This document shows positions 1 to 64,000 of a DNA stretch of 64,000 nucleotides, piece by piece. How positions within the stretch are numbered: position 1 is the stretch's first letter; each line of letters begins with the position of its first letter. The notes under the pieces were generated by a model. That model was not told the origin of the DNA, ran no database searches, and was given only the letters and a program-made list of their open reading frames with translations. The DNA comes from Ischnura elegans. Its lineage: Eukaryota; Arthropoda; Insecta; Odonata; Coenagrionidae. The position numbers were made by a program, and so were the translations under genes. The stretch lies in the NCBI RefSeq assembly GCF_921293095.1, contig NW_025791658.1, positions 6,944,001 through 7,008,000 of the forward strand. The letters are read 5' to 3'.

Positions 1-352
1 CGGAAAATTTTCTTCGTTTGATAAGGTATTAATAAACCTTTTTTAAGCCAAGCGTTACCAGATAGCATGGTGCTCAGCTACCCGCTAGCATTCTGCGTCG
101 TATCAGCGCTCAGAGCCTCTCCAAGGTCACCTCACAAGGCGGGAGGGGGAACCAGAAATGCGTCACACGGACTTTTTTCCCATCATTCCTACTTACGCGT
201 TGCGTTTTCGCGCGCTTGAAAGTTTTCACTTTTCATTTAATCGCGAAAAATAGATATCGTCATTTAAAAATCTAAAAGCGGTAAATACGTACTCCAGTAG
301 TAATAATCTTTCGATTTAGGCAATAAAAAAATAATAGGAAACCACCCTATTG
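1..352 (-). mobile_element. MITE copy a (AATAGGGTGG family), cut by window start
   Basis: Reverse complement of the 1017-1684 copy over almost its whole length. The right edge, near 336-352, reads GGAAACCACCCTATT, the inverted form of the start of the + strand copies. No coding sequence is seen, so this is a non-autonomous element. The family has at least ten copies or fragments in this window. Confidence 0.85.
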
Positions 353-1016
353 GCAGCTGTAAATTCAACGTCGTTATAATAAGCGATATTGACCTAATTA
401 GTGATAAACCGTTTATACCAGATCTGTCTTTCTTATATCAAAATTGCTAGTTACTGGAACAAGGGCGTACCCAGGATCAAAAATAGGGGGGGGGCAAGCC
501 AAAGCTGCTCAAGTTGGAGGGAAGATTTTAAAATGGAAAAAGTGAATGAAATCAACATTTTAAGGAAACTGTAACAGCTCTTTATTAGTTTTAAAATTAT
601 TGAGTTGAAAAAATATTTCGTAACCTTGATAACCCTATGAAGAGTAATGTGATGAACTGCCATTCCGAGGACTCTGGTGACCCCCACAACGCTCGCTCAC
701 ATCATGAAGCGGCCGGCAGGAGCTGGTCACGTCTCATTAATCTCTCCTGTCCCACGCTTGTGCCAAATGAGACGACGAGTTCGTGTGAATCTCTCTCGTG
801 AGATGAGACCACGGAGGCAACCGCAAGTGCGAACGCGTATATACCGGTATATTATGGGGACTAAAACTAATCATGGCACATGCCATTTTTTCCCTCCTCC
901 ACTCTTCCCAAAGTCTCCTGTTTCGTAGCGAAACCCGATATCCTCGCAGGTGTTTCTGTGTATTCGATACCCAAATTCATTTATCGAGAAAAATTATCAG
1001 ATTACAATCTTTGGGT
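353..1016. other. Spacer between two inverted MITE copies
   Basis: No gene recognised. Positions 463-500 contain a GGGCGTACCCAGGATC-like motif followed by a G tract, resembling one end of a hAT-type MITE. A matching second end was not found. Short open frames at 677-928 and 873-1103 look like chance. Confidence 0.4.
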
Positions 1017-1684
1017 AATAGGGTGGTTTCCTATTATTTTTTATTGCCTAAATCGAAAGATTATTACTCCTGGAGTACGTATTTCACGCTTTTAGATTTT
1101 TAAATGACAATATCTATTTTTCGCGATTAAATGAAAAGTGAAAATTTTCAAGCGCGCGAAAACGCGACGCGTAAGTAGGAATGATGGGAAATCTCTCCGT
1201 ACGTCGTATTTCTGGTTCCCCCTCCGCCCGGTGAGGTGACCTTGAGGCGAGGCTTAGCGCTGATACGTCACAGGCTGCCAGCGGGTAGCCTAGTACCCAG
1301 CTGGCTGGTAGCGCTTGGCTTAAATAAGGATTATTAATACCTTATCAAACGAGGAAAACTTTCCGACCTTAGCCAGTTTTAATAAGTGATTATTAAGACA
1401 TGTTTCCCTGAGCTCTGCGCCTCATGCATGCATTGGTAACCTCAGACGATGTATAACTCCTATCTTCTCCTATGGAAACTAGGTCCCTGTGACGTCACGT
1501 GGAGTGGCATCGCATGGGCGCCAATCTGGCCCTTTTCAAATGAGGATAAAAATGGACCATTGCCATTCGTCTAAACCGACATTTATAAAACGAAATAATT
1601 GGCATATTATGAATACACTAATGGTGGGTAACGAATCGCCATTATTGCCTTTTGTTTTCTTTGATGAAGGAAAACACCCTATTG
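1017..1684 (+). mobile_element. MITE copy b (AATAGGGTGG family), full length
   Basis: About 670 bp. It begins AATAGGGTGGTTTCC and ends near 1670-1684 with the inverted counterpart GGAAAACACCCTATT. Internal landmarks shared with other copies are GCTTGGCTTAAATAAGGATT (near 1314), CATGCATGCATTGGTAACC (near 1422) and ATTATGAATACACTAATGG (near 1606). It has terminal inverted repeats of about 15 bp and no transposase. I could not define a convincing target-site duplication, so the superfamily is open. Confidence 0.85.
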
Positions 1685-2125
1685 TCTTAAACCAACAACC
1701 GACGCGGCAGCACCGGAATAATGGAGAAATTGGAAACGCGACGCCACGGAAACCTACCTAGTTTCATTGTCTGAATTTTTGATTAAGAGGTATCTATTAC
1801 CGTGGGACTCATTGTCAGTGCCACGGACGGGAAGCAGGGAAGGACGCGTAGTTGGAGGGAGAGTTTGAAGACTACAACGGATCATGTGACCTGCATAATG
1901 CAGCGACAAACTGAACCCCTTCGAAAAATTCTTCCCCCGGCCCTTCAGCTACGGTCGCTTCTCGCGCAGATGGGTTTAATGGTACCCTATGAACGGATAT
2001 TGAGGAAAAACCCAGAGCGCCGTTTTGTAAAAGGCATGCATTGAAAGGGGCAGTGGGAACGAAACCCTTAGGACGGGCTCGCGGGATACACTCCTGGAGC
2101 AGGGACTATAAGCAATCAGCTTTTC

Positions 2126-2345
2126 TCCTCTGCCACCAGAAGGGGAAGGACGGGAAGGATCAAGGAAAGGAGGCGCCGCCGCGATGAGAGCTCGGCGACG
2201 CCTCCAGGGGAAGGACGGGGAAAGTAGGGAGGGGACGAGGAATCCTGCACCGTCACAAGGCGGGCAGGTCCTACCATCAGCGAAACCAAGCTTACGCAAT
2301 TAATATGCTATCAATTTCAGTAGATTTTCCTATGAGGAAGAAAAA
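2126..2345 (+). repeat. GC-rich dispersed repeat, copy 1
   Basis: Shares an ordered series of blocks with 3446-3665: GACGCCTCCAGGG, then GCGAAACCA near the middle, then CTATGAGGAAGAAAAATC at the 3' side. Identity is only moderate, so the two copies are old. No product is assigned. The rest of 1685-3300 holds nothing I recognise. Confidence 0.6.
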
Positions 2346-3445
2346 TCTATCGATCAAATCGGTAGATATTGAAAGGGGAAGTCCTTCGCACGGATTATGA
2401 GACATTCTCTTTCTTGGTTTCTGCGGCGAGACTAAAAAACCCAAGGCGAAATTTGCGTCTTATTTTCCGTCGTCAAAATTTGCTCTTTTTCGAGTACAAT
2501 GCATTGAAATACAAACAAATTTGTTACGACGCATGAGTATTCTCTATTCAGGATATCTAACGAGGAGTTACATATTTCAAAGTATGCGTTGACAAAAAGT
2601 TCCTTTTCCGCCCGAAAATTTTCCCTCTGCGCACAAAACAATGCAAGAAGCTGTTTCCACCGCCGCCATAATATTTTTTCTTAAGATCAACACCTTGTTA
2701 CTCCCATCAGAATTGATATAAATTAATATTGTTCCACTATAAATAACTTAACAGTTTTCTAACAATTTGATATACCCAGCATATAGAGATCTCGACGCAA
2801 GAAAATTAAGTTAGTAAGCGACTACTTTTTACCTCGCAAAAAATCCAAATTTCCTTGTCCAAAAGGGTGTTACGTCGGCATAACAATATTTTAACTGAAT
2901 TGTTGTAAAATTGGCGAATACCATAAAAGAGAAAACAGTATGAATAAAAATTATATAGAAGATTCAATCCAATACAAAAAGTAATTGAGCGACCATTACA
3001 GGAAGAAGATAAAGTAAAAAAAAACCAGGCAGGCGAGGCAGAAACCAACAGCCGACACCTTCGACCTGAAGACGCTGGCAGGATAGCCAGCGAAACTGTT
3101 GTCAACCAACAATCTGACGCGGAAGAAAACCCTGGAGAAATGCAGAGATCAAACTATCGCCGCGGAAACCTACGCTCTAAAAAAAAACCTTTGTACGGAA
3201 ATTTAAGGAAACGTTTTTTACAGCATTTTCTATAATTTTTGACGAAAAAATTTGGCACCGATAAATGCAGAGTCTCTTTCTACATTAGAAGGCATCGTTA
3301 AACAGCGCATAGGGCAGTAATAATTTTCATGCTGCTACTTGCAACACTGCGTACCCGGCCTAATGGAACTCATGAGAGCTCAAGGGGAGCTCTTCTAGGC
3401 TACAACCACCGGGGCCCGGAACCAAGCCCGAAGCTTATACGCCAG

Positions 3446-3665
3446 GACACCCGGGGAGGGGCTGGAGTGGAAGGAAAAAGGATGGAGACGCCGTCGCGAT
3501 CGGAGCCCGCCGACGCCTCCAGGGAAAGGAAAGGGTTGGAAGGGAGTGGAATAGGGTTAAAACACCCCAATGCTATGGAAGCAGAGGAGGCCCTACCTAG
3601 CGAAACCATGCGTGCGCAATTTTTCTACCACCATCCCGGGGACATTTTTCTATGAGGAAGAAAAA
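3446..3665 (+). repeat. GC-rich dispersed repeat, copy 2
   Basis: Second copy of the repeat at 2126-2345. Its 3' end, CTATGAGGAAGAAAAATC, runs straight into the 24-bp tandem repeat that starts at 3661. The 108-residue open frame across it (3329-3655) shows no recognisable domain and is probably a GC-content artefact. Confidence 0.6.
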
Positions 3666-3732
3666 TCCCAGATAGGGACAGTGGGAAAATCCCAGATAGG
3701 GACAGTGGGAAAATCCCAGATAGGGACAGTGG
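3661..3732 (+). repeat. 24-bp tandem repeat, 3 copies
   Basis: Three nearly perfect 24-bp units around AATCCCAGATAGGGACAGTG. It is a short minisatellite at the edge of the dispersed repeat. Confidence 0.9.
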
Positions 3733-4150
3733 CCTTATGGAGATGACCGTGGGAAACGAATCACCATAATAGCCCATACTGACGAAAGAATGTGGAACGC
3801 ACTATGCCATCCTTGAAAACATACCGCCAGAAATAAAGGGGAGCATTTTCAGCAGGGGCGGTCAGGCCAGATCGGCCTGCTCCTGGCACATCCGCCACAC
3901 GAATACTCACGAAAACTAATAAATTAAAACACAAACACAATTTCGATTTCAATCACGATGCCGGCTTCCGTCTTAGCAATGCATGGTGACTTGTTACAAG
4001 CTGCATAAAAAACCCAATGGGAGCACACAAAGAATTTCAAAAAACCTTCAGCCAATCGGACGACACCTGAGCCTTATTGCTGAGTTCGCTAAACGGGCGA
4101 TCCGGTTCAGGATGAAATTGGAATGTCATTGAGTAACACTCGCCTTGAAA

Positions 4151-4309
4151 ATGGGAGACAAGTCGTCTTCCGAAACGTCGGACTATACGACTGAGTTAAA
4201 TCGGTTGAAAACCCGAGAAGAATTCATCAATGTAATTCACCAGGAGAAATTAAAATCGTTCGTCACACACGCAAATCTGAGCGAAATATCCAAATCAATT
4301 GCGCTTTAA
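4151..4309 (+). pseudogene. Fragment with recurring ET-x8-RW-x2-RE-x-F peptide
   Basis: A short open frame of 52 codons from an ATG contains SETSDYTTELNRLKTREEF and ends at TAA 4307-4309. The spacing ET-x8-R-x3-RE-x-F-x2-I-x2-E is identical in fragments at 10381, 11699 (minus strand) and 12275. The repetition in unrelated surroundings suggests the tail of a retroelement protein. I suspect a Penelope-like element but did not prove it. Confidence 0.45.
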
Positions 4310-7300
4310 CTCTTCATAGCAATACAGCAGCATTGCAACAAATTTGGAATTATTCCGGAAATCCACACTACAAGCGCAATGAATAGAAAAGGGAAATTAT
4401 GGATGTAACTCGATAACACGCTGGCAAATAACTTAATACCGCTATACGAGGGGGATTAAAAATAGCAGGAAGGAAATCGCTGTGCTCTTCGCTCTCATGC
4501 ATTTTGGGGTCCCTTCCACTAAATGGATGTTACTCCATCCTTTCTGAGTCATTGTGTAACACGGCGTGGCTTTACACGGTTGTAGCGAGCCCCTGTAACA
4601 GTTTACGTTCGAAGATTTTTTTCGACTGCTTCGTTTTTTTTTAAGATGACTGGTATTCGAGAACAACGTGCAGCGTTGAAATTTTGTTCTTTTCTGGGTA
4701 AAATTTAGTCGGACACGATGAATGTGTTTTCTACAGCTTATAAAGAACACGCCTTGAAAGGAACTCGAGTGCACGAGTTAATTTTGCTATTTAAACGCGG
4801 CACAAGTCCATCGAAGACAATCAACGCCCAAGGCCTCCTTCCAGGCCTAAAATTGATGAAAATCCGGAAACAACCTCTTGCCCTTGTGCACAAGGGTATG
4901 AGGTGTACTATTCACACACTCGCTGTACAATCTGGTCTTTATTGGAGGTTAATTACAACGAATATTAGCAAATGACACGAATCGCGGTAAAATTCATCCC
5001 CCACTTATTGCCTCCTGATCAAAAAGGGGCACGTGTTGCTGCTGGCCGCGAGTTCAGTTTTAGGTAAAACAAAACCTCGGATGACGATTTCCATTCCCCC
5101 TTTGAGCATGTCCTGCCGCTTGGAACAGTGGGCGACGAAGCAATAAAACAGCTGCGTCAGAACGTGTGCCATGGGGAGGAATTTCGAAAATGCAAGTGGA
5201 AACCTGCCTATTAATTTCCTATAGCCACAGTCTTACCCCTATGGAAAATCCCTTTCAAAAGCACCGCCCTACCAATGGGTTGGCGTGGTCACACCATCCT
5301 CATGGTTGCAAGTATTGCTGAAGATGCCAAGTTCAGCTGGTAACCTTAGCATGTGCCTTTGAAGCTCGTAAGGTTAACTGCATTAGTTATGCACAAGTCT
5401 AAATACACCACTGCACTCTCTCATCAACCATTATTAAAAAAGAAAACCAATGAAGTCACAGGAATAACAGCCCCGACGTCCGGTAATTTGTTTTGCCAAG
5501 GATTTCCCATGGGGAACTTACATGGGTCGTCGATTGCTCTAAAAACTATTTTGAATAAGTAAAATGAAAATATTAGCTCGCAAAATACCTTAAGTTTCTC
5601 CATCAACATCAAAAGAAATAAAAAAATTGCATTAAAAATCGAGAAAAATCTCTTTGAGCCGACCACTGCGCGAAGACATCCGAGCGTTTCCGAGGCCAGG
5701 CGTGACGTCATAGGTGCCTAGACAACCGTAGGGAGTTTGGAAATACGCTGAGCGCATGCTGTAAAATTTGTTTTGAGGGAGTATCTAGCCGCTCATCGTC
5801 ACTATTTTGTTCTGTTGTTCTTGGGAAAGTTTTCCTATTGCTATTGTGCCACGATTATTACTTGGGATATTAATAATGCGACATCGGGATGATGAAGTAC
5901 AAGCGTTTCACTTCGTATGTTTTAGTTATCAGAAAAATGGATAACAACGTTGCCACTCGTTCGAATAGTTCACCTGAAACTCATCTACATATACATATTA
6001 CCCCGCAAGCCGCCTAAAAGGCGTGTGGCATGGAGTGTTCGGGTAACAGCCTTTTTTTAGGACACCAAAAATTGATACCTCGACCCTCATGGAATTTGTT
6101 ATGACAAATTATTGCTATACGTCGGCGCCAAATCGAGATGTAAAAGAAACTCGTAATACTGGAGGGTAACGATCGTAAGATGTGCTGTTGACATAAGAGT
6201 AAGCTGTGCTGTTGAATTTGGCAACGCCGAATTAGCGGAGGCGGCATTCCTATCCGTCCTACGGTACGAATTCACAACAACATAGTCAGCACACAATCCA
6301 AATGTGAGATCGGGAATCGGTTCCGCTGCCAACGCATACATAAGCTACAACCTATTTCAATAATATAGGTAAATCCATAAACAATATACTAGGATATACC
6401 ATAAAAATATATTGGGAAATAGACAAATACTCGTATATAAAAATGGAAGTCACTGTCACATTATTATATTCATCACGTACAACTTGTATTAAGAGAGCTC
6501 GTTATGATGAAAACGACTGTTTATTCACTGATTTAAAGCCTAAAATTAGCCCACACAAGTGACTTAGGTGCCTTTTCTCACTACTATTCGTTGAAATAAT
6601 GGAATAAGAAACTTCACACACAGTTTTTATATCAATATCTTGATCGTGAAATGTCATATCTACGGTGAACAACAGAGGTTAACACGCCACTGACAATTTT
6701 TACACTACTGCTAGACATTTATCGATAGCGTAATAGCACTTTTTGCAATTCAATCACGAGGGACTGATAACTCTTGGCCGATATTTTTTAACCTTGTCAA
6801 ACTTTGTGCATTACAACCACTGGCACTGTAATTATTAGCAGTAGCTTAACGGCAGATGTCACGTTGAAAATAACCCTATGTTGGCACAAAAAATGTTCGT
6901 AGATGTCTCGAATCAGCGATCAAAAGTTGCGTTGACTGGAATTCACCTCATAATACAAGCACAAGCAGTCCTAAACGACGAATTCTCTGGTACCTTCGAA
7001 TAAACGGATGGAGTTATTGTATATAAAAGCAAATCGGACATTAGTAAACATCAAAATCGTTCTAATTATTTACTTAAATGAATGATATGCCGTCGATAAC
7101 ATCTACTTACAATTAAAGTATCCCCCTACCAACGGCCGTGGCTCAGACTCCTACAACGATGTTATTTAGGTATCATAAATTTTTGCTTTAACTGCTCCAG
7201 TTTTATACTTTATGCCCTCACTCAGATATTAATATTATAAATAATACAAAATATGAGGGCTTCCGAACCTCTATCGTCGGATATTTATCTTTAAATAGAA

Positions 7301-7799
7301 AATAATCAACACTTCTAACAAACGAAGCTCTCAGCTGCTGGCAACTATTTCAAACAATGACAACAATAGTTTAGCGTGATGTTTAGACACCTTTGACGTC
7401 ATCGAGGCTTCGTCGGCAGTGGCTTGGGGGGTGAGGGAGTTTTTCCCGCGCTTTAAAATTTGTTATATTTATTATTAAATATCTCGCGAAGGAAAACTCA
7501 GATTTACATGCGGTTTTCTTTGTTTTATTCAGAAAATAATTTTCTGTCCGCCTGCGAAATAAAAAAAAATTCATGCAAGTTCCTCATTCCAAATTTTTCA
7601 TTCGAAAGTAAAATTGAAAGGTTTTCTGAGAAACTCCACCATTTTTGCCCGTGAATAGCGAAATGGTGGCCATAATTACTCTCACCCAGTATCATTAATA
7701 AACACATACGGAATAAGTGAGAAAAATGAAAAAAAATTATTTCCATTTCGGTAACCAATATACTAAGTCCCCTGTAGAAGGGATCGTCGAGAAAATAAT
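4310..7799. other. No recognisable gene
   Basis: AT-rich sequence with scattered short open frames, the longest being 110 codons (4442-4774, minus), none with a domain I recognise. CRE-like TGACGTCA motifs occur near 5702 and 7391, and AT-rich low-complexity tracts lie near 6350-6480. Confidence 0.4.
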
Positions 7800-7850
7800 T
7801 TGCAAACATATTCTTCCAGAATATGAATCTCTGGAAGAATATGTTTGCAA
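7800..7850. repeat. 21-bp stem inverted repeat (hairpin)
   Basis: TTGCAAACATATTCTTCCAG at 7800 is followed about 9 bp later by its inverse, with a stem of about 21 bp. The length and perfection suggest a recent origin by fold-back templating or a tiny TIR element. It is not a bacterial-type terminator in this eukaryotic setting. Confidence 0.85.
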
Positions 7851-8899
7851 CTTATTTTCTAAACGTTTCATGATATAATAACAATAAGAAAACTTGTTTA
7901 TCGGGCGAGATTGGGGCTAGAAAGTCCCATCTTCCATCTAACCCCTCGTCAAACATGAAATATATGCAGTTAAATACATTGTCAAGTTGCTCATGAAATT
8001 ACATGCAATGGAAAGGATATGCAAAATTAGTGAATGCACATAACGGTGTATTTTAAATATTTAGTTTCAAATTAATGAAAAAGACAGAGATTATTCAACT
8101 GTGCTTAGCGTGTATATAGTGACCGTATTTTGTAGCACGCATATATATTTCTTCGATGAAATGGAAGGGCGATTATGACTATTTGTTGATTTCAAAATTA
8201 TTAATAGGGTTCAAACGGAAATGACCTTTAAATGTCATAACAGTTTGTACAAATACTTAGAATAGTAAAGAAGAAATCACATCTTCATTCTTTGGAAACG
8301 GCGAAACATGTTACAAATCAAAAAGTATATGTTTATAAATATAATTAAATGAAAACAAAGTACTTTAAAAATTTAAGCAATAATTTGAAAAAAGAAGGCA
8401 TGTCAAGTTAACCTAATCCAGTGCGTGGTCGGGAAACCATCATGAGAGAAGACAGATTAGAGCGGAGGAGAGTGGACAGCGATCGAAAGACAGCTAGTGC
8501 GGTAAGAATATGATGTCATCCGCCTATCAGCCGGACCTTCGCTGGGTATCAATGCCATCCGCAGGCAACGTGTTAAGAAAATAATACGTCCCTTGATCTC
8601 ATTTATCAAAGTGTTCCACTCTTCATACATTCTCTTGTCCTGCCAGTAGAAAATGAACCACTGATGTTATTATAAAACCCCTGGTGAAATTCCTAATATA
8701 TCCTGAATGTTATGCAGCCAAGGGTACAAATTTAGGGGTGTTGCGTTTGTTAAGGATGACCACTCACGGATAGAAATTGCAGGCCTATTCGTTCATGTAT
8801 TTATATAATTAAATTATGCACATACAGCAAAACTACCCGTTCGACCCCTTAACGCCGTCATGGGTATCCAGTACGCTTCCTGAACTTCTTTAAGTAAGC
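7851..8899. other. No recognisable gene
   Basis: AT-rich non-coding sequence. I see no open frame or repeat to report before the SINE at 8900. Confidence 0.35.
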
Positions 8900-9100
8900 C
8901 GGCCTCGGTGGCGGTGGGGTAAAGTCCTCGCCTGCCAATCCGTAGGTCGCGGGTTCGAATCCCGCATGGGTAGGAGGTCCCCGTCCAGGGCATGGATGTT
9001 TGTGATAGTCTATTGTTAATGTTGCAACCCACGCTGTAAAGGCCATTCTGTGCTGTTTGCGGGGAAGTGAGAAATAAATAAATAAATAAATAAATAAAAA
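8900..9100 (+). mobile_element. tRNA-derived SINE
   Basis: The 5' part looks like a tRNA with an internal pol III promoter. Box A-like GGTGGCGGTGGGGTAAAG is near 8907, and the box B sequence GGTTCGAATCC is near 8951. Acceptor stems do not pair, so it is not a functional tRNA. A non-tRNA body of about 110 bp follows and ends in an (AAAT)n tail at 9071-9100. Short frames on the minus strand here are incidental. Confidence 0.85.
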
Positions 9101-9558
9101 TTTTTCTGCGTCAGCTATTTTATTTTAAAAGAAATTTATCGCATAGTAAGGAAATTTTGTGATGTACTTGAATTCTCACTTAGGTAATTCATTTTGAGAA
9201 AGAAATATTCCATCATTTAAGAAATTAAAGGAATATTTTAGCATTGTATCCATCTAAGAACAAACAAGTAAACCTATTAGCAATGAATTTAGCACATGCC
9301 TAAGTAGGAATGTTTATGACACCACTAGTTGAACAGGAATATCAGGCTTATGGTCCTCCACCAAACCATTAAATTTTTTGGCTTTTGCTATTGATATTGG
9401 TAAGTGTACATTGTTTTGATAGGAGAATGTACCCCTGCTTGAAGTGCTGTTGCTAAATTTTTATTTTAAATCTATCTCAGAGTGATTCATTGGTGTTTCT
9501 ATCATATTTGTATTTCTTCATCTTTGCTGCATTATTGATTTAGTCAGTTTCAAGCTTA

Positions 9559-10001
9559 CCGAACACTCCCTATTATCCGGGATAATGATGAGGAGAGGCG
9601 GCACGAATAATCGGAAAGCACGAATAATCCTATCTTTCACTTTAATATCATGTTCTTTTTGCAATTCACGTAAATCAAATAATATATTATTTTTCCGCAC
9701 ATTGTCTGCTGTTTTAGAAAGCTTTCCGGATTCCCTGAGAGCTTTCTTTTCCCATCAGCGATCTTTTTAGCGGCAAAAGCGTGTTGTAATCTTACTGGCC
9801 AGGTATTAATACCTGGTTTCTGAAAACCATGCATACGTGACTGCGTGATCACGAACTCTGAATAGAGATTTGGGCTGTGATTTTGCACAGATGCTGCAAG
9901 ACCACTGCGCGACGTCCAAAACTAAACTTTCACTGAGTGATCACATGAACGGATAATCGGAAACACCGAATAACCGTAGTCGGATAATCGGGAGCCGGCT
10001 G
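9559..10001. mobile_element. pogo/Tigger-like MITE
   Basis: Both flanks are TA (9557-9558 and 10002-10003). The left end, CCGAACACTCCCTATTATCC, matches the inverted right end, CAGCCGGCTCCCGATTATCC, at about 15 of 21 positions. ATAATCGGA motifs recur just inside both ends. TA duplication and TCCCGATTATCCG-type ends are typical of pogo/Tigger-related mariner elements. No transposase is seen in the 443 bp. Confidence 0.7.
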
Positions 10002-10380
10002 TAATAATATAAGTAGTATTAAAAAATGAGTTTTATGAAATATCTTTTTGCATCGAAGATGTTTGCAAGTTTTTCTTTCTGTATGAATGTTTGGCGCCAT
10101 ATTCTCTTTTGAGTGGATAATTATAATTGAGTAAAAACTGGAGGTGAAGCACAAAATAAAAACATAAAAAATTCCTTATCGATGGTTTGTATTCAAAGAC
10201 ACTATTATTGAAAAAAGAATGATTTAATGATTTTTGCCTTACTTTTGGCATTACTCTTAAAATTATTATTCTGGAAGAAAATGTAGTGAAATGATAAAAA
10301 AATTTGTGGAACCAATCAGGTTACAAGTGACTATGGATGGAGTTTATATATACTAGTCAAATTTTGAGAAACGGCCAACA

Positions 10381-10512
10381 GAAGATCCCCTGCGGATGAT
10401 CAGCAAGTCGCTCCTCGAAACATCGGGAGAGATGGAGAACATCAACCGGTGGACAACCCGAGAAACTTTTCTGCACCTGATACAACGAGAAAACCAAAGA
10501 GCATGCAGATAA
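10381..10512 (+). pseudogene. Fragment with recurring ET-x8-RW-x2-RE-x-F peptide
   Basis: Reads in one frame to TAA 10510-10512 and includes LLETSGEMENINRWTTRETF. Its spacing to the following I-x2-E is the same as in the fragments at 4151 and 12275. It probably represents the C-terminal tail of a dispersed retroelement protein. Confidence 0.5.
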
Positions 10513-10847
10513 GAAATTTTGTTTTTTCATTCACCTAACTATAAATTCATAAATATCATTCTTCGACAGCACCACATTTCGAATGATTCCACTCCTGACT
10601 TCTCCGCTGCTGTCAACTTCCAAGCCTCGCTTCCGTAGAGAAACATGCTCCATATGTAGCATCTTATTAATTGTTTTCTTACCTCTATGCTTGTATTTTT
10701 AGCTGTGAGAAGATTTTTATTTGCGCAGAAAGCCCTCTTCTACTGCGCTGTTCTACTGACTATTTCTTTCTTGCTCCGTCCACCGTGGGCAATTCCGCAT
10801 CAGAGGTAAGAAAACTCTCTCACCTCTTGGAGCTTATGCCACCTATG

Positions 10848-11106
10848 CAGCAGCGGATAAAGAAAAAACTCGAGGGAGGCGAAAAAGATATTTTAAGCTA
10901 CCTATACTTTTATCGTCATGAAAAATAATCAAGTTACGTGCAAAATTTTAGATACTTTCATTTAAACTGATCATGCACACATACAAGACAAAGCGATCTC
11001 ATGATATAGAGATAGTTACAATTGCGTTCTGCATTGTTCGGCAATGCGGGCAGCCCCACAAGGGGGGGATGGCCCCCCCTGCGCCCCCCATATGTATCCG
11101 CCACTG
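10848..11106. mobile_element. hAT-type MITE (CAGTGGCGGAT ends), copy 1
   Basis: Begins CAGCAGCGGATA and ends with ATCCGCCACTG, which are inverted ends of hAT type. It is related along its length to 19513-19815, sharing TATTTTAAGCTA/ATCTTGAGCTA, AAATAATCAAGTTACGTG and a G-run/C-run just before CCCCATATGTATC. The flanking 8-mers no longer match well, so it is old. There is no transposase. Confidence 0.65.
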
Positions 11107-11698
11107 CTCCGTAGGATAGTGTTTGTCTTAGCCTCCTCTCTTCTGCTAGGTACTTATAAAGATAACAGAAACATATTCCCCGTCGATGATTCCTATTCAA
11201 AGACACAATTGATGAATAAGGAATGATATAATTAATTGATAAGAGTAAAGGTAGTTATAAAATATGAAACTTTGTGTTTTAATTCACTTATCTTTGAATT
11301 TTAATCCCATTAATGCCAATATTAGGCAATATAAAAAAGGGAATAAGGATATCCCTCTACAACCCCTTATATTCTCTTCAAGGACCATCATGTATTTTAA
11401 AGAGAAAGGGTGACTCGCCTGACTACTGCGGCAAATTAATTCTGGAAGTATGTGCGGAATTCGTGAAGGGGTTCAATAGGAAATAGGTGCGTGTGTGGAA
11501 GCAGCTGGATCCTGACCTCTCCTCATTACCCCGATTGACATTCATGATGACAACGTTTTATTGATGGATCCTAAAAGTGAAGAGAGATGAAAATGGAAAA
11601 AAATCGAAATACAAAGCATAATCAGTCATCAGTCGATGTGCTCAAAAACCAGACTTGATTACTAAGAAACATACATCCCTTTTGTGGGTAAATTATTC
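11107..11698. other. No recognisable gene
   Basis: Unremarkable AT-rich sequence. I see nothing that can be assigned. Confidence 0.35.
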
Positions 11699-11770
11699 TC
11701 GGGATTCCCGCCGGGTTAGTGTTTTTATAACGGCCCACGTTTCAAAGAAATAAGGAAAGGCTCCAGGAGC
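11699..11770 (-). pseudogene. Fragment of the recurring peptide, minus strand
   Basis: On the minus strand the frame reads FETWAVIKTLTRRESRE and then breaks. It closely matches LETLAVIKTLTRWESRE at 12293 on the other strand, so the two are inverted copies about 0.6 kb apart. Confidence 0.6.
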
Positions 11771-12269
11771 AGAAGCGGCAAATGAAGACTCGGGCAACTG
11801 GAGAAATCTGCCATTGCCGCACATTGTGTGAGCCAGGACCACATCATCAAATTTGAAGAAGCAAAAATAATTTGCCATGCTAAAGGTTTTTGGGATCGCC
11901 TCACGAAGGAAGCTATAGAAAATAAGCTGGAGAAAAATTAATTTAACAGAGAATTACATCAGTAATACTTGGAAACCCGTTTTGCAGAAGATTCTAGAAG
12001 TGAGTGAAAATTCGCGAATGCAAAAATCAAAAACTAACGCCACCTACAGCCACAGAGATAGCCAATCTAGATGCAGTTGACCAAATTATTTCGAAATTAC
12101 AGTTAAAGAACTTCATTTATGTAATAAGGTCACATAAGGAAATTAAACTGTTTAATATAGGTGCGATAAAAGAATTGGCATCGTATTTTATTTTATTATA
12201 TTTTTATTTAACTAAATTTATTACAACAATGAGACTTAGCAACCAAGCATTAAATAAATCAATATTCAG

Positions 12270-12375
12270 CCCTGATGATGAGTGCCGAGACGGTGCTTGA
12301 AACGTTGGCCGTTATAAAAACATTAACCCGGTGGGAGTCCCGAGAAAAGTTTACACACATTATTCGCCGGGAAAG
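12270..12375 (+). pseudogene. Fragment of the recurring peptide, plus strand
   Basis: ATG at 12275. The frame holds LETLAVIKTLTRWESREKF and continues with an I-x2-E signature. It forms an inverted pair with 11699-11770. No further domain follows before the frame decays. Confidence 0.6.
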
Positions 12376-13451
12376 CATAAAATCATATTTCATATGTCCC
12401 TTTTGCTTCAATTTCAACAGCTACAGTTCGTATTCTACATGTACGAATATGATCTAACGTATATATAACGTACGATTGTATATATAATTATGATTTGTCC
12501 ATTTTATGCTTGCGGGTGAGCTTTCGTGGAGCCCGGACATTCTGGAAAGGTTTCATTAACGGGGTGGGGACAGTACCGAGAGAGGGAAGAGAAGCGAACA
12601 TAACGTTGCCAAATATACGCAGCCGCTGAAGTTGATCACTGAAAACGTGTGAGTCATGGGTGGCCACAGGTAATCTGGCCCTGGCGTACAGTGGGCTGAA
12701 ATCGAATAAAGCTGGACAAAACCTCAAAAACGATTTTTTGAGTGCGGAAATTAAAAATTTGCACAGTTGTCAAAATTATAGTGATATTTTTTTTACGAAA
12801 ACCATTTTTCATAGGTAATTTTTTAAAAAAAAGTACTTGGCCTCAAATTTGAACAAATTTCGCAAAAATTTCCCGCATTGAATTTTTTTCGAAATTCAGC
12901 ATGTTACACCTAATGCCACACCTTCTGTAGTATTTCAATAGAAGCAAAAATTAACACTATCATTATGAACATTATTATTGTTAATTCTTGTCAACTTGGC
13001 AACTCGACATCTGCAAGTGTAAATCTATGACGGCAGTCGAACGTAATTCCGCGGTAAATCATCACAATAGGGAAAACAGTGTACTAAAAACTTCTCTGAA
13101 GCTTTAGGGGGATCTATGACCCCTATTATAATCACGCTACTGCTTTTAAGAACTTCAAATAGTCGACTTTGGGGAAAATTACTTTATCATTCACCACTCC
13201 AATTTTGAGTGCCGAAATGATGCAGGTAAAATGTATTTCCAGTCATGTCGTTTTTCAAAAAATTTTCCCGGATCTCCGGTTTCCTGGGGGGTCCTCTCCC
13301 GAAGGAAAGTCTCAATGTTACGCCTCTGAATTAAAGGCTTCGAGGTATCCTTCGTTGAGGGCTACGGACAAAGGTGGAAAGCTCTTATCACATATTGGAA
13401 ATTGTCGTGGTTGAAGCATTGGAGAATTTGGTTCATGCGTTGAGCTTGTGA
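12376..13451. other. No recognisable gene
   Basis: AT-rich with short open frames only. Nothing is supported here. Confidence 0.35.
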
Positions 13452-13711
13452 CAGTTGCGTAGCCAGGAATTTCGTCCAGGATGGGGTCTAAAATTTTTGC
13501 GTGGAAAGGTTTTGAAAACGGAGTACTAAATAATTGGATTTTAACTAATTTTTAACTATTTTCATAATGGAAAAACCTTCATTTGTTGAAGAAGTCTCTT
13601 GCAAATTCATGATTTTTCAATATATTTTCTTTTGTGAAAGAAAATGATTGTGTTTTTATATTTCGGGATAGTGTCCGGACCCGCCGTAACCTCCCCTTGG
13701 CTACGCCAATG
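13452..13711. mobile_element. hAT-type MITE with 8-bp duplication
   Basis: Starts CAGTTGCGTAGCCAGG and ends with the inverse CCTTGGCTACGCCAATG. The flanks GCTTGTGA (13444-13451) and GCTTGTGC (13712-13719) match at 7 of 8 positions, the duplication length typical of hAT transposons. It is 260 bp long with no transposase. Confidence 0.85.
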
Positions 13712-13730
13712 GCTTGTGCCTTCAAAAAAG

Positions 13731-13782
13731 CGATATTTCGATACTGATAGCATGATATCATGCTATCAGTATCGAAATATCG
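13731..13782. repeat. 52-bp perfect palindrome without a loop
   Basis: CGATATTTCGATACTGATAG at 13731 continues to ATCATGCTAT... as an exact reverse complement over 26+26 bp with no spacer. It lies 20 bp downstream of a hAT MITE. Confidence 0.95.
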
Positions 13783-15124
13783 ATATTATAATATCGCTTA
13801 TTTGTATGCACTATACATTATGTAGATATTATAATGGCAAGTTGGCGCCTTTTCCGGAATAACTACATATGTAACCGCCACTGGCGGAGCTTCAATCTTT
13901 TAATATCATATTAATAACTTTCATATCGTAATAATAAGAGAGGGTATTTCGTGCAATAATTTTTTATGTTCTTTTTAACCTCAAATTTGATGGTGAAAAA
14001 CGATATTGTGTGCGTGTCAGACACTTGTCTGGAGAAATCCCGAATCCGTCCTTATGCATGTATGTGAGACAACATTGCCAAATTGAGGAAAAAATTGCAT
14101 TTTGCAAAAATTTCTATTTCACAAAACACGATATAACCACAAATGGAACCATCTACCTAAGTCTATTTATGATACGAGGTTTTTTTTCTGATTTCTTTTT
14201 AACTATCAGAAATACCAGAGTAAAATGGTGTATTCGTATTTTTTTTCAAATGTGGTTCTTTATGATAGTGATCATTATACGTCACCTCTCGAGTGGAAGC
14301 TTGCTTTATTTCAATTTTCGCCGACCCTTAGAGCTACTGCTGATCTTTCAATATATATGCAATTCGTGAATTGAAATTATATTTATATAATAATAGTAAT
14401 CCGCATGAGGACTCCACAGCAAGGTATTTCAAAATGTCTATTTCTTCGGGTGCGCAAAATGAAAAATGACGTTATCCTGCGTTCGCAAGATAACTGATAT
14501 ATTATTGAGTGTAATCAAGTTAGCCTTTTTATAGCTGTTTTGAAAAATTTAGTTTATATGATTCATGAAAGAAATTTTGTTACCTCTCCGCTTAGTCACT
14601 GCAAGGCCGTATACATATTCTTGCACTCGTGCGGCAACTAAAAATGCGCTTTAATTCCGTTCATTACCGCATAATTAAATTAAGTTTGTCAAATTAAATA
14701 TTTTTCTGGTAACAATCATCGCAAAAATGATATATCTTCAATGAAATGTTCTTATTCTTTCATCGAATGGTAATTTCTAACTCGTATAGTAGGCCTCTTT
14801 ACGTGTGTCTCTGGCGGTGAAAATTGTAACTAACCTTGAATCTAAACGAATCTTTGGTTCCATAGTCTCATACTAACAAAGAGAATGAAAGCCGATGAAT
14901 ATCCGTTCGATCATCTGCGATGGGATTCTTGTTTTATTTTAAGTGATTGTAGATTGTGAGCAATTATCTTCCACTGTTAGCATTCTAAATTTATTTCATT
15001 TCCATATATCATTGAAGTTTTTGTAGTTTCTTCGTAGGATTTCGAGATTCTCTCAGTGCTGTGTTGACGATTTCTTGGACGAGTGAATTGTTTTGAGGAT
15101 TGGATAAGTGATAGCAATGAAAAA
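13783..15124 (+). other. Upstream region of the zinc-finger gene
   Basis: No gene is recognised. Open frames such as 14010-14369 are AT-rich and lack domains. The last few hundred bases should contain the promoter and 5' UTR of the ZAD zinc-finger gene. A TCAGTG initiator-like hexamer occurs at 15053, but no convincing TATA box or downstream element can be placed. Confidence 0.4.
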
Positions 15125-15292
15125 ATGAGCCTTACTACCGCTATATTCTCGAATATGTCGGAAAGGAGTTCTACAGCTATCCTATGTAGGCTTTGTATGC
15201 TGAAGAATCACAGTAATTTCAACATATTCACATCAAAGGTGGCCAGCCAAATGACCGTGGAGGATGCCCTACATGATTTAATCGGTTTAAGA
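15125..15292 (+). CDS. Exon 1: first half of ZAD
   Basis: 56 codons containing the CRLC zinc pair (residues 21-24) and the helix region ending ...ALHDLIGLR. The donor is AAGA|GTAAGT at 15293, phase 0. An in-frame GTG lies at 15083, but ATG at 15125 or 15155 is the likely eukaryotic start. ZAD proteins usually begin close before the first cysteine pair, so both are plausible. Confidence 0.85.
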
Positions 15293-18200
15293 GTAAGTTG
15301 CGAGTAGCATTTTGTTTATTTTTTTGGTCATAATTCTTATTATATTCCATGTTATTAACGGAAATGCCTTTACGATTCCGAAACTCCTTGACGCATCGCG
15401 TTTTGATTGCTATTAGGTTGCTGCGGGAGATGGCCTGCCCACCACCATATGTCCACAATGTTTGAAGAAGCTCATGGAATTCTGTGATTTCAAAAAGATT
15501 TGTTATGAATCGGACTCAGAAATGAGAATACTCTTGTCGAGAAACTACTGCAGGGTGAGTGCAATACATTTCTTCTCATTTAAAGCTCGATGCATATTAA
15601 GTTTAGGTGAATGTATAGTGTCAATGTTGTGATTATGTTGAGAGGTTAAATCGAGGAAGATTTATTTATTGGTGGACTCAACAGGTTACAACAGAATTTT
15701 GAAACTCAATACTGTAATCCACCAATCACTTGACGTCGTGAGGGGCAAAATATGTTGTATGACTGCATAACAGCTGGTAAATCTTATATTTACTAAAGAA
15801 ATCACTTATTAAAGTAAAAAAATGGTGACATTATAGTTTCACCGAATCGTGCTTTCGTTCCACCCCAAGGATTGTTTAGAATGTGAAATACGTTGTATAT
15901 ACAATGTTTGGAATATGATATACGGCAGAATTTGATGAATCGATAAAACTATGGATTTTTCCAAAAAAAATAATTGAGTTTACATTTCGTTTATTAGCAA
16001 TGTTAGTGGGTATGAAAGGCCCTAATCCATGGTCGACAGAACAGTGACTCAATTCTAACGTTCCGCTTATTTTGTTTACCAATCTGTGAATCCTTGGCAA
16101 GGAGTTGAGTTGAATTGCAGTTAGTGTTTCAGCATCCACGAGTGAATACGTTTTGTCATCTGGTTCAATTATATGTTTACAAATCATTGATAGCTATGAA
16201 AGTGGGTCGGCAACGGTATAGTTTTATTCATAGTAGCTTGTAGTTGTAGAATAGTAACTTGGGTGTTAGTCGAGGTTCTACAGGGAATGAAACGAAGTCG
16301 CAAAATGATTAATTGAGGGAAATGTATGTTTACAAATAATTGATAGCTATGAAAATGGGTCTTTCGAATTCAATACAGGCGGTCCCCGACTTTCGTACAC
16401 AATGCGTTCCCGAAAACTTGTACGAAATTCGAACCATTGACTTCCATACTACATAATTAGGGGTTACGTTCCAAAAGAGCGGAATATACGTACTAAAACC
16501 TTTTTTTTCACGGATTTTATTTCAATTGACTTAATTTTAATAATATGTTAATAAAACTCCTCAAATCATCTAATTTCTTTCGAAAATTTTCGAAATGTGT
16601 TTGAATGAAAGAGAGACAAGATGGTTAAACTGTATTCAATATGATTGCGGACAAATGAATTTTGTTAGATTTTCTTATGGAGTAAATTATTGATTGATCT
16701 GTGACGTGTATGAATTTTTTTGAATAGCTTGGTATAGCTTTAAATGTGACTCCTGGATGTAAGTTGATCATCAACCACTGCACATAAATCACTGACAGCA
16801 TATGTTTTGGGTTATTTATGATTGGATATGGACTAAGGATTTGGAAGGTTTTCTTGGATCTTGAACTTATGATTTTGCATTTGCCTAAATTTAATAAAAG
16901 GTCATTGTTTCTCAATCAAATATCAAGACTTAAAATTCTTCCATAGAACTGCTGCATCTGTTTTTGAGCTAATTGTTTTGTGTGTTTTCAAGTCATCAGT
17001 GTATAAAAGGATGTATATATCACTTAGTGCTGAAGAAATATCATCAAGGAATAAAATGAAGAGGGGTGGCCCTAAAGGAGAGCCTTGGGGTACTCACGAT
17101 GCCGCTAGTTATTCTTTAGAAGGTACTGGCAATGAGCTTTCTATTACTTTGGTTGGTGTTTACCCATGACAGGGAAGGATTTTGAGAACCAAGAGCTTTG
17201 ATTTTATTTGTTAAGACAGAATGACTGACTTAATAAATTGCTTCAGTCGAATCTGTATATCCTGAGTCTATTTGAAAATCAGATTCCCTTGCATTTAATA
17301 CATGATATTGATACACTAGAAGGTGTATGGTGGCGTAGCATCTTGATTTAAAGCCATGTTGCTCTGGAATAATTATATTTCTAAGCAGTGGGGACATTTT
17401 ATGTACCACTAGTGATTCAAATAATTTTGGAATGGCTGAGATGGTGACTGATGAACTGTAATTTCTTTCATTGATTTTATTCCTTGATATTCACACGGGA
17501 GTGGCATTACTGGCTTTCCTTACTTCTATGAAGAAACATATTTTAAAAGATGCATTGTCATTGTGAAATAATGGAGAAGTAAGAGCATATTATTTACACA
17601 TATTTAGCTACAAAGGAGGGACAAGAATGGTCTGGCAGATTTTTTAATGTTCGGCTTACTTTGGCCGGGTACAATATCATTTTCTGTGATTGATAAAAAA
17701 GATAATTAAAATTTGACATTGGCATCTTGTTTAGGACAGCTCTCTGTTGTCAGGTCGGTTTGATAACATCGAACCTTGAATTTCAGTTTTCGAAGATGCA
17801 TCAGCAGCTTGTCGTTACCTCATCCATAAAATCGCACATCCTGTATACCTAACTGTGACTCTAGAAGTTGAACGACCCATCAAAGTGCATCCTCCAAAAT
17901 CTGCATCACCGTAGACATCCAGAAAACCCTCATCCACATTGTTTCAATAGACTATCCATAGATCCAATTTCCCTGCTATGCTCTGAAAGCTCACTTGACT
18001 CATGCTACATCTCCTTGAGTTGGATTTTCGTGTGTCCTTTAAAGGAATCTGACACTATATGCCAGGTCTGTTATTGTGCAAAGCATGAAATACATCAGTT
18101 CTCCAACAGCTTGACCTTTTCAGGCTTCTGTTTACATCAGATTCTTTAATTCCTTGTTCCATGGGGGTTACCCTTGCAGTAAAAAAATCCGGAGGAGGTG

Positions 18201-21200
18201 TAAAGTCTTCTTCGTTTCTTACTCAGAATAGAAATAACAGTGTCAAGCCTCAGTTTTTGAGCAATTTGCAAAAAAATATAGGTGAATGGTATTTCTATAT
18301 TATTACGCTTCAGTGACCAAAATTTCAAGTTGAAAGACCTAATACCAATATTTAATCCTCATAAACCTCATGCACAGCTATTTGGTAGCTTTAACATTAT
18401 TGATAATACGAGAAATTATATCTTTTCCCAGATGTTCCTGTAGCAAAATTTCGTCTTGGCCCTGGCAATTATGTATCCCACATAATTTTTCCTTATATTT
18501 AAATATAATTGGCCTTATGAACAAATTATGGACTGCATCATCCTAAATTATTTTTATTGCGTCTTTGAAATACACCAATCGCAAAAAGTATCATTTATTT
18601 GTCAATACTTAACACTACAGCGATTTTTGGCCCTGTTTTTTTTATTAGAGCCCTCAATGCATTGTTGTCTATCATACCATTCAATTAGAGTTTGTGCTGT
18701 TGCTGCAACAGGAGAGATAGTGGTGTTGCCACCATTTGACTTTCTTTTCTTAGACTTGTTTATTAACCCTCAAAGTTCCTACCTAAATTTAAGACCCTTG
18801 TACCACTTAGCCCATTAATGCCCAGACGTATCTTTAGATACGTCACACTTTAAAAATTCCTAAATACTCTGTGGTTTGTTGTTATTGCGATTTCTTTACG
18901 TAATATGACAGAATAAAGTCTTCAAATGATATACAAGTGATTTAGATTATTTAAGCCAATATTTGATTTTGTTAGGCTTAATTACACATGGCTGGTCATG
19001 AACTACTCAGAAATCGCTACGCTATGGTCATGTGAAAATTAAATTTTCACATAAACCATTGAGTTATCTGAATCCAGTTTTTACCTGTTTTATTTTAAAT
19101 GTATAAGGAATATTATCTTTTTAAAGAGATTCATTTTTCTTTCAAGCTCATCACAAAACTAATCAGTGAAGTTTTGACGTATCTAAAGATACGTCTGGGC
19201 ACTTGTGGCACTAAAAATTCAAGTTTTGACCCTTAGGTATGTTTCATTCTATTTATTGATTAGATGAATAAGAAATAATTTTATAAACCTAATTATGTGA
19301 TGGATCGAAGACAGTTTAATATTCCTGCCATTTCATGAAGAATAATATTGAACAATTAGGTAAATACAGCAAATCAGGAATTTTCTCAGAATTGTTGTGC
19401 ATCCTCATTTGAATTGTGATAAAGTAGGTACCTTCATTGGAAGCAGAAAATGAGCGAGTATTGGATTTCTGAAAATGCAAATACTCGCAATATCAAGTTG
19501 CCTATCCTGGCCCAGTAGCGGATACAGATAAGAATTCAAGGGGGGCACAAAACATATCTTGAGCTATCTTTACTTGTATCGTAATAAAAATTATCAAGTC
19601 ACGTGAAAAGTTTAGGAAAGTTTTATTTGAAATGATAATAAACAAGACATTATAATTATTATTATTATATATTATATAATTATTATGTATACAAGGCAAT
19701 GCCATCTTACGATATGAAAGTGTTACAATTGTAGTTCTGCCCTGTTAGGCAATGTGGGCGGCCACGTATGAGGGGGGCGCGCTCCCCCTTCGCCCCCCAT
19801 ATGTATCTGCCACTGTCATGGCATTACTTGTATTCTATATCGCCGATGGTGGAATGGATTGATTACTTTGTTTCTCGTTCAACTTTCCCCTGGCAATAAT
19901 ATCCAATTTGCAAGCCAGAAATCAGTGTACGAAATAAGCAACTTTGGGTAACATTGATAAAGAAACTCTGTACTACGCTCCATCACCAAAAACTCTGTAC
20001 CTTGTATTCAAATTCGAGTCTCCGAAAGATATACCTGACATAAGGAGGAATCTGCACTTTAAAGACTTTTCAAGCGCCTCTTCTGTAAATACTTTTTTGT
20101 TACTTTTGTTGCACACCGCTTGCTAAATAAGTCAATAAAACAGCATAGGGGCTCCCATTTACCACTGAGAAGAGAAGACGTACCTTAGTGATGGAGCAGA
20201 GGTGAAACAAATCTGAAATAGCTCTAACATCAGCGCTGTCAGCAGAAAAAAATTCAAGACAAATTTTATGAACAATTGTTAAAAATGTTAGTACATTCTT
20301 TGTACGTACAAATCGAAGTGATTTATGAAGTGTTTGGAATATTGCTTCTTTCAGGTCACCGTCTACTTAGTTGATGGCTTTATCGGAGGTCATCTCCAGA
20401 CTGCACCATCGAAATACTTTCTCAGTCAATGCGAAGGAACAGGTTTGAAGAAATGTTAAGGTTTCTGCATCTGGCAGATAATTATTATAATGGGAAGAAT
20501 GATGGCAAGGATAGGCTATATAAAGTTCAACCTTAGTTTGAGGTTTTGAACTAGACTTTCAAAATTGTAAGCGTTGGAGAATATTGTTTGGTGGCTGAAT
20601 CAATAAACCTCTACTATGGTAGATATGGCTGCAAGCAATGTATTAGAGGGAAACGAATAAGGTTATGGTTAAAATTATGGGGTATTTTCGAATCAAGTCA
20701 CCCTTTATCATGCTGTAGCCAACCTTCAGAGAACAGATCTTGGTCAAGGAGATGTACTTTTAGGGCTAGTGTATGAGTGAAAATTACCACCAGGCACAAA
20801 CATATTTGCTGACAACTTATTCATATCAGAATTGATTACTATTAGCATGCATAAAAAAAATGAAAACTCCTGCTTGTTATTCTGTTTCCGAAATGCCAGT
20901 GGCGATCGCGGACTACAATTCTCACATGGGTGGGGTGGACATGTGTGATCAACTCCTGGCAAATCACCAGACAACAATCAGGAATCAAAATGGTGGTTCA
21001 AATATTTCAGATGAGACTTGGATGTATCAGTTGCACAGGGATGGTTACGGTATAAAAAACTAGGATGCAGTATCACACTGCTGTAAAATTTCAAAATGCA
21101 AATGTAAATTGTTCACGTTATAATACTATAGTAATACTCAAAATTATATTATTTGATGCATAATAATACAAATTCAAGTATTAAAAACTACTGATGAAGG

Positions 21201-24200
21201 CATGGGTAATGAATAATATAACAAAAACGTGCATAAACACAATTAAATGATAATGTGCATTTTTTACCCCTTAAGTGCCCAGATGTATCTTAAGATACGT
21301 GTAGGATTAAGTACTATGCAAATGTTAGAGATTTTTAAAAATATTTTTTCCCGCATCAGGTATGATGTGTAATCATAATTTAAGCAAAAAAAGTAAAATT
21401 TTTATAAAAAAATCTTCTGGGCATTAATGTGTTAATGAAAAAATACAACATGAAGTTACTATTTTAGATGTCAGCGTATTTTTTTTTTCATTTTACTATA
21501 AAGGAATTAATAGTTGCTTTCAATATGCTAACACATTGCATAAAGGATAAATTTGTTTATTTCATCAATATAAGTTCGATAATGCGGTCTACACTCAAGC
21601 TTATATAACGGCTCATGGCACTAAGAGGATTAAAACTTAACTTAATGTAACTTATTTATTTAGACTTGTTTTACGGGCCGATATATCGGTTCTAGCTGGT
21701 TGTGTGAAAACTGCCACTACTGACTTATAACTGACTCATTTGACTTTTTACATTTCGTTATTGAAGCCTTTTCAATGGCAGCCATCTCATTTATACACGT
21801 GTGCTTTATCTCTGCTGCTTACTTAGATAGTTTCACCGTAAATAATAAAATTAAGTAGACTAAATTATTTAAAGTCTGAAATCTTGCAAATTCTGGACCT
21901 CTTGGATCTCGTTTAGGTCTGAAGAACAGTGCGAACGAACGAAGCTCTCGGAGTGAGTTTTACATGAGCACATTGTTCAGTTGTCATATCGTGGAACTGC
22001 GATTGAAGGGAATATCACAGTTAGTTTAAAAATAAACAAAATCTAGTTTTATGAAATAGCCGGAGCACCGGAAATGATTTGGTCTTGGTTTTTTTATTTT
22101 GCATAAATATTATCCATCATATTCTCTTCCTGGCCAAGATCTGGAGCATTACTAATTTATTGTCTTTGGAAGGAGATGAGTTGTTATTAACTGTAACTTT
22201 AGCTACAGAGTATCGAATGGGAGAGGGCAGCTGATGATTAGTTTGGGTCCTTTGCTGAGAATGTAAAGGTTGTGTTGAAACGGTCCCAATTTTTAACTTT
22301 TAAGTCATATTATTTGTAGGATTTGTGTCCTTAAGATCTCCCTGCCAAATTTTATTTCCAGCATTTCCATAGATTTTGGGTGATTGAATGACAGACATGG
22401 AGATACGTCTGTGTTTTATAGTATAGTAGTGAGATGATTTAAAAAATCCTAATTCATCAACATTAAGAGCATCAGTTATTTGTTGATTTTGGTTGGGTTG
22501 AGTTTTTTTATCAGTGTTACTTTTTCTACAGAGTATTCAAGGAGAGGGGTCAGCTGATGATGAGTTGGAGTCTCGTGATGAAACAAACGACTGCATTCGA
22601 GATGCGACTGAAGGCTCCTCACAGCTCAAATGCTCCGTCCAAAAAACTGAAATATACATTCCTGTGCAAGACTGCCAATCACCAAGAGCCAATATGTTGG
22701 TAATTTTTATTCTCATCTGCAGTGGAACCTGAATTGAAAGAACTTCAGTTGGTCAAATTCACAGTTGTACTACAAAAGTGGAAGGTTTTACAACCTTCTC
22801 TCAATTGTACGACTGTCTGTTGTGTGATATGAGTTAAAAATTATCATGTATGGCCTCCCATTGCTCAAGTAAAATACAAAGAAAGGCTACGCTATTTGTC
22901 ATAAACCACTACGAGCGTACAGACAGCGTTACTCAGATGTTAAGATCATTAGGCTGGGAGCCACAGGAGACTCGAAGGCTGCGCACTAGGCTTAGATTGC
23001 TTGAACAATTGGGAATGGATATCTTTAAAAGCGATACAGAGAACATACTATTAGAGGCCCCCTATATTTCCAAGTACCATAGAAGCGATAATTTAAGGGA
23101 AATGTGTTGTGGAACGGATAGATATGGGAATTCGTTTTTCCCCTAAATCATAAAGGATTTCAATAAATGCTAGTCATAATATTCTTACAGCACTTCACTA
23201 TCGCCAGGCTCACAGATTTCACTATCGCCAGGCTCACAGATTTCACTATCCCCAGGCTCACAGATTTCACTATCGCCAGGCTCACAGATTTCACTATTGC
23301 CAGGCTCACAGATTTCACTATCGCCAAGCTTAAATAAAGTGCATGTTGACAATATTTCAGGATAAGTGTACATTTTTGCGAATTTTGCAGTAAAGCTAAT
23401 TGTGTCACTTTGGTACTGGGTTTTAGTGATTGGTGTGGGGGATTATCATCAGTGAAAGAAAATACATTGTGCTATGGGGCCGCACTGCTCTGAGTTGAGA
23501 TATCAACACACGACGACGTGTCCCGAATCAAATGAAATGAGGTTTTTTTTGGTGATCATATCTTATACTGGACTAATGATAAAATATGGTTTGTTATGTT
23601 CGGGACCATGCCAATTGACGAGCTCTGTTCTGAATGTGTTAACGCAGATTTTTCATTTAAAATAATCTATTTTGAATCTATTGAGTGACACCAGGCATTC
23701 TCTTCTAGTTTTCTATGAAAGAGGAGATAGAAGACGACTTTGATGAAGGGCATAATCCTGTGCTGCGCACGACAGATCCTTCTGGAACTTCAAGTGATGC
23801 CAGGGATCCTTTGGCCAATGATGATTTGGTGAGTTCAATTTTGCTTTGTTTATCAAAGTTTTCTATGGAAGCAAGACTTGCTCGTTGATAGCAGCAGGGA
23901 AGTCCAGAGTGGAAGCATTCGAAATTTGATGCTACCGAAGAATGATGAAGATAAAATGGATTGACCGTGTAAGTCATGAGGAAGTGCTAGGAAGAGTGGG
24001 AGACATGAGTCTTTTAAAGTCTTTTAAAAACCTTAAGCAGAAGATCTACTTGGCCACATGATGAGGCATGATGGCCTGATGAAAACAATCGTAGGTGGAA
24101 TGGAAGAAGGACAAGATACGGCTCCGATTGAATTACGTAGGATAGGTTATAAAGGATGTAAGGGAGAAGAAAAAAGTAGTTATGAAAAGGCTTGCAGATA

Positions 24201-27200
24201 GCCTAGCTGACCCGGCAAACTTCTTACCGCATAACAATCAATCAACTTACAGTTTAGTTACACCATTTATAAATCAAGAGCGGCTGTATCATTTTAAATC
24301 ATATTTATTTTATTGTAATAAAATAAGAATACAAATTCAATAAAACTACGTGAATGAGTATCAAATTTGCTTGTCAGAAGGACTTTCTTTATTGAATCTA
24401 CATAGGGTGTCTCGGAGCACATACAGGCGGATTTTTTTCGATGAATTTTCTTACGTTTTTAGCTTAAGAAATTTTGGGCATTGTGGTTTTATGAAGCAGT
24501 TAATGAAATGAAAATTATACGCATTCAGTCGTTGACTATTTGTGTTACAATCGTAGGTGGAATGGAAGATGAACAAGAGATGGTCCGGAATGAAATATGT
24601 AGGATAGGGTATAAACGATGTAAAAGAGAAGAAAGATGTAGTAATGAAAAGGCTAGCGGATAGGAGAGAGGAATGGAGAGCTGCGTCAAACCAATCTTAG
24701 GACTGTTGACTAATTATGATGATTTTGAGGACGTGCAAGTAGCACTCTTTGATCTACAGTCGAGTTGAAAACTACTCGCAAGAATCGACGCAAGTATGTT
24801 AATTTCTGGACCAGGCAATACAACAATGGATTCTCCAACATATTCTCTTTTTCCCAATACCCTTGTAAAGAGGGTAGTTTCCTTCATCAAAGAAAAGGAA
24901 AGGCATTGATTGCGATTCGTTACCCAACACTAGTGTATTGATAATATACAAATTATTTGGTTTTAGAAATCCCAGTTAAGACGAATGTTGATGGCCAATT
25001 TTATCCTCATTTGAAAAGGGCCAGATTGGCGCCCATGCGATGCCACTCCACGTGGCGTCACAGGGACCTAGTTTCTATACGAGTAGATAGGAATTTTTCA
25101 TCGTCTGAGATTACCAATGCATTCATGAGGCACGGAGCTCAGGGAAACATCTCATAATAATCGCACATTAAAAATAACTAAGTTCGGAAAGTTTCCTTTG
25201 CTTGACAGGGGAATAATAATCCTTATTTAAGCCAAGCGCTACCAGCTAGCAGCCTGCGTTGTTGTTCTAGGAGAGAGAGGAATGGAGAGCTGCGTCAAAC
25301 CTATATTAGGATTGTTGACTAATTATGATGATGATCAAAGTTTTGCTTTGAAGCAAATGCATTCTTCAGAGAAACATCCCCCTTACCAGAAACCCTTGTC
25401 TCAAAAGCAAGCATAATAGGGTGGTTTCCTATTATTTTTTTGTTGCCTAAATTGTAAGATTATTACTCTTGGAGTACGCTTGGATTACCCTATCGAACGA
25501 AGGATACTTACCGACCTTAGGCAGTTTTAATGGGTAATTTTTAAGAGATGTTTCCCTCATGCATTAGAAATACATCCCTACACTATTCAGACTTCTTTAC
25601 ACTATTTGTTTTATTGTTTAAACTATTTGTTTTAGTGTATTCCACATTTTTTGGGGTCTCTGCTATTGAGATATATTGAAAGAGATGTGCATGTTCTGTT
25701 CTAAATTGGGTATATGCCTATAATTAACATTATTATTCTTAAAGTCAATTTCTTGTTCATAACACCTGCAATTTTCTTCACTGACTAGTTGTGTGTCCTT
25801 CTTTCTGGCTACTCTATATAATTTCCACATCTTCAATATCATGACCTCCTCTGAAAGTTTTATATTTGCTGTATCTATCCTTCATTGTTTCCAGAATAAT
25901 GTGATTTTATCAATTCCTACCTCATCTAATTCTGATTGCCCTCTTTCGCATATCTATAACACTTTTTTATTGCGTTATAAAATTTATCATACTCCAGATT
26001 TCAGTCACTTTCTCTGCTGTCAATTGAGAGAGGAATGCTGGAGAGAGAGGAATGGAGAGCTGTGTCAAACCTATATTAGGATTGTTGAATAATTATGATG
26101 ATGATCAAAGTTTTGCTTTGAAGCAAATGCATTCTTCATAGAAACATCCCCCTTACCAGAAACCCTTGTCTCAAAAGTAAACGTAATAGGGTGGTTTCCT
26201 ACTATTTTTTTGTTGCCTACATCGAAACATTATTACTCCTGGAGTACACATTTCATGCTCTTAGATTTTCGAATGACGATATCTATTTTTTGGGATTGAA
26301 CGAAAAGTGAAAATTTTCAAGCGCGCGACAGCTAAGTATGAATGCTGGGAAAAGTCCATGTGACATATTTGTGGTTCCAGCTGTCGCCCTGGGAGGTGAC
26401 CTTGGGGTAAGGTTTTGAGGGCTGATATGATGCAGGCTGCAAGTAGGTAGCAGAGTACCCTGCTAGCAAGTAGCTCTTGGCTTAAATAAGGATTATCATT
26501 ACCCTATCAAACGAAGGATACTTTCCGAACTTAGGCTATTTTAATGGGTGATTTTTAAGAGACGTTTCCCTGAGCTCTGTGCCTCATGTATGCATTGGTA
26601 ATCTCAGACAATGTAAAACTCCTATCTACTCGTATAGAAACTAGGTCCCTGTCACGTCAAGTCGAGTGGCATCGCAAGGGCGCCAATCTGGTATTTTTCA
26701 AATGAGGATAAAATTTGACCCTTGCCATTCGTCTAAACCGGTATTTCAAAAACCAAATAATTTGTATATTATGAATACACTAATGGTGGGTAATGAATCG
26801 CAATCAATGCCTTTGGTTTTCTTTGATGAAGGAAACCACCCTATTGGCCTGCAATTTCCAGCCATGAGTGGTCATCCTTATAAAACGCAACACTCCTAAA
26901 CTCTTAGGCAAGGCTCGACTGCATAAAACGCGACGCGTAAGTAGGAATGATGGGAAAAAGTCTGTGGGACGCATTTCTGGTTCCCCCTCCTGCCTTGTGA
27001 GGTGACCTTGATCGAGGCTCTGAGCGCTGATAGGACGCAGGATGCTAGCGGGTAGCTGAGTACCTTGCTGGCTGGTAGCGCTTGGCTTAAAAAAGGTTTA
27101 TTAATACCTTATCAAACAAAGAAAACTTTCCGACCTTAGCCAGTTTTAGTAGGTGATTATTAAGACATGTTTCCCTGAGCTCTGTGCCTCATGCATGCAT

Positions 27201-30200
27201 TGGTAACCTCAGACGACGTATAACTCCTATCTTCTCGTATAGAAACTAGGTCCCTGTGACGTCACGTGGAGTGGCATCCAGGGTCGGCTCTAGGATTTCC
27301 TTGAGGGGGGGGCGCGACGGGCTGCTTACCCCGTGCCGTACTATGTGCCTCATGCATGCATTGGTAATCTCAGACGATGTAAAATTCCTGACTACTCTTA
27401 TAGAATCTAGATCCCTGTGACGTCACTTGGAGTGGAATCTCATGGGTGCCAGTCTAGCCTTTTTCAAATGAGGTTAAAATTGGCTGTTGCCATTCGTCTA
27501 AACTGGAATTTTTAAAAACAAATAATTTATATATTATGAATACGCTAATGGTGGGTAAGGAATCGCAATCAATGCCTTTCATTTTTTTTGATGAAGGAAA
27601 CTACCCTATTGGCCTCCCCCTACTTTATTGGTATTTATAAACAGGGTGGTCTTGGAAGTGTGCGTGAATTTTTAGTCCCTGGGATTATTCATGAATTTTT
27701 TCTGTAATTTAGAATTTCAAAGATTTGAAATTTATGTACACATTTTTTTCAGTGTATTGATTGTCTTTTAAATTGCCCTGAGTGAAAACATTCATTCATT
27801 ATATCCGAATGAACTCATTCATTTATTATATCTGAATGAACTCATTCAACTCTTTTAATTATGATGAATGTCTTGAGGTGACAAATTAGAAATTCATGTA
27901 AATTAAGTGTAAAATATCTATTATTAAGTTTTAGTCTTTACATTAGGAATGTAAAACAATGCATCGTTACAATGTTGTTTAAAAGTATAGATGTGATTTA
28001 GGGTGTTTTCAAATTCTTTTCGATCGCAGTTATCAGTGGCGGATCCAGGATAAGGACAAGAGTGACGGGTTAGTGGGGGATAAAATTCCAGCAGTGGTGG
28101 GGGCCGGAACAAATTACCATTCTTTCGAGTGCAAATTGGATATGCCAGGGAAGGGCTTTAACCCCCTCCGCATGAATCCGCCACTGGCAGTTATCATGTA
28201 AGACTCCACCGGAATTTTTTTTAAATTCCCCTGGAAAACCTGGAATTTTGCATGAATATTTTTGCTTTGATTGGCTGGATACCCTCATAAATGACCTATT
28301 CTCTCAAATTTTCTGTGAAAAAATTTATTTGCTCTCAGCATTCTCATTTATTGCAAAATTCTTTATCACTTTGACTATGAGATTTTACTATCAAATGTGA
28401 ACATTGTCTACGGGTAGAACCTAGTGTGGGGAGTGGGACATTGGAGTAATTGCATGGTGGTACATTTCTTGCATAGGCCGTCTAACTAATCCCTTGTGTA
28501 TGCAGTGAATGGTGTCTTCATAGAGGTGACAAATGAAGTGAAGTATCTGGGAGTTAAAATTATTAAAAAAGTCTATCATTGGGAGCATATGCATGTAAGA
28601 AACTTTTGTGGCAGAGACCTGAAGAAGACAGGATTTGTCAAGCTTGTTGTGGGAAGATTGTCAGATGAAAAAGTAAATAAGAGGTGCTAATTCATTCTCA
28701 TCCACTCGTGCCTCTAACATGCAGCCAGAATATTGAATATGGTGGTGAATGACCTAACCAGTGAAATTATGGAAGTACAAACAAAATCTGCAAATAATTG
28801 TCAGAAATTGCCATCGGCATAAAGAAATCATTGCACAGATGCTAAAAAAAATTAGGCTGGGAGCCATTAGAGACTTGGTTGATGAGTACTAGGCTTACAC
28901 TGCTTATGCAATTGAGAATATCTTTTAGAGCATCGCGGATAACATAATTTTAAAACACCACTACATATCCAGGCCTGACAGATACAGGAAACTGAGGTTG
29001 ATATTTTGCTGGAGAAATAGGTGTGGGAATTTCTTTTTCTGTTGAAAAATAATGGACCTTTACCCTTAGGCCGTGGGAGCACACGATTTTTGCTACCAGC
29101 TTCTGCGGGAGAGAATCAAGAAATATTTTTCCCTCTAGCCTGGCTGAGTGTCTAGTAAGGAGTGAACACTTGTAATCTGGTGCAACCCTTCCTTCTTTCT
29201 TACTAGCAGATGGGCCTACATTTGGGCACTTGTTGTAGGCCTATTAACAACGTGGAGCGGGAATGACAATACAAAATGGGTAGTACGACAGCAAATACTG
29301 GGAGGAACGCCCTGTCGAGAGGGATAACTGTTGATGGTATGATATCAATTCAAAGTCGTCATCAGTAATAAAATAATAATAATAAATATGTCAAAATAAG
29401 TTTAAGGCGACAAACATTGACACCTTTTGTCAACAAATCTGCATGGCCATCATCCAACACCCCTTTCAAAAATGGTAAATAAGGACAAAACTCCAATAGG
29501 GTAGTTTCCTTCATCAAAGAAAACCAAAGGCATTGATTGCGATTCCTTACCCACCATTAGTGTATTCATAATATACAAACTAGCTGCGCTGCGCGCGCTT
29601 GTTAAGGGGCTATGCCCCTTAACAAGCGCGGTTCCGGCTTCGCCGTCTACTTTTGTGGTCGTTCGAAGACTTTTGAAGTTCGAATAATCTCACCTCAACT
29701 AGGGGCCGGCTTCGCCGGCCAGGGGGTAGGGAGGCGCCCCACTCATTCCTCGGAACGGCTTCGCCGTTCCTCGCTGAAGGGCGGCTTCGCCGCCCAGGGG
29801 TTGAGTGTGCCCCCCCGGGGCTACCCCGCTTAATACTCGGAACGGCTTCGCCGTTCCTCGTCTGGGGTCGCCATAGCCGCCCAGAGGGCTAGGGCATTTC
29901 GGAACCGTTTCACCGTTCACTCCCATGGGGGGAGTCCACAGCGGCTGCGCCGCTTGAACATCGGGGCGGCTTCGCCGCCCGAGGGTTACTGAACCTCGCC
30001 TACGCCAGTTACTCCTCGGAACGACTTCGCCGTTCTTCGTTGAGGGGCGGCTTTGCCGCCTTGGGGTTGAGGAGCCCCCCGCGGCTGCTCCGCTTAATCC
30101 TCATTAATGCTCTTCTCCCCCGAGAGGGGTGCCCAGGGGGATTCGGGGGTTTTAATGTGTTATGCATGCAGTCACCAATCGTCCACAGTGATCACGTAGC

Positions 30201-33200
30201 GATGATTGTAAAGGGTAGTGCAATTCGGAGTAATAGCTGCGACAAGTACCCATAAAAGAAGACTTTATGGTAAGTTTTTCATTTTTTTCGGGAGGTTCCA
30301 ACGGAATACCGGGGGTTTTGTACTTGTGTTAAACCAGTGGTCACAAATCATTCTCATAAATTCCGTGCCGATAAGTCCTAGGGGTCCGGAACAGTGGTCT
30401 GACGAATCTTTTACCTGGAAAGGCGATTTATTACAATTTTTGGTAGGTTTAACGGGGTTATCGGGGGTTTTAATAAGTGGTAGGGGCACCGGTTAAATTG
30501 TGACGAAAACTATTCGGAAAGGCGACTTTAAATCTTTTTTTCGGCGATGTTCCAGGAGGCGATCGGGGGTTTTATGGTAATTTTTCCCCTATGGTTTACG
30601 GTGGCTCGGCCTTACCAAATATTCCGGATCTAGAGCTCAGAGGGGACAGGTAGTGCGGCGTAATGTTTGCGAGAAGTTCCCAAATAGGAGACTAAATGAC
30701 ACATTTTACATTTGGGGGGATTTCAGGGGGATTCCGGGGGTTTAACTGTGTGTACTCCTGGTGTTCACCATCCATTTACATAAATTCCGTGTGGATGAGT
30801 CGTTGGGGGTGGTGGAATAGTCACGAAAAGTACCCAAAAAGTAGACTTATATGCAAAATTTTTTTTTGGGGGGGTTTTTGATGGTTTACCGGGGGTTTAG
30901 GTTCTAACTGTATGCGGTCATCAATCGTCCACATCAATTCCGTAGCGATGAGAGGTAAGGCTTGGGAGAGCGGCGGAATCGTGACGAAAAGTACCCGAAA
31001 AGGCAATTTATATGCAAATTTTAATTTTTAGGGGTTTTCGAGGGGGTTTAAAGATGACGATACTATATGGTCATATTCACTTACTGTCATATCTAAAAGA
31101 GGAGTTCCTTATGACATCCATATTTCGAGAGTAATACAATAAAAAGCAAACCAGTCCCTGGAAAAAGTGAGTAGTGCCCGCCATTTTTATTTTTTCGCGG
31201 TTAAATCGATTAAATCATTTATTAAATATTTGTGTTTTCTGAAATACAATGCATAGTTGTATGTAACTGCAGAGTTTGAAAGAAATCGGTCGGGATAAAA
31301 TTGACAAAACCTTGTGTTAATCTTTTGGAAATCGTAATTTTCGGTGATTTTCGGAAAACTTTAATTTTTTTCTGAGTAACCAAGCACGATGAAAGAAAAT
31401 TGTTACCTACGTTTTGTAGGCGATATTATGAGCATATATAATAATCATTTTCGTTATCCAACACCTTAAATTAAGTCGAGGGGAGGGGAAGGTATGAAAT
31501 CTTTTTCGAAAAATCAATTTTTGACGCCAAATTCCCGACCACTTCTAGAAGAGCTGGAGAGCTGAAATTTGGCACGCGTGCGGGGAACCCGAAATGATCC
31601 GGTGGAAAAATCCGAATACAGGAAGTTTCAGCCACGTGTCGTCGCTGGGACGACAAAATGGCCGAAATCGCGCTTTTTTCGGGGACCCTCTTTCGGTTTT
31701 AATCTTACTGCGCGCGAACTGTGCGTACCACAGGGATCGTTAATGCTTTTTTTGAAAGCTGATAAATGTGGGCACGTAATTAAGTAAATTATTTAGTTTC
31801 CATTTGAGAAAATTGCAGCCAAAATGGCGTCCAAAAATTGATTTTTCGAAAAGAGCCCCCTAGATGAGGTGAGATTATTCGAACTTCAAAAGTCTTCGAA
31901 CGACCACAAAAGTAGACGGCGAAGCCGGAACCGGGGCAATTAAGGGGCGGAGCCCCTTAACGAGCGCGCGCAGCGCAGCGAGTTTTTACTATGTATAGCG
32001 CTGAGCTGTCAATGGAAAGAGTAGAAAAAAGGCCCATCTTATGGAATGTCTTGCATGGTAAATACAAAAATCCAGATATTTTAAGGCTGAAGCGACTTTT
32101 AATTTTCTTCGTGTCACAATAGAGAGCACCCGAACCCTCCTTTGATGGGCATTTTTATAACAATGTCGTATGATAACGTAATGACCTGTCGTAAGGGAAA
32201 TGCTCTAATTGCGCTTGGCTGTATAACGTTTTTCCACCTTGGCAAGCTACGTGGGCTGTCTGCATCCATGTGAAATGGGCCTAACTCATTCCTTATGGAA
32301 GAATAATATTCACCAAATTCAGAATGTGTAATGCAATGAATTTTGTGATACAGTGGACTCTCGTTAATACGAACAACGTTATTACGAAGTCCTCGTAATT
32401 ACGAAGCAAATCGTTGGCCCCGACAAGCTATGGTAAAAGAAACGTTATTACGAAATTACGAATCTGTCCTGGTCCCGGGGGTTACAAAATGAACTTTATT
32501 ACGAAGTTCCAAGCATGAGCTACGGCATTTAAGTGGATATTCTCTACGTTAAATTTTATAATGGCGCCACAAGTTTTTCTCTTGCTATGTACCCAAGAGT
32601 GTCAATTATGGTTCTTTATTCAGTTTACACACAACATCATTTGATAAGCTTCATTCCTCACGAGTCATGGTGACCCACTTATAACCGCTCGTAAATTGGA
32701 CGTATAGTTAGTCCTCTTCCGACACACATTTGATTTACGAATTATCAGAGATACGAGCATTCAAAATTTTCAAATTTCAATTTTGGCACCTTTCGATTTG
32801 GCCGTTGCTATGCGGTGTGGCGCTGGGGAACTCTCACTGTGGGAACAATCTGAACAAACTATCATTGAATCCGGTGTGAATTTAGGAACTGCTCAGCGTT
32901 TTGCCCAATCTCCGTCACCGCTGGGAGCTATTTTTTCTGCTCCGGATGCGTCGCACCCCCGGCTAGAGCAATACGTCACAATGGTGAGTTAGCGCATGCG
33001 TGTAATGCAGTGTTGCATTCAGAAGGGTAACCGTACTCTTCGATTCCTAGCATACAGTCCGGCCGGTGAGAGTTATCCGATGACAGCACAATGGGAGGGG
33101 TGGATAACCCTGGGCCAGCACGATTTACAGCCAATCACTCTACCGCAAACACACCTCACATCCTCGTCTAGTCATACTACGATGTTAAATGCATAGGGAG

Positions 33201-36200
33201 CGCTGAAATAAAGCTGATCCACCAAAACAAGTGATTCTTCCTCTGGGTCCTTCACGCTCATCGTCCCTTCCAGTTCATTTCTTCACGGAACCCTTTGTAG
33301 GTATTTCCCTTTCTTATCGGCAACCTTGCCCCCTACCCTGACCTAGACCATTCTGTCTGTCATCGGACAGCTCTCGACGGCCGTAATGTAGGTTTATCAG
33401 CCTAGGAACAAGGTCTTGGAACGTATCTAGTTCGTACATTGCACTTAATGTATTCGGGAAGATATCAACCCTCGATTGCGTCATGCCGCGTGCTTCTGTT
33501 GAGAAACTGAAACGAATTTTCCTGTGTACACATATTTCCGCGTAATTTAATCGCAGTTATAATATACTTTTGTATGATTCCTAAAAGAAACGTTTAGACG
33601 AATTTCGTTATTACGAACCTCCGGTTTTTCAGTCCCGTGAAATTCGTAATAACGATAGTCTACTGTAACCATGAATAGAATTTATTGGGCGAATAGGGTG
33701 GTTTCCTATTATTTCTTTATTACCAAAATCGAAAGAGCATTACTCCTGGAATATGTGTTTTACGCTTTTAGATTTTTTAATGACGATATGTATTTTACGC
33801 GATTATATGAATAGTGAAAATTTTGAAGCATGCGAAAACGCAATGGCTGAGTATGAAAGCTGGGAAGCCCGTGTGTCGTCGTTCTGGTTCCTGCTGCCGC
33901 AAGTGAGGTGACCTTGGGGCGAGGATATGTGCGCCGCTGAGATGCAGGCTGCTAGCAGGTAGCAGAGTACCCTGCTAGCAGGTAGCGCTTGGCTTAAATA
34001 AGGATTATTAATACCTTATCAAACGAAGAAAACATTTCGACCTTAGCCAGTTTTAATAAGTGATTATTAACCTGGATCGGCCGAAAATATTTTTTTGAGA
34101 TTTATAATTGATATTCTAGGGAAATGGTAAGGGTCTCATTTTTAATACATTCTGAAAATATTACGTTGATCGGTTATGTAGTTTCCGAGATACAGGCTGT
34201 GACATAAATGTCACATTGGGCGGATCTGTTGTCTTTTGGTGCAAGGTAATATTTCCCCAGAAAAAGCAAATATTTTTCGCATTTGAGCTGCACTGTTCAT
34301 TTAAATTATAAAAAAGACTAGAACAACATATTATTAATTACGTACAGTATTTTCAAGCTTTTGTTTTAATTTAAAGTAAATTGTTTAAAAATTTAACAAT
34401 AATTTTCAGAGTTCCATTGCCCGCTATTCATAATTTTCGATGTAAATTGTGATGTTTTAAGATGTACAAATTTTCTAGATTTTTTCAATTTTATTTCACA
34501 AATGTGGGGTATATTTAAATTTATAATGTTTATATTATAAACTTGTCAAATACATATCAAGAAAAATTATTTTAAATTTATGTTAAGTTTCCAGCAGGAG
34601 TGTTATGAAATTACAGAACGTTGAATTGACACAACCAATGGATTTGTTGTTAAATAATATTTTTACATGGCTAATAAGTAAAACAGTTGAAAATGCATTT
34701 CTCAATTTTGGAAAATGCATAGAATAAATATACATGTTTGAAAAATATTTTCACAACACATAAGAGGGTAATACAGTATAAAATTGAATGAAATTTGAAT
34801 CAATTTGTTTCAAATAAACTAAAGATTGATTTAGAGTTCAATGCCGGCGTATACGTACCATTTTGAGTGGTAAGTAGTAAAGCAATATTCGTTCTTATTA
34901 CATGCATTGCATACAGTAAATTTGACGGAAGCGCAATGTTCTCCAGCACGGCGACGCCATCTTTTTTTACAGTAAAACAGAGACTTATTGATCATTAGCA
35001 TCGTAACATATTTCACTGTCTGCCTCTGTTGAAAATGAAGTAGTACGGCGGCTATACTTGGCTTTTCATCGATGTATGGTCAGTTATGTTTGCACTATTA
35101 CACGCCTAATTGTGTCATGCAAGGACCAAATTTCGCTTGTGAACAGATTGTGAACAGCTTCAGATCGTGAACAGCTAAATCCAAAAGCCAAGGAAAAATA
35201 TTCCACCACCAAAACTGATTGTCTTCCGCCGAATGAATTGCATACAAGGATGGATACCAAAATACGCAATCATACTCCTGCCAAAAGAGAGTTTTCTCAG
35301 TGAGAAAAATCCCCCTGAAACGTTCACCTGCAAACCTGCAAAACAAGCTCCACTCTTGCCCGAGGTTGTCTTCCCGTTAAATTTTCCACAAGTCCACCAG
35401 TCTGGTTATCTGCAATGTCCTCATCAGTGACAATTGCTTCTTCTGATGGCTCAAGGTATATTGATTACACTTCGTCAAAGTCTTCGTTTTCCGGAAGTTA
35501 TTTGGCTTCACACAGTGTAATATCTCTGAGCTATCGATATCCCAATTATTAAAAATTTTAATTCAAAAGTAATTACCGGAATAAAATTTAATAAATGCAA
35601 ATTTATCGATTAATTGATAAATAATAAATATTTTGGCGGGAATATGAAGGAAAAAACGTTGAAAATGCGATAAATTCTAACTAGAGCATAAAATTCGAAA
35701 CTTTGAAGATTTCCATAGGGATCCGCCCAATGTGACATTTATGTCACAGTACCATTTATCAGAGAATATTGCAGAAATGGAAAGCAATACCAAACACATC
35801 GATGTACCAAAAATTGTCGCTGTAGCGCATATAGGTAATGAAAAACTTAAATACACAAAGCAAACGTCCATTTTTAAACTCTAGGGAAGGCAGCTAAGTA
35901 CCAGGATTGCTTAAAAGATATGCCTTCACTGTAACATGACAATTCTTACCTTGAATTGAAGCACTTAGCTTCCTCTTTCTAATAAGGTATAAAGCACAAC
36001 AATATACCGTGCCCCAACGATGCAAGAGCCATTACAGTGGAACGATACAGGGTGTGACATTTTTGTTACATTGGGCGGATCCAGGTTAAGACATGTTTCC
36101 CTGAGCTCTGTGCCTCATGCATGCATTGGTAACCTCAGACAATGTAAAACTCCTATCCTCTCGTGTAGAAACTAGGTCCCTGTGTCGTCACGTGGAGTGG

Positions 36201-39200
36201 CATCGCATGGGCGCCAATCTGGCCTTTTTCAAATCAGGTTAAAATTGACCATTGCCATTCGTCTAAGCTGGGATTTCGAAAACCAGATAATTAGTATATT
36301 ATGAATACACTAATGGTGGGCAAGGAATCGCAATCAATGCCTTTGGTTTTCTTTGATGAAGGATACTACCCTATTGGGGTTTTGTCCTTTTTTACCAATT
36401 TTTAAAGGGGTGTTGGATGATGGCCATGCAGGTCTGTTGACAAAAGGTGTAAATGTTTGTTGCCTTAAACTTATTTTGACCTATTTTGGTGAACAATTAG
36501 CATTGAGTGAAATAAAATGTGCTGGTTTCATAGAACAGATGAAGTCAACATTTTCCTGCTCCATCCACCAATGTTGACAATGACTACTGTCCCTCAACAA
36601 TCGCCTTTATTGGCCATTATGTCTCAAGATGTGGCCTACTTATTAGGTATTTCCTCCTGCTTTCTAAGGTGCATATATCTGTGAGCATTGTGAGCCCTTT
36701 CACAGCCATTGCCATTCTAAAGCCTGATTGATATTCAGCTAAGATATTATTTTCTCCCTTGCTTATTGCAGTTCACGTATGTGTGCAGCTGCACTTGATA
36801 TATATGGATGCATGTATCACAGTTGTCAAACTTTGGTAACTTTCTCCGTTAAAACTACTCTGGATAAAATGCATACGCCATGACTTTGCGAGGCCACAAG
36901 AAGAACTGCTTCACTTTATTCATAGGTGGCAGCACAATACATAAAACAAAATCCTCACTTAATGCCATTTCAACTGAATGAATATTTGAATTACTAACAC
37001 CTCTCCTCATTAAGCTTCATCTGGCTTGATGTAAAGGCAGAATAATTTTTAGTTTTAAGTATACTGGGACTATCCACAGTGATAACGTTACGGGAGTCAC
37101 CTGCAATGCGCAAATTGTGCCAAAAATCCATGGAGAAAAATTCATTCATCTCGATCAGGATTTGAACCCAGATCCCCCCATTTATAATCAAGTGCTTAAG
37201 CCAGTTAAGCTACTGAGGCGTCATTCCTCCCTGTGGATATTTGAGGACACTACCAGACAAAGTGGTCAAGGCAAATGAATTTTTGTCCGTGGATATTTCG
37301 CACAAAGCAGAATACATAACTTTGTTTGCCGTATCTTTCCGCTTTTTTGTTTAGTCCTCTGCCAAGATTTGTTTACAAAAGGAATGTGAAAAATATGCTC
37401 ACCTCTGGTGACATGCGTATGAATGACACCGTTTGTGTTTATTAATTTGGTTAAGGAATCTGGTGGCATTAGCCTAATTTTTATGTTATGAATAAAATTT
37501 AATACTTCAAATTCCAACATCTAATGTTTTCATAATATTTATCTTTTGTTTGTTTACTGGGAACAATTCACTGAATAGGAACATTTCCCCATTTAAAGTA
37601 TCAATGATTGAGTTAGCCTCAGAATCTTGGCAAATAATGACAGTATCATATGCGAATAAATGATATTTGCAATTCCTCATTGTGTTCCCTATGCCATTCA
37701 TGCACAATTGTCAAACTTTGGTAGCTTTCTCCATTAAAACTACTGTGGATAAAATGAATATGCCATGACTTCACGTGGCCACAAGAAGAACTGCTTCACT
37801 TTATTCCTAGGCAGCAGCACTTTACATAAAACAAAATACTCAATGTCATTTGAACAGAATGAATATTTGAATTACTAACGCCTCTCCTCATTCAGGGATT
37901 ATTTTAACAAAACTATCTTTCTTAAAATACAAAATACACTAAGTATGTTAATAAAGATTCAATGGCATGCATTAAACAAATGTCTATCATCTACAATGAA
38001 GTAAGTATGATCCACAGTACTGACATTCTGTGCACGCCTTTTAACCTTAGCTTCTGAAAGGCTCATAGTAAAAAAATGTACAGTATTGTTCTCTGATGGT
38101 ACATACTGGAGAGAAATTTCACCTTTCTTAACAGCTTCCCTAACATAATTTAATGTTACAACAAAATGTTTGCTTCTTTCCTTTACCATATCATTCTTAG
38201 CAATAAATATAGCACCTTGGTTGTCACAAAAAATCTTACAGTTCTGAGGGATAAGCCTGTCTTGTTTTACCTCACAAAAGAAAGATATCATCCACTGAAT
38301 CTCACACAAGCATTCATAGACAGCAATATACTCAGCATGAGTGCTTGAACTTGCAACACATTACTGCTGCCTGCTTTTCCATGATATTGCACCTCCTCCC
38401 ATGGTAATGACATACCCTGTGATGGATCTAGAATCAGATCTATCCCCGGCCCAGTCCGAATCACAATAGCATGAGAACCTTCTCCCCTTTGGAAGAGCTA
38501 GCCATTGAAACATTGGCTCTGACTGAATGGCTCACCTGGTGGGAATGACTTATTTGTTCGGGGTTTCCACTCAACCGTGAAAACCGTAAATAAGCCATGA
38601 TTTAGTCTACCGTAAAAAAAACCTGGAAAAAGCCGTGAATTTCGTCATAAAACCTTTAAAAAATCTCTCAAACTTGATTTTAGAACTACGATTGAAAGAG
38701 CAAAAGAAAAATTGATGTGTCGATCGTGTTTCAAAGTCAGTCATGCGTAAACACTGTCCAGGCATTTATCTGCACACGTATATTCTAAGCGCAATCATCG
38801 GTCCGTGTGCCATAATGACGACACATTGACCTTGAGCCTGCACCAAAGCTAGACGACTGGTAACCAAAGCGTTCACTAACCCTGCCTAAAACTCTGACAC
38901 TTCTTAATTTCCCTGGCACCGTGGTCCCTCCATTTTCCCGTTCACAAACTCAAGCAGGAGCTGAATTTTGCCAGCAACGTCAAGAGAGGTAGCACTTTCA
39001 TTGCTATGTTTGCATTCATGGCGCCTGTTGCATTTGTTAAATTTTTAGTTAACCTGCGGCCGACGATCATTATGCGATCAATATTTCTGCCTGAAATAGT
39101 TTGTCTATAGTCTGTGAATTTGACGACATCTACACCGTGAAAACCTGGAAAAAACCGTGAATTTTATATTTCAGTTTTGGTGGGAACCATGTTGTTAGTT

Positions 39201-42200
39201 GATTTTAATGGAGGTGAGCTGTTTATCACTTCTACTTTCTCCACAGAGTATCAAGGAAGAGAAGACAGCTGATGAAATGTCTGGGTCTTCTGCTGAAACA
39301 AAGGAATTCATTGGAGATTCAAGTGAAGGAACTTCAATGTTTGCATGCTCTGTTCAAAGGACTGAAATATACATTCCCTTGGAAGACTGCCAATTGCCCC
39401 AAGAGATTATGATGGTAAATTTTGTTCTCAATTGCAATTATACCATTGCATTTCTGCCTTCAAATGAAAAAATTCTGGGTTGCACGACGGAAGTGCTTTT
39501 ACTTTCTCCACAGAGTATCAAAGAAGAGTTGACGGATGACGACAATGCAGAGTCTTGTGCTGAGAATATAGAATGCATACAAGAAATGACTGAAGGAACT
39601 TCACCGATCGCGTGCTCAGCTCAATCGACTGAAATATTCAATCCCGTGCAAGACTTCCAATTACCCAGAGTCAATATTATGGTAAGTTTTATTCTCATCT
39701 GCAATTATACGGTAGTGTAATGGCCTTCAGTTGAACAAAATTCTGGGTTGTACTACAGAAGTGGGTTTTCCTAGAGCATACGTACAGGAGTAGCTTGGTT
39801 TTCAAAGATTGACGTATTTTTTACGCCAGCACGCCCAGTCCATGGTTATCAACTTTTATTTCATCCTATTTGTCAATTGAAATTATATTTGGGAATGGTT
39901 TTTCTAGCACATAGGTACTGTGTAAGTACACTCCCTTTGGAGTAATGTGAATTACAAGTGTTCGAGAAATAAGGCATTTTATAATCGTTTTGTGTTCTTA
40001 TTAATTATGTCTGTACGCATATTGTTGCTCGCCGCGAGCCTTTAATGGCATGTGCTCTCACAAGAGTGGTTTTCATTTATAAAGTGGAAGTTGGTCAGTA
40101 TATGCAAAGAAAAAATTAAAATTTAAGCACATACCAACCCTTGTAGTCATCGTAACTCTGTGTTTGAAATGACACTGCTGAAATGCCTAAACGCCATTAT
40201 GATGATAAAAAAATTGTCTCATGTCTATGGTTGCTGCAATTAAAATAAATGATAAACATGACGCCGTATGATCACAATGAAGACAACAAAGTATACTGCC
40301 ATGACGAAGGCTTGAACCCTGGCCCCCAGGGTGGGAGTCATATATGCTACCACTACCCCACCTATCCCATCTGAAGATGGATGATATTTTGGATTTATAT
40401 ATGGCTTGTGAAAAGTACCGCATGAAAATTAATTAATTACAGCCTAACGAAGGCCCATAAGGAACCACTACTAGTTCAGAGATGTGCTCACCATTCCGAA
40501 GGCCATAAAAAAAATACGGCATTGAAAAAGGCGGAGTAAGGTACGTGGTCTCCCCTTGTTAGCCTTAACACCTCGCGTTTCTATGGAGTGTTGAACCTGT
40601 TCTCCTTTTTCAAAAATTTTGTGACCATAAATACATCAAAGTTTGGTGTACCATTTATAAATCGTTGGAATTTTCCTTCTCCCAACCAAGATTTACTTTT
40701 CTTGAACCCATCCAGGACAGCGAACCACTGCAACAACCAGCCAGAATGGAAATAAGGCTAACATCCCATGATTCTAGTTGCGAAGGACGAACGTTCTGGC
40801 CGGCGTGAATACATACGCAATGAATAAGTCTTGCAGAAAACGTCTGAATTAGATTTATTAGTTTGACTCAGTTCTTCCAAAAAAAGTTTTGGCATGATAA
40901 GCGGCATTGTGCCAAAATATACCCAGCGAAAAATAAATACCATCATCTATTTATTAAAGATTCAATGTGCTATTCGCACTACTGCTTCCAAACTTGAAGT
41001 TGACACTTAAATGAATATTAATGTATATAATGCAATGATGAAGTCATGGACTCAAAAGAGAAGCAGGAGAAGCAGCCACATATATATTCTGAAGATATTT
41101 TATGACAGCAAAAAATGGATATCCTCAAATTCAGTAATTTTTCCATGCAATAATAGTGGCAGAACTAAACGGCGTAGAAGCTGCCTTCTGCTACTTCTGC
41201 CCTCTGCCTTGTGACGTCACGGCCAATATTCAACATGGACACCCGTTTTAGCGGCCTTTGAATTTTTCCATATTTTGGACGGTTATCTCGAATCAAGTTT
41301 TCACTATTAGGATTTAAACTGTGGTTTTACGACATTATGTTATTCTGAACTCTAATTTTAAAAATGTGTTTGGTGCATTTGCAACACTAGTGTACTTCCC
41401 TATTCCTTTATATATTTAATCCTGCAATGGGTTTATTTGGTGGTAATACAAGAAAAACTGGTAATTTGATAAAACCCTACTATAGCCCTTGGGCATAAAG
41501 GTATTTACATTTATAAATATCTCATTGAAAATGTAGATAATGCAAATAGTACCATTGTGCAGGTAATCAACCACTTACTTCTTTTATTCATGTCCTTCGG
41601 GCATAACCAGCATAGACCTTCTCTTACAAGGTAAAAGAGGCCTTGAGTGACAGGGCACAATGCACGATTAATATCGCTTTAACATTTTTTGTCTTGAAGA
41701 TCCATGCTGCTTTGATGAATACTAATACACTGAATGCATTAAACAAATGCTATAAGTGTGAGTCGTAGATCACAAAAATCCTTCTTTGAAACCAATTTAT
41801 ATTTGTTAGTCAATGAAATCAACTTATTCTTATATAAGCCGTTCCAAATCTCCCCAGACAATCCCCTTTCTTTGCTTCAGCTATGCCTTAACAACTCAAC
41901 ATATTCACAATATGCTGTCCAGTAATAAAATAGCAATTATTTTTCCAATCAAAATCTTTTCCATAGTTTCCTAATTTTAAAAATTATATCAACTAATTAT
42001 ATTGATCCCTGAATTATTGTAAAATTCAAGTAAACAAAGCGAAGTATACAAGGCTTAACTGTAGCTTTGAGGACCATAAAATGTTTCCTTCATTTCTCAC
42101 CTCTCATAAACAACCTTAGTGGCTTTAGTTTTGTAAGTTCAAGAAGGCTACATCTCAAGCATAGGCGGATCCAGGGGGGGGGGCACGGGGGCACGTGCCC

Positions 42201-45200
42201 CCCCCAGACCCTCAAAAATATGCATGATTATTAATACGGTCCCATTATCATTGCGTTCGTTTTGTATTACGAGGTATCCTTGTGCCCCACCCAGAACAAA
42301 ATCCTGGATACGGCCTTGCTTGTGCCCCTCCCAGAAAAAAATCCTGGATCCGCCCCTGATCTCAAGGACTAAATGCAGCAGAGGAATAAACAAACATTAA
42401 CTTTGGATGCAAGTATAGTGCTCAAATAGGCTAAAAGATGGTGCCACTTACGACTTCAAATACATGGAAAAACTGGCATTGTCCAATGAAGCCTTAAAGT
42501 TATGCATTTCTTTCATTGAAGTCTAATTGATTTTTATGTATTCTGTTGGTGCTGGAGTAAAGAAAGCAGTGTAGGGACTAAAAGCATTGCATAAGGAAGT
42601 ATGAGCGATGATTGACGGCTTCATTAATCTGAAATTATGTGCTCTGGTATCTTGGTTTTGATAATTCTTCCAGTTTCACCTATGTAGATGACTCCACGCT
42701 CATGAGTCATGTGATAGATGCCAGAGGTCTTGAGTCTTTAAAATTCACAATTTGGCTCTGTAGTTCCTGCGGAGGCATGTGGACGTTGCCATTTTTTGGG
42801 ATTGAGTGACAATTTCCCGGAAATAGTGGAAAAAATGAGAGAGCAAAGAGAGAATTGGAGTGAAGACCACTGTCATCTATCACATACCTTGTGAATGGGA
42901 AGAAGTCTACATTGGTGAAGCTGGAGGAACAAAGTCTGCAACCCCTGCATTGCAACTGAGTCTAGCAAATATGGAGTCATTCCACTGCAAGTTGGACAGA
43001 AAAACACCTGTAAAATCAACAAGTGTATCAACCCTTAACCAGTGACATGCAGTCTGAGACACCGCTGCGTTTCTAAGATTATGAATATTTTCAAAATTAA
43101 TGTTTCGAAATATCTCTTATTCTCGTTAGCTTCATATTTTTCCATACCAAGGATATCCCACTCTTAAAATTTAACGTTCCTTTTATTACTCTCTGTAAAT
43201 TTGCAATTGAATTTGATTAGCGGTCTGTGAGACTGCACGTCACTAAATTAAAAAATCAATAAAGGTAATGCTGGTGGAAATGACTAAAAAAGTTGTTAAA
43301 AACAATTCATCGTGATTTGTCAAGCATAATAATAATTAATATTTTCGGCCGAGTGCTTTAGCCAGTTAAGCTACCGAGGCATCATTCTCCCCTGTGGAAA
43401 TTTGTGGACTATACCGGACAAGGTGGTATGGACTGCTGAGCATATGATGCGACTAGCAGTCCAGCAGGGCTATTCAGTAACTGTTTACGCGGTCGCGAAG
43501 ACGAAAGATTTCGTGACGGGATCGCGAAAATCACATTGTTGCTATTCTGTAAGCCATTTCGAACATTCCGCCACGTAAGTTTCGTGCTTCAGTTTACGCG
43601 ACGAGAGTTGTCAACGAAAACTCAGTTTCCGCCGCGTAAACAGCAGTCCGCGGTAGACGACGGGGCCACATGCTGTTAATATATGTCATGTATTTGCTTT
43701 GCCATGTAAATAGCGGTGTTCATTGTAGTTGTGGACGTAATTTCATTTCGTGCAAGTAATATTTTTGCATATTTTACTGTTAATTTCATGAATTTTAAAT
43801 TATTCTTGTCTTGTACATGCTTCTCATATTCTCTTTTCGGAATACATTCTATATTATTGGAGTTGGAGGTGTTGTTATCTGTCATTGAGGAAATGTTTTA
43901 TATTTTTCATATTTACCATTATCGTCCGCTTAATTGCATATCTCAATAGTACTCTATTTATTTTCAACCGTTTATCAAAGTGAATACTTAAGTGTAAAAT
44001 GTGTCGTCGCATCTTGTTTTTAAGTCGTGTTTACAAGACATTTTCCCGTCGTCTGTTTCACTATGAGTGTAGATGATGTATGAGCGTAGATATTTTAAAT
44101 GCTTTGTTCTACTTTTCCCCGGGACGGTTACAAAGTTAGGAAGATATTTGCTGGTTAAGAGGAAACGTATGTGTTCCATTCATGAATTTGCTGCTGCGAG
44201 TCACCTTTGTGGTGTTAGTCAGTGCTTTCCCACTTCGGAATGCAGTGTTACTCTATGAATACTAGTGTATATGCAAAAGGAGTATGTAGCGGGATTCAAG
44301 AACTTAGGATAAAGTACAAATGCTACTTTTAATATCCACTAAGAAGGTAAACAACTCGTAGTATGATCATAAGATTATTTTGTTTCTTCTGGTTTGAAAG
44401 GGCTCATGTTCAACATCAATGCTAAAATAACATGAATGAATACTGCGCTCTACAGTGTGTGTATACAGTTGTATAAGATATTTTTGGATGATGAAGTTGG
44501 AGGGACATAACTAGCAGAAAGACAGTTCCTCTGCTGATCAATATTTTTACTCAGGCTGGCGATGTATAAATATTCACAATTATTGCCGTATAGTGGATGT
44601 ATAATTTTTTCTCTACGTTGTGATGGCTATTGTTTTAACTAATCAAATACAAGATATTGACACTGAAAGGATATAACTGATAGGTGAATCGATTTTGTAT
44701 GTTTATATTAGGTCCTTTTCGCAAATGAAATGTGCAGCTGCTGTGGCTGGAGGTTACCATGTCTAAACTGTGGATAGGTATAGATGCTTGTATGACAGAT
44801 AGACGTTTGTAGGCATGTTATTCATGTACATAGCATAGTGCGTACAACTTAAATTATTTTACCAAGCAGTCATTATTGAGTATACTACTGTTTTCAGTGT
44901 CATCTGTCTTGCGGCAAAAGATGACTAAGTATTTCTTGGCATAAGAGATTTGTTTTGCTCAAAATGGTTAGTATATACATTGGGGACAAGTGTCGTTTTT
45001 GTGATATCTATCATACAGGATGTTTCCTTTCGATTAAGCCTATGAGTCCATGGCATGACTATGATTATTATGGAAAAGAGAGCGAGAGTATTTATTCAAT
45101 GGCCATTAGTGTGATGGTCTTTGTTAAGGAATTGAGGCAAGTCAATCATCTTATTTATATTGATTGTGGATAGTGGTGAGAGGATATTGTCTGAGAGCCA

Positions 45201-48200
45201 GATACCTGTTTGTGCCTGCTGCAGTATCATGATTGTATAAAGGAATTGACTCCCACATTCTAGCCACTCAGAACCCTAGCTAAGGGATTTATGCTTTTAT
45301 GAGAAATGACTCATTGTAAATCTATGAAATAAGACAGCCAATTACTTCTTAATGTGCTATAGATATATATTGTTCCATATAACATTTTGAGACCATTTAT
45401 TGTTTCTGAGATTACAATTTTAATATTCTCATAAGGTGAGGTGAGGCTAACCTATTTTCATTTGAATGTGTATCGTTAATTTATGTAACGATCGAATCTG
45501 ATTGAAAATTATTGGTGTGAGAGCCCTAGAAATACTTAGGAGGAGGAGAGAATTGAAAGAGTCAGTCTTGTGTGAGGGAACTAATGAATGTATATGACCC
45601 TTTTGTATTAACATAAGAAGTATTTCAGGGAAAATATTGGATAAAGATTTAGCTTGGAAGCTAATAAATATTTTATGTCAAAATATAATCAGCTCAAAGA
45701 GCTCTTGCAGTACGAATGCGTTTGAAGGTATATTACTAAACCACATCAACCACTATCCCTATATAAGTTAGTGAAAATTGTACATGGAATACCTACCTAA
45801 ATCTAGATATATTATGCACTGCAATTTTATGGGCATGGCAGCTACTGGTAGTGACAATAATTTGGGACTTGGCCATCCCTCTGTCAGCAGAGAAGTTGAG
45901 GAGGTTACAGAAGCATAGAATTCTCCTCCCATATTGACCAAAGATATATAAGTCCCATCAATAGAAAATGAGCAGAGTAGAGTACCTAATATAAAATTAT
46001 GCATGAATTGCTGCTGATGTAGATGCCCATGAATTTTTGGAACAAATTGTGATGAGCCCATTACTGTTTACATAGCATTTTCCAACAAATTTATACTGTT
46101 GGAGAATAATCAAACCAACATTGTAATTTATTTTAATAATTTATCATGGATTAGACCTTGACTGAAAATTATTCTCTTGGAGTGTTTCTAGATCATCATT
46201 ACCTTACATGCCAGCCCTTCTCAAATTAATTGGTGATAGTCGAGGTATTCCTACAAATAGGCCTAACACAGTTAATAGGTATTTATGCATTCACAACAAA
46301 GGATCCAGTTCCTTTCGTTAAATTTCCTGCATTATAATATGGCATGATGTAAGTAACCGATTAATGGAGATGTTGCTCTGGATGTTCATAAACTTTACCT
46401 AGGCTGTTTCCATTAGTATGGGATCAGAAACATAGCATTGAAAAGAATTTGGTGATAATGCCACTCTTCTATTCATTTTACAAACTTTTACCAAATTACA
46501 GCTCCTCGCCCCCTGTAATTTAATGATTCATATTCGCTATATCATGAAACCCATTCTACATCCACAGCTCAAGTCTCTTGTAACTACTCTAATCCCATAT
46601 GCTATGTAAATTCACTCAGAAGCATATTAACAACATGCTTGTAAGCACAAGCTCTTAATCAATTTGAAATGTGATGGTAACTGATACCACCTCCAGAACA
46701 ACGGTTGCATTTCATTATTCTTTATAGTTACTAAATAATTACAGGTAAGCTCAAAGAAAATAAAGTGAGAGAGTATCATTTCTAAGTCATTCCTATTTTA
46801 TTTAACAGTAATTTGCAAGCATCAATTTTTCCAGATTATCAGTTATGTCGATACATATATGGAATCAATCAGCCATGCATAGGGAAATGAAATGTACTTG
46901 GGAGAGTGGATATCAGTGTTCGTTGTTTGGTATAAATTTGGAAAAATAATCATCTGGTACATAATTTAGCATGCATTATATGATATTAATAATATATTGG
47001 AAGTAATGACCTTGATTTTTTTAAAGTAAACTCCTTGCATCGAAAAGAAAGAATAATTTTTATATTATATCTGTATCCTTGAGCACCGAATATATTAAAA
47101 AGTGTAATGAATGATAGGTGGCTTAGGTAACCCACACCACCACTGGCACCAGACTGGAAAACTATGTGGCAGGCCAAGTACCCCTGAAACTCATTAAACT
47201 GAAGCCCATAAGCAAATTATGAAGTCTATTGAGAGGTGCATGGGGGTTCTTAACTCTAGGTTCCGATGATTGCTGAGACATTGAGTGCTGGAGTGTACAC
47301 CAATAAAATCAGGATTGATAGTTAATTCATGTGTTGTACTTCATAATATGTGTGTAGGGGCTGGTTTTCCCTTCCCAGACAAGGCTGATTATTATGGAGA
47401 TCCCAGCTCTTGCAGAGTCCCTAATTCTTGGGAGAGGCATATTAAACAAGGCCAGAACTATTAGACAAGCGATTATTAACAGGTTACCTAATGCATTGGT
47501 AAATTACCAATTGATACACCACCATTGCTTTTGTTGGTGGTCAAACTACGGTTTTCCACCTTAAAATTATTCATGGGATCCCTCGTAGAAGGGATACCCT
47601 GTAGTTGCCACCAACCTCATCCGAATGGTCTAAAATGAGAAAAGAAATATTACGAATGGGTCATGTTTCATCCATTATTTTTTCATGCATTTTTCTGTTA
47701 CTTGCATAAGACTTATAATTTCTTTCACTAGGTAGAAATTTCCCTTAACAATCATCACTGCTTGGGTCTCTTAACCTTCTTGATTGTGAGGTACTTCAGG
47801 ATAAAAGTAGAACAGTCATCACTATATCTCAGTTTATATCAATTGCCACCCATTCAGGCTGTGCTTCCTTTTTCTTAGGAACGGTAGTAAGAAAGTGATA
47901 TTTTTAGGTGTGCTGATGACTTTAGATACTGCAAATTTGCTACCTATATAATATTATAGCATGATTGATTTTTAAGAATCCAAAATTATGAGGTAGAAAC
48001 TCCTTCACTTGACTTTGTACATAATTTAAAAATTCCCAGGGTATCTCTTAAATTGAAACTACTACAAAATGAAGAAGATTTGAATTTATTCAATAAAAAT
48101 ATGAACTTAATGTCACTTCTATTCTAAAAAGTTAGGTTTACTTATATACGTTAGCGACAAATGTTGAGGCGCATTTCGTCAGTACCATAACTCTTAAATG

Positions 48201-51200
48201 TTAATTCCAGGATACAAATTGTGAACATTGAAGTCAGAGTTGCAACGTAATGATAGGCAGTCCGTTGTAAATAGATTCTTATTTTTATCTATTTTGAGGG
48301 GTTTAGTTCACCTTATTTTCCGTCTTCTTAGCACCCTGTTATCAGCTCTTATCCCGTTAAGTTATCCTTTCTTATCTACAGTCTTCCAATAATTAAGCAA
48401 ACTATTCTTAGGACATCGCTTGCGGTTGATAATAATTTTCAAAGCATTTTACCACACTCATGAGGGCTGTTTACATTACTATTTTCATTGCCTATAACTA
48501 ATTATCCGGCCAATTCTGCGATAAACGATATGACGAAACTGACTACTTCAATTCAAATACTTGTATTATCATTAAAATGGGTCCATCAAAGCAAAGGCAT
48601 AACAAAATCTGGCATAAGGAAATTCATAATAACGCCAAATTCCTCTCATGTACAAGTTTTTATCCCAATTACTCACTGTAATCTTAGGCGGCTAATCGCA
48701 TACATATTTCCAACGCACTCACCTTCAACATTAATATACACGTTGAGCTCTCACTTATATTTAAAAGTGTACAACATACTTTTCATTAATCAACGCTATA
48801 ATTCATAATAGCATTGCACTTACCAGCTGAATCTCGCTCTATTTTTGTTTGTCGAGGACAATTGCATGCCGATTTTCTCTGATTGGCTCGCAGTGACGTA
48901 TTGCAGGAAAACTTCGGGTATCTTCGACTTCCCCACTACCGCGGAGGGGAAGGCACGAAAATGTTTTCGTGAAGCCTACTGAATAGCAAATTACGCGTCT
49001 TCGAATGTTTACGCGGCGTAACCACGTAAACGGAATCTTTCGTCTTCGCGACCGCGTAAAGAGTTACTGAATAGCCCTGCAGGTCGTGCGCATGGCGCCA
49101 CAGCCGGAGAGCAAAGCCCGAAATTTGAACACTAGAGGTGTTCGCTCTGGACTTATGAAAGTATACCGGTCAAGGCGAATGATTTTTCCTCTGTGGATTT
49201 TTCGCACTATTTGTGCATTGCGGGTGACTCCGTAAAAAGTTATCACCGTGGCTAGTCCCGGTATACTTTCATAATTAATATTTTGTTGGAAAGCGTCTTT
49301 AGTCGTACAAAGAGGATATTTAAGCACTTTATTTTTCTAAAATTCATTGCGTTATAATAAATGACTATTCAAGTAGTTTCTGAAGGCGAACGCAAAACAA
49401 ATGAAATCCAGTTGTTATTGGAAATATCACTCATTTCATCCTCTAAATGCTAACATTTTTATAGATGTTATCAATAATTAGAATAAAATAGTGGTTAATT
49501 TCTTGTACCCCAATCAAGCAGTACACATATAATGTACTTTGTAAATTGGAACCAATTGAACCCCGAAATTTCGTGCGCCCACGGCTGGAGCGCAACATTT
49601 ATTTACGGGTATCTTTCAGCAGTCAGTCTCCTCCTAACTATTTAGGGGAACATCTTAGCATCGATTGCTATCGCAAGAAGAAGTGAAACAGCCTAGGAAA
49701 CCCCAAGAGTAAAACGTCGAAATGCAAGTGACGTTACGTCTACATTTGTCCGAAGTGTTTTTTTTTTGCCCCTTTTTTTCAAGCGACCAGAAAACCCTTG
49801 GATGTGTAGTTTCTGAATTAGTATGAAAATCTGTTGTCAAATGCCGACAAATGCAACTGATAGTGAAGGAGGGAGCACAAATGATGACAGAAGTGATGTA
49901 GTAGAAGATCTCCCCAGGCAAGAACAATTATTTACAGGAGAAATCGCTATATGTGGTCATGAAATGAGCCAAAGAGGAAAATTCGTATAACCTTCCATAA
50001 CACCGATACTCAGAAACCCGGTTTGAAGGATTACATAACATCACTATGTAGGGAGAGCCTCTTGATTATAAGTCTAAGATTTTTTATTATTAAATTTTAC
50101 AATTGAACACGTTAGAACGGCCAAAAAAATAAAAAGTCTAATGATTTTGCATCATCCAAAGGACACACATCGGGATCTTCATTTTGCGAATTCTCGGCGA
50201 ACAAGACTGTAATATCCAATTTCCCCAAAATATATGAAGCTGTTTGCTTATTTTCATTTATGCAGTACAGGGTGAGTGTTGATACAGAGTCAGGGAAACC
50301 AGAAGTAATTGCCTTTTACTACGCACCTAGAGATGGCATAGATACTTAAGACAAAATGTACTGTAGATACAATCTGGGAGGTCACCAATGGCAGCATTTT
50401 TCAGAATATTAAATATTTCCTTTGTCAACTCTTTTGTGCTTCAGCAGTCTGAGAAAGATAAGGAAGATATGACACGATTTGAATGCATTAAATCAAAGGC
50501 GGAGATATCGTCAGACTCCATATGGGAAAGAGAATGTCAAATGTAAGGCTCCCGAGACTGGTAGGATAAATTTTTGCACAAATCTCAGTCTACCGAAGGG
50601 AGAGGCTGAAGGAGTTGAAAGGTTTGAGATGCGGACAGTGTGTAGACTGTTCCCTCCTTTACAAAAACACCTCTTTCTTATTTTTCTAATGTAAAAAGCC
50701 TGAGTGCGCTTTTGTGAAAAATTGTAATTTTGATCGCCTGCAGAATGCATCGAGAAAAGGATTAAGCGGGATACATTCTTTGGCTACTTTCTACTTAGTC
50801 TTCCAACTTTAACATTTAAGGCCTTATTTTTAAATCTGGCAAAATATTTACACATGAATATAATAATTTTAAGTCAAGTGTTTGTGGCATCAGTTTTTGA
50901 TCCTGTTTCAAATAAAAATATTTACTGACAAATTGGTTCGTATCAGGAATGTAAAAATTTTAATGTAAGTTTTACAATATTTAAGCATTTAAAGAAAAAT
51001 TAAACAAAGCAATAAAAATGGCATTGCAACATTTTATGAATTTTTGATTTATTGCGGCCTCCCAGTCACTGGTAGTGTAACAAGAATGGCACGTCACTGT
51101 TTAAGGGTTAAGGTTGGTCCTAAGAATCTCAGGCATACACAGTTTCGACCAGCTTGAGTGGTGTCTGGAACAGGACAAGGTTCTATTATTATGGATTAGA

Positions 51201-54200
51201 GATGTTACCATTATTATATAGCTTTTATTGAGCGACACTCAACATTCCCTTTTAGTTTAATGTGAAAGAGGAGAATGGAGAGCTCCTCAATGAGGAGAAT
51301 TATCCTGCATTTAACTCACCGAATACAGTTGGCATCTCAAGTGATGCTGTAGACCCCCTGCTAGGTGATGATGAGGTAAGTGCACTTCTACCATGCTAAC
51401 TTCATTTTTCTGTCACGAAAATTCATTCCTCTCTTTAACTTTAGTGACATCATTCAGTAGAACACTCATTTTTTGTCTCCCAAGGTAATGTAATCTGTCC
51501 CTTTTGTTCATTACCTACATGTTTAACTTTTGGTCCTGATAAAAGAGTAATCTACATTTATTTGTCGATGAAGATGTCATAAATATCAAACTAGTGTTTG
51601 CTCTGACTTTAAAATTCTTTGTTTGGATGTGCATAACGTTCATCTGGGGAGAAAAGAGTGGGGCATAGGAGTTAATGTGAGTAAATCCCTCTTAACTGAT
51701 GGGGCTGGGTCTGTGAAAACTTTACATTATTGGCACTTGAAGCAACATGCATCCTTTGCATTCACTGTACCAAGAGCTGACCAGGACAGATGTGAACAGA
51801 ATAGAGTTTTGAAGCATTAGTGGCACTCCAGTGGCCAACCAATCCCAAGAGGAAATTGCATAACTTTAGCCATAACTTAACTTTTCTTCTTTCAAAATCT
51901 CCTCCTTCCTGCTAAAGATTCTTTCGTGTGCATTATCACACTTATTGTTCCAAAATGATAATTTCATTTTTCTCTTCGTACCTCCGTCTAACAATGGCCT
52001 CACCAATATTGCTTGCCATAATCTGGTGGTAGCATTAAAAAAACTGTTATGCATAGGGTATTTTCCGTCATCATAGAAAATGAAAAGCATTGGTTGCTAT
52101 TCGTTACCCACCATTAGTGTATTCATAAATTTTTTCGTTTTAGAAATCCCAGTTTAGACGTATGGCAATGGTCAATTTGAGTTTTACATCATCTGAGATT
52201 AACAATGCATGCATGAGGCACAGAGCTTGGGAAAACATCTCTTAATAATCACCTATTAAAACTGCCAATGGTCGGAAAGTTTCCTTTGTTTGATAAGATA
52301 TTAATAATCCTTATTTAAGCCAAGCACTATCTGATAGCAGGGTACTCTGCTACCTGCTAGCACCCTGCATCACAGCGGCTCACTTGTCATCACCACAAGG
52401 TCACCTCACATGACGGCAGCAGGAACCAGAATGATGCCACATGGGCTTTTCCCAGCATTCATACTTAGCCACCGCATTTTCGCGAGCTTGAAAATTTTCA
52501 CTTTTCGTTTAATCACTAAAAATAGATATTCTCATTTAAAAATCCGAAAGTGTTAAATGCGTACTCCAGGAGTAATATGCTTTCAATTTAGGCAATTAAA
52601 AAATAAAAAGAAACCACCCTATTTGTGTTCAGATGATGGTGTAGGCCTAAGGTGGTACTGACCACGGTTAACCCTTATCCAGGCACCTCAAATTTCTAAC
52701 GTAACCGGGTAAGCAGGGCCCAATGGATACTCCTTGTTAATTTTTTCTTTTTGCTCAAGTGGGCCAACCTGCTAGCAAAAGTATCAATGTTTTTTGTCAA
52801 ATAGTGCAAATTTATACTAAATCAATGATATCAAAATATTTTATACTGTTCATAAATGAAAATTTTACTTGTTAATTAATAACAAAAATTTGAAATAAAA
52901 AAAAAATTTTATTCATCCTTCATAAAATTGGTCTCTGGAGGAGATAATTAAAATTTAGAATAAATTAACGTAAGGGATTATTGAATATTATTTACTTATG
53001 TAACGAGACACTGTATAACATCAAAATTTATTGCATGGGGGAAGAAACAAAATTTTATCAACGAGTTCAGGATAGGCTACCCCTCAAAGCTTTTTTCACT
53101 TTTGATTTACACGTTTCGCATCACTATGTTCATTGCTCACCTATTGCTCACAGTTGTTACGCATTTGTTTTTCTTCATAATGTTTTTATTATGGGCATAT
53201 ATATTATCTCATTTTTTTGTTATACTATAATTTGATGAATGTATTGGTTCAGAAATTCCTTCATCAAAAAGTCCTTAGCCTGTGTTCCAAGACAAACCCA
53301 AGTTGGTTCGTCTTTCATTGTGGACCTCAACCAGAATATTGGGTTCACTTTGAATACTGCTTACCAACATTTCAATTTGGATCAGTATTCTTCCACGCCA
53401 CATATGCTGCTACTCAACTCACATCCAAGTCACACATGAAAAACGCAAAATGCCAACTATTTTTGCCTCTTTTACTCATGTGCGTATTTATCAACTGGTC
53501 CAGGAAATCGACTTCACCTTTGGTGCAGTTGTAGTGACTGATAATTTCAGGTTTAGCATTGATGTCTTCCATAATTTTATTATGATGCATGAATCATAGA
53601 AGAACTACTGGCCAACTTTTCATCTTGGGCAATGACACAAACATACCATTTTTGGTGAACCAAACAATGAAGAAATGACTTTACCACTTTTTTTGGCTTG
53701 AAAATTTCCTGGAATAAACCGTTATTACTTTCCTATACTTCCAGCATAACTCAGAAGGCTCTATGCAAACTTAATATCAGAGAAATTTTTGTCACTCGTT
53801 TCATTTTTGTTCGTATTTTGGAATGGTTCAGTGAGGTGCTGTACAACTCTTCGATCCAAACAAGGCAATGCTCTTTATGCCAATATCTTCTTCATTGTAA
53901 CTCTCTTCCAAGACAAACCCAACTTGGTTCGTCTTTCAATGTGGACCAGCCTCTTTGATTGGCTGGTAATCCGCTATCCATCATCACTAGTTTCTTCAAT
54001 GTTCAGCAGTTTTTGTGTGCCATCTTGAGGCAAAAGCTTTCGTCTAGCTATGATCTAATAATTATAAAAAAAAAAATTATTTCATAGAATTTCTCTAAAA
54101 CTACGAATTACTTCCTTAGTACTCATCTATTAGAACTTACCTGGGCTTGTGATGTCTTCGTGAAGGAAACTTGTAAATATTTGCCATCACTCCGAAGGCT

Positions 54201-57200
54201 GTGTTACTTTTACCCAAAGGGAATTGCATATTGAGGCGGTGGTTCCGTATAAAAACCCATATTTTCGGAATCAGTTATCTGCTACATTTTGTATGCCTTC
54301 ATCTATGTTGCTTAGTAGCACTTTGCAAGCACTCTAGTCTTTTGTCATACTTGCCGTAGTTTATATGGGAAAGAAGGATGGAGGATTTAGAGGTGAAGTG
54401 TGGTGGAAAGATGGGTGGGGAGTGCAGGAGAAGGAGAAAACAGGGAAGCATAGACTGTCATCAGTGCGTTAGGGTTTGGAAATACCGGTGGAGGATTTTT
54501 AGGAGAATGATAATGAACAGGAACGTTCAAATTCGAAGCGACATCATCTGCATGGCAGGATATATGCTTTCCTTTATCCCTAGTGTCGTTGGATGGACCC
54601 TGCAAATAAATTCCGAGGATCAGTGTTTTTTTTTAAACAACTAGATCATTTCAATGATCTTTCTCTAGGGGTTTCCCAGTGACTCAACCCAACTAAAGGA
54701 AAATTTCTCTTAACATATGCCCTTTGGCGACCGCCACGGTACAGTAGCAATAAGGGAAAGAATGAAAAAACCGTCCTCATCCTTCATTTATGGATGCAGA
54801 TAATGATTTTGGTTCTATATTGTCCATTCCTCACCCACCTCACTCTCCTTCACCAGGATTTTCCAACTGTAATGAATTGGTGACTCTCCGGTGACCACCC
54901 TTTTCTTTATTCCCATTTCACCTTCCCCGGTATCTGCCCCCATCTTACCACCAATGCTACCTAGAATAACGTTCTTTATACATAATCTAGTCATTTAATT
55001 TACACTAATTACATTTTCCAGCCTTGATAGCTAAAATAAACTTCATGATTTAAGCTAACACAAACTGGATATATTTACTCGTAAGCATCCAAGTGCAGCG
55101 TGTTGCATAACTGGTGAACACTCACCTCCTACCATACCCCACTCAGTTAGGGGGTTATTTAGATGTATATGTGAACAATCCCATATAATAATTGAAAAAT
55201 GACAACATAATACCTTTTATATTAACCATCTAATGATGTGCAACAGATCGCGTATGTGAAGGGTCCATCAGACCCAGCTTGCCCAGTTACGTTAGGAAAA
55301 GTTTAAATTTACCATAAACAAAAAAGAAATATTTTCTAAAATTTAAAAATATATTTAACTTATTCCATTTGTCCGTATGAACAAAGTCACAGAAGTTTGC
55401 ACAGCTGGGACATTTTGTTCTCATGTTATAAACTGAAATAAAGGCTGTAGGGTCCTCCTTGCCCGGATAAGGGCTAAGACCACTGTGAACAATTAAGTGG
55501 ATGATTTTCTTAAATAAATATGGACCAAAACAAATATTTACTTTGTTGACTTTGATGTGTAACTTTACAAAAAGATTTTCCTGTTCCAAAATATGGCCTT
55601 TATTCTTTGAAGCACAGGAATTATTACTATAGAATAAAAACTTTTGGGCTATGTCAATTGCTGGGATGGCCCCAACATAACCGACTGATGCTGGTCGCTT
55701 AGTCAAAGGATTCTGACGAGTACCCACAAAAGTAATGAAGAATTATGAATAATAACCTTAAGATGATATATAATTATGATGTAATGTTGGTAATATTATT
55801 AATGTATATCGCTTCCATGGACAGTGCCTAGTTTTCCCTGGGGTAATGGAATTACTATCTGCTATAATAGTAATTCTACATTTGGTATGAACCACTAGAA
55901 AATTAGGTCAACGATAAAAAATTTATGTATGATTACATGAATGGCACAGCATTGCTCAATTTAGAATGAACGTTATTCGAAGCCTGTCTCATTGTTGAAA
56001 GAAATTACAAAGTGTTCATTGCTGTGTATGTGTGGAAGAAAGTTCTTTATTGTGAAAAAAATCTTTTGTTAAAATAATGCTGATTCGTGTGTGCATTCAT
56101 GATTAATAAGTTGATTCCTACTTTCAGCCTATGTTTACAGAGGATGGAAAGCTGGTTGATAATTCTAAAATGACCAATGACTCTATGACTGAGGCTACAG
56201 GTGAGTAAACTCTAGGTCTTGCAATTATATGTGTGGAGAGGTTGTGGTAACTTTTTTGAAAGGGGAAGAACCTAAGTTAGTCATCCATGTGTAATTTTTT
56301 GATTTCTTGAGTTTACATGTCGTTTGAATAGGAGAAAATCTTTTTCTTTCCTTTTGTGTAGTTATTGATTTCTTATAATACAAAATTTAATATGTTCCAT
56401 TTAATTTTTATAATTTCTTTTTACATTTATATAAAGTAGAAGTTGATTTCATGTAAAATAATTTGTTCTGTTGAAGTCTATTGGTGTTTAACTAATTCGG
56501 CCATCAATATCTATCATAAATGTAGCTTAAAATTGCCGAAGAAAAACAAAATGAGGACACTTTAAAAATTTGCTAATTTGAGAGGCAAAAATTAGTGATA
56601 GGTGATTTTGTGTTATACATATTGTTATTTTTCTTGAAGTTGATACTTAAAAATGGCAAATGAATTTCCTTTTACATAGTACTTAAGGATACACCAATGT
56701 TTTCAATGGAAAATTTATTTTTATAAAGTGTCTAGCCAATTAAGATGGTGTAAAGTTCCCCCCCCCCCCCGGTGTTTCGAAAAATAAAAAATATACACTT
56801 GAAGTGCATCCAAAATTATGTTTCCCCAAATTTTCAGGCCGTAACAATTGATAATAACCCCAAAAAAATTGAAACACGATTTACAGTCTTTTGACTATAG
56901 CTCCAGTTTTTACGTTTGTAAAATCATTATCTTAGTATTAAAATGTAAATACAGTTACATTCTAACACCCTGATTTTTTTCAAAATTTTTAGACCGAAAA
57001 CTAAACTTAAACGTAAGTTTGAAATATTCAAAATTAAATTAAAAAATTTAGGAAGCAATAGACACGCAGAAAAAAATATATGTCGTTTCCCCTACATCAA
57101 AGTATATTCCTAATTTTTTTCGGATTTCTAAAACTGGCGGAACTGTCAAAAACACGAATAACTGCTTTCCGCCAGTTGCATTTATGTATTCCAGGAGGAT

Positions 57201-59024
57201 ATTTGAATTGATTGTTGAGAGCAACGATTTTTGATCAGCTTGTAATATTATTGATTAAGGCTAAAGATTAGCATAAACAATTCCGATCATATTTAAATTA
57301 GTCGTAATTATTGGTTATAACCATACTGCTAAGCTTTAAGTTGGTCTGGTAGCTTCGAGAAATTCAATGACTGCTGTAGTTTAGTTTTCAGTCTAAAAAT
57401 TTTGAAAAAAATCAGGGTGCTAGAATGTAACTGTATTTACATTTTAAAATCAAGATAATGATTTTACAAATATAAAAACTGGAGATATAGTAAAAAAACT
57501 ATAAATTGTGTTTCAATTTTTTTGGGCCAATTATCCATTGTTAAGGCCTGAAACTTTTGGGAAACATAATTTTGGATGCACTTCAAGTGTATATTTTTTA
57601 TTTTTCGAAACATCGGGGGGACACTTTTCACCGTCTTAACTGGCTGGACCCTTTATAAAAATAAATTTTCCATTGAAAACAATGGTGTATCCTCAAGTGC
57701 TATGTAAAAGGAAATTTATTTGCCATTTTTAAGTATCTACTTCAAGAAAAATAACAATGTGTATAACACAAAATCACCTATCACTAATTTTTGCCTCTCA
57801 AATTAGCAAATTTTTAAAGTGTCCTCATTTTTTTTTCTTCAGCAATTTTAAGCTATATTTATGATAGATATTGATGCCTTTCTTTCCTTTTCAGACAAAA
57901 TTGCATCAATATTTAAATTACCGAACATGACTGACACCTTTTTTACTTGTGTAGCAACCAGCAAAAAGATAAATTGAAAGGGCTTGGTTTCTATCTATCA
58001 AATGTCTTTTAAAAATTAGATCAGTGAGTCCTAGATTTCCTGTGTGACACTGAAGGTTTTGATGGGATTTTCTTTTCTAGGGCTGTCCACTTCTGGCAAA
58101 ACGCTGTTAGAAAAAGCATTAACTTCATGTATGCTGAAGGAAAGAAATGCAACGATTGATCTTAGCTATGACTGCATTGTTCCATCAGTCTCAGAGACAC
58201 ACACTCAATCCAAGACTGTAGCGTCCCGTGCAGGGGAAGGAGGGAATGTGATAGATGAAGAATTGGAAGAAGACAGTGCTCTTCATGCTGATAAGACAAG
58301 GTCTAACTCGATTCCTGATGATGGACAAAGTAATATAGAACACTCTCCAGATTACTTTTGCAGTGCCTGCAATCGGTCTTTTGCTCATAAGGGCAGTCTC
58401 AAATGTCACATGCAGCGTAAACACGGAGTAATTGAAAGTCATTCATGCAGAATATGCGGCGAGACTTTCACTAAGATTTCTTACCTCAATGAACATATGC
58501 ATTCACACAAAGGCGTGAAACGATTTGCGTGCAACGAATGCACAATGTCTTTCTCGAAAAAGTCCATTCTCAATCTACACATGCGTACGCACACCGGAGA
58601 AAAACCTTATTCGTGTAAATTATGTTCCAGAAACTTTGCTCATAGTAGTAGCCTCAAGGCACATATGCTTGTACACTCGAATGTGAGACCTTTTCCGTGC
58701 AATGAATGCGCAAAGGCTTTCTACACTAAGCGCGACCTCATGGTACACTTGCGCACGCACACAGCAGAGAAACCATTTGAATGCAGCCTTTGCGGCAAGT
58801 CCTTCAGTGCGAAGAATACCCTCGTGTTACATTTACGGACACACACCGGGGAGAAACCCTATTCATGCGACAAATGCAACAAGCGTTTCTCGGGTAATAG
58901 CATCCTGAAAAAACACATGCGTACGCACACAAAGGAGTTTGTGTGTAATTATTGCGGTGAGTCTTTCTCTAGAAAGGACAGATACTTCGTACACATGTGC
59001 TCACACACAGAAGAGATCATTTGA
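15125..59024 (+). CDS. ZAD-domain C2H2 zinc-finger protein, nine-exon gene
   Basis: Join: 15125-15292, 15417-15554, 22532-22699, 23709-23828, 39247-39414, 39514-39681, 51256-51375, 56128-56200, 58081-59024, about 688 residues. All introns are GT/AG. Junctions are phase 0 except the last, which is phase 1. The ZAD spans residues 20-100, with zinc ligands C21, C24, C68 and C71. Duplicated acidic linker repeats span 103-350 and eight C2H2 fingers span 468-683. Such proteins are nuclear, dimerise through the ZAD and bind DNA through the fingers; the target is unknown. The start is either ATG 15125 or ATG 15155 (MSERSS). Exons 3-7 are all symmetric, so any can be skipped without a frame change. 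I infer the full join from frame, homology between exons and splice sites; transcripts were not available. Confidence 0.85.
15417..15554 (+). CDS. Exon 2: second half of ZAD
   Basis: 46 codons after acceptor TATTAG. It reads through LPTTICPQCLKKLMEFCDF, the second zinc pair and following helix of the ZAD fold, which has C-x2-C...C-x2-C. The donor is AGG|GTGAGT at 15555, phase 0. The two halves join into one intact ZAD with no stop. Confidence 0.88.
15555..16376. other. Start of intron 2, no clear element
   Basis: A short direct repeat, TGTTTACAAATNATTGATAG, occurs near 16172 and 16326. A 103-codon minus-strand open frame (15876-16187) could be a decayed downstream part of the non-LTR element at 16625, but its similarity is too weak to claim. 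Confidence 0.35.
16377..16500 (+). mobile_element. One end of a pogo-like element
   Basis: CAGGCGGTCCCCGACTTTCG followed by TACNNAATGCGTTCCCGAAA resembles the terminal repeat of mariner/pogo-type elements. No matching second end was found in the next kilobase, so it is probably a truncated copy. Confidence 0.45.
16625..17480 (-). pseudogene. Non-LTR retrotransposon reverse transcriptase fragment
   Basis: Read on the minus strand with several frame breaks. From about 17450, ISAIPKLFESLVVHKMSPLL leads to PEQHGFKSRC, the start of a non-LTR RT domain. Near 17090, VPQGSPLGPPLFILF is RT motif 4, followed by YTDDLK, a changed YADD catalytic box. Near 16870, LNLGKCKIISSRSKK leads to the DLGV-like region after the catalytic motif. 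The order is right for a Jockey-like RT. It is dead and lies in intron 2 against the host gene's direction. Confidence 0.85.
17735..18165 (-). pseudogene. Ty1/copia retrotransposon, RT end and RNase H fragment
   Basis: On the minus strand, VGELMYFMLCTITDLAYSVR (about 18110) matches the conserved copia block usually written VGSLMY..TRPD. Further on, DVYGDADFGGC and a GRSTSR motif (about 17940) match the start of copia RNase H. Stops and frameshifts separate the blocks. The coding order runs from high to low coordinates. Confidence 0.8.
18166..18814. other. Intron 2 sequence, nothing recognised
   Basis: AT-rich. The 96-codon open frame at 18528-18818 has no domain I can identify. Confidence 0.35.
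19513..19815. mobile_element. hAT-type MITE (CAGTGGCGGAT ends), copy 2
   Basis: Begins CAGTAGCGGATACA and ends TGTATCTGCCACTG. The flanks TCCTGGCC (19505-19512) and TCATGGCA (19816-19823) agree at 6 of 8 positions. It is the same family as 10848-11106 and is inserted within the piggyBac relic. Confidence 0.8.
20345..21063 (+). pseudogene. piggyBac transposase pseudogene
   Basis: Reads MRRNRFEEMLRFLHLADN, then DRLYKV, VGEYCLVAESINLYYGRYGC, KQCIRGKRIR and finally YNSHMGGVDMCDQLL. These blocks appear in the order found in PGBD-type transposases: the N-terminal helix, the DES-type catalytic region and the GGVD motif. Several stops (for example just after the VQP block) and shifts make it inactive. 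The usual DES catalytic Asp region reads AES here, so the first Asp is lost or changed. Confidence 0.88.
21428..22208. other. Intron 2, distal part
   Basis: AT-rich. Nothing recognised until the degenerate A-type exon at 22209. Confidence 0.35.
22209..22268 (+). pseudogene. Degenerate A-type exon (A0) of the zinc-finger gene
   Basis: After CTACAG the sequence reads S-I-E-W-E-R-A-A-D-D-stop-F-G-S-F-A-E-N, matching the first 18 or so codons of exons A1-A3, but with TAG at codon 11. Similarity fades after about 60 bp and no donor site remains. The preceding AACTTTAGCTACAG also resembles the acceptor of A1. It is a dead duplicate of the linker exon 323 bp upstream of A1. Confidence 0.75.
22532..22699 (+). 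CDS. Exon 3 (A1): 56-codon linker repeat
   Basis: Acceptor TTTTTCTACAG, donor TTG|GTAATT, phase 0 at both ends. It shares with A2 and A3 the pattern SI-x-x-E...ADD/E..., TEG[ST]S...C[SA]-x-Q and TEI[YF]-x-P-x-[QE]D. A1 has SIQGE where A2 and A3 have SIKEE. It encodes an acidic linker with no known fold. Confidence 0.85.
22850..23144 (+). pseudogene. Non-LTR retrotransposon ORF2 C-terminal fragment
   Basis: IQRKATLFVINHYERTDSVT, LRSLGWEPQETRR and RYGNSFFP are the standard blocks near the C terminus of non-LTR ORF2 proteins (RKAARFV...SVT...LGW...LE-x-RR...SFFPRT). It is an uninterrupted frame of 98 codons that lies inside intron 3 and is not part of the host gene. Confidence 0.85.
23195..23330 (+). 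repeat. 24-bp minisatellite, about 5.6 copies
   Basis: The unit TTCACTATCGCCAGGCTCAC plus AGAT is repeated with single-base differences. A 24-bp unit is open in several frames, which explains the repetitive peptide seen on the minus strand. There are no unique spacers, so it is not a CRISPR array. Confidence 0.95.
23709..23828 (+). CDS. Exon 4 (B1): 40-codon linker repeat
   Basis: Acceptor CTTCTAG, donor TTG|GTGAGT, phase 0 at both ends. It begins FSMKEEIEDD and ends with SSDARDPLANDDL. B2 at 51256 has the same length and layout. MKEE fits the sumoylation consensus (hydrophobic-K-x-E). The exon is very acidic. Confidence 0.85.
23915..24230 (+). pseudogene. Non-LTR retrotransposon 3' end of ORF2, copy 1
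   Basis: With frameshifts it gives VSHEEVLGRVGD, then MMRHDGLMKTIV and RLADSLADP, the pattern VTNEEVL-x-R...GH-x-MRHD-x-LL found at the C terminus of RTE/Jockey-like ORF2 proteins. A second partial copy follows at 24545. Confidence 0.75.
24545..24725 (+). mobile_element. Non-LTR retrotransposon 3' end, copy 2, with (TGA)n tail
   Basis: Homologous to 24090-24205, then continues through GAGAGGAATGGAGAGCTGCG to the element's 3' terminus, ACTAATTATGATGAT. The same tail recurs at 25271 and 26039. Intact versions would end ...RLADRREEWR. Confidence 0.75.
24869..25265 (-). mobile_element. MITE copy c (AATAGGGTGG family), truncated
   Basis: Inverted copy. It begins AGGGTAGTTTCCTTCATC, the complement of the family's right end, and is lost after GCGCTACCAGCTAGCAGCC. 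Confidence 0.85.
25271..25445 (+). repeat. Direct duplication, copy 1
   Basis: Near-identical to 26039-26213. It contains a LINE 3' tail (GAGAGGAATGGAGAGCTGCG), an internal 80-bp stretch and the start of a MITE. The copies are 768 bp apart. Confidence 0.9.
25415..25565 (+). mobile_element. MITE copy d, internally deleted
   Basis: Normal left end AATAGGGTGGTTTCC. About 200 bp of interior is missing between TTGGAGTACG and TATCGAACGAAGGATACTT, and the right half is absent. Confidence 0.8.
25566..26038. other. Unique spacer within the duplication
   Basis: Rich in T and C on the + strand. It encodes nothing that I recognise. Confidence 0.35.
26039..26213 (+). repeat. Direct duplication, copy 2
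   Basis: Second copy of 25271-25445. Here the MITE that follows is complete (26185-26846), so the two MITEs have had different fates since duplication. Confidence 0.9.
26185..26846 (+). mobile_element. MITE copy e, full length
   Basis: AATAGGGTGGTTTCC to GGAAACCACCCTATT, about 660 bp. It has the same internal landmarks as 1017-1684. Confidence 0.88.
26925..27278 (+). mobile_element. MITE copy f, middle fragment
   Basis: Starts inside the element at AAAACGCGACGCGTAAGTAG and runs to GAGTGGCATC. It is cut by a 64-bp G-rich insert (27279-27342) beginning CAGGGTCGGCTCTAGG, which looks like a single hAT-type end. Confidence 0.82.
27343..27611 (+). mobile_element. MITE copy g, right-hand fragment
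   Basis: Resumes at ATGTGCCTCATGCATGCATT and ends GGAAACTACCCTATT. It overlaps the region already covered by copy f, so f and g come from separate copies rather than one split element. Confidence 0.8.
27612..28033. other. Intron 4 sequence with a short tandem
   Basis: A roughly 30-bp unit, ATTCATTATATCCGAATGAA, is repeated twice near 27791-27850. Nothing else is assigned. Confidence 0.5.
28034..28186. mobile_element. hAT MITE with perfect 8-bp target duplication
   Basis: Ends CAGTGGCGGAT and ATCCGCCACTG. GCAGTTAT is duplicated exactly at 28026-28033 and 28187-28194. It is 153 bp long. Confidence 0.92.
28440..29045 (+). pseudogene. Non-LTR retrotransposon ORF2 C-terminal fragment
   Basis: NGVFIEVTNEVKYLGVKI is the usual block after the RT domain. 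It is followed by a KCFILIHSCL-like stretch and, after frame breaks, by RYRKLRLIF and RCGNFFF, corresponding to the SFFPRT end. It is dead and lies in intron 4. Confidence 0.8.
29046..29379. other. Intron 4 sequence, nothing recognised
   Basis: No domain or clear repeat before the inverted duplication beginning at 29380. Confidence 0.35.
29380..29578 (-). repeat. Left arm of an inverted duplication
   Basis: Reverse complement of about 36294-36491 with only scattered mismatches. It contains about 110 bp of otherwise unrelated sequence plus 80 bp of MITE end (copy h, 29495-29576), so the MITE end and its neighbour were copied together. Confidence 0.88.
29700..30130. repeat. GC-rich array of small TTC-loop hairpins
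   Basis: Repeated perfect stems include GGAACGGCTTCGCCGTTCC (near 29752, 29838 and, changed, 30019) and GGCGGCTTCGCCGCC (near 29780, 29955 and, changed, 30046). They are separated by GGGGTTGAG and GGGAGCCCC-like blocks. The pattern looks like three to four degenerate units of about 130-150 bp. Base composition is sharply unlike its AT-rich surroundings. Confidence 0.85.
30130..31070 (+). repeat. Degenerate tandem array, unit about 155-165 bp
   Basis: The anchor CGGGGGTTTT recurs near 30142, 30307, 30461, 30563, 30733, 30889 and 31044. Other landmarks recur in order: ATNAATTCCGTAGCGATGAG, GACGAAAAGTACCC and a T-rich run before GGGGTTTT. One unit is shortened to about 100 bp. Confidence 0.8.
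31986..32348. other. Intron 4 sequence between two elements
   Basis: Nothing recognised. It does not continue the MITE that is interrupted at 29576. Confidence 0.4.
32351..33665. mobile_element. pogo/Tigger-like DNA transposon, non-autonomous
   Basis: TA flanks (32349-32350 and 33666-33667). The left end is CAGTGGACTCTCGTTAATAC and the inverted right end CAGTAGACTATCGTTATTAC, with further ATTACGAA motifs inside both ends. TA duplication with CAGT-type termini fits the pogo branch of mariner. At 1.3 kb, no DDE transposase frame is recognisable. Confidence 0.82.
34071..36085 (-). mobile_element. piggyBac-family element, 2.0 kb, internally deleted
   Basis: Inserted at TTAA (34067-34070 and 36086-36089). 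Ends are CCTGGATCGGCC and GGCGGATCCAGG. Transposase relics lie on the minus strand at 34831-35346. Aligned with the second copy at 62071, it lacks about 0.5 kb that encodes the N-terminal half of the transposase. Motif TGACATAAATGTCAC next to TTGGGCGGATC recurs at 34198, 35725 and, changed, at the right end. Confidence 0.88.
34831..35346 (-). pseudogene. piggyBac transposase C-terminal half
   Basis: Minus strand. WWWNIFPWLLDLAVHDL is the tryptophan-rich helix followed by the LLD-x-A block of the piggyBac DDE domain. A Cys/His-rich tail follows (CNACNKNEYCFTTYH), like the C-terminal zinc-binding domain of piggyBac transposases. Stops interrupt the two parts. The catalytic N-terminal half is missing. 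Confidence 0.78.
36294..36491 (+). repeat. Right arm of an inverted duplication
   Basis: Pairs with 29380-29578. It consists of the last 80 bp of MITE copy i and about 110 bp of adjacent sequence, including AAAGGGGTGTTGGATGATGG. Confidence 0.88.
36492..36823. other. Intron 4 sequence, nothing recognised
   Basis: AT-rich and without a domain or repeat I can name. Confidence 0.35.
36824..37012 (+). repeat. 190-bp direct repeat, copy 1
   Basis: Begins near AGTTGTCAAACTTTGGTAAC and includes GGCCACAAGAAGAACTGCTT. It matches 37704-37894 with about one mismatch in twelve. The pair brackets a SINE and an RT fragment. Confidence 0.88.
37040..37225 (-). mobile_element. tRNA-derived SINE, minus strand
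   Basis: On the minus strand, box A-like GCCTCAGTAGCTTAACTGGC (near 37220) is followed by box B GGGTTCAAATCC (near 37160), then a body containing TTTGCGCATTGCAGGTGACT. Pieces of the same family are at 43347-43440 (head) and 49155-49272 (body). Confidence 0.78.
37270..37720 (-). pseudogene. Non-LTR retrotransposon RT fragment
   Basis: Minus strand. NCKYHLFAYDTVIICQ is RT motif 5 with the catalytic YADD changed to AYD. It is followed by a helix ending KQKINIMKT and then NFIHNIKIRLMPPDSLTKL. The frame is broken between the two blocks. Confidence 0.72.
37704..37894 (+). repeat. 190-bp direct repeat, copy 2
   Basis: Second copy of 36824-37012, lying next to the copia RNase H relic. It could be a retroelement terminal repeat or a local duplication. 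Confidence 0.88.
37959..38490 (-). pseudogene. Ty1/copia RNase H domain
   Basis: Minus strand. CDSDWAGDRSDSRSITGYV (near 38450), GGGAISWKSRQQ, then HAEYIAVYECLCEIQW, CDNQGAIFIAKND and YVREAVKKGEISLQYVPSE. These are all landmark blocks of copia RNase H, in order. One TAA falls just after SRQQ. It is the second copia piece in this gene's introns. Confidence 0.92.
38565..39188. mobile_element. Possible MITE with CCGTGAAAACC inner repeats
   Basis: Left GGGTTTCCAC and right GGTGGGAACC are inverted. CCGTGAAAACC plus a TGGAAAAANCCGTGAATTT block occurs at both ends. I could not find a target duplication. Confidence 0.4.
39247..39414 (+). CDS. Exon 5 (A2): 56-codon linker repeat
   Basis: Acceptor TTCTCCACAG, donor ATG|GTAAAT, phase 0. 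It starts SIKEEKTADE and ends near TEIYIPLEDCQLP. SIKEE fits the sumoylation consensus. Length and layout are identical to A1 and A3. Confidence 0.88.
39514..39681 (+). CDS. Exon 6 (A3): 56-codon linker repeat
   Basis: Acceptor TTCTCCACAG, the same string as for A2, and donor ATG|GTAAGT, phase 0. It starts SIKEELTDDD. The 99-bp intron before it resembles the beginnings of the introns after A1 and A3, so A2 and A3 arose by tandem exon duplication. That intron is a multiple of three and lacks stops. Confidence 0.88.
39682..40204. other. Start of intron 6
   Basis: The first 90 bp resembles the intron after A1, sharing TTATTCTCATCTGCA near the donor. The remainder is unassigned. Confidence 0.55.
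40205..40390 (-). mobile_element. tRNA-derived SINE, minus strand
   Basis: On the minus strand, GGTGGGGTAGTGGTAGCATA (near 40360) is a box A-type sequence and GGGTTCAAGCC (near 40310) is box B. It is followed by a unique body and a T-run (A-tail) near 40210. The tRNA fold is not complete. Confidence 0.75.
40391..42159. other. Intron 6 sequence, nothing recognised
   Basis: Mostly AT-rich. Short frames at 40758-40946 and 41011-41214 have no domain. Confidence 0.35.
42160..42358. mobile_element. hAT MITE with perfect 8-bp target duplication
   Basis: Ends CATAGGCGGATCCAGG and CCTGGATCCGCCCCTG. ATCTCAAG is duplicated exactly at 42152-42159 and 42359-42366. The right-end segment is tandemly duplicated inside (AAAATCCTGGAT occurs twice). 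The minus-strand open frame across it is a translation of this repeat, not a gene. Confidence 0.92.
42600..42735 (-). pseudogene. GIY-YIG endonuclease fragment, Penelope type
   Basis: Minus strand reads SGIYHMTHERGVIYIGETGR, with GIY, then YIG, ET and GR in the right spacing. In the Penelope-like elements this domain follows the reverse transcriptase. Only the domain core is preserved. Confidence 0.78.
42860..43040 (+). pseudogene. Second GIY-YIG fragment, opposite strand
   Basis: Reads TTVIYHIPCEWEEVYIGEAG with IPC and YIGE motifs. It has GIY degraded to VIY. It faces away from the minus-strand fragment at 42600-42735, about 125 bp apart, so at least two element copies landed here or one was inverted. 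Confidence 0.72.
43347..43440 (-). mobile_element. SINE head fragment
   Basis: On the minus strand, GCCTCGGTAGCTTAACTGGC is followed by TAAAGCACTCGGCC, the same tRNA-like head as in the SINE at 37040-37225. Confidence 0.7.
43465..49079. mobile_element. 5.6-kb DNA transposon-like element with long inverted ends
   Basis: Left end CAGGGCTATTCAGTAACTGT and inverted right end CAGGGCTATTCAGTAACTCT, the match continuing through TTTACGCGGTCGCGAAGACG and AAAGATT with few changes. CAG is duplicated on both sides (43462-43464 and 49080-49082). GTTTACGCG motifs recur just inside both ends in both orientations, as does CTATTCNGTA. A 3-bp duplication and GGGCTATTC ends suggest PIF/Harbinger, but the usual TWA target is missing. 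No transposase or domain was recognised in the interior. Confidence 0.78.
49155..49272 (+). mobile_element. SINE body fragment flanked by short inverted repeats
   Basis: Shares TTTGTGCATTGCGGGTGACT with the SINE at 37040-37225. GAAAGTATACCGG and CCGGTATACTTTC flank it as 13-bp inverted repeats, which may show that this piece moves as a small TIR element. Confidence 0.6.
49273..50239. other. Intron 6 sequence, nothing recognised
   Basis: No supported gene. A 90-codon minus-strand frame at 49655-49927 has no domain. Confidence 0.35.
50240..50690 (+). pseudogene. piggyBac transposase C-terminal relic
   Basis: DTESGKPEVIAFYYAPRDGI followed by D-T-stop-D-K-M fits the KPE-x-I-x-x-Y...GVDT-x-D-x-M segment of the piggyBac DDE domain. 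Downstream the frame continues in Arg/Lys-rich sequence with scattered Cys, as at a piggyBac C terminus. At least three stops are present. It is a different family from the element at 34071. Confidence 0.6.
51256..51375 (+). CDS. Exon 7 (B2): 40-codon linker repeat
   Basis: Acceptor CCCTTTTAG, donor GAG|GTAAGT, phase 0. It reads FNVKEENGELLNEEN and, at the end, ISSDAVDPLLGDDE. B1 has F-x-[MV]KEE and SSDA-x-DPL-x-x-DD in the same positions. VKEE again fits the sumoylation consensus. Confidence 0.88.
51376..52051. other. Start of intron 7
   Basis: Nothing recognised before the MITE. Confidence 0.35.
52052..52624 (-). mobile_element. MITE copy j (AATAGGGTGG family)
   Basis: Inverted copy ending GAAACCACCCTATT at 52624. 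About 90 bp is deleted near 52190, between GGTCAATTTGAG and TTTTACATCATCTGAG. Confidence 0.85.
52625..53239. other. Intron 7 sequence, nothing recognised
   Basis: AT-rich. An 84-codon plus-strand frame at 52981 shows no domain and may belong to the piggyBac relic that follows. Confidence 0.3.
53240..54060 (-). pseudogene. piggyBac transposase pseudogene, third family
   Basis: On the minus strand, SSLFG then MVSLPKM-like blocks lead into KPEIISHYNCTKGEVDFLDQ (near 53540), the piggyBac YN-x-TKGGVD-x-LDQ motif with one Gly changed to Glu. S-x-RGKNSWHFAFFMCDLD follows, equivalent to the RWP...FYN-x-LD region. Several stops are present. It is intronic. Confidence 0.78.
54061..55286. other. Intron 7 sequence, nothing recognised
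   Basis: No domain. An 88-codon plus-strand frame at 54378-54644 is compositionally plausible but has no supporting context. Confidence 0.35.
55287..55727 (-). other. Unidentified 146-codon open frame
   Basis: One of the longest uninterrupted frames outside the zinc-finger exon. It contains a central KEDPTAFISVYNMRTKCPSC with one C-x2-C. I do not recognise a family. It is antisense to the host gene and in an intron full of transposon pieces, so a decayed transposase is more likely than a gene. Confidence 0.25.
56128..56200 (+). CDS. Exon 8: short linker
   Basis: 73 nt. Acceptor CTTTCAG, donor CTACAG|GTGAGT, entering in phase 0 and leaving in phase 1. It encodes PMFTEDGKLVDNSKMTNDSM and a few more residues. 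The single base left over is completed by GG at the start of exon 9, giving Gly and restoring the finger frame. Confidence 0.8.
56500..57876. repeat. Large inverted repeat in intron 8
   Basis: Arms at about 56500-57007 and 57372-57876, each about 505 bp, around a loop of about 365 bp. The outer ends are ATCAATATCTATCATAAAT and its inverse. GCC lies just outside both ends and may be a 3-bp target duplication. Arm identity appears high but with indels, for example a long C run at 56760-56770 against GGGGGG at 57615. It is probably a fold-back DNA element. Confidence 0.9.
58081..59024 (+). CDS. Exon 9: acidic linker and eight C2H2 zinc fingers
   Basis: Acceptor TTTTCTAG. The first 90 residues are a linker with an acidic stretch (EELEEDS). 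Fingers begin at 58353: CSAC, CRIC, CNEC, CKLC, CNEC, CSLC, CDKC and CNYC, each C-x2-C-x12-H-x3-4-H. TGEKP linkers follow fingers 3 and 6, and TAEKP follows finger 5, indicating DNA binding. The stop is TGA 59022-59024, just after finger 8. The same exon continues out of frame into a ninth finger (59024-59090). Confidence 0.95.
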
Positions 59025-59090
59025 ATGCAAGATTCGCTGCAAGTCTTTCACTACGAGTTCTCATCTCACCAACCGCCGAGTAATTCCTAA
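59024..59090 (+). pseudogene. Ninth C2H2 finger, out of frame
   Basis: Read in the frame that includes HTQKRSFECKIRCKSFTTSS, there is a linker, a C-x3-C-like pair, Phe and Leu in place, and one His; the second His is lost. The shift falls in a CA-rich stretch (TCACACACAGAAG), typical of slippage. It shows that the ancestral protein was longer. Confidence 0.75.
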
Positions 59091-59200
59091 ACTTTCCGCC
59101 AAAGCTCTCCTTGGTGCCCTTTACTCGGCCTGGAACACCCAGAGTGGCAATCAGCTTCATCAAATGGTGAAAGTTGGCGACTAATAAGAGTGGGATGCTG

Positions 59201-59206
59201 AATAAA
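59201..59206 (+). promoter_or_regulatory. Polyadenylation signal AATAAA
   Basis: First AATAAA after the stop, 177 bp downstream. Further signals are at about 59386 and 59478, allowing alternative 3' ends. Confidence 0.6.
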
Positions 59207-59209
59207 ATG

Positions 59210-60424
59210 CTTTCAAGTTTTAATGGGTATCGAGACAACCATCTTAATGCAATTTATATGAATTATCCTAGGAATAGATGATTTTGGTTGAAGAGGAAAT
59301 TTTTTTACGGCTGTTATTGTGAGATAGAACTACATATATTATTCAAATTTTCGATCTATCGCCAATTTCTGGACTTAGTTACGGAATAAAAAGCTTCTCC
59401 GCAGCTCAGTTAATGAGGCTGGGGTCTACTTAAGATTCAGAGGCTGTGCATTAGCCAAATGTTACTCTAGTAATAGTGAATAAACATCTTTCAGAGCAAC
59501 ACAGAGATATCATCATAGTTTTCCACCAAGATTCCAGGTCCAACTGAAGCGACAAATTACATTTAATCTTTTCCAAGTGGCACAACTTCTGAAAGTTTAG
59601 AAAAATATATTTGGTGCCTTACAAAGTTCTCAAACTAATCAAGAGAGGCACCAATTTTTAATCACACAGGCGATATAATTGGCCCTCTTCACCATGAAAA
59701 TGTTAGAGAGTGCAATTTCTCATATGATTAATGTTTCTCATATGTTTATAGGTTACCATGTTACGGTAAAATATTGTTGGCTGTTGTTGATTAAGTTCTT
59801 GTAATGGTTGTATCTGTATTGCTTCTTAAAATCAAATAATAAGAATATTAACGAAAAACAACAGTAAACCGTGGCATATATACCTTTTCTTACAAAAATG
59901 ACAATGTTTACTCTGAATATTGAAGTTAGTGACTTAAAAAAATTTCACTTGCTATGTTTTGAGCATCTCTAATTAGGGTGGTTTCCAAAGTTTTCCTCAC
60001 AAATTGATCAGCGCCACTTTCACCGTAGTTTGGAAATTTAATTTTGTTTTTTTTTTCTCCTGCAAGATTGGTATTAAACTATCATCAAATGGTAATGTAT
60101 GCGGGAAATGTGCAATGTTTAATACGACATGAGTTATGCAGCTCATGCTATAAAATAAATACATGTCCAGTACTTCAATTTATTTTCTCTCGTTAATTGA
60201 CTGATCCATCTAAATATATTCTCATACAATTTATGCAGTAGCATTCTAATGGTAGTTAAGGGACATGAAATGTATAAAAAAGCTGCTGCTATGCAACTTA
60301 AAATATTGCCGCGCAAATGTAGTGTCACTGAATCAAAATTCAGTTTGATTTGGTGTAACTAGGAGACTGGTTTGTTGCAGTGCATCGCTTAAGAAAACAT
60401 GAAACAAGACACCATAAGAATCAG
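59210..60424. other. Downstream of the gene, nothing recognised
   Basis: AT-rich. A lone TTAGGGTGGTTTCC motif near 59976 resembles one end of the AATAGGGTGG MITE, but nothing else of it follows. Confidence 0.4.
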
Positions 60425-60540
60425 GGAGTGAGTTGGCATAGTGGTGAAGCAGTGGATATTCACTGCAGTTACGAATGAATGTGGTGGTTCCAATCTGTCC
60501 AAGGGAATATTTTTAGTGACACAAGGTGGCAGTAAGATAT
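60425..60540 (+). mobile_element. Degenerate tRNA-like SINE
   Basis: TTGGCATAGTGGTGAAGC (box A-like) and GTGGTTCCAATC (box B-like) are spaced as in tRNA promoters. A body is not clear. Confidence 0.5.
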
Positions 60541-61949
60541 TTTTCTTATTCACTGTAATGTGTAAACTCCACCGCTGTCTTTATAAAATTTGTATATTGG
60601 AAATTCATTTTATTTTCGGTGGAAGTTGTTATGTATTTGTCTCGAAATCTCATTTGTGGCGGCAACCGTTTTAGTTGGAAATATAATTGGATCAACTTGA
60701 TTTTTTCGCCATATTTATATCTTTTCTGCCAGAAGAGTTAATTTTCTATTGCGTAGGGATGACGTAACGATTGATTATCAGCCTTAGTGGGAAGAAATGG
60801 GAGCGTTTGGGAGGAAACCGTGCAAGCCCTCCTTGCCTGCTATGGTGGTGAATCATCCTTGTCTTATTGCTACTTAGCAAAAAGGTATAATATATGATCA
60901 GTGCTGAGTAGTACATATTTCTAATTCATATTTGAAATAAGTATGTGATTTGCTTTTTGTATTTCAAATACACAACCTGAGTGTATATTTTAATTTGTAT
61001 TTCAAATATGTACAGAGCTTTGGTATTTTCCAACTCCAAAAACAATAATACATTTGTAAAATACTTCTGAAGTAGCTCTGATATCACTTCCGTAGCATTT
61101 GATTCAAAGATAACTTTGTTTTTGTAAGAACCGTTTCCTTCGTATTTGCAACTATCCATAACGTGCCACAGAGGTTATATTTTTTTTAAAGATTCTTTAG
61201 CTTCCACAGAAATGTATTGAATATTTTTTAAATGTATTTAAAATATTAATTTATAGTTCGTTTTTCTGACACCCAAGTCAAAGGTATTTTGAAATTTCCA
61301 TTTTAAATTGCATTTGGAGTAATTCTTTGCATTTCAAATACATTTAAGGCCTGTATTTTGCCCATCCCTGAGTATAATATTAATAATTTTATTGCCATTC
61401 AGCCTTTACAGCAATAGACAACGTCAAACATCTACAAATATTGAAACTGTATACATAGTAGCTTTATGAGATTTGAGATAAGAAAAATACGCAAATACAA
61501 TTTCCTTAACACATTGACAGCAATTATAAAAGACCAGCAATCCCTACATTTTTGTTGCGAAAAATTCCTGCACAGAGTAAAACGGTCTTGCAACAAGCCA
61601 ATCGAGTATTTTATTTGTGAAATAATCAGCTGGTATATCTACCATACTACATGGGAATTTATTGTATATCCTCATCCCTATGCTTTTGCAGCTGTTAAAA
61701 GATGTGGATAACCTGTGGTATGGTAAATTTAATTTGTTGCTACTTCTTGTGTTATGACAGTGAATATTTTTTCCCTGAAGGAGATGAGGTAAATTATTCT
61801 TTGTATGTAATAAAACAGTAAATATGTAGATTAACGACTGTCAATATTTAATGTTAGAAGAATGAAGGCTTAGAGTGAGCTAATTTATCAGCGTACATCA
61901 TAATAGGAATTACTTTCTTCTGCAATAGAAGGACTCCACGTTACCAAAG
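60541..61949. other. No gene; possible hAT-like MITE
   Basis: GCCCATCCCTG at about 61363 resembles a hAT right end. A possible partner, CAGTGCTGAG, lies near 60900, with weakly similar flanks. ATTTGAAATAC-type motifs lie between. Otherwise featureless. Confidence 0.35.
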
Positions 61950-62050
61950 TTTTCAGTGATAGTTGGTGCCTAAAGAGGTGAGCACCATTGCTCCTAGAGT
62001 CCGTGGTTTCATTCCTGGTCTGTAGGAATTTTGGCCCTGGGCAACAACTG
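61950..62050 (+). mobile_element. Degenerate tRNA-like SINE
   Basis: TAGTTGGTGCCTAAAGAGG (box A-like) and GTGGTTTCATTCCTGG (box B-like) in order. It lies just upstream of a piggyBac insertion. Confidence 0.45.
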
Positions 62051-62070
62051 TGATAGTTCACCACCCTTAA

Positions 62071-64000
62071 CCTGGATCCGCCCAATGTAACAAAACACCC
62101 TGTATCGCTCCACTGTAATGGCTCTTGCATCGCTCGGGCAAGGTATATTGTTAAGTTTTACACCTTATTAGAAAGAGGAAGCTAAGTGCTTCTATTCAGG
62201 GTAAGAACTGTCAAGTTACAGTGTAGGCATATCTTTTAAGCAATCCTGGTACTTAGGTGCCTTCCCTAGGTATTAAAAATGGACGTTCGCTTTGTGTATT
62301 TAATTTTTTTATTACCTATATGCCCTACAGCGACAATTTTTTGTATATATCAACCTAATAATACAAAATTATTAAGAAGTCAATAATATGTTTGGTATTG
62401 CTTTCCATTTCTGTAATATTCTCTGATAAATTGTACGGTGACATAACTGTCACATTGGGCGGATCCCTATGCAAATCTTCAAAGTTGCGACTTGTATGCT
62501 CTAGTTAGAATTTATTGTTATTTAAACGTTTTTTCCTTTGTATTCTCGTCAAATGATTTAATATTTATCAATTAATTGGTAAATTTGCATTTATTAATTT
62601 TTATTCCGGTAGTTACTTTTGAATTAAAATTTTTAATATTAGTGATATCGATAGCTCAGAGATATTACACTGCGTGAAGCCAAAGAACTTCCGGAAAATG
62701 AAGACTTAGACGAAATATAATCAATATACCTTGAGCCACCAGATGCAGCAGTTGTCGCTGATGAGGATATTGTAGATGACCAGGCTGGTAGACTTGTGGA
62801 AAATTTAATGGGAAGACAACTTCGGGCAAGAGTGGAGCTTGTTTTGCGGCTTGATAATGAAAATGCTAATGACTTTCAAAAGAAGTCCGGAAGAATTTCA
62901 GTACCAGTAACACTTAAGGAAAAGGATTCGAAGTCAACGAAGCTTATACCACTTCTCCAACAGAAAAAAGTAAAAAGAGAAGCAGCCACTTGGTCTTATA
63001 ATAAGATATAAGTTATCCCCTAGATCTTCCTGTATTGTGGGAAAAATCATGTGTACAATTTTTTTAAATGGTTTTTTTTGGATGACATTCTATTTTTTCT
63101 CACGGCAGAATCTGGTGATTATACTACGTTTATTGCTTTTTCACCTCCTAGTATCAGTATAGAGGAGATGAAAATTTTCATAGAAATTTTATTGTTATGG
63201 GGTTGTAACAGGGCTCCATTCAAGCGGTGCTCCTGGGAAGACTCTTGGGATGTTTACAACTCAATGCTTGCCGTAGCCAAGCAAAGGAATAGATTCCTTG
63301 TGATAAGTAAATACCTTCACTGAGCAGACAATATGATGCTTGCCATGAAAGACAAATTGTGGGAGCTACCCCCGTAGATCACTAAATTGGAAAAACATTT
63401 CAGGGAGATTTTTCCCATTGAGAAAACTCTCTTTTGGCAGGAGTATGATAATGTATTTTGATGTCCATCCTTGCATGCATTTCATTCGGTGGAAGACAAT
63501 CACTTTTGGTGGTGGTGGTGGAATATTTTTCCTTGGCTTTTGGATGTTGCTGTTCACAAGCAAAATCTGGTCCTTACATGTCACAATAAGAGATCAGGCG
63601 TGTAATAGTGCAAACATAACTGACCATACATCGATGCGAAGCCAAGTATAGCCGCCGTACTACTTCATTTTCAACAGAGGCAGACAGTGAAATATGTTAT
63701 AATGCTAATGATCAATTAGTCCCTTTTATACTAAATAAAATATGGTGTCGCCGTGCTGGAGAATGGAGCTGCGCTTCCGTCAAGTGCACTGCATGCGATA
63801 TTTGTAATATGGACAAATGTTGCTTTTCCACTTTCCACTCAAAATGTTACGTATGCACCAGCATTCAACTCTAAATCAACCTTTAGTTTATTTGAAACAA
63901 CTTGTGTCAAATTTTATTCAATGTTACACTACATTACCCTCTTATGTGTTGTGACAATATTTTTCAAATATGTATTTATTTCATGTACTTTCCAAAATTG
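62071..64000 (+). mobile_element. piggyBac-family element, second copy, cut by window end
   Basis: Starts after TTAA (62067-62070) with CCTGGATCCGCCCAATGT. It is the inverse of the element at 34071-36085 along its full visible length but keeps about 0.5 kb more interior. The subterminal motif GTCACATTGGGCGGATCC recurs near 62450. Confidence 0.88.
62796..63900 (+). pseudogene. piggyBac transposase relic in the second copy
   Basis: Read with frame breaks. An N-terminal acidic/basic region (62796-63011) is followed by SISIEEMKIFIEILLLWGCN and NRFLVISKYLH (63150-63320), which are typical of the piggyBac N-terminal DDE segment. WWWNIFPWLLDVAVH (63525) follows, and then a Cys-rich tail that continues to about 63870. 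Multiple stops mean no active transposase. It supplies the portion missing from the 34071 copy. Confidence 0.8.

Follow-up and report, generated by a model that had tools for sequence, protein, structure and literature searches.

Repeated phase-0 linker exons and a probable mosaic history of a ZAD zinc-finger gene in the damselfly Ischnura elegans

The ZAD-ZNF proteins of Drosophila are described, in the sections of PMC7655104 and PMC9810180 available to us, as consisting of an N-terminal ZAD, a linker and a C-terminal C2H2 array; their genes are clustered and fast-evolving, and related genes share intron positions. According to the available part of PMC7655104, the linkers of this very large class of insect transcription factors are poorly characterized and often positively selected, and those of Drosophila differ greatly from one another and show "no discernible structural motifs". 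In fish, the FiNZ-ZNF genes, of which zebrafish has 684, carry a short glutamic-acid-rich element encoded by a single exon upstream of the finger exon and repeated across hundreds of genes (PMC10547256, in part). Here we analyzed a stretch of 64,000 nucleotides of I. elegans (the window), which holds a gene, W, with the same overall layout as the Drosophila proteins. Unlike the Drosophila linker, the damselfly linker is built from a recognizable series of two kinds of exons, A and B, which carry near-invariant motifs and recur both inside single genes and from gene to gene. Whereas FiNZ is one N-terminal exon, the damselfly has two exon kinds, variable in copy number, that separate ZAD from fingers, and the two systems are likened here by description. 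A linker made of two recognizable modules with countable copies, probable exchange between genes and models of skipping isoforms is of interest since its function becomes addressable by adding or removing single exons.

W is a single ZAD C2H2 zinc-finger gene and a member of a large I. elegans family. Nine exons on the plus strand form a chain that is open throughout and encodes a protein of 688 amino acids. The two halves of the ZAD are encoded by exon 1 (15125-15292, with CRLC, ending in phase 0) and exon 2 (15417-15554, with CPQC, phase 0), followed by A1 (22532-22699), B1 (23709-23828), A2 (39247-39414), A3 (39514-39681) and B2 (51256-51375). An exon of 73 nt (56128-56200, phase 0 to 1) connects these cassettes to the terminal exon (58081-59024), which contains the linker tail, eight C2H2 fingers and the stop codon. 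The 73-nt exon, which was not named in the first-pass annotation, was the sole candidate passing the thresholds used. Pfam zf-AD (PF07776) matched residues 20-93 with 47.6 bits against a cut-off of 28 (E=2e-12), and the C-terminal tandem array gave eight matches by pattern and PF00096 in seven stretches; no Pfam domain was found in residues 103-374.

Two predicted I. elegans proteins in the database, labeled isoforms X2 and X3, correspond to shortened forms of this chain. P0001 equals the translation without B2, letter for letter, and P0002 is an exact match to the translation without A1 and B1. Both models and the open chain agree with the first-pass annotation in placing the cassettes as the linker between ZAD and finger array, and these predicted models fit its expectation that symmetric exons would allow in-frame isoforms. 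Since the cassettes are in phase 0, every cassette gain keeps the frame.

The A exons of W are all 168 bp and its B exons 120 bp, in phase 0-0. All stretches of exactly these lengths with an AG, an open frame 0 and a GT were listed between positions 20000 and 60000 of the window. The five cassettes were recovered among 10 stretches of 168 bp and 14 of 120 bp; since the same listing contains chance stretches, length and splice sites alone are weak proof and similarity is decisive. In tblastn, A1 matched A2 with E=7.5e-15 and A3 with 1.9e-14, A2 matched A3 with 2.4e-13, and B1 matched B2 with 9.4e-6. The A pairs are 70-71% identical in DNA and 50-52% in protein, and B1 and B2 are 60% and 40% identical, respectively. 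Thirty genomic A loci, A1 of W included, were fetched, and all 30 had AG/GT borders and an open frame, with a length of 168 bp in 28 and 156 bp in 2. Equal lengths by chance were ruled out by the sequence similarity and the matching borders at 30/30 A loci. Positions, frames and tblastn thus uphold the five exons as first described, as well as their order A1-B1-A2-A3-B2 inside one open chain.

Most B exons have the SUMO acceptor consensus PsiKxE at the start and DPL..DD at the end, and the A exons have a near-invariant TEIYIP core; some A exons, including A2 and A3, also carry PsiKxE. The consensus was found within the first 14 residues in 73/84 B copies, a conserved place, and in 32/74 A copies, although such counts overstate the evidence because the copies are related and not independent. 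In W there is one each in B1 (MKEE), A2 (IKEE), A3 (IKEE) and B2 (VKEE), and none in A1, which begins with SIQGEG; P0025, with three A copies, has none. In a shuffle test on the 61 proteins in which a finger follows the last cassette, a slightly narrower motif occurred 62 times in whole B segments and 30 times in A segments, compared with 2.6 in each after shuffling, and 8 times in the remaining linker compared with 15.6, which is rarer than chance.

From these motifs, we tentatively suggest that the cassettes have a role in SUMO conjugation. Since there is one predicted acceptor motif per B exon and in some A exons, exon number would set the SUMO dose: cassette number and skipping would determine how many SUMO groups lie between ZAD and fingers, with four predicted sites in the full form and three in either shorter form, and this number would set the strength of partner-protein recruitment. 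It comes close to an even chance, however, that the cassettes serve simply as acidic, disordered spacers or as activation segments, in which PsiKxE and TEIYIP persist because of splicing, because of a different partner or because the family is young. The presence of PsiKxE in fewer than half of the A copies and the empty Pfam scan of residues 103-374 fit such spacers, as do the DPL of the B exons and the T-E-P of the A exons, whose conservation is as strong as that of K and E. They account less well for B columns K4 (79/81) and E6 (81/83), which exceed 4.1 bits while 26 of the 40 columns are below 3 bits, and for the below-chance occurrence of PsiKxE in the rest of the linker.

A PsiKxD/E-type SUMO site is also described in an insect repressor, the Drosophila SUMO-modified cofactor Bonus/TIF1, whose recruitment by ZAD proteins is proposed for testing by the authors of PMC10672805. 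In the available part of that paper, Bonus has one main SUMO site and is not termed a ZAD protein, whereas SUMO on the damselfly cassettes is predicted only. In a further-reaching reading, which we consider improbable, A and B would be shuffled SUMO cassettes, with B as acceptor and the A core TEIYIPV plus nearby acidic residues as a SUMO-interacting motif, through which the lineage would tune SUMO-dependent repression by its ZAD-ZNF genes. If true, the tuning would come about as phase-0 exons are traded between paralogues, multiplied and skipped. The A core fits only loosely the description of SUMO-interacting motifs in the available part of PMC12751080.

One A followed by one B is the usual linker plan of the family (60/79 records). 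The remaining 19/79 records deviate from plain A-B, both W isoforms among them, so the first-pass description of linker growth by exon duplication as unusual is too strong within the family. The database matches were all from I. elegans (79/79 and 21/21), which is not evidence that A and B exons are absent elsewhere, and no publication on these exons was found among the matches listed in the open-licence literature.

The gene body of W consists of parts with different closest relatives. For the A and B trees, rows below 25 bits or short (A <44, B <33 residues) were dropped first and identical rows next, leaving 74/78 A rows and 84/88 B rows; P0001, P0002 and P0005 were not taken as separate rows. 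The A tree (56 columns) left 39/71 inner branches open and the B tree (40 columns) 44/81. A1 grouped with the X-type proteins P0007 and P0008 (97), and B1 with the X-type P0008 (97) and P0007 (83). A2, A3 and B2 grouped with Y-type kin P0003, P0006, P0009, P0011 and P0054, and the closest rows to all five cassettes lay in other genes. A1-B1 and A2/A3-B2 were thus not closer to each other than to the copies of other genes. In the AU test, a single clade for the A copies was rejected at p 0.039, with kin rows picked after seeing the tree; for the B copies an in-gene origin was not rejected (p 0.202). The ZAD of W is X-type, 99% identical to that of P0007, and in a tree of 60 rows with a script-recognized ZAD start, W, P0007, P0003 and P0008 formed a clade at 99 while P0006, P0009 and P0011 were separate. 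The 3' linker of W, in a tree of 41 rows at E below 1e-6, fell inside a Y clade of 16 rows (99) with P0007 outside (41% identity).

A1 and B1 lie in a segment of 3.6 kb (22400-26025, plus strand) that is 93.5-99% identical to the gene X1 in 200-base steps. The best 5' switch of the closest relative is at 22399-22408, and the homology to X1 stops at 26025. W-X1 identity was 84-94.5% before about 22440 and 93.5-99% from there to about 25900. Among the informative sites before 22480, 76 united X1 with X2, 33 W with X1 and 18 W with X2; after 22480 the numbers were 12, 61 and 11, respectively (Fisher p 8e-13 before against after). None of 2000 permutations gave an equally strong break. Immediately before the break, however, W and X1 are already 93-94.5% identical, a value near that within the segment, which weakens the case for a mosaic history. 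In the region upstream of A1, W, its paralogue W', X1 and X2 are 86-97% alike with a shifting order of closeness, suggesting that exchange was repeated and that its direction is uncertain. W' has the layout ZAD-A2-A3-B2-73nt-fingers without A1-B1, and its exons are open and its splice sites intact; positions 22481-38979 of W have no collinear match in it, and both flanks match at 87-96%. A partial copy likewise has A2-A3 and lacks A1-B1.

We favor, with a probability of roughly 0.6, the gene structure above together with a mosaic history of W. An ancestral ZAD-A-B-linker-finger gene would have given rise to X-type and Y-type subfamilies, and on the Y side A would have been duplicated in tandem into A2-A3. 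An X-type ZAD end would then have been joined to a Y-type A2-A3-B2-finger end, and the joined genes would include W, W' and, by its ZAD and 3' parts, the P0003 gene. The A1-B1 segment of W would have exchanged sequence with an X-type gene close to X1, and it would most simply derive from an X1-like gene by recombination between paralogues.

Alternatively, the order A-B-A-A-B could be older, kept in W and reduced by loss of A1-B1 in W' and in the P0003 gene; the X genes would then consist of a copied 5' half attached to different 3' ends, with gene conversion as the sole cause of the likeness between W and X1. Such a history could explain a scar-like stretch of 2.76 kb that contains repeats about 315 bp long, found in W' exactly where the homology to W ends, and also gene X2, whose ZAD is 99% identical to that of W and whose 3' end is different. 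We consider it unlikely, since it requires two losses instead of a single gain, provided that A1 is missing from the P0003 gene, and since plain A-B is the usual family plan. None of the 40 scored A1 matches (of 432 candidates) was at the P0003 locus (C15:3739982-3762657).

The first-pass annotation had proposed that an A-B block was duplicated once inside W and A again. The second step agrees with a head-to-tail duplication on the plus strand (39229-39763, repeat family D2) with a unit of 267-268 bp comprising the A exon and a short intron. The two units (39229-39495 and 39496-39763) are adjacent with homologous introns and cross-match their W' counterparts at 75-76%, and a single A2-A3 clade was not rejected (AU p 0.53). 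Of the cassettes of W, A2 and A3 alone have the appearance of a local tandem duplication. Duplication of the whole block is highly unlikely, even though the exon order fits, the AU test on the B exons allows it, and the alignment of A1 with A2 and A3, at 72-75%, extends into the introns by about 50 bp upstream and 80 bp downstream. A1 and B1 each side with other genes, the ZAD and the 3' end disagree in type, W' has no A1-B1 block, and the A1-B1 segment is nearer to X1 than to anything within W. In addition, blastn matches between the blocks were limited to the A regions and to 82 bases at B.

It is also very improbable that gene-finding chained the exons of two broken genes, an X-type one comprising ZAD-A1-B1 and a Y-type one from A2 onward, with real transcripts seldom joining them: W is represented by predicted models, its introns span long distances (by exon coordinates, about 7.0, 15.4 and 11.6 kb) and one model jumps from the ZAD directly to A2, but P0001 and P0002 both contain the ZAD, A2, A3, the 73-nt exon and the fingers, and W' repeats this layout.

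Two further origins were rejected. The B1-to-A2 interval was compared on the plus strand with the 79 homologues; the best match had E 0.063, with no finger or ZAD relic, which speaks against a read-through fusion of two whole neighboring genes. That no X-type finger-exon or Y-type ZAD relic was found there also counts against the proposed mosaic history. A decayed A-exon relic, A0 (22209-22290, plus strand, 3' limit approximate, repeat family D9), has an in-frame TAG in W and occupies corresponding positions in all four of W, W', X1 and X2. Since it is part of their shared 5' end, it dates no event in W, and duplication of a full A-A-B block whose first A, since lost, would be A0 was discarded. 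Pairwise dN/dS was 0.50 for A1+B1 against X1, on 10 changes, and 0.89 for A2+A3 against the partial copy, values that do not demonstrate constraint for these comparisons. Between W and W', dN/dS was 0.21 for A2, A3 and B2 pooled (12 nonsynonymous and 13 synonymous differences).

The window lies at C15:6944001-7008000 of the 1.72-Gb assembly. A scan for open stretches bounded by AG and GT, with the length fixed at 168 or 120 bp, recovered all five linker cassette exons (A1, A2, A3, B1 and B2) of its ZAD zinc-finger gene, W. When a phase-0-to-1 exon was sought from B2 to the finger exon, a single candidate was found at 56128-56200, and this 73-nt exon is added to the exons listed in the first-pass annotation, which are confirmed. 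The nine-exon translation of W is 688 aa with one stop, which is terminal; Pfam placed zf-AD at residues 20-93, together with C2H2 fingers, and found no match in residues 103-374. Two predicted database isoforms, X2 (P0001, 648 aa) and X3 (P0002, 592 aa), are letter for letter this translation minus B2 and minus A1 and B1, respectively. The recovered exons and matching predicted models bear out a linker of cassette exons in a ZAD zinc-finger gene.

The origin first proposed for this linker, a single duplication of an A-B block within the gene followed by another copying of A, held only in part. Local duplication giving A2 and A3 stands, since the two exons lie in abutting units (39229-39495 and 39496-39763, repeat family D2) and the pair is also found in two paralogous loci, W' and a partial copy. 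The single A-B block duplication inside W is unlikely. The blastn match between B1 and B2 covered only 82 bases, 30 of which were upstream intron, and blastn of the A-to-B introns against each other gave no match.

Four paralogous loci were located on C15: W' (6655383 down to 6630364, minus strand; ZAD-A2-A3-B2-73nt-fingers), the partial copy (6683587 down to ~6677767; A2-A3-73nt-fingers), X1 (6586464 down; ZAD-A1-B1, encoding the A and B of protein record P0008) and X2 (7030364 up; ZAD-A1, encoding the A of P0007). The exons checked in all four had intact splice sites. A1 and B1 were not found at W' by tblastn, and no B exon of X2 was found within the stretch fetched. W' carries ~315-bp tandem repeats exactly where its match to W stops, upstream of A1 (reverse-complement local 73511-76270 of C15:6560001-6720000).

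W and W' matched in blocks of 87-96% across 14615-22480 and 38980-60471, and between 22480 and 38980 only 70-74% matches of A1 to other A exons and one repeat match were seen. Their homology ends at 22480, and that of W and X1 at 26025. Upstream of the A1 segment W, W', X1 and X2 are 86-97% alike, with a shifting order of likeness. Site patterns among W, X1 and X2 were compared over 21432-23186. Before 22480, 76 sites joined X1 and X2, 33 joined W and X1 and 18 joined W and X2; after it, 61 joined W and X1, versus 12 for X1 and X2 and 11 for W and X2 (Fisher p 8e-13). The best break fell at 22399-22408 and was equalled in 0 of 2000 permutations. The identity of W and X1 was 84-94.5% upstream of ~22440 and 93.5-99% from there on, the step close to the break being small. 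We read the A1-B1 segment as probably exchanged between paralogues, and we infer the direction as X to W because the segment is absent from W'.

In the trees of A and B copies, where many forks are unresolved, A1 grouped with P0007 and P0008 (support 97), A2 paired with the first A of P0003 (97) and A3 with its second (100), A2, A3 and their kin forming a common group of 13 rows (88). B1 was nearest P0008 (97) and next P0007 (83), and B2 fell in an 11-row group (97) including P0006 and P0054. Constraining A1, A2, A3 and the rows closest to them to form a single clade cost 36 log units (AU p 0.039); joining B1 and its kin with B2 cost 18 units and was not rejected (p 0.202), and holding A2 and A3 together with P0003 cost nothing (p 0.53). 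By sequence likeness the closest relatives of the 5' and 3' ends of W are different, since its ZAD is 99% identical to that of P0007, whereas its 3' linker (115 aa) belongs to a 16-row group (99) that excludes P0007, the two 3' linkers being 41% identical.

HMMs built from the five exons of W were run on 79 homologue records, which include isoforms and partial models. The plan A-B was found in 60 of the 79, A-B-B in 6, A-B-B-B-B in 3, and A-B-A-A-B and B-A-B in 2 each; A-B-A-A and A-A-B (both gene W), A-A, A-A-A, A and B-B-B occurred once each. The two A-B-A-A-B records, P0004 and P0005, are nearly identical to each other. This order probably arose in the P0004 gene independently of W, because the A copies of P0004 lie inside a 29-row group (97) holding no W copy. 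AG/GT borders and an open frame were present in 30/30 A loci fetched, A1 of the window being one. Cassette number varies widely in the family, with four B in P0010, P0014 and P0019, three A in P0025 and A-B-A-A-B in P0004, and the genes with four B or three A copies may be better subjects than W for studying tandem exon duplication.

Among ten proteins scanned, some ZAD-A-B starts were joined to ends other than finger arrays: a Mutator-like transposase plus one finger in P0034, a Tc5 transposase DNA-binding domain in P0043, a BEN match below cut-off in P0015 and DUF4806 in P0060. These predicted models may reflect fusion of host and transposon sequence or the chaining of exons in gene prediction. 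The ZAD-A-B starts of P0012 and P0015 are almost equal (one inserted residue), and their ends differ.

Pooled dN/dS, on small counts throughout, was 0.21 for A2, A3 and B2 between W and W', 0.50 for A1 and B1 against X1, 0.89 for A2 and A3 against the partial copy, and 0.51 for the fingers of W and W'. Positive selection on the linker is described for six ZAD-ZNF genes in PMC7655104, which also reports no known motifs in ZAD-ZNF linkers. In B, columns K4 (79/81), E6 (81/83), D33 (82/84), P34 (81/84) and L35 (84/84) stood out, and in A, T39, E40 and P44 (74/74 each). The canonical SUMO site is given as PsiKxD/E in PMC10672805. The motif PsiKxE occurred 62 times in B and 30 times in A, versus 2.6 expected in each by shuffling that ignored kinship, and 8 times in the remaining linker versus 15.6 expected on the same basis. 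W has one apiece in B1, A2, A3 and B2 and none in A1; the predicted P0001 and P0002 have 3 each. We tentatively propose, at a probability of roughly one in three, that the cassettes would act as modules for SUMO attachment, exon copying and splicing determining how many there are.

The introns of W also contain repeats: a tandem repeat of a 24-bp unit, with 5.7 copies matching at 95%, at 23194-23330 between A1 and B1, and GC-rich short repeats with diverged repeats spaced ~100-170 bp apart (families D12, D14, D15 and D17) at 29725-30117 and 30279-31040 between B1 and A2. Pfam detected fragments of DDE_Tnp_1_7 transposase, a piggyBac-type family, on the plus strand at 63024-63320 and, below its cut-off, at 20836-21060.
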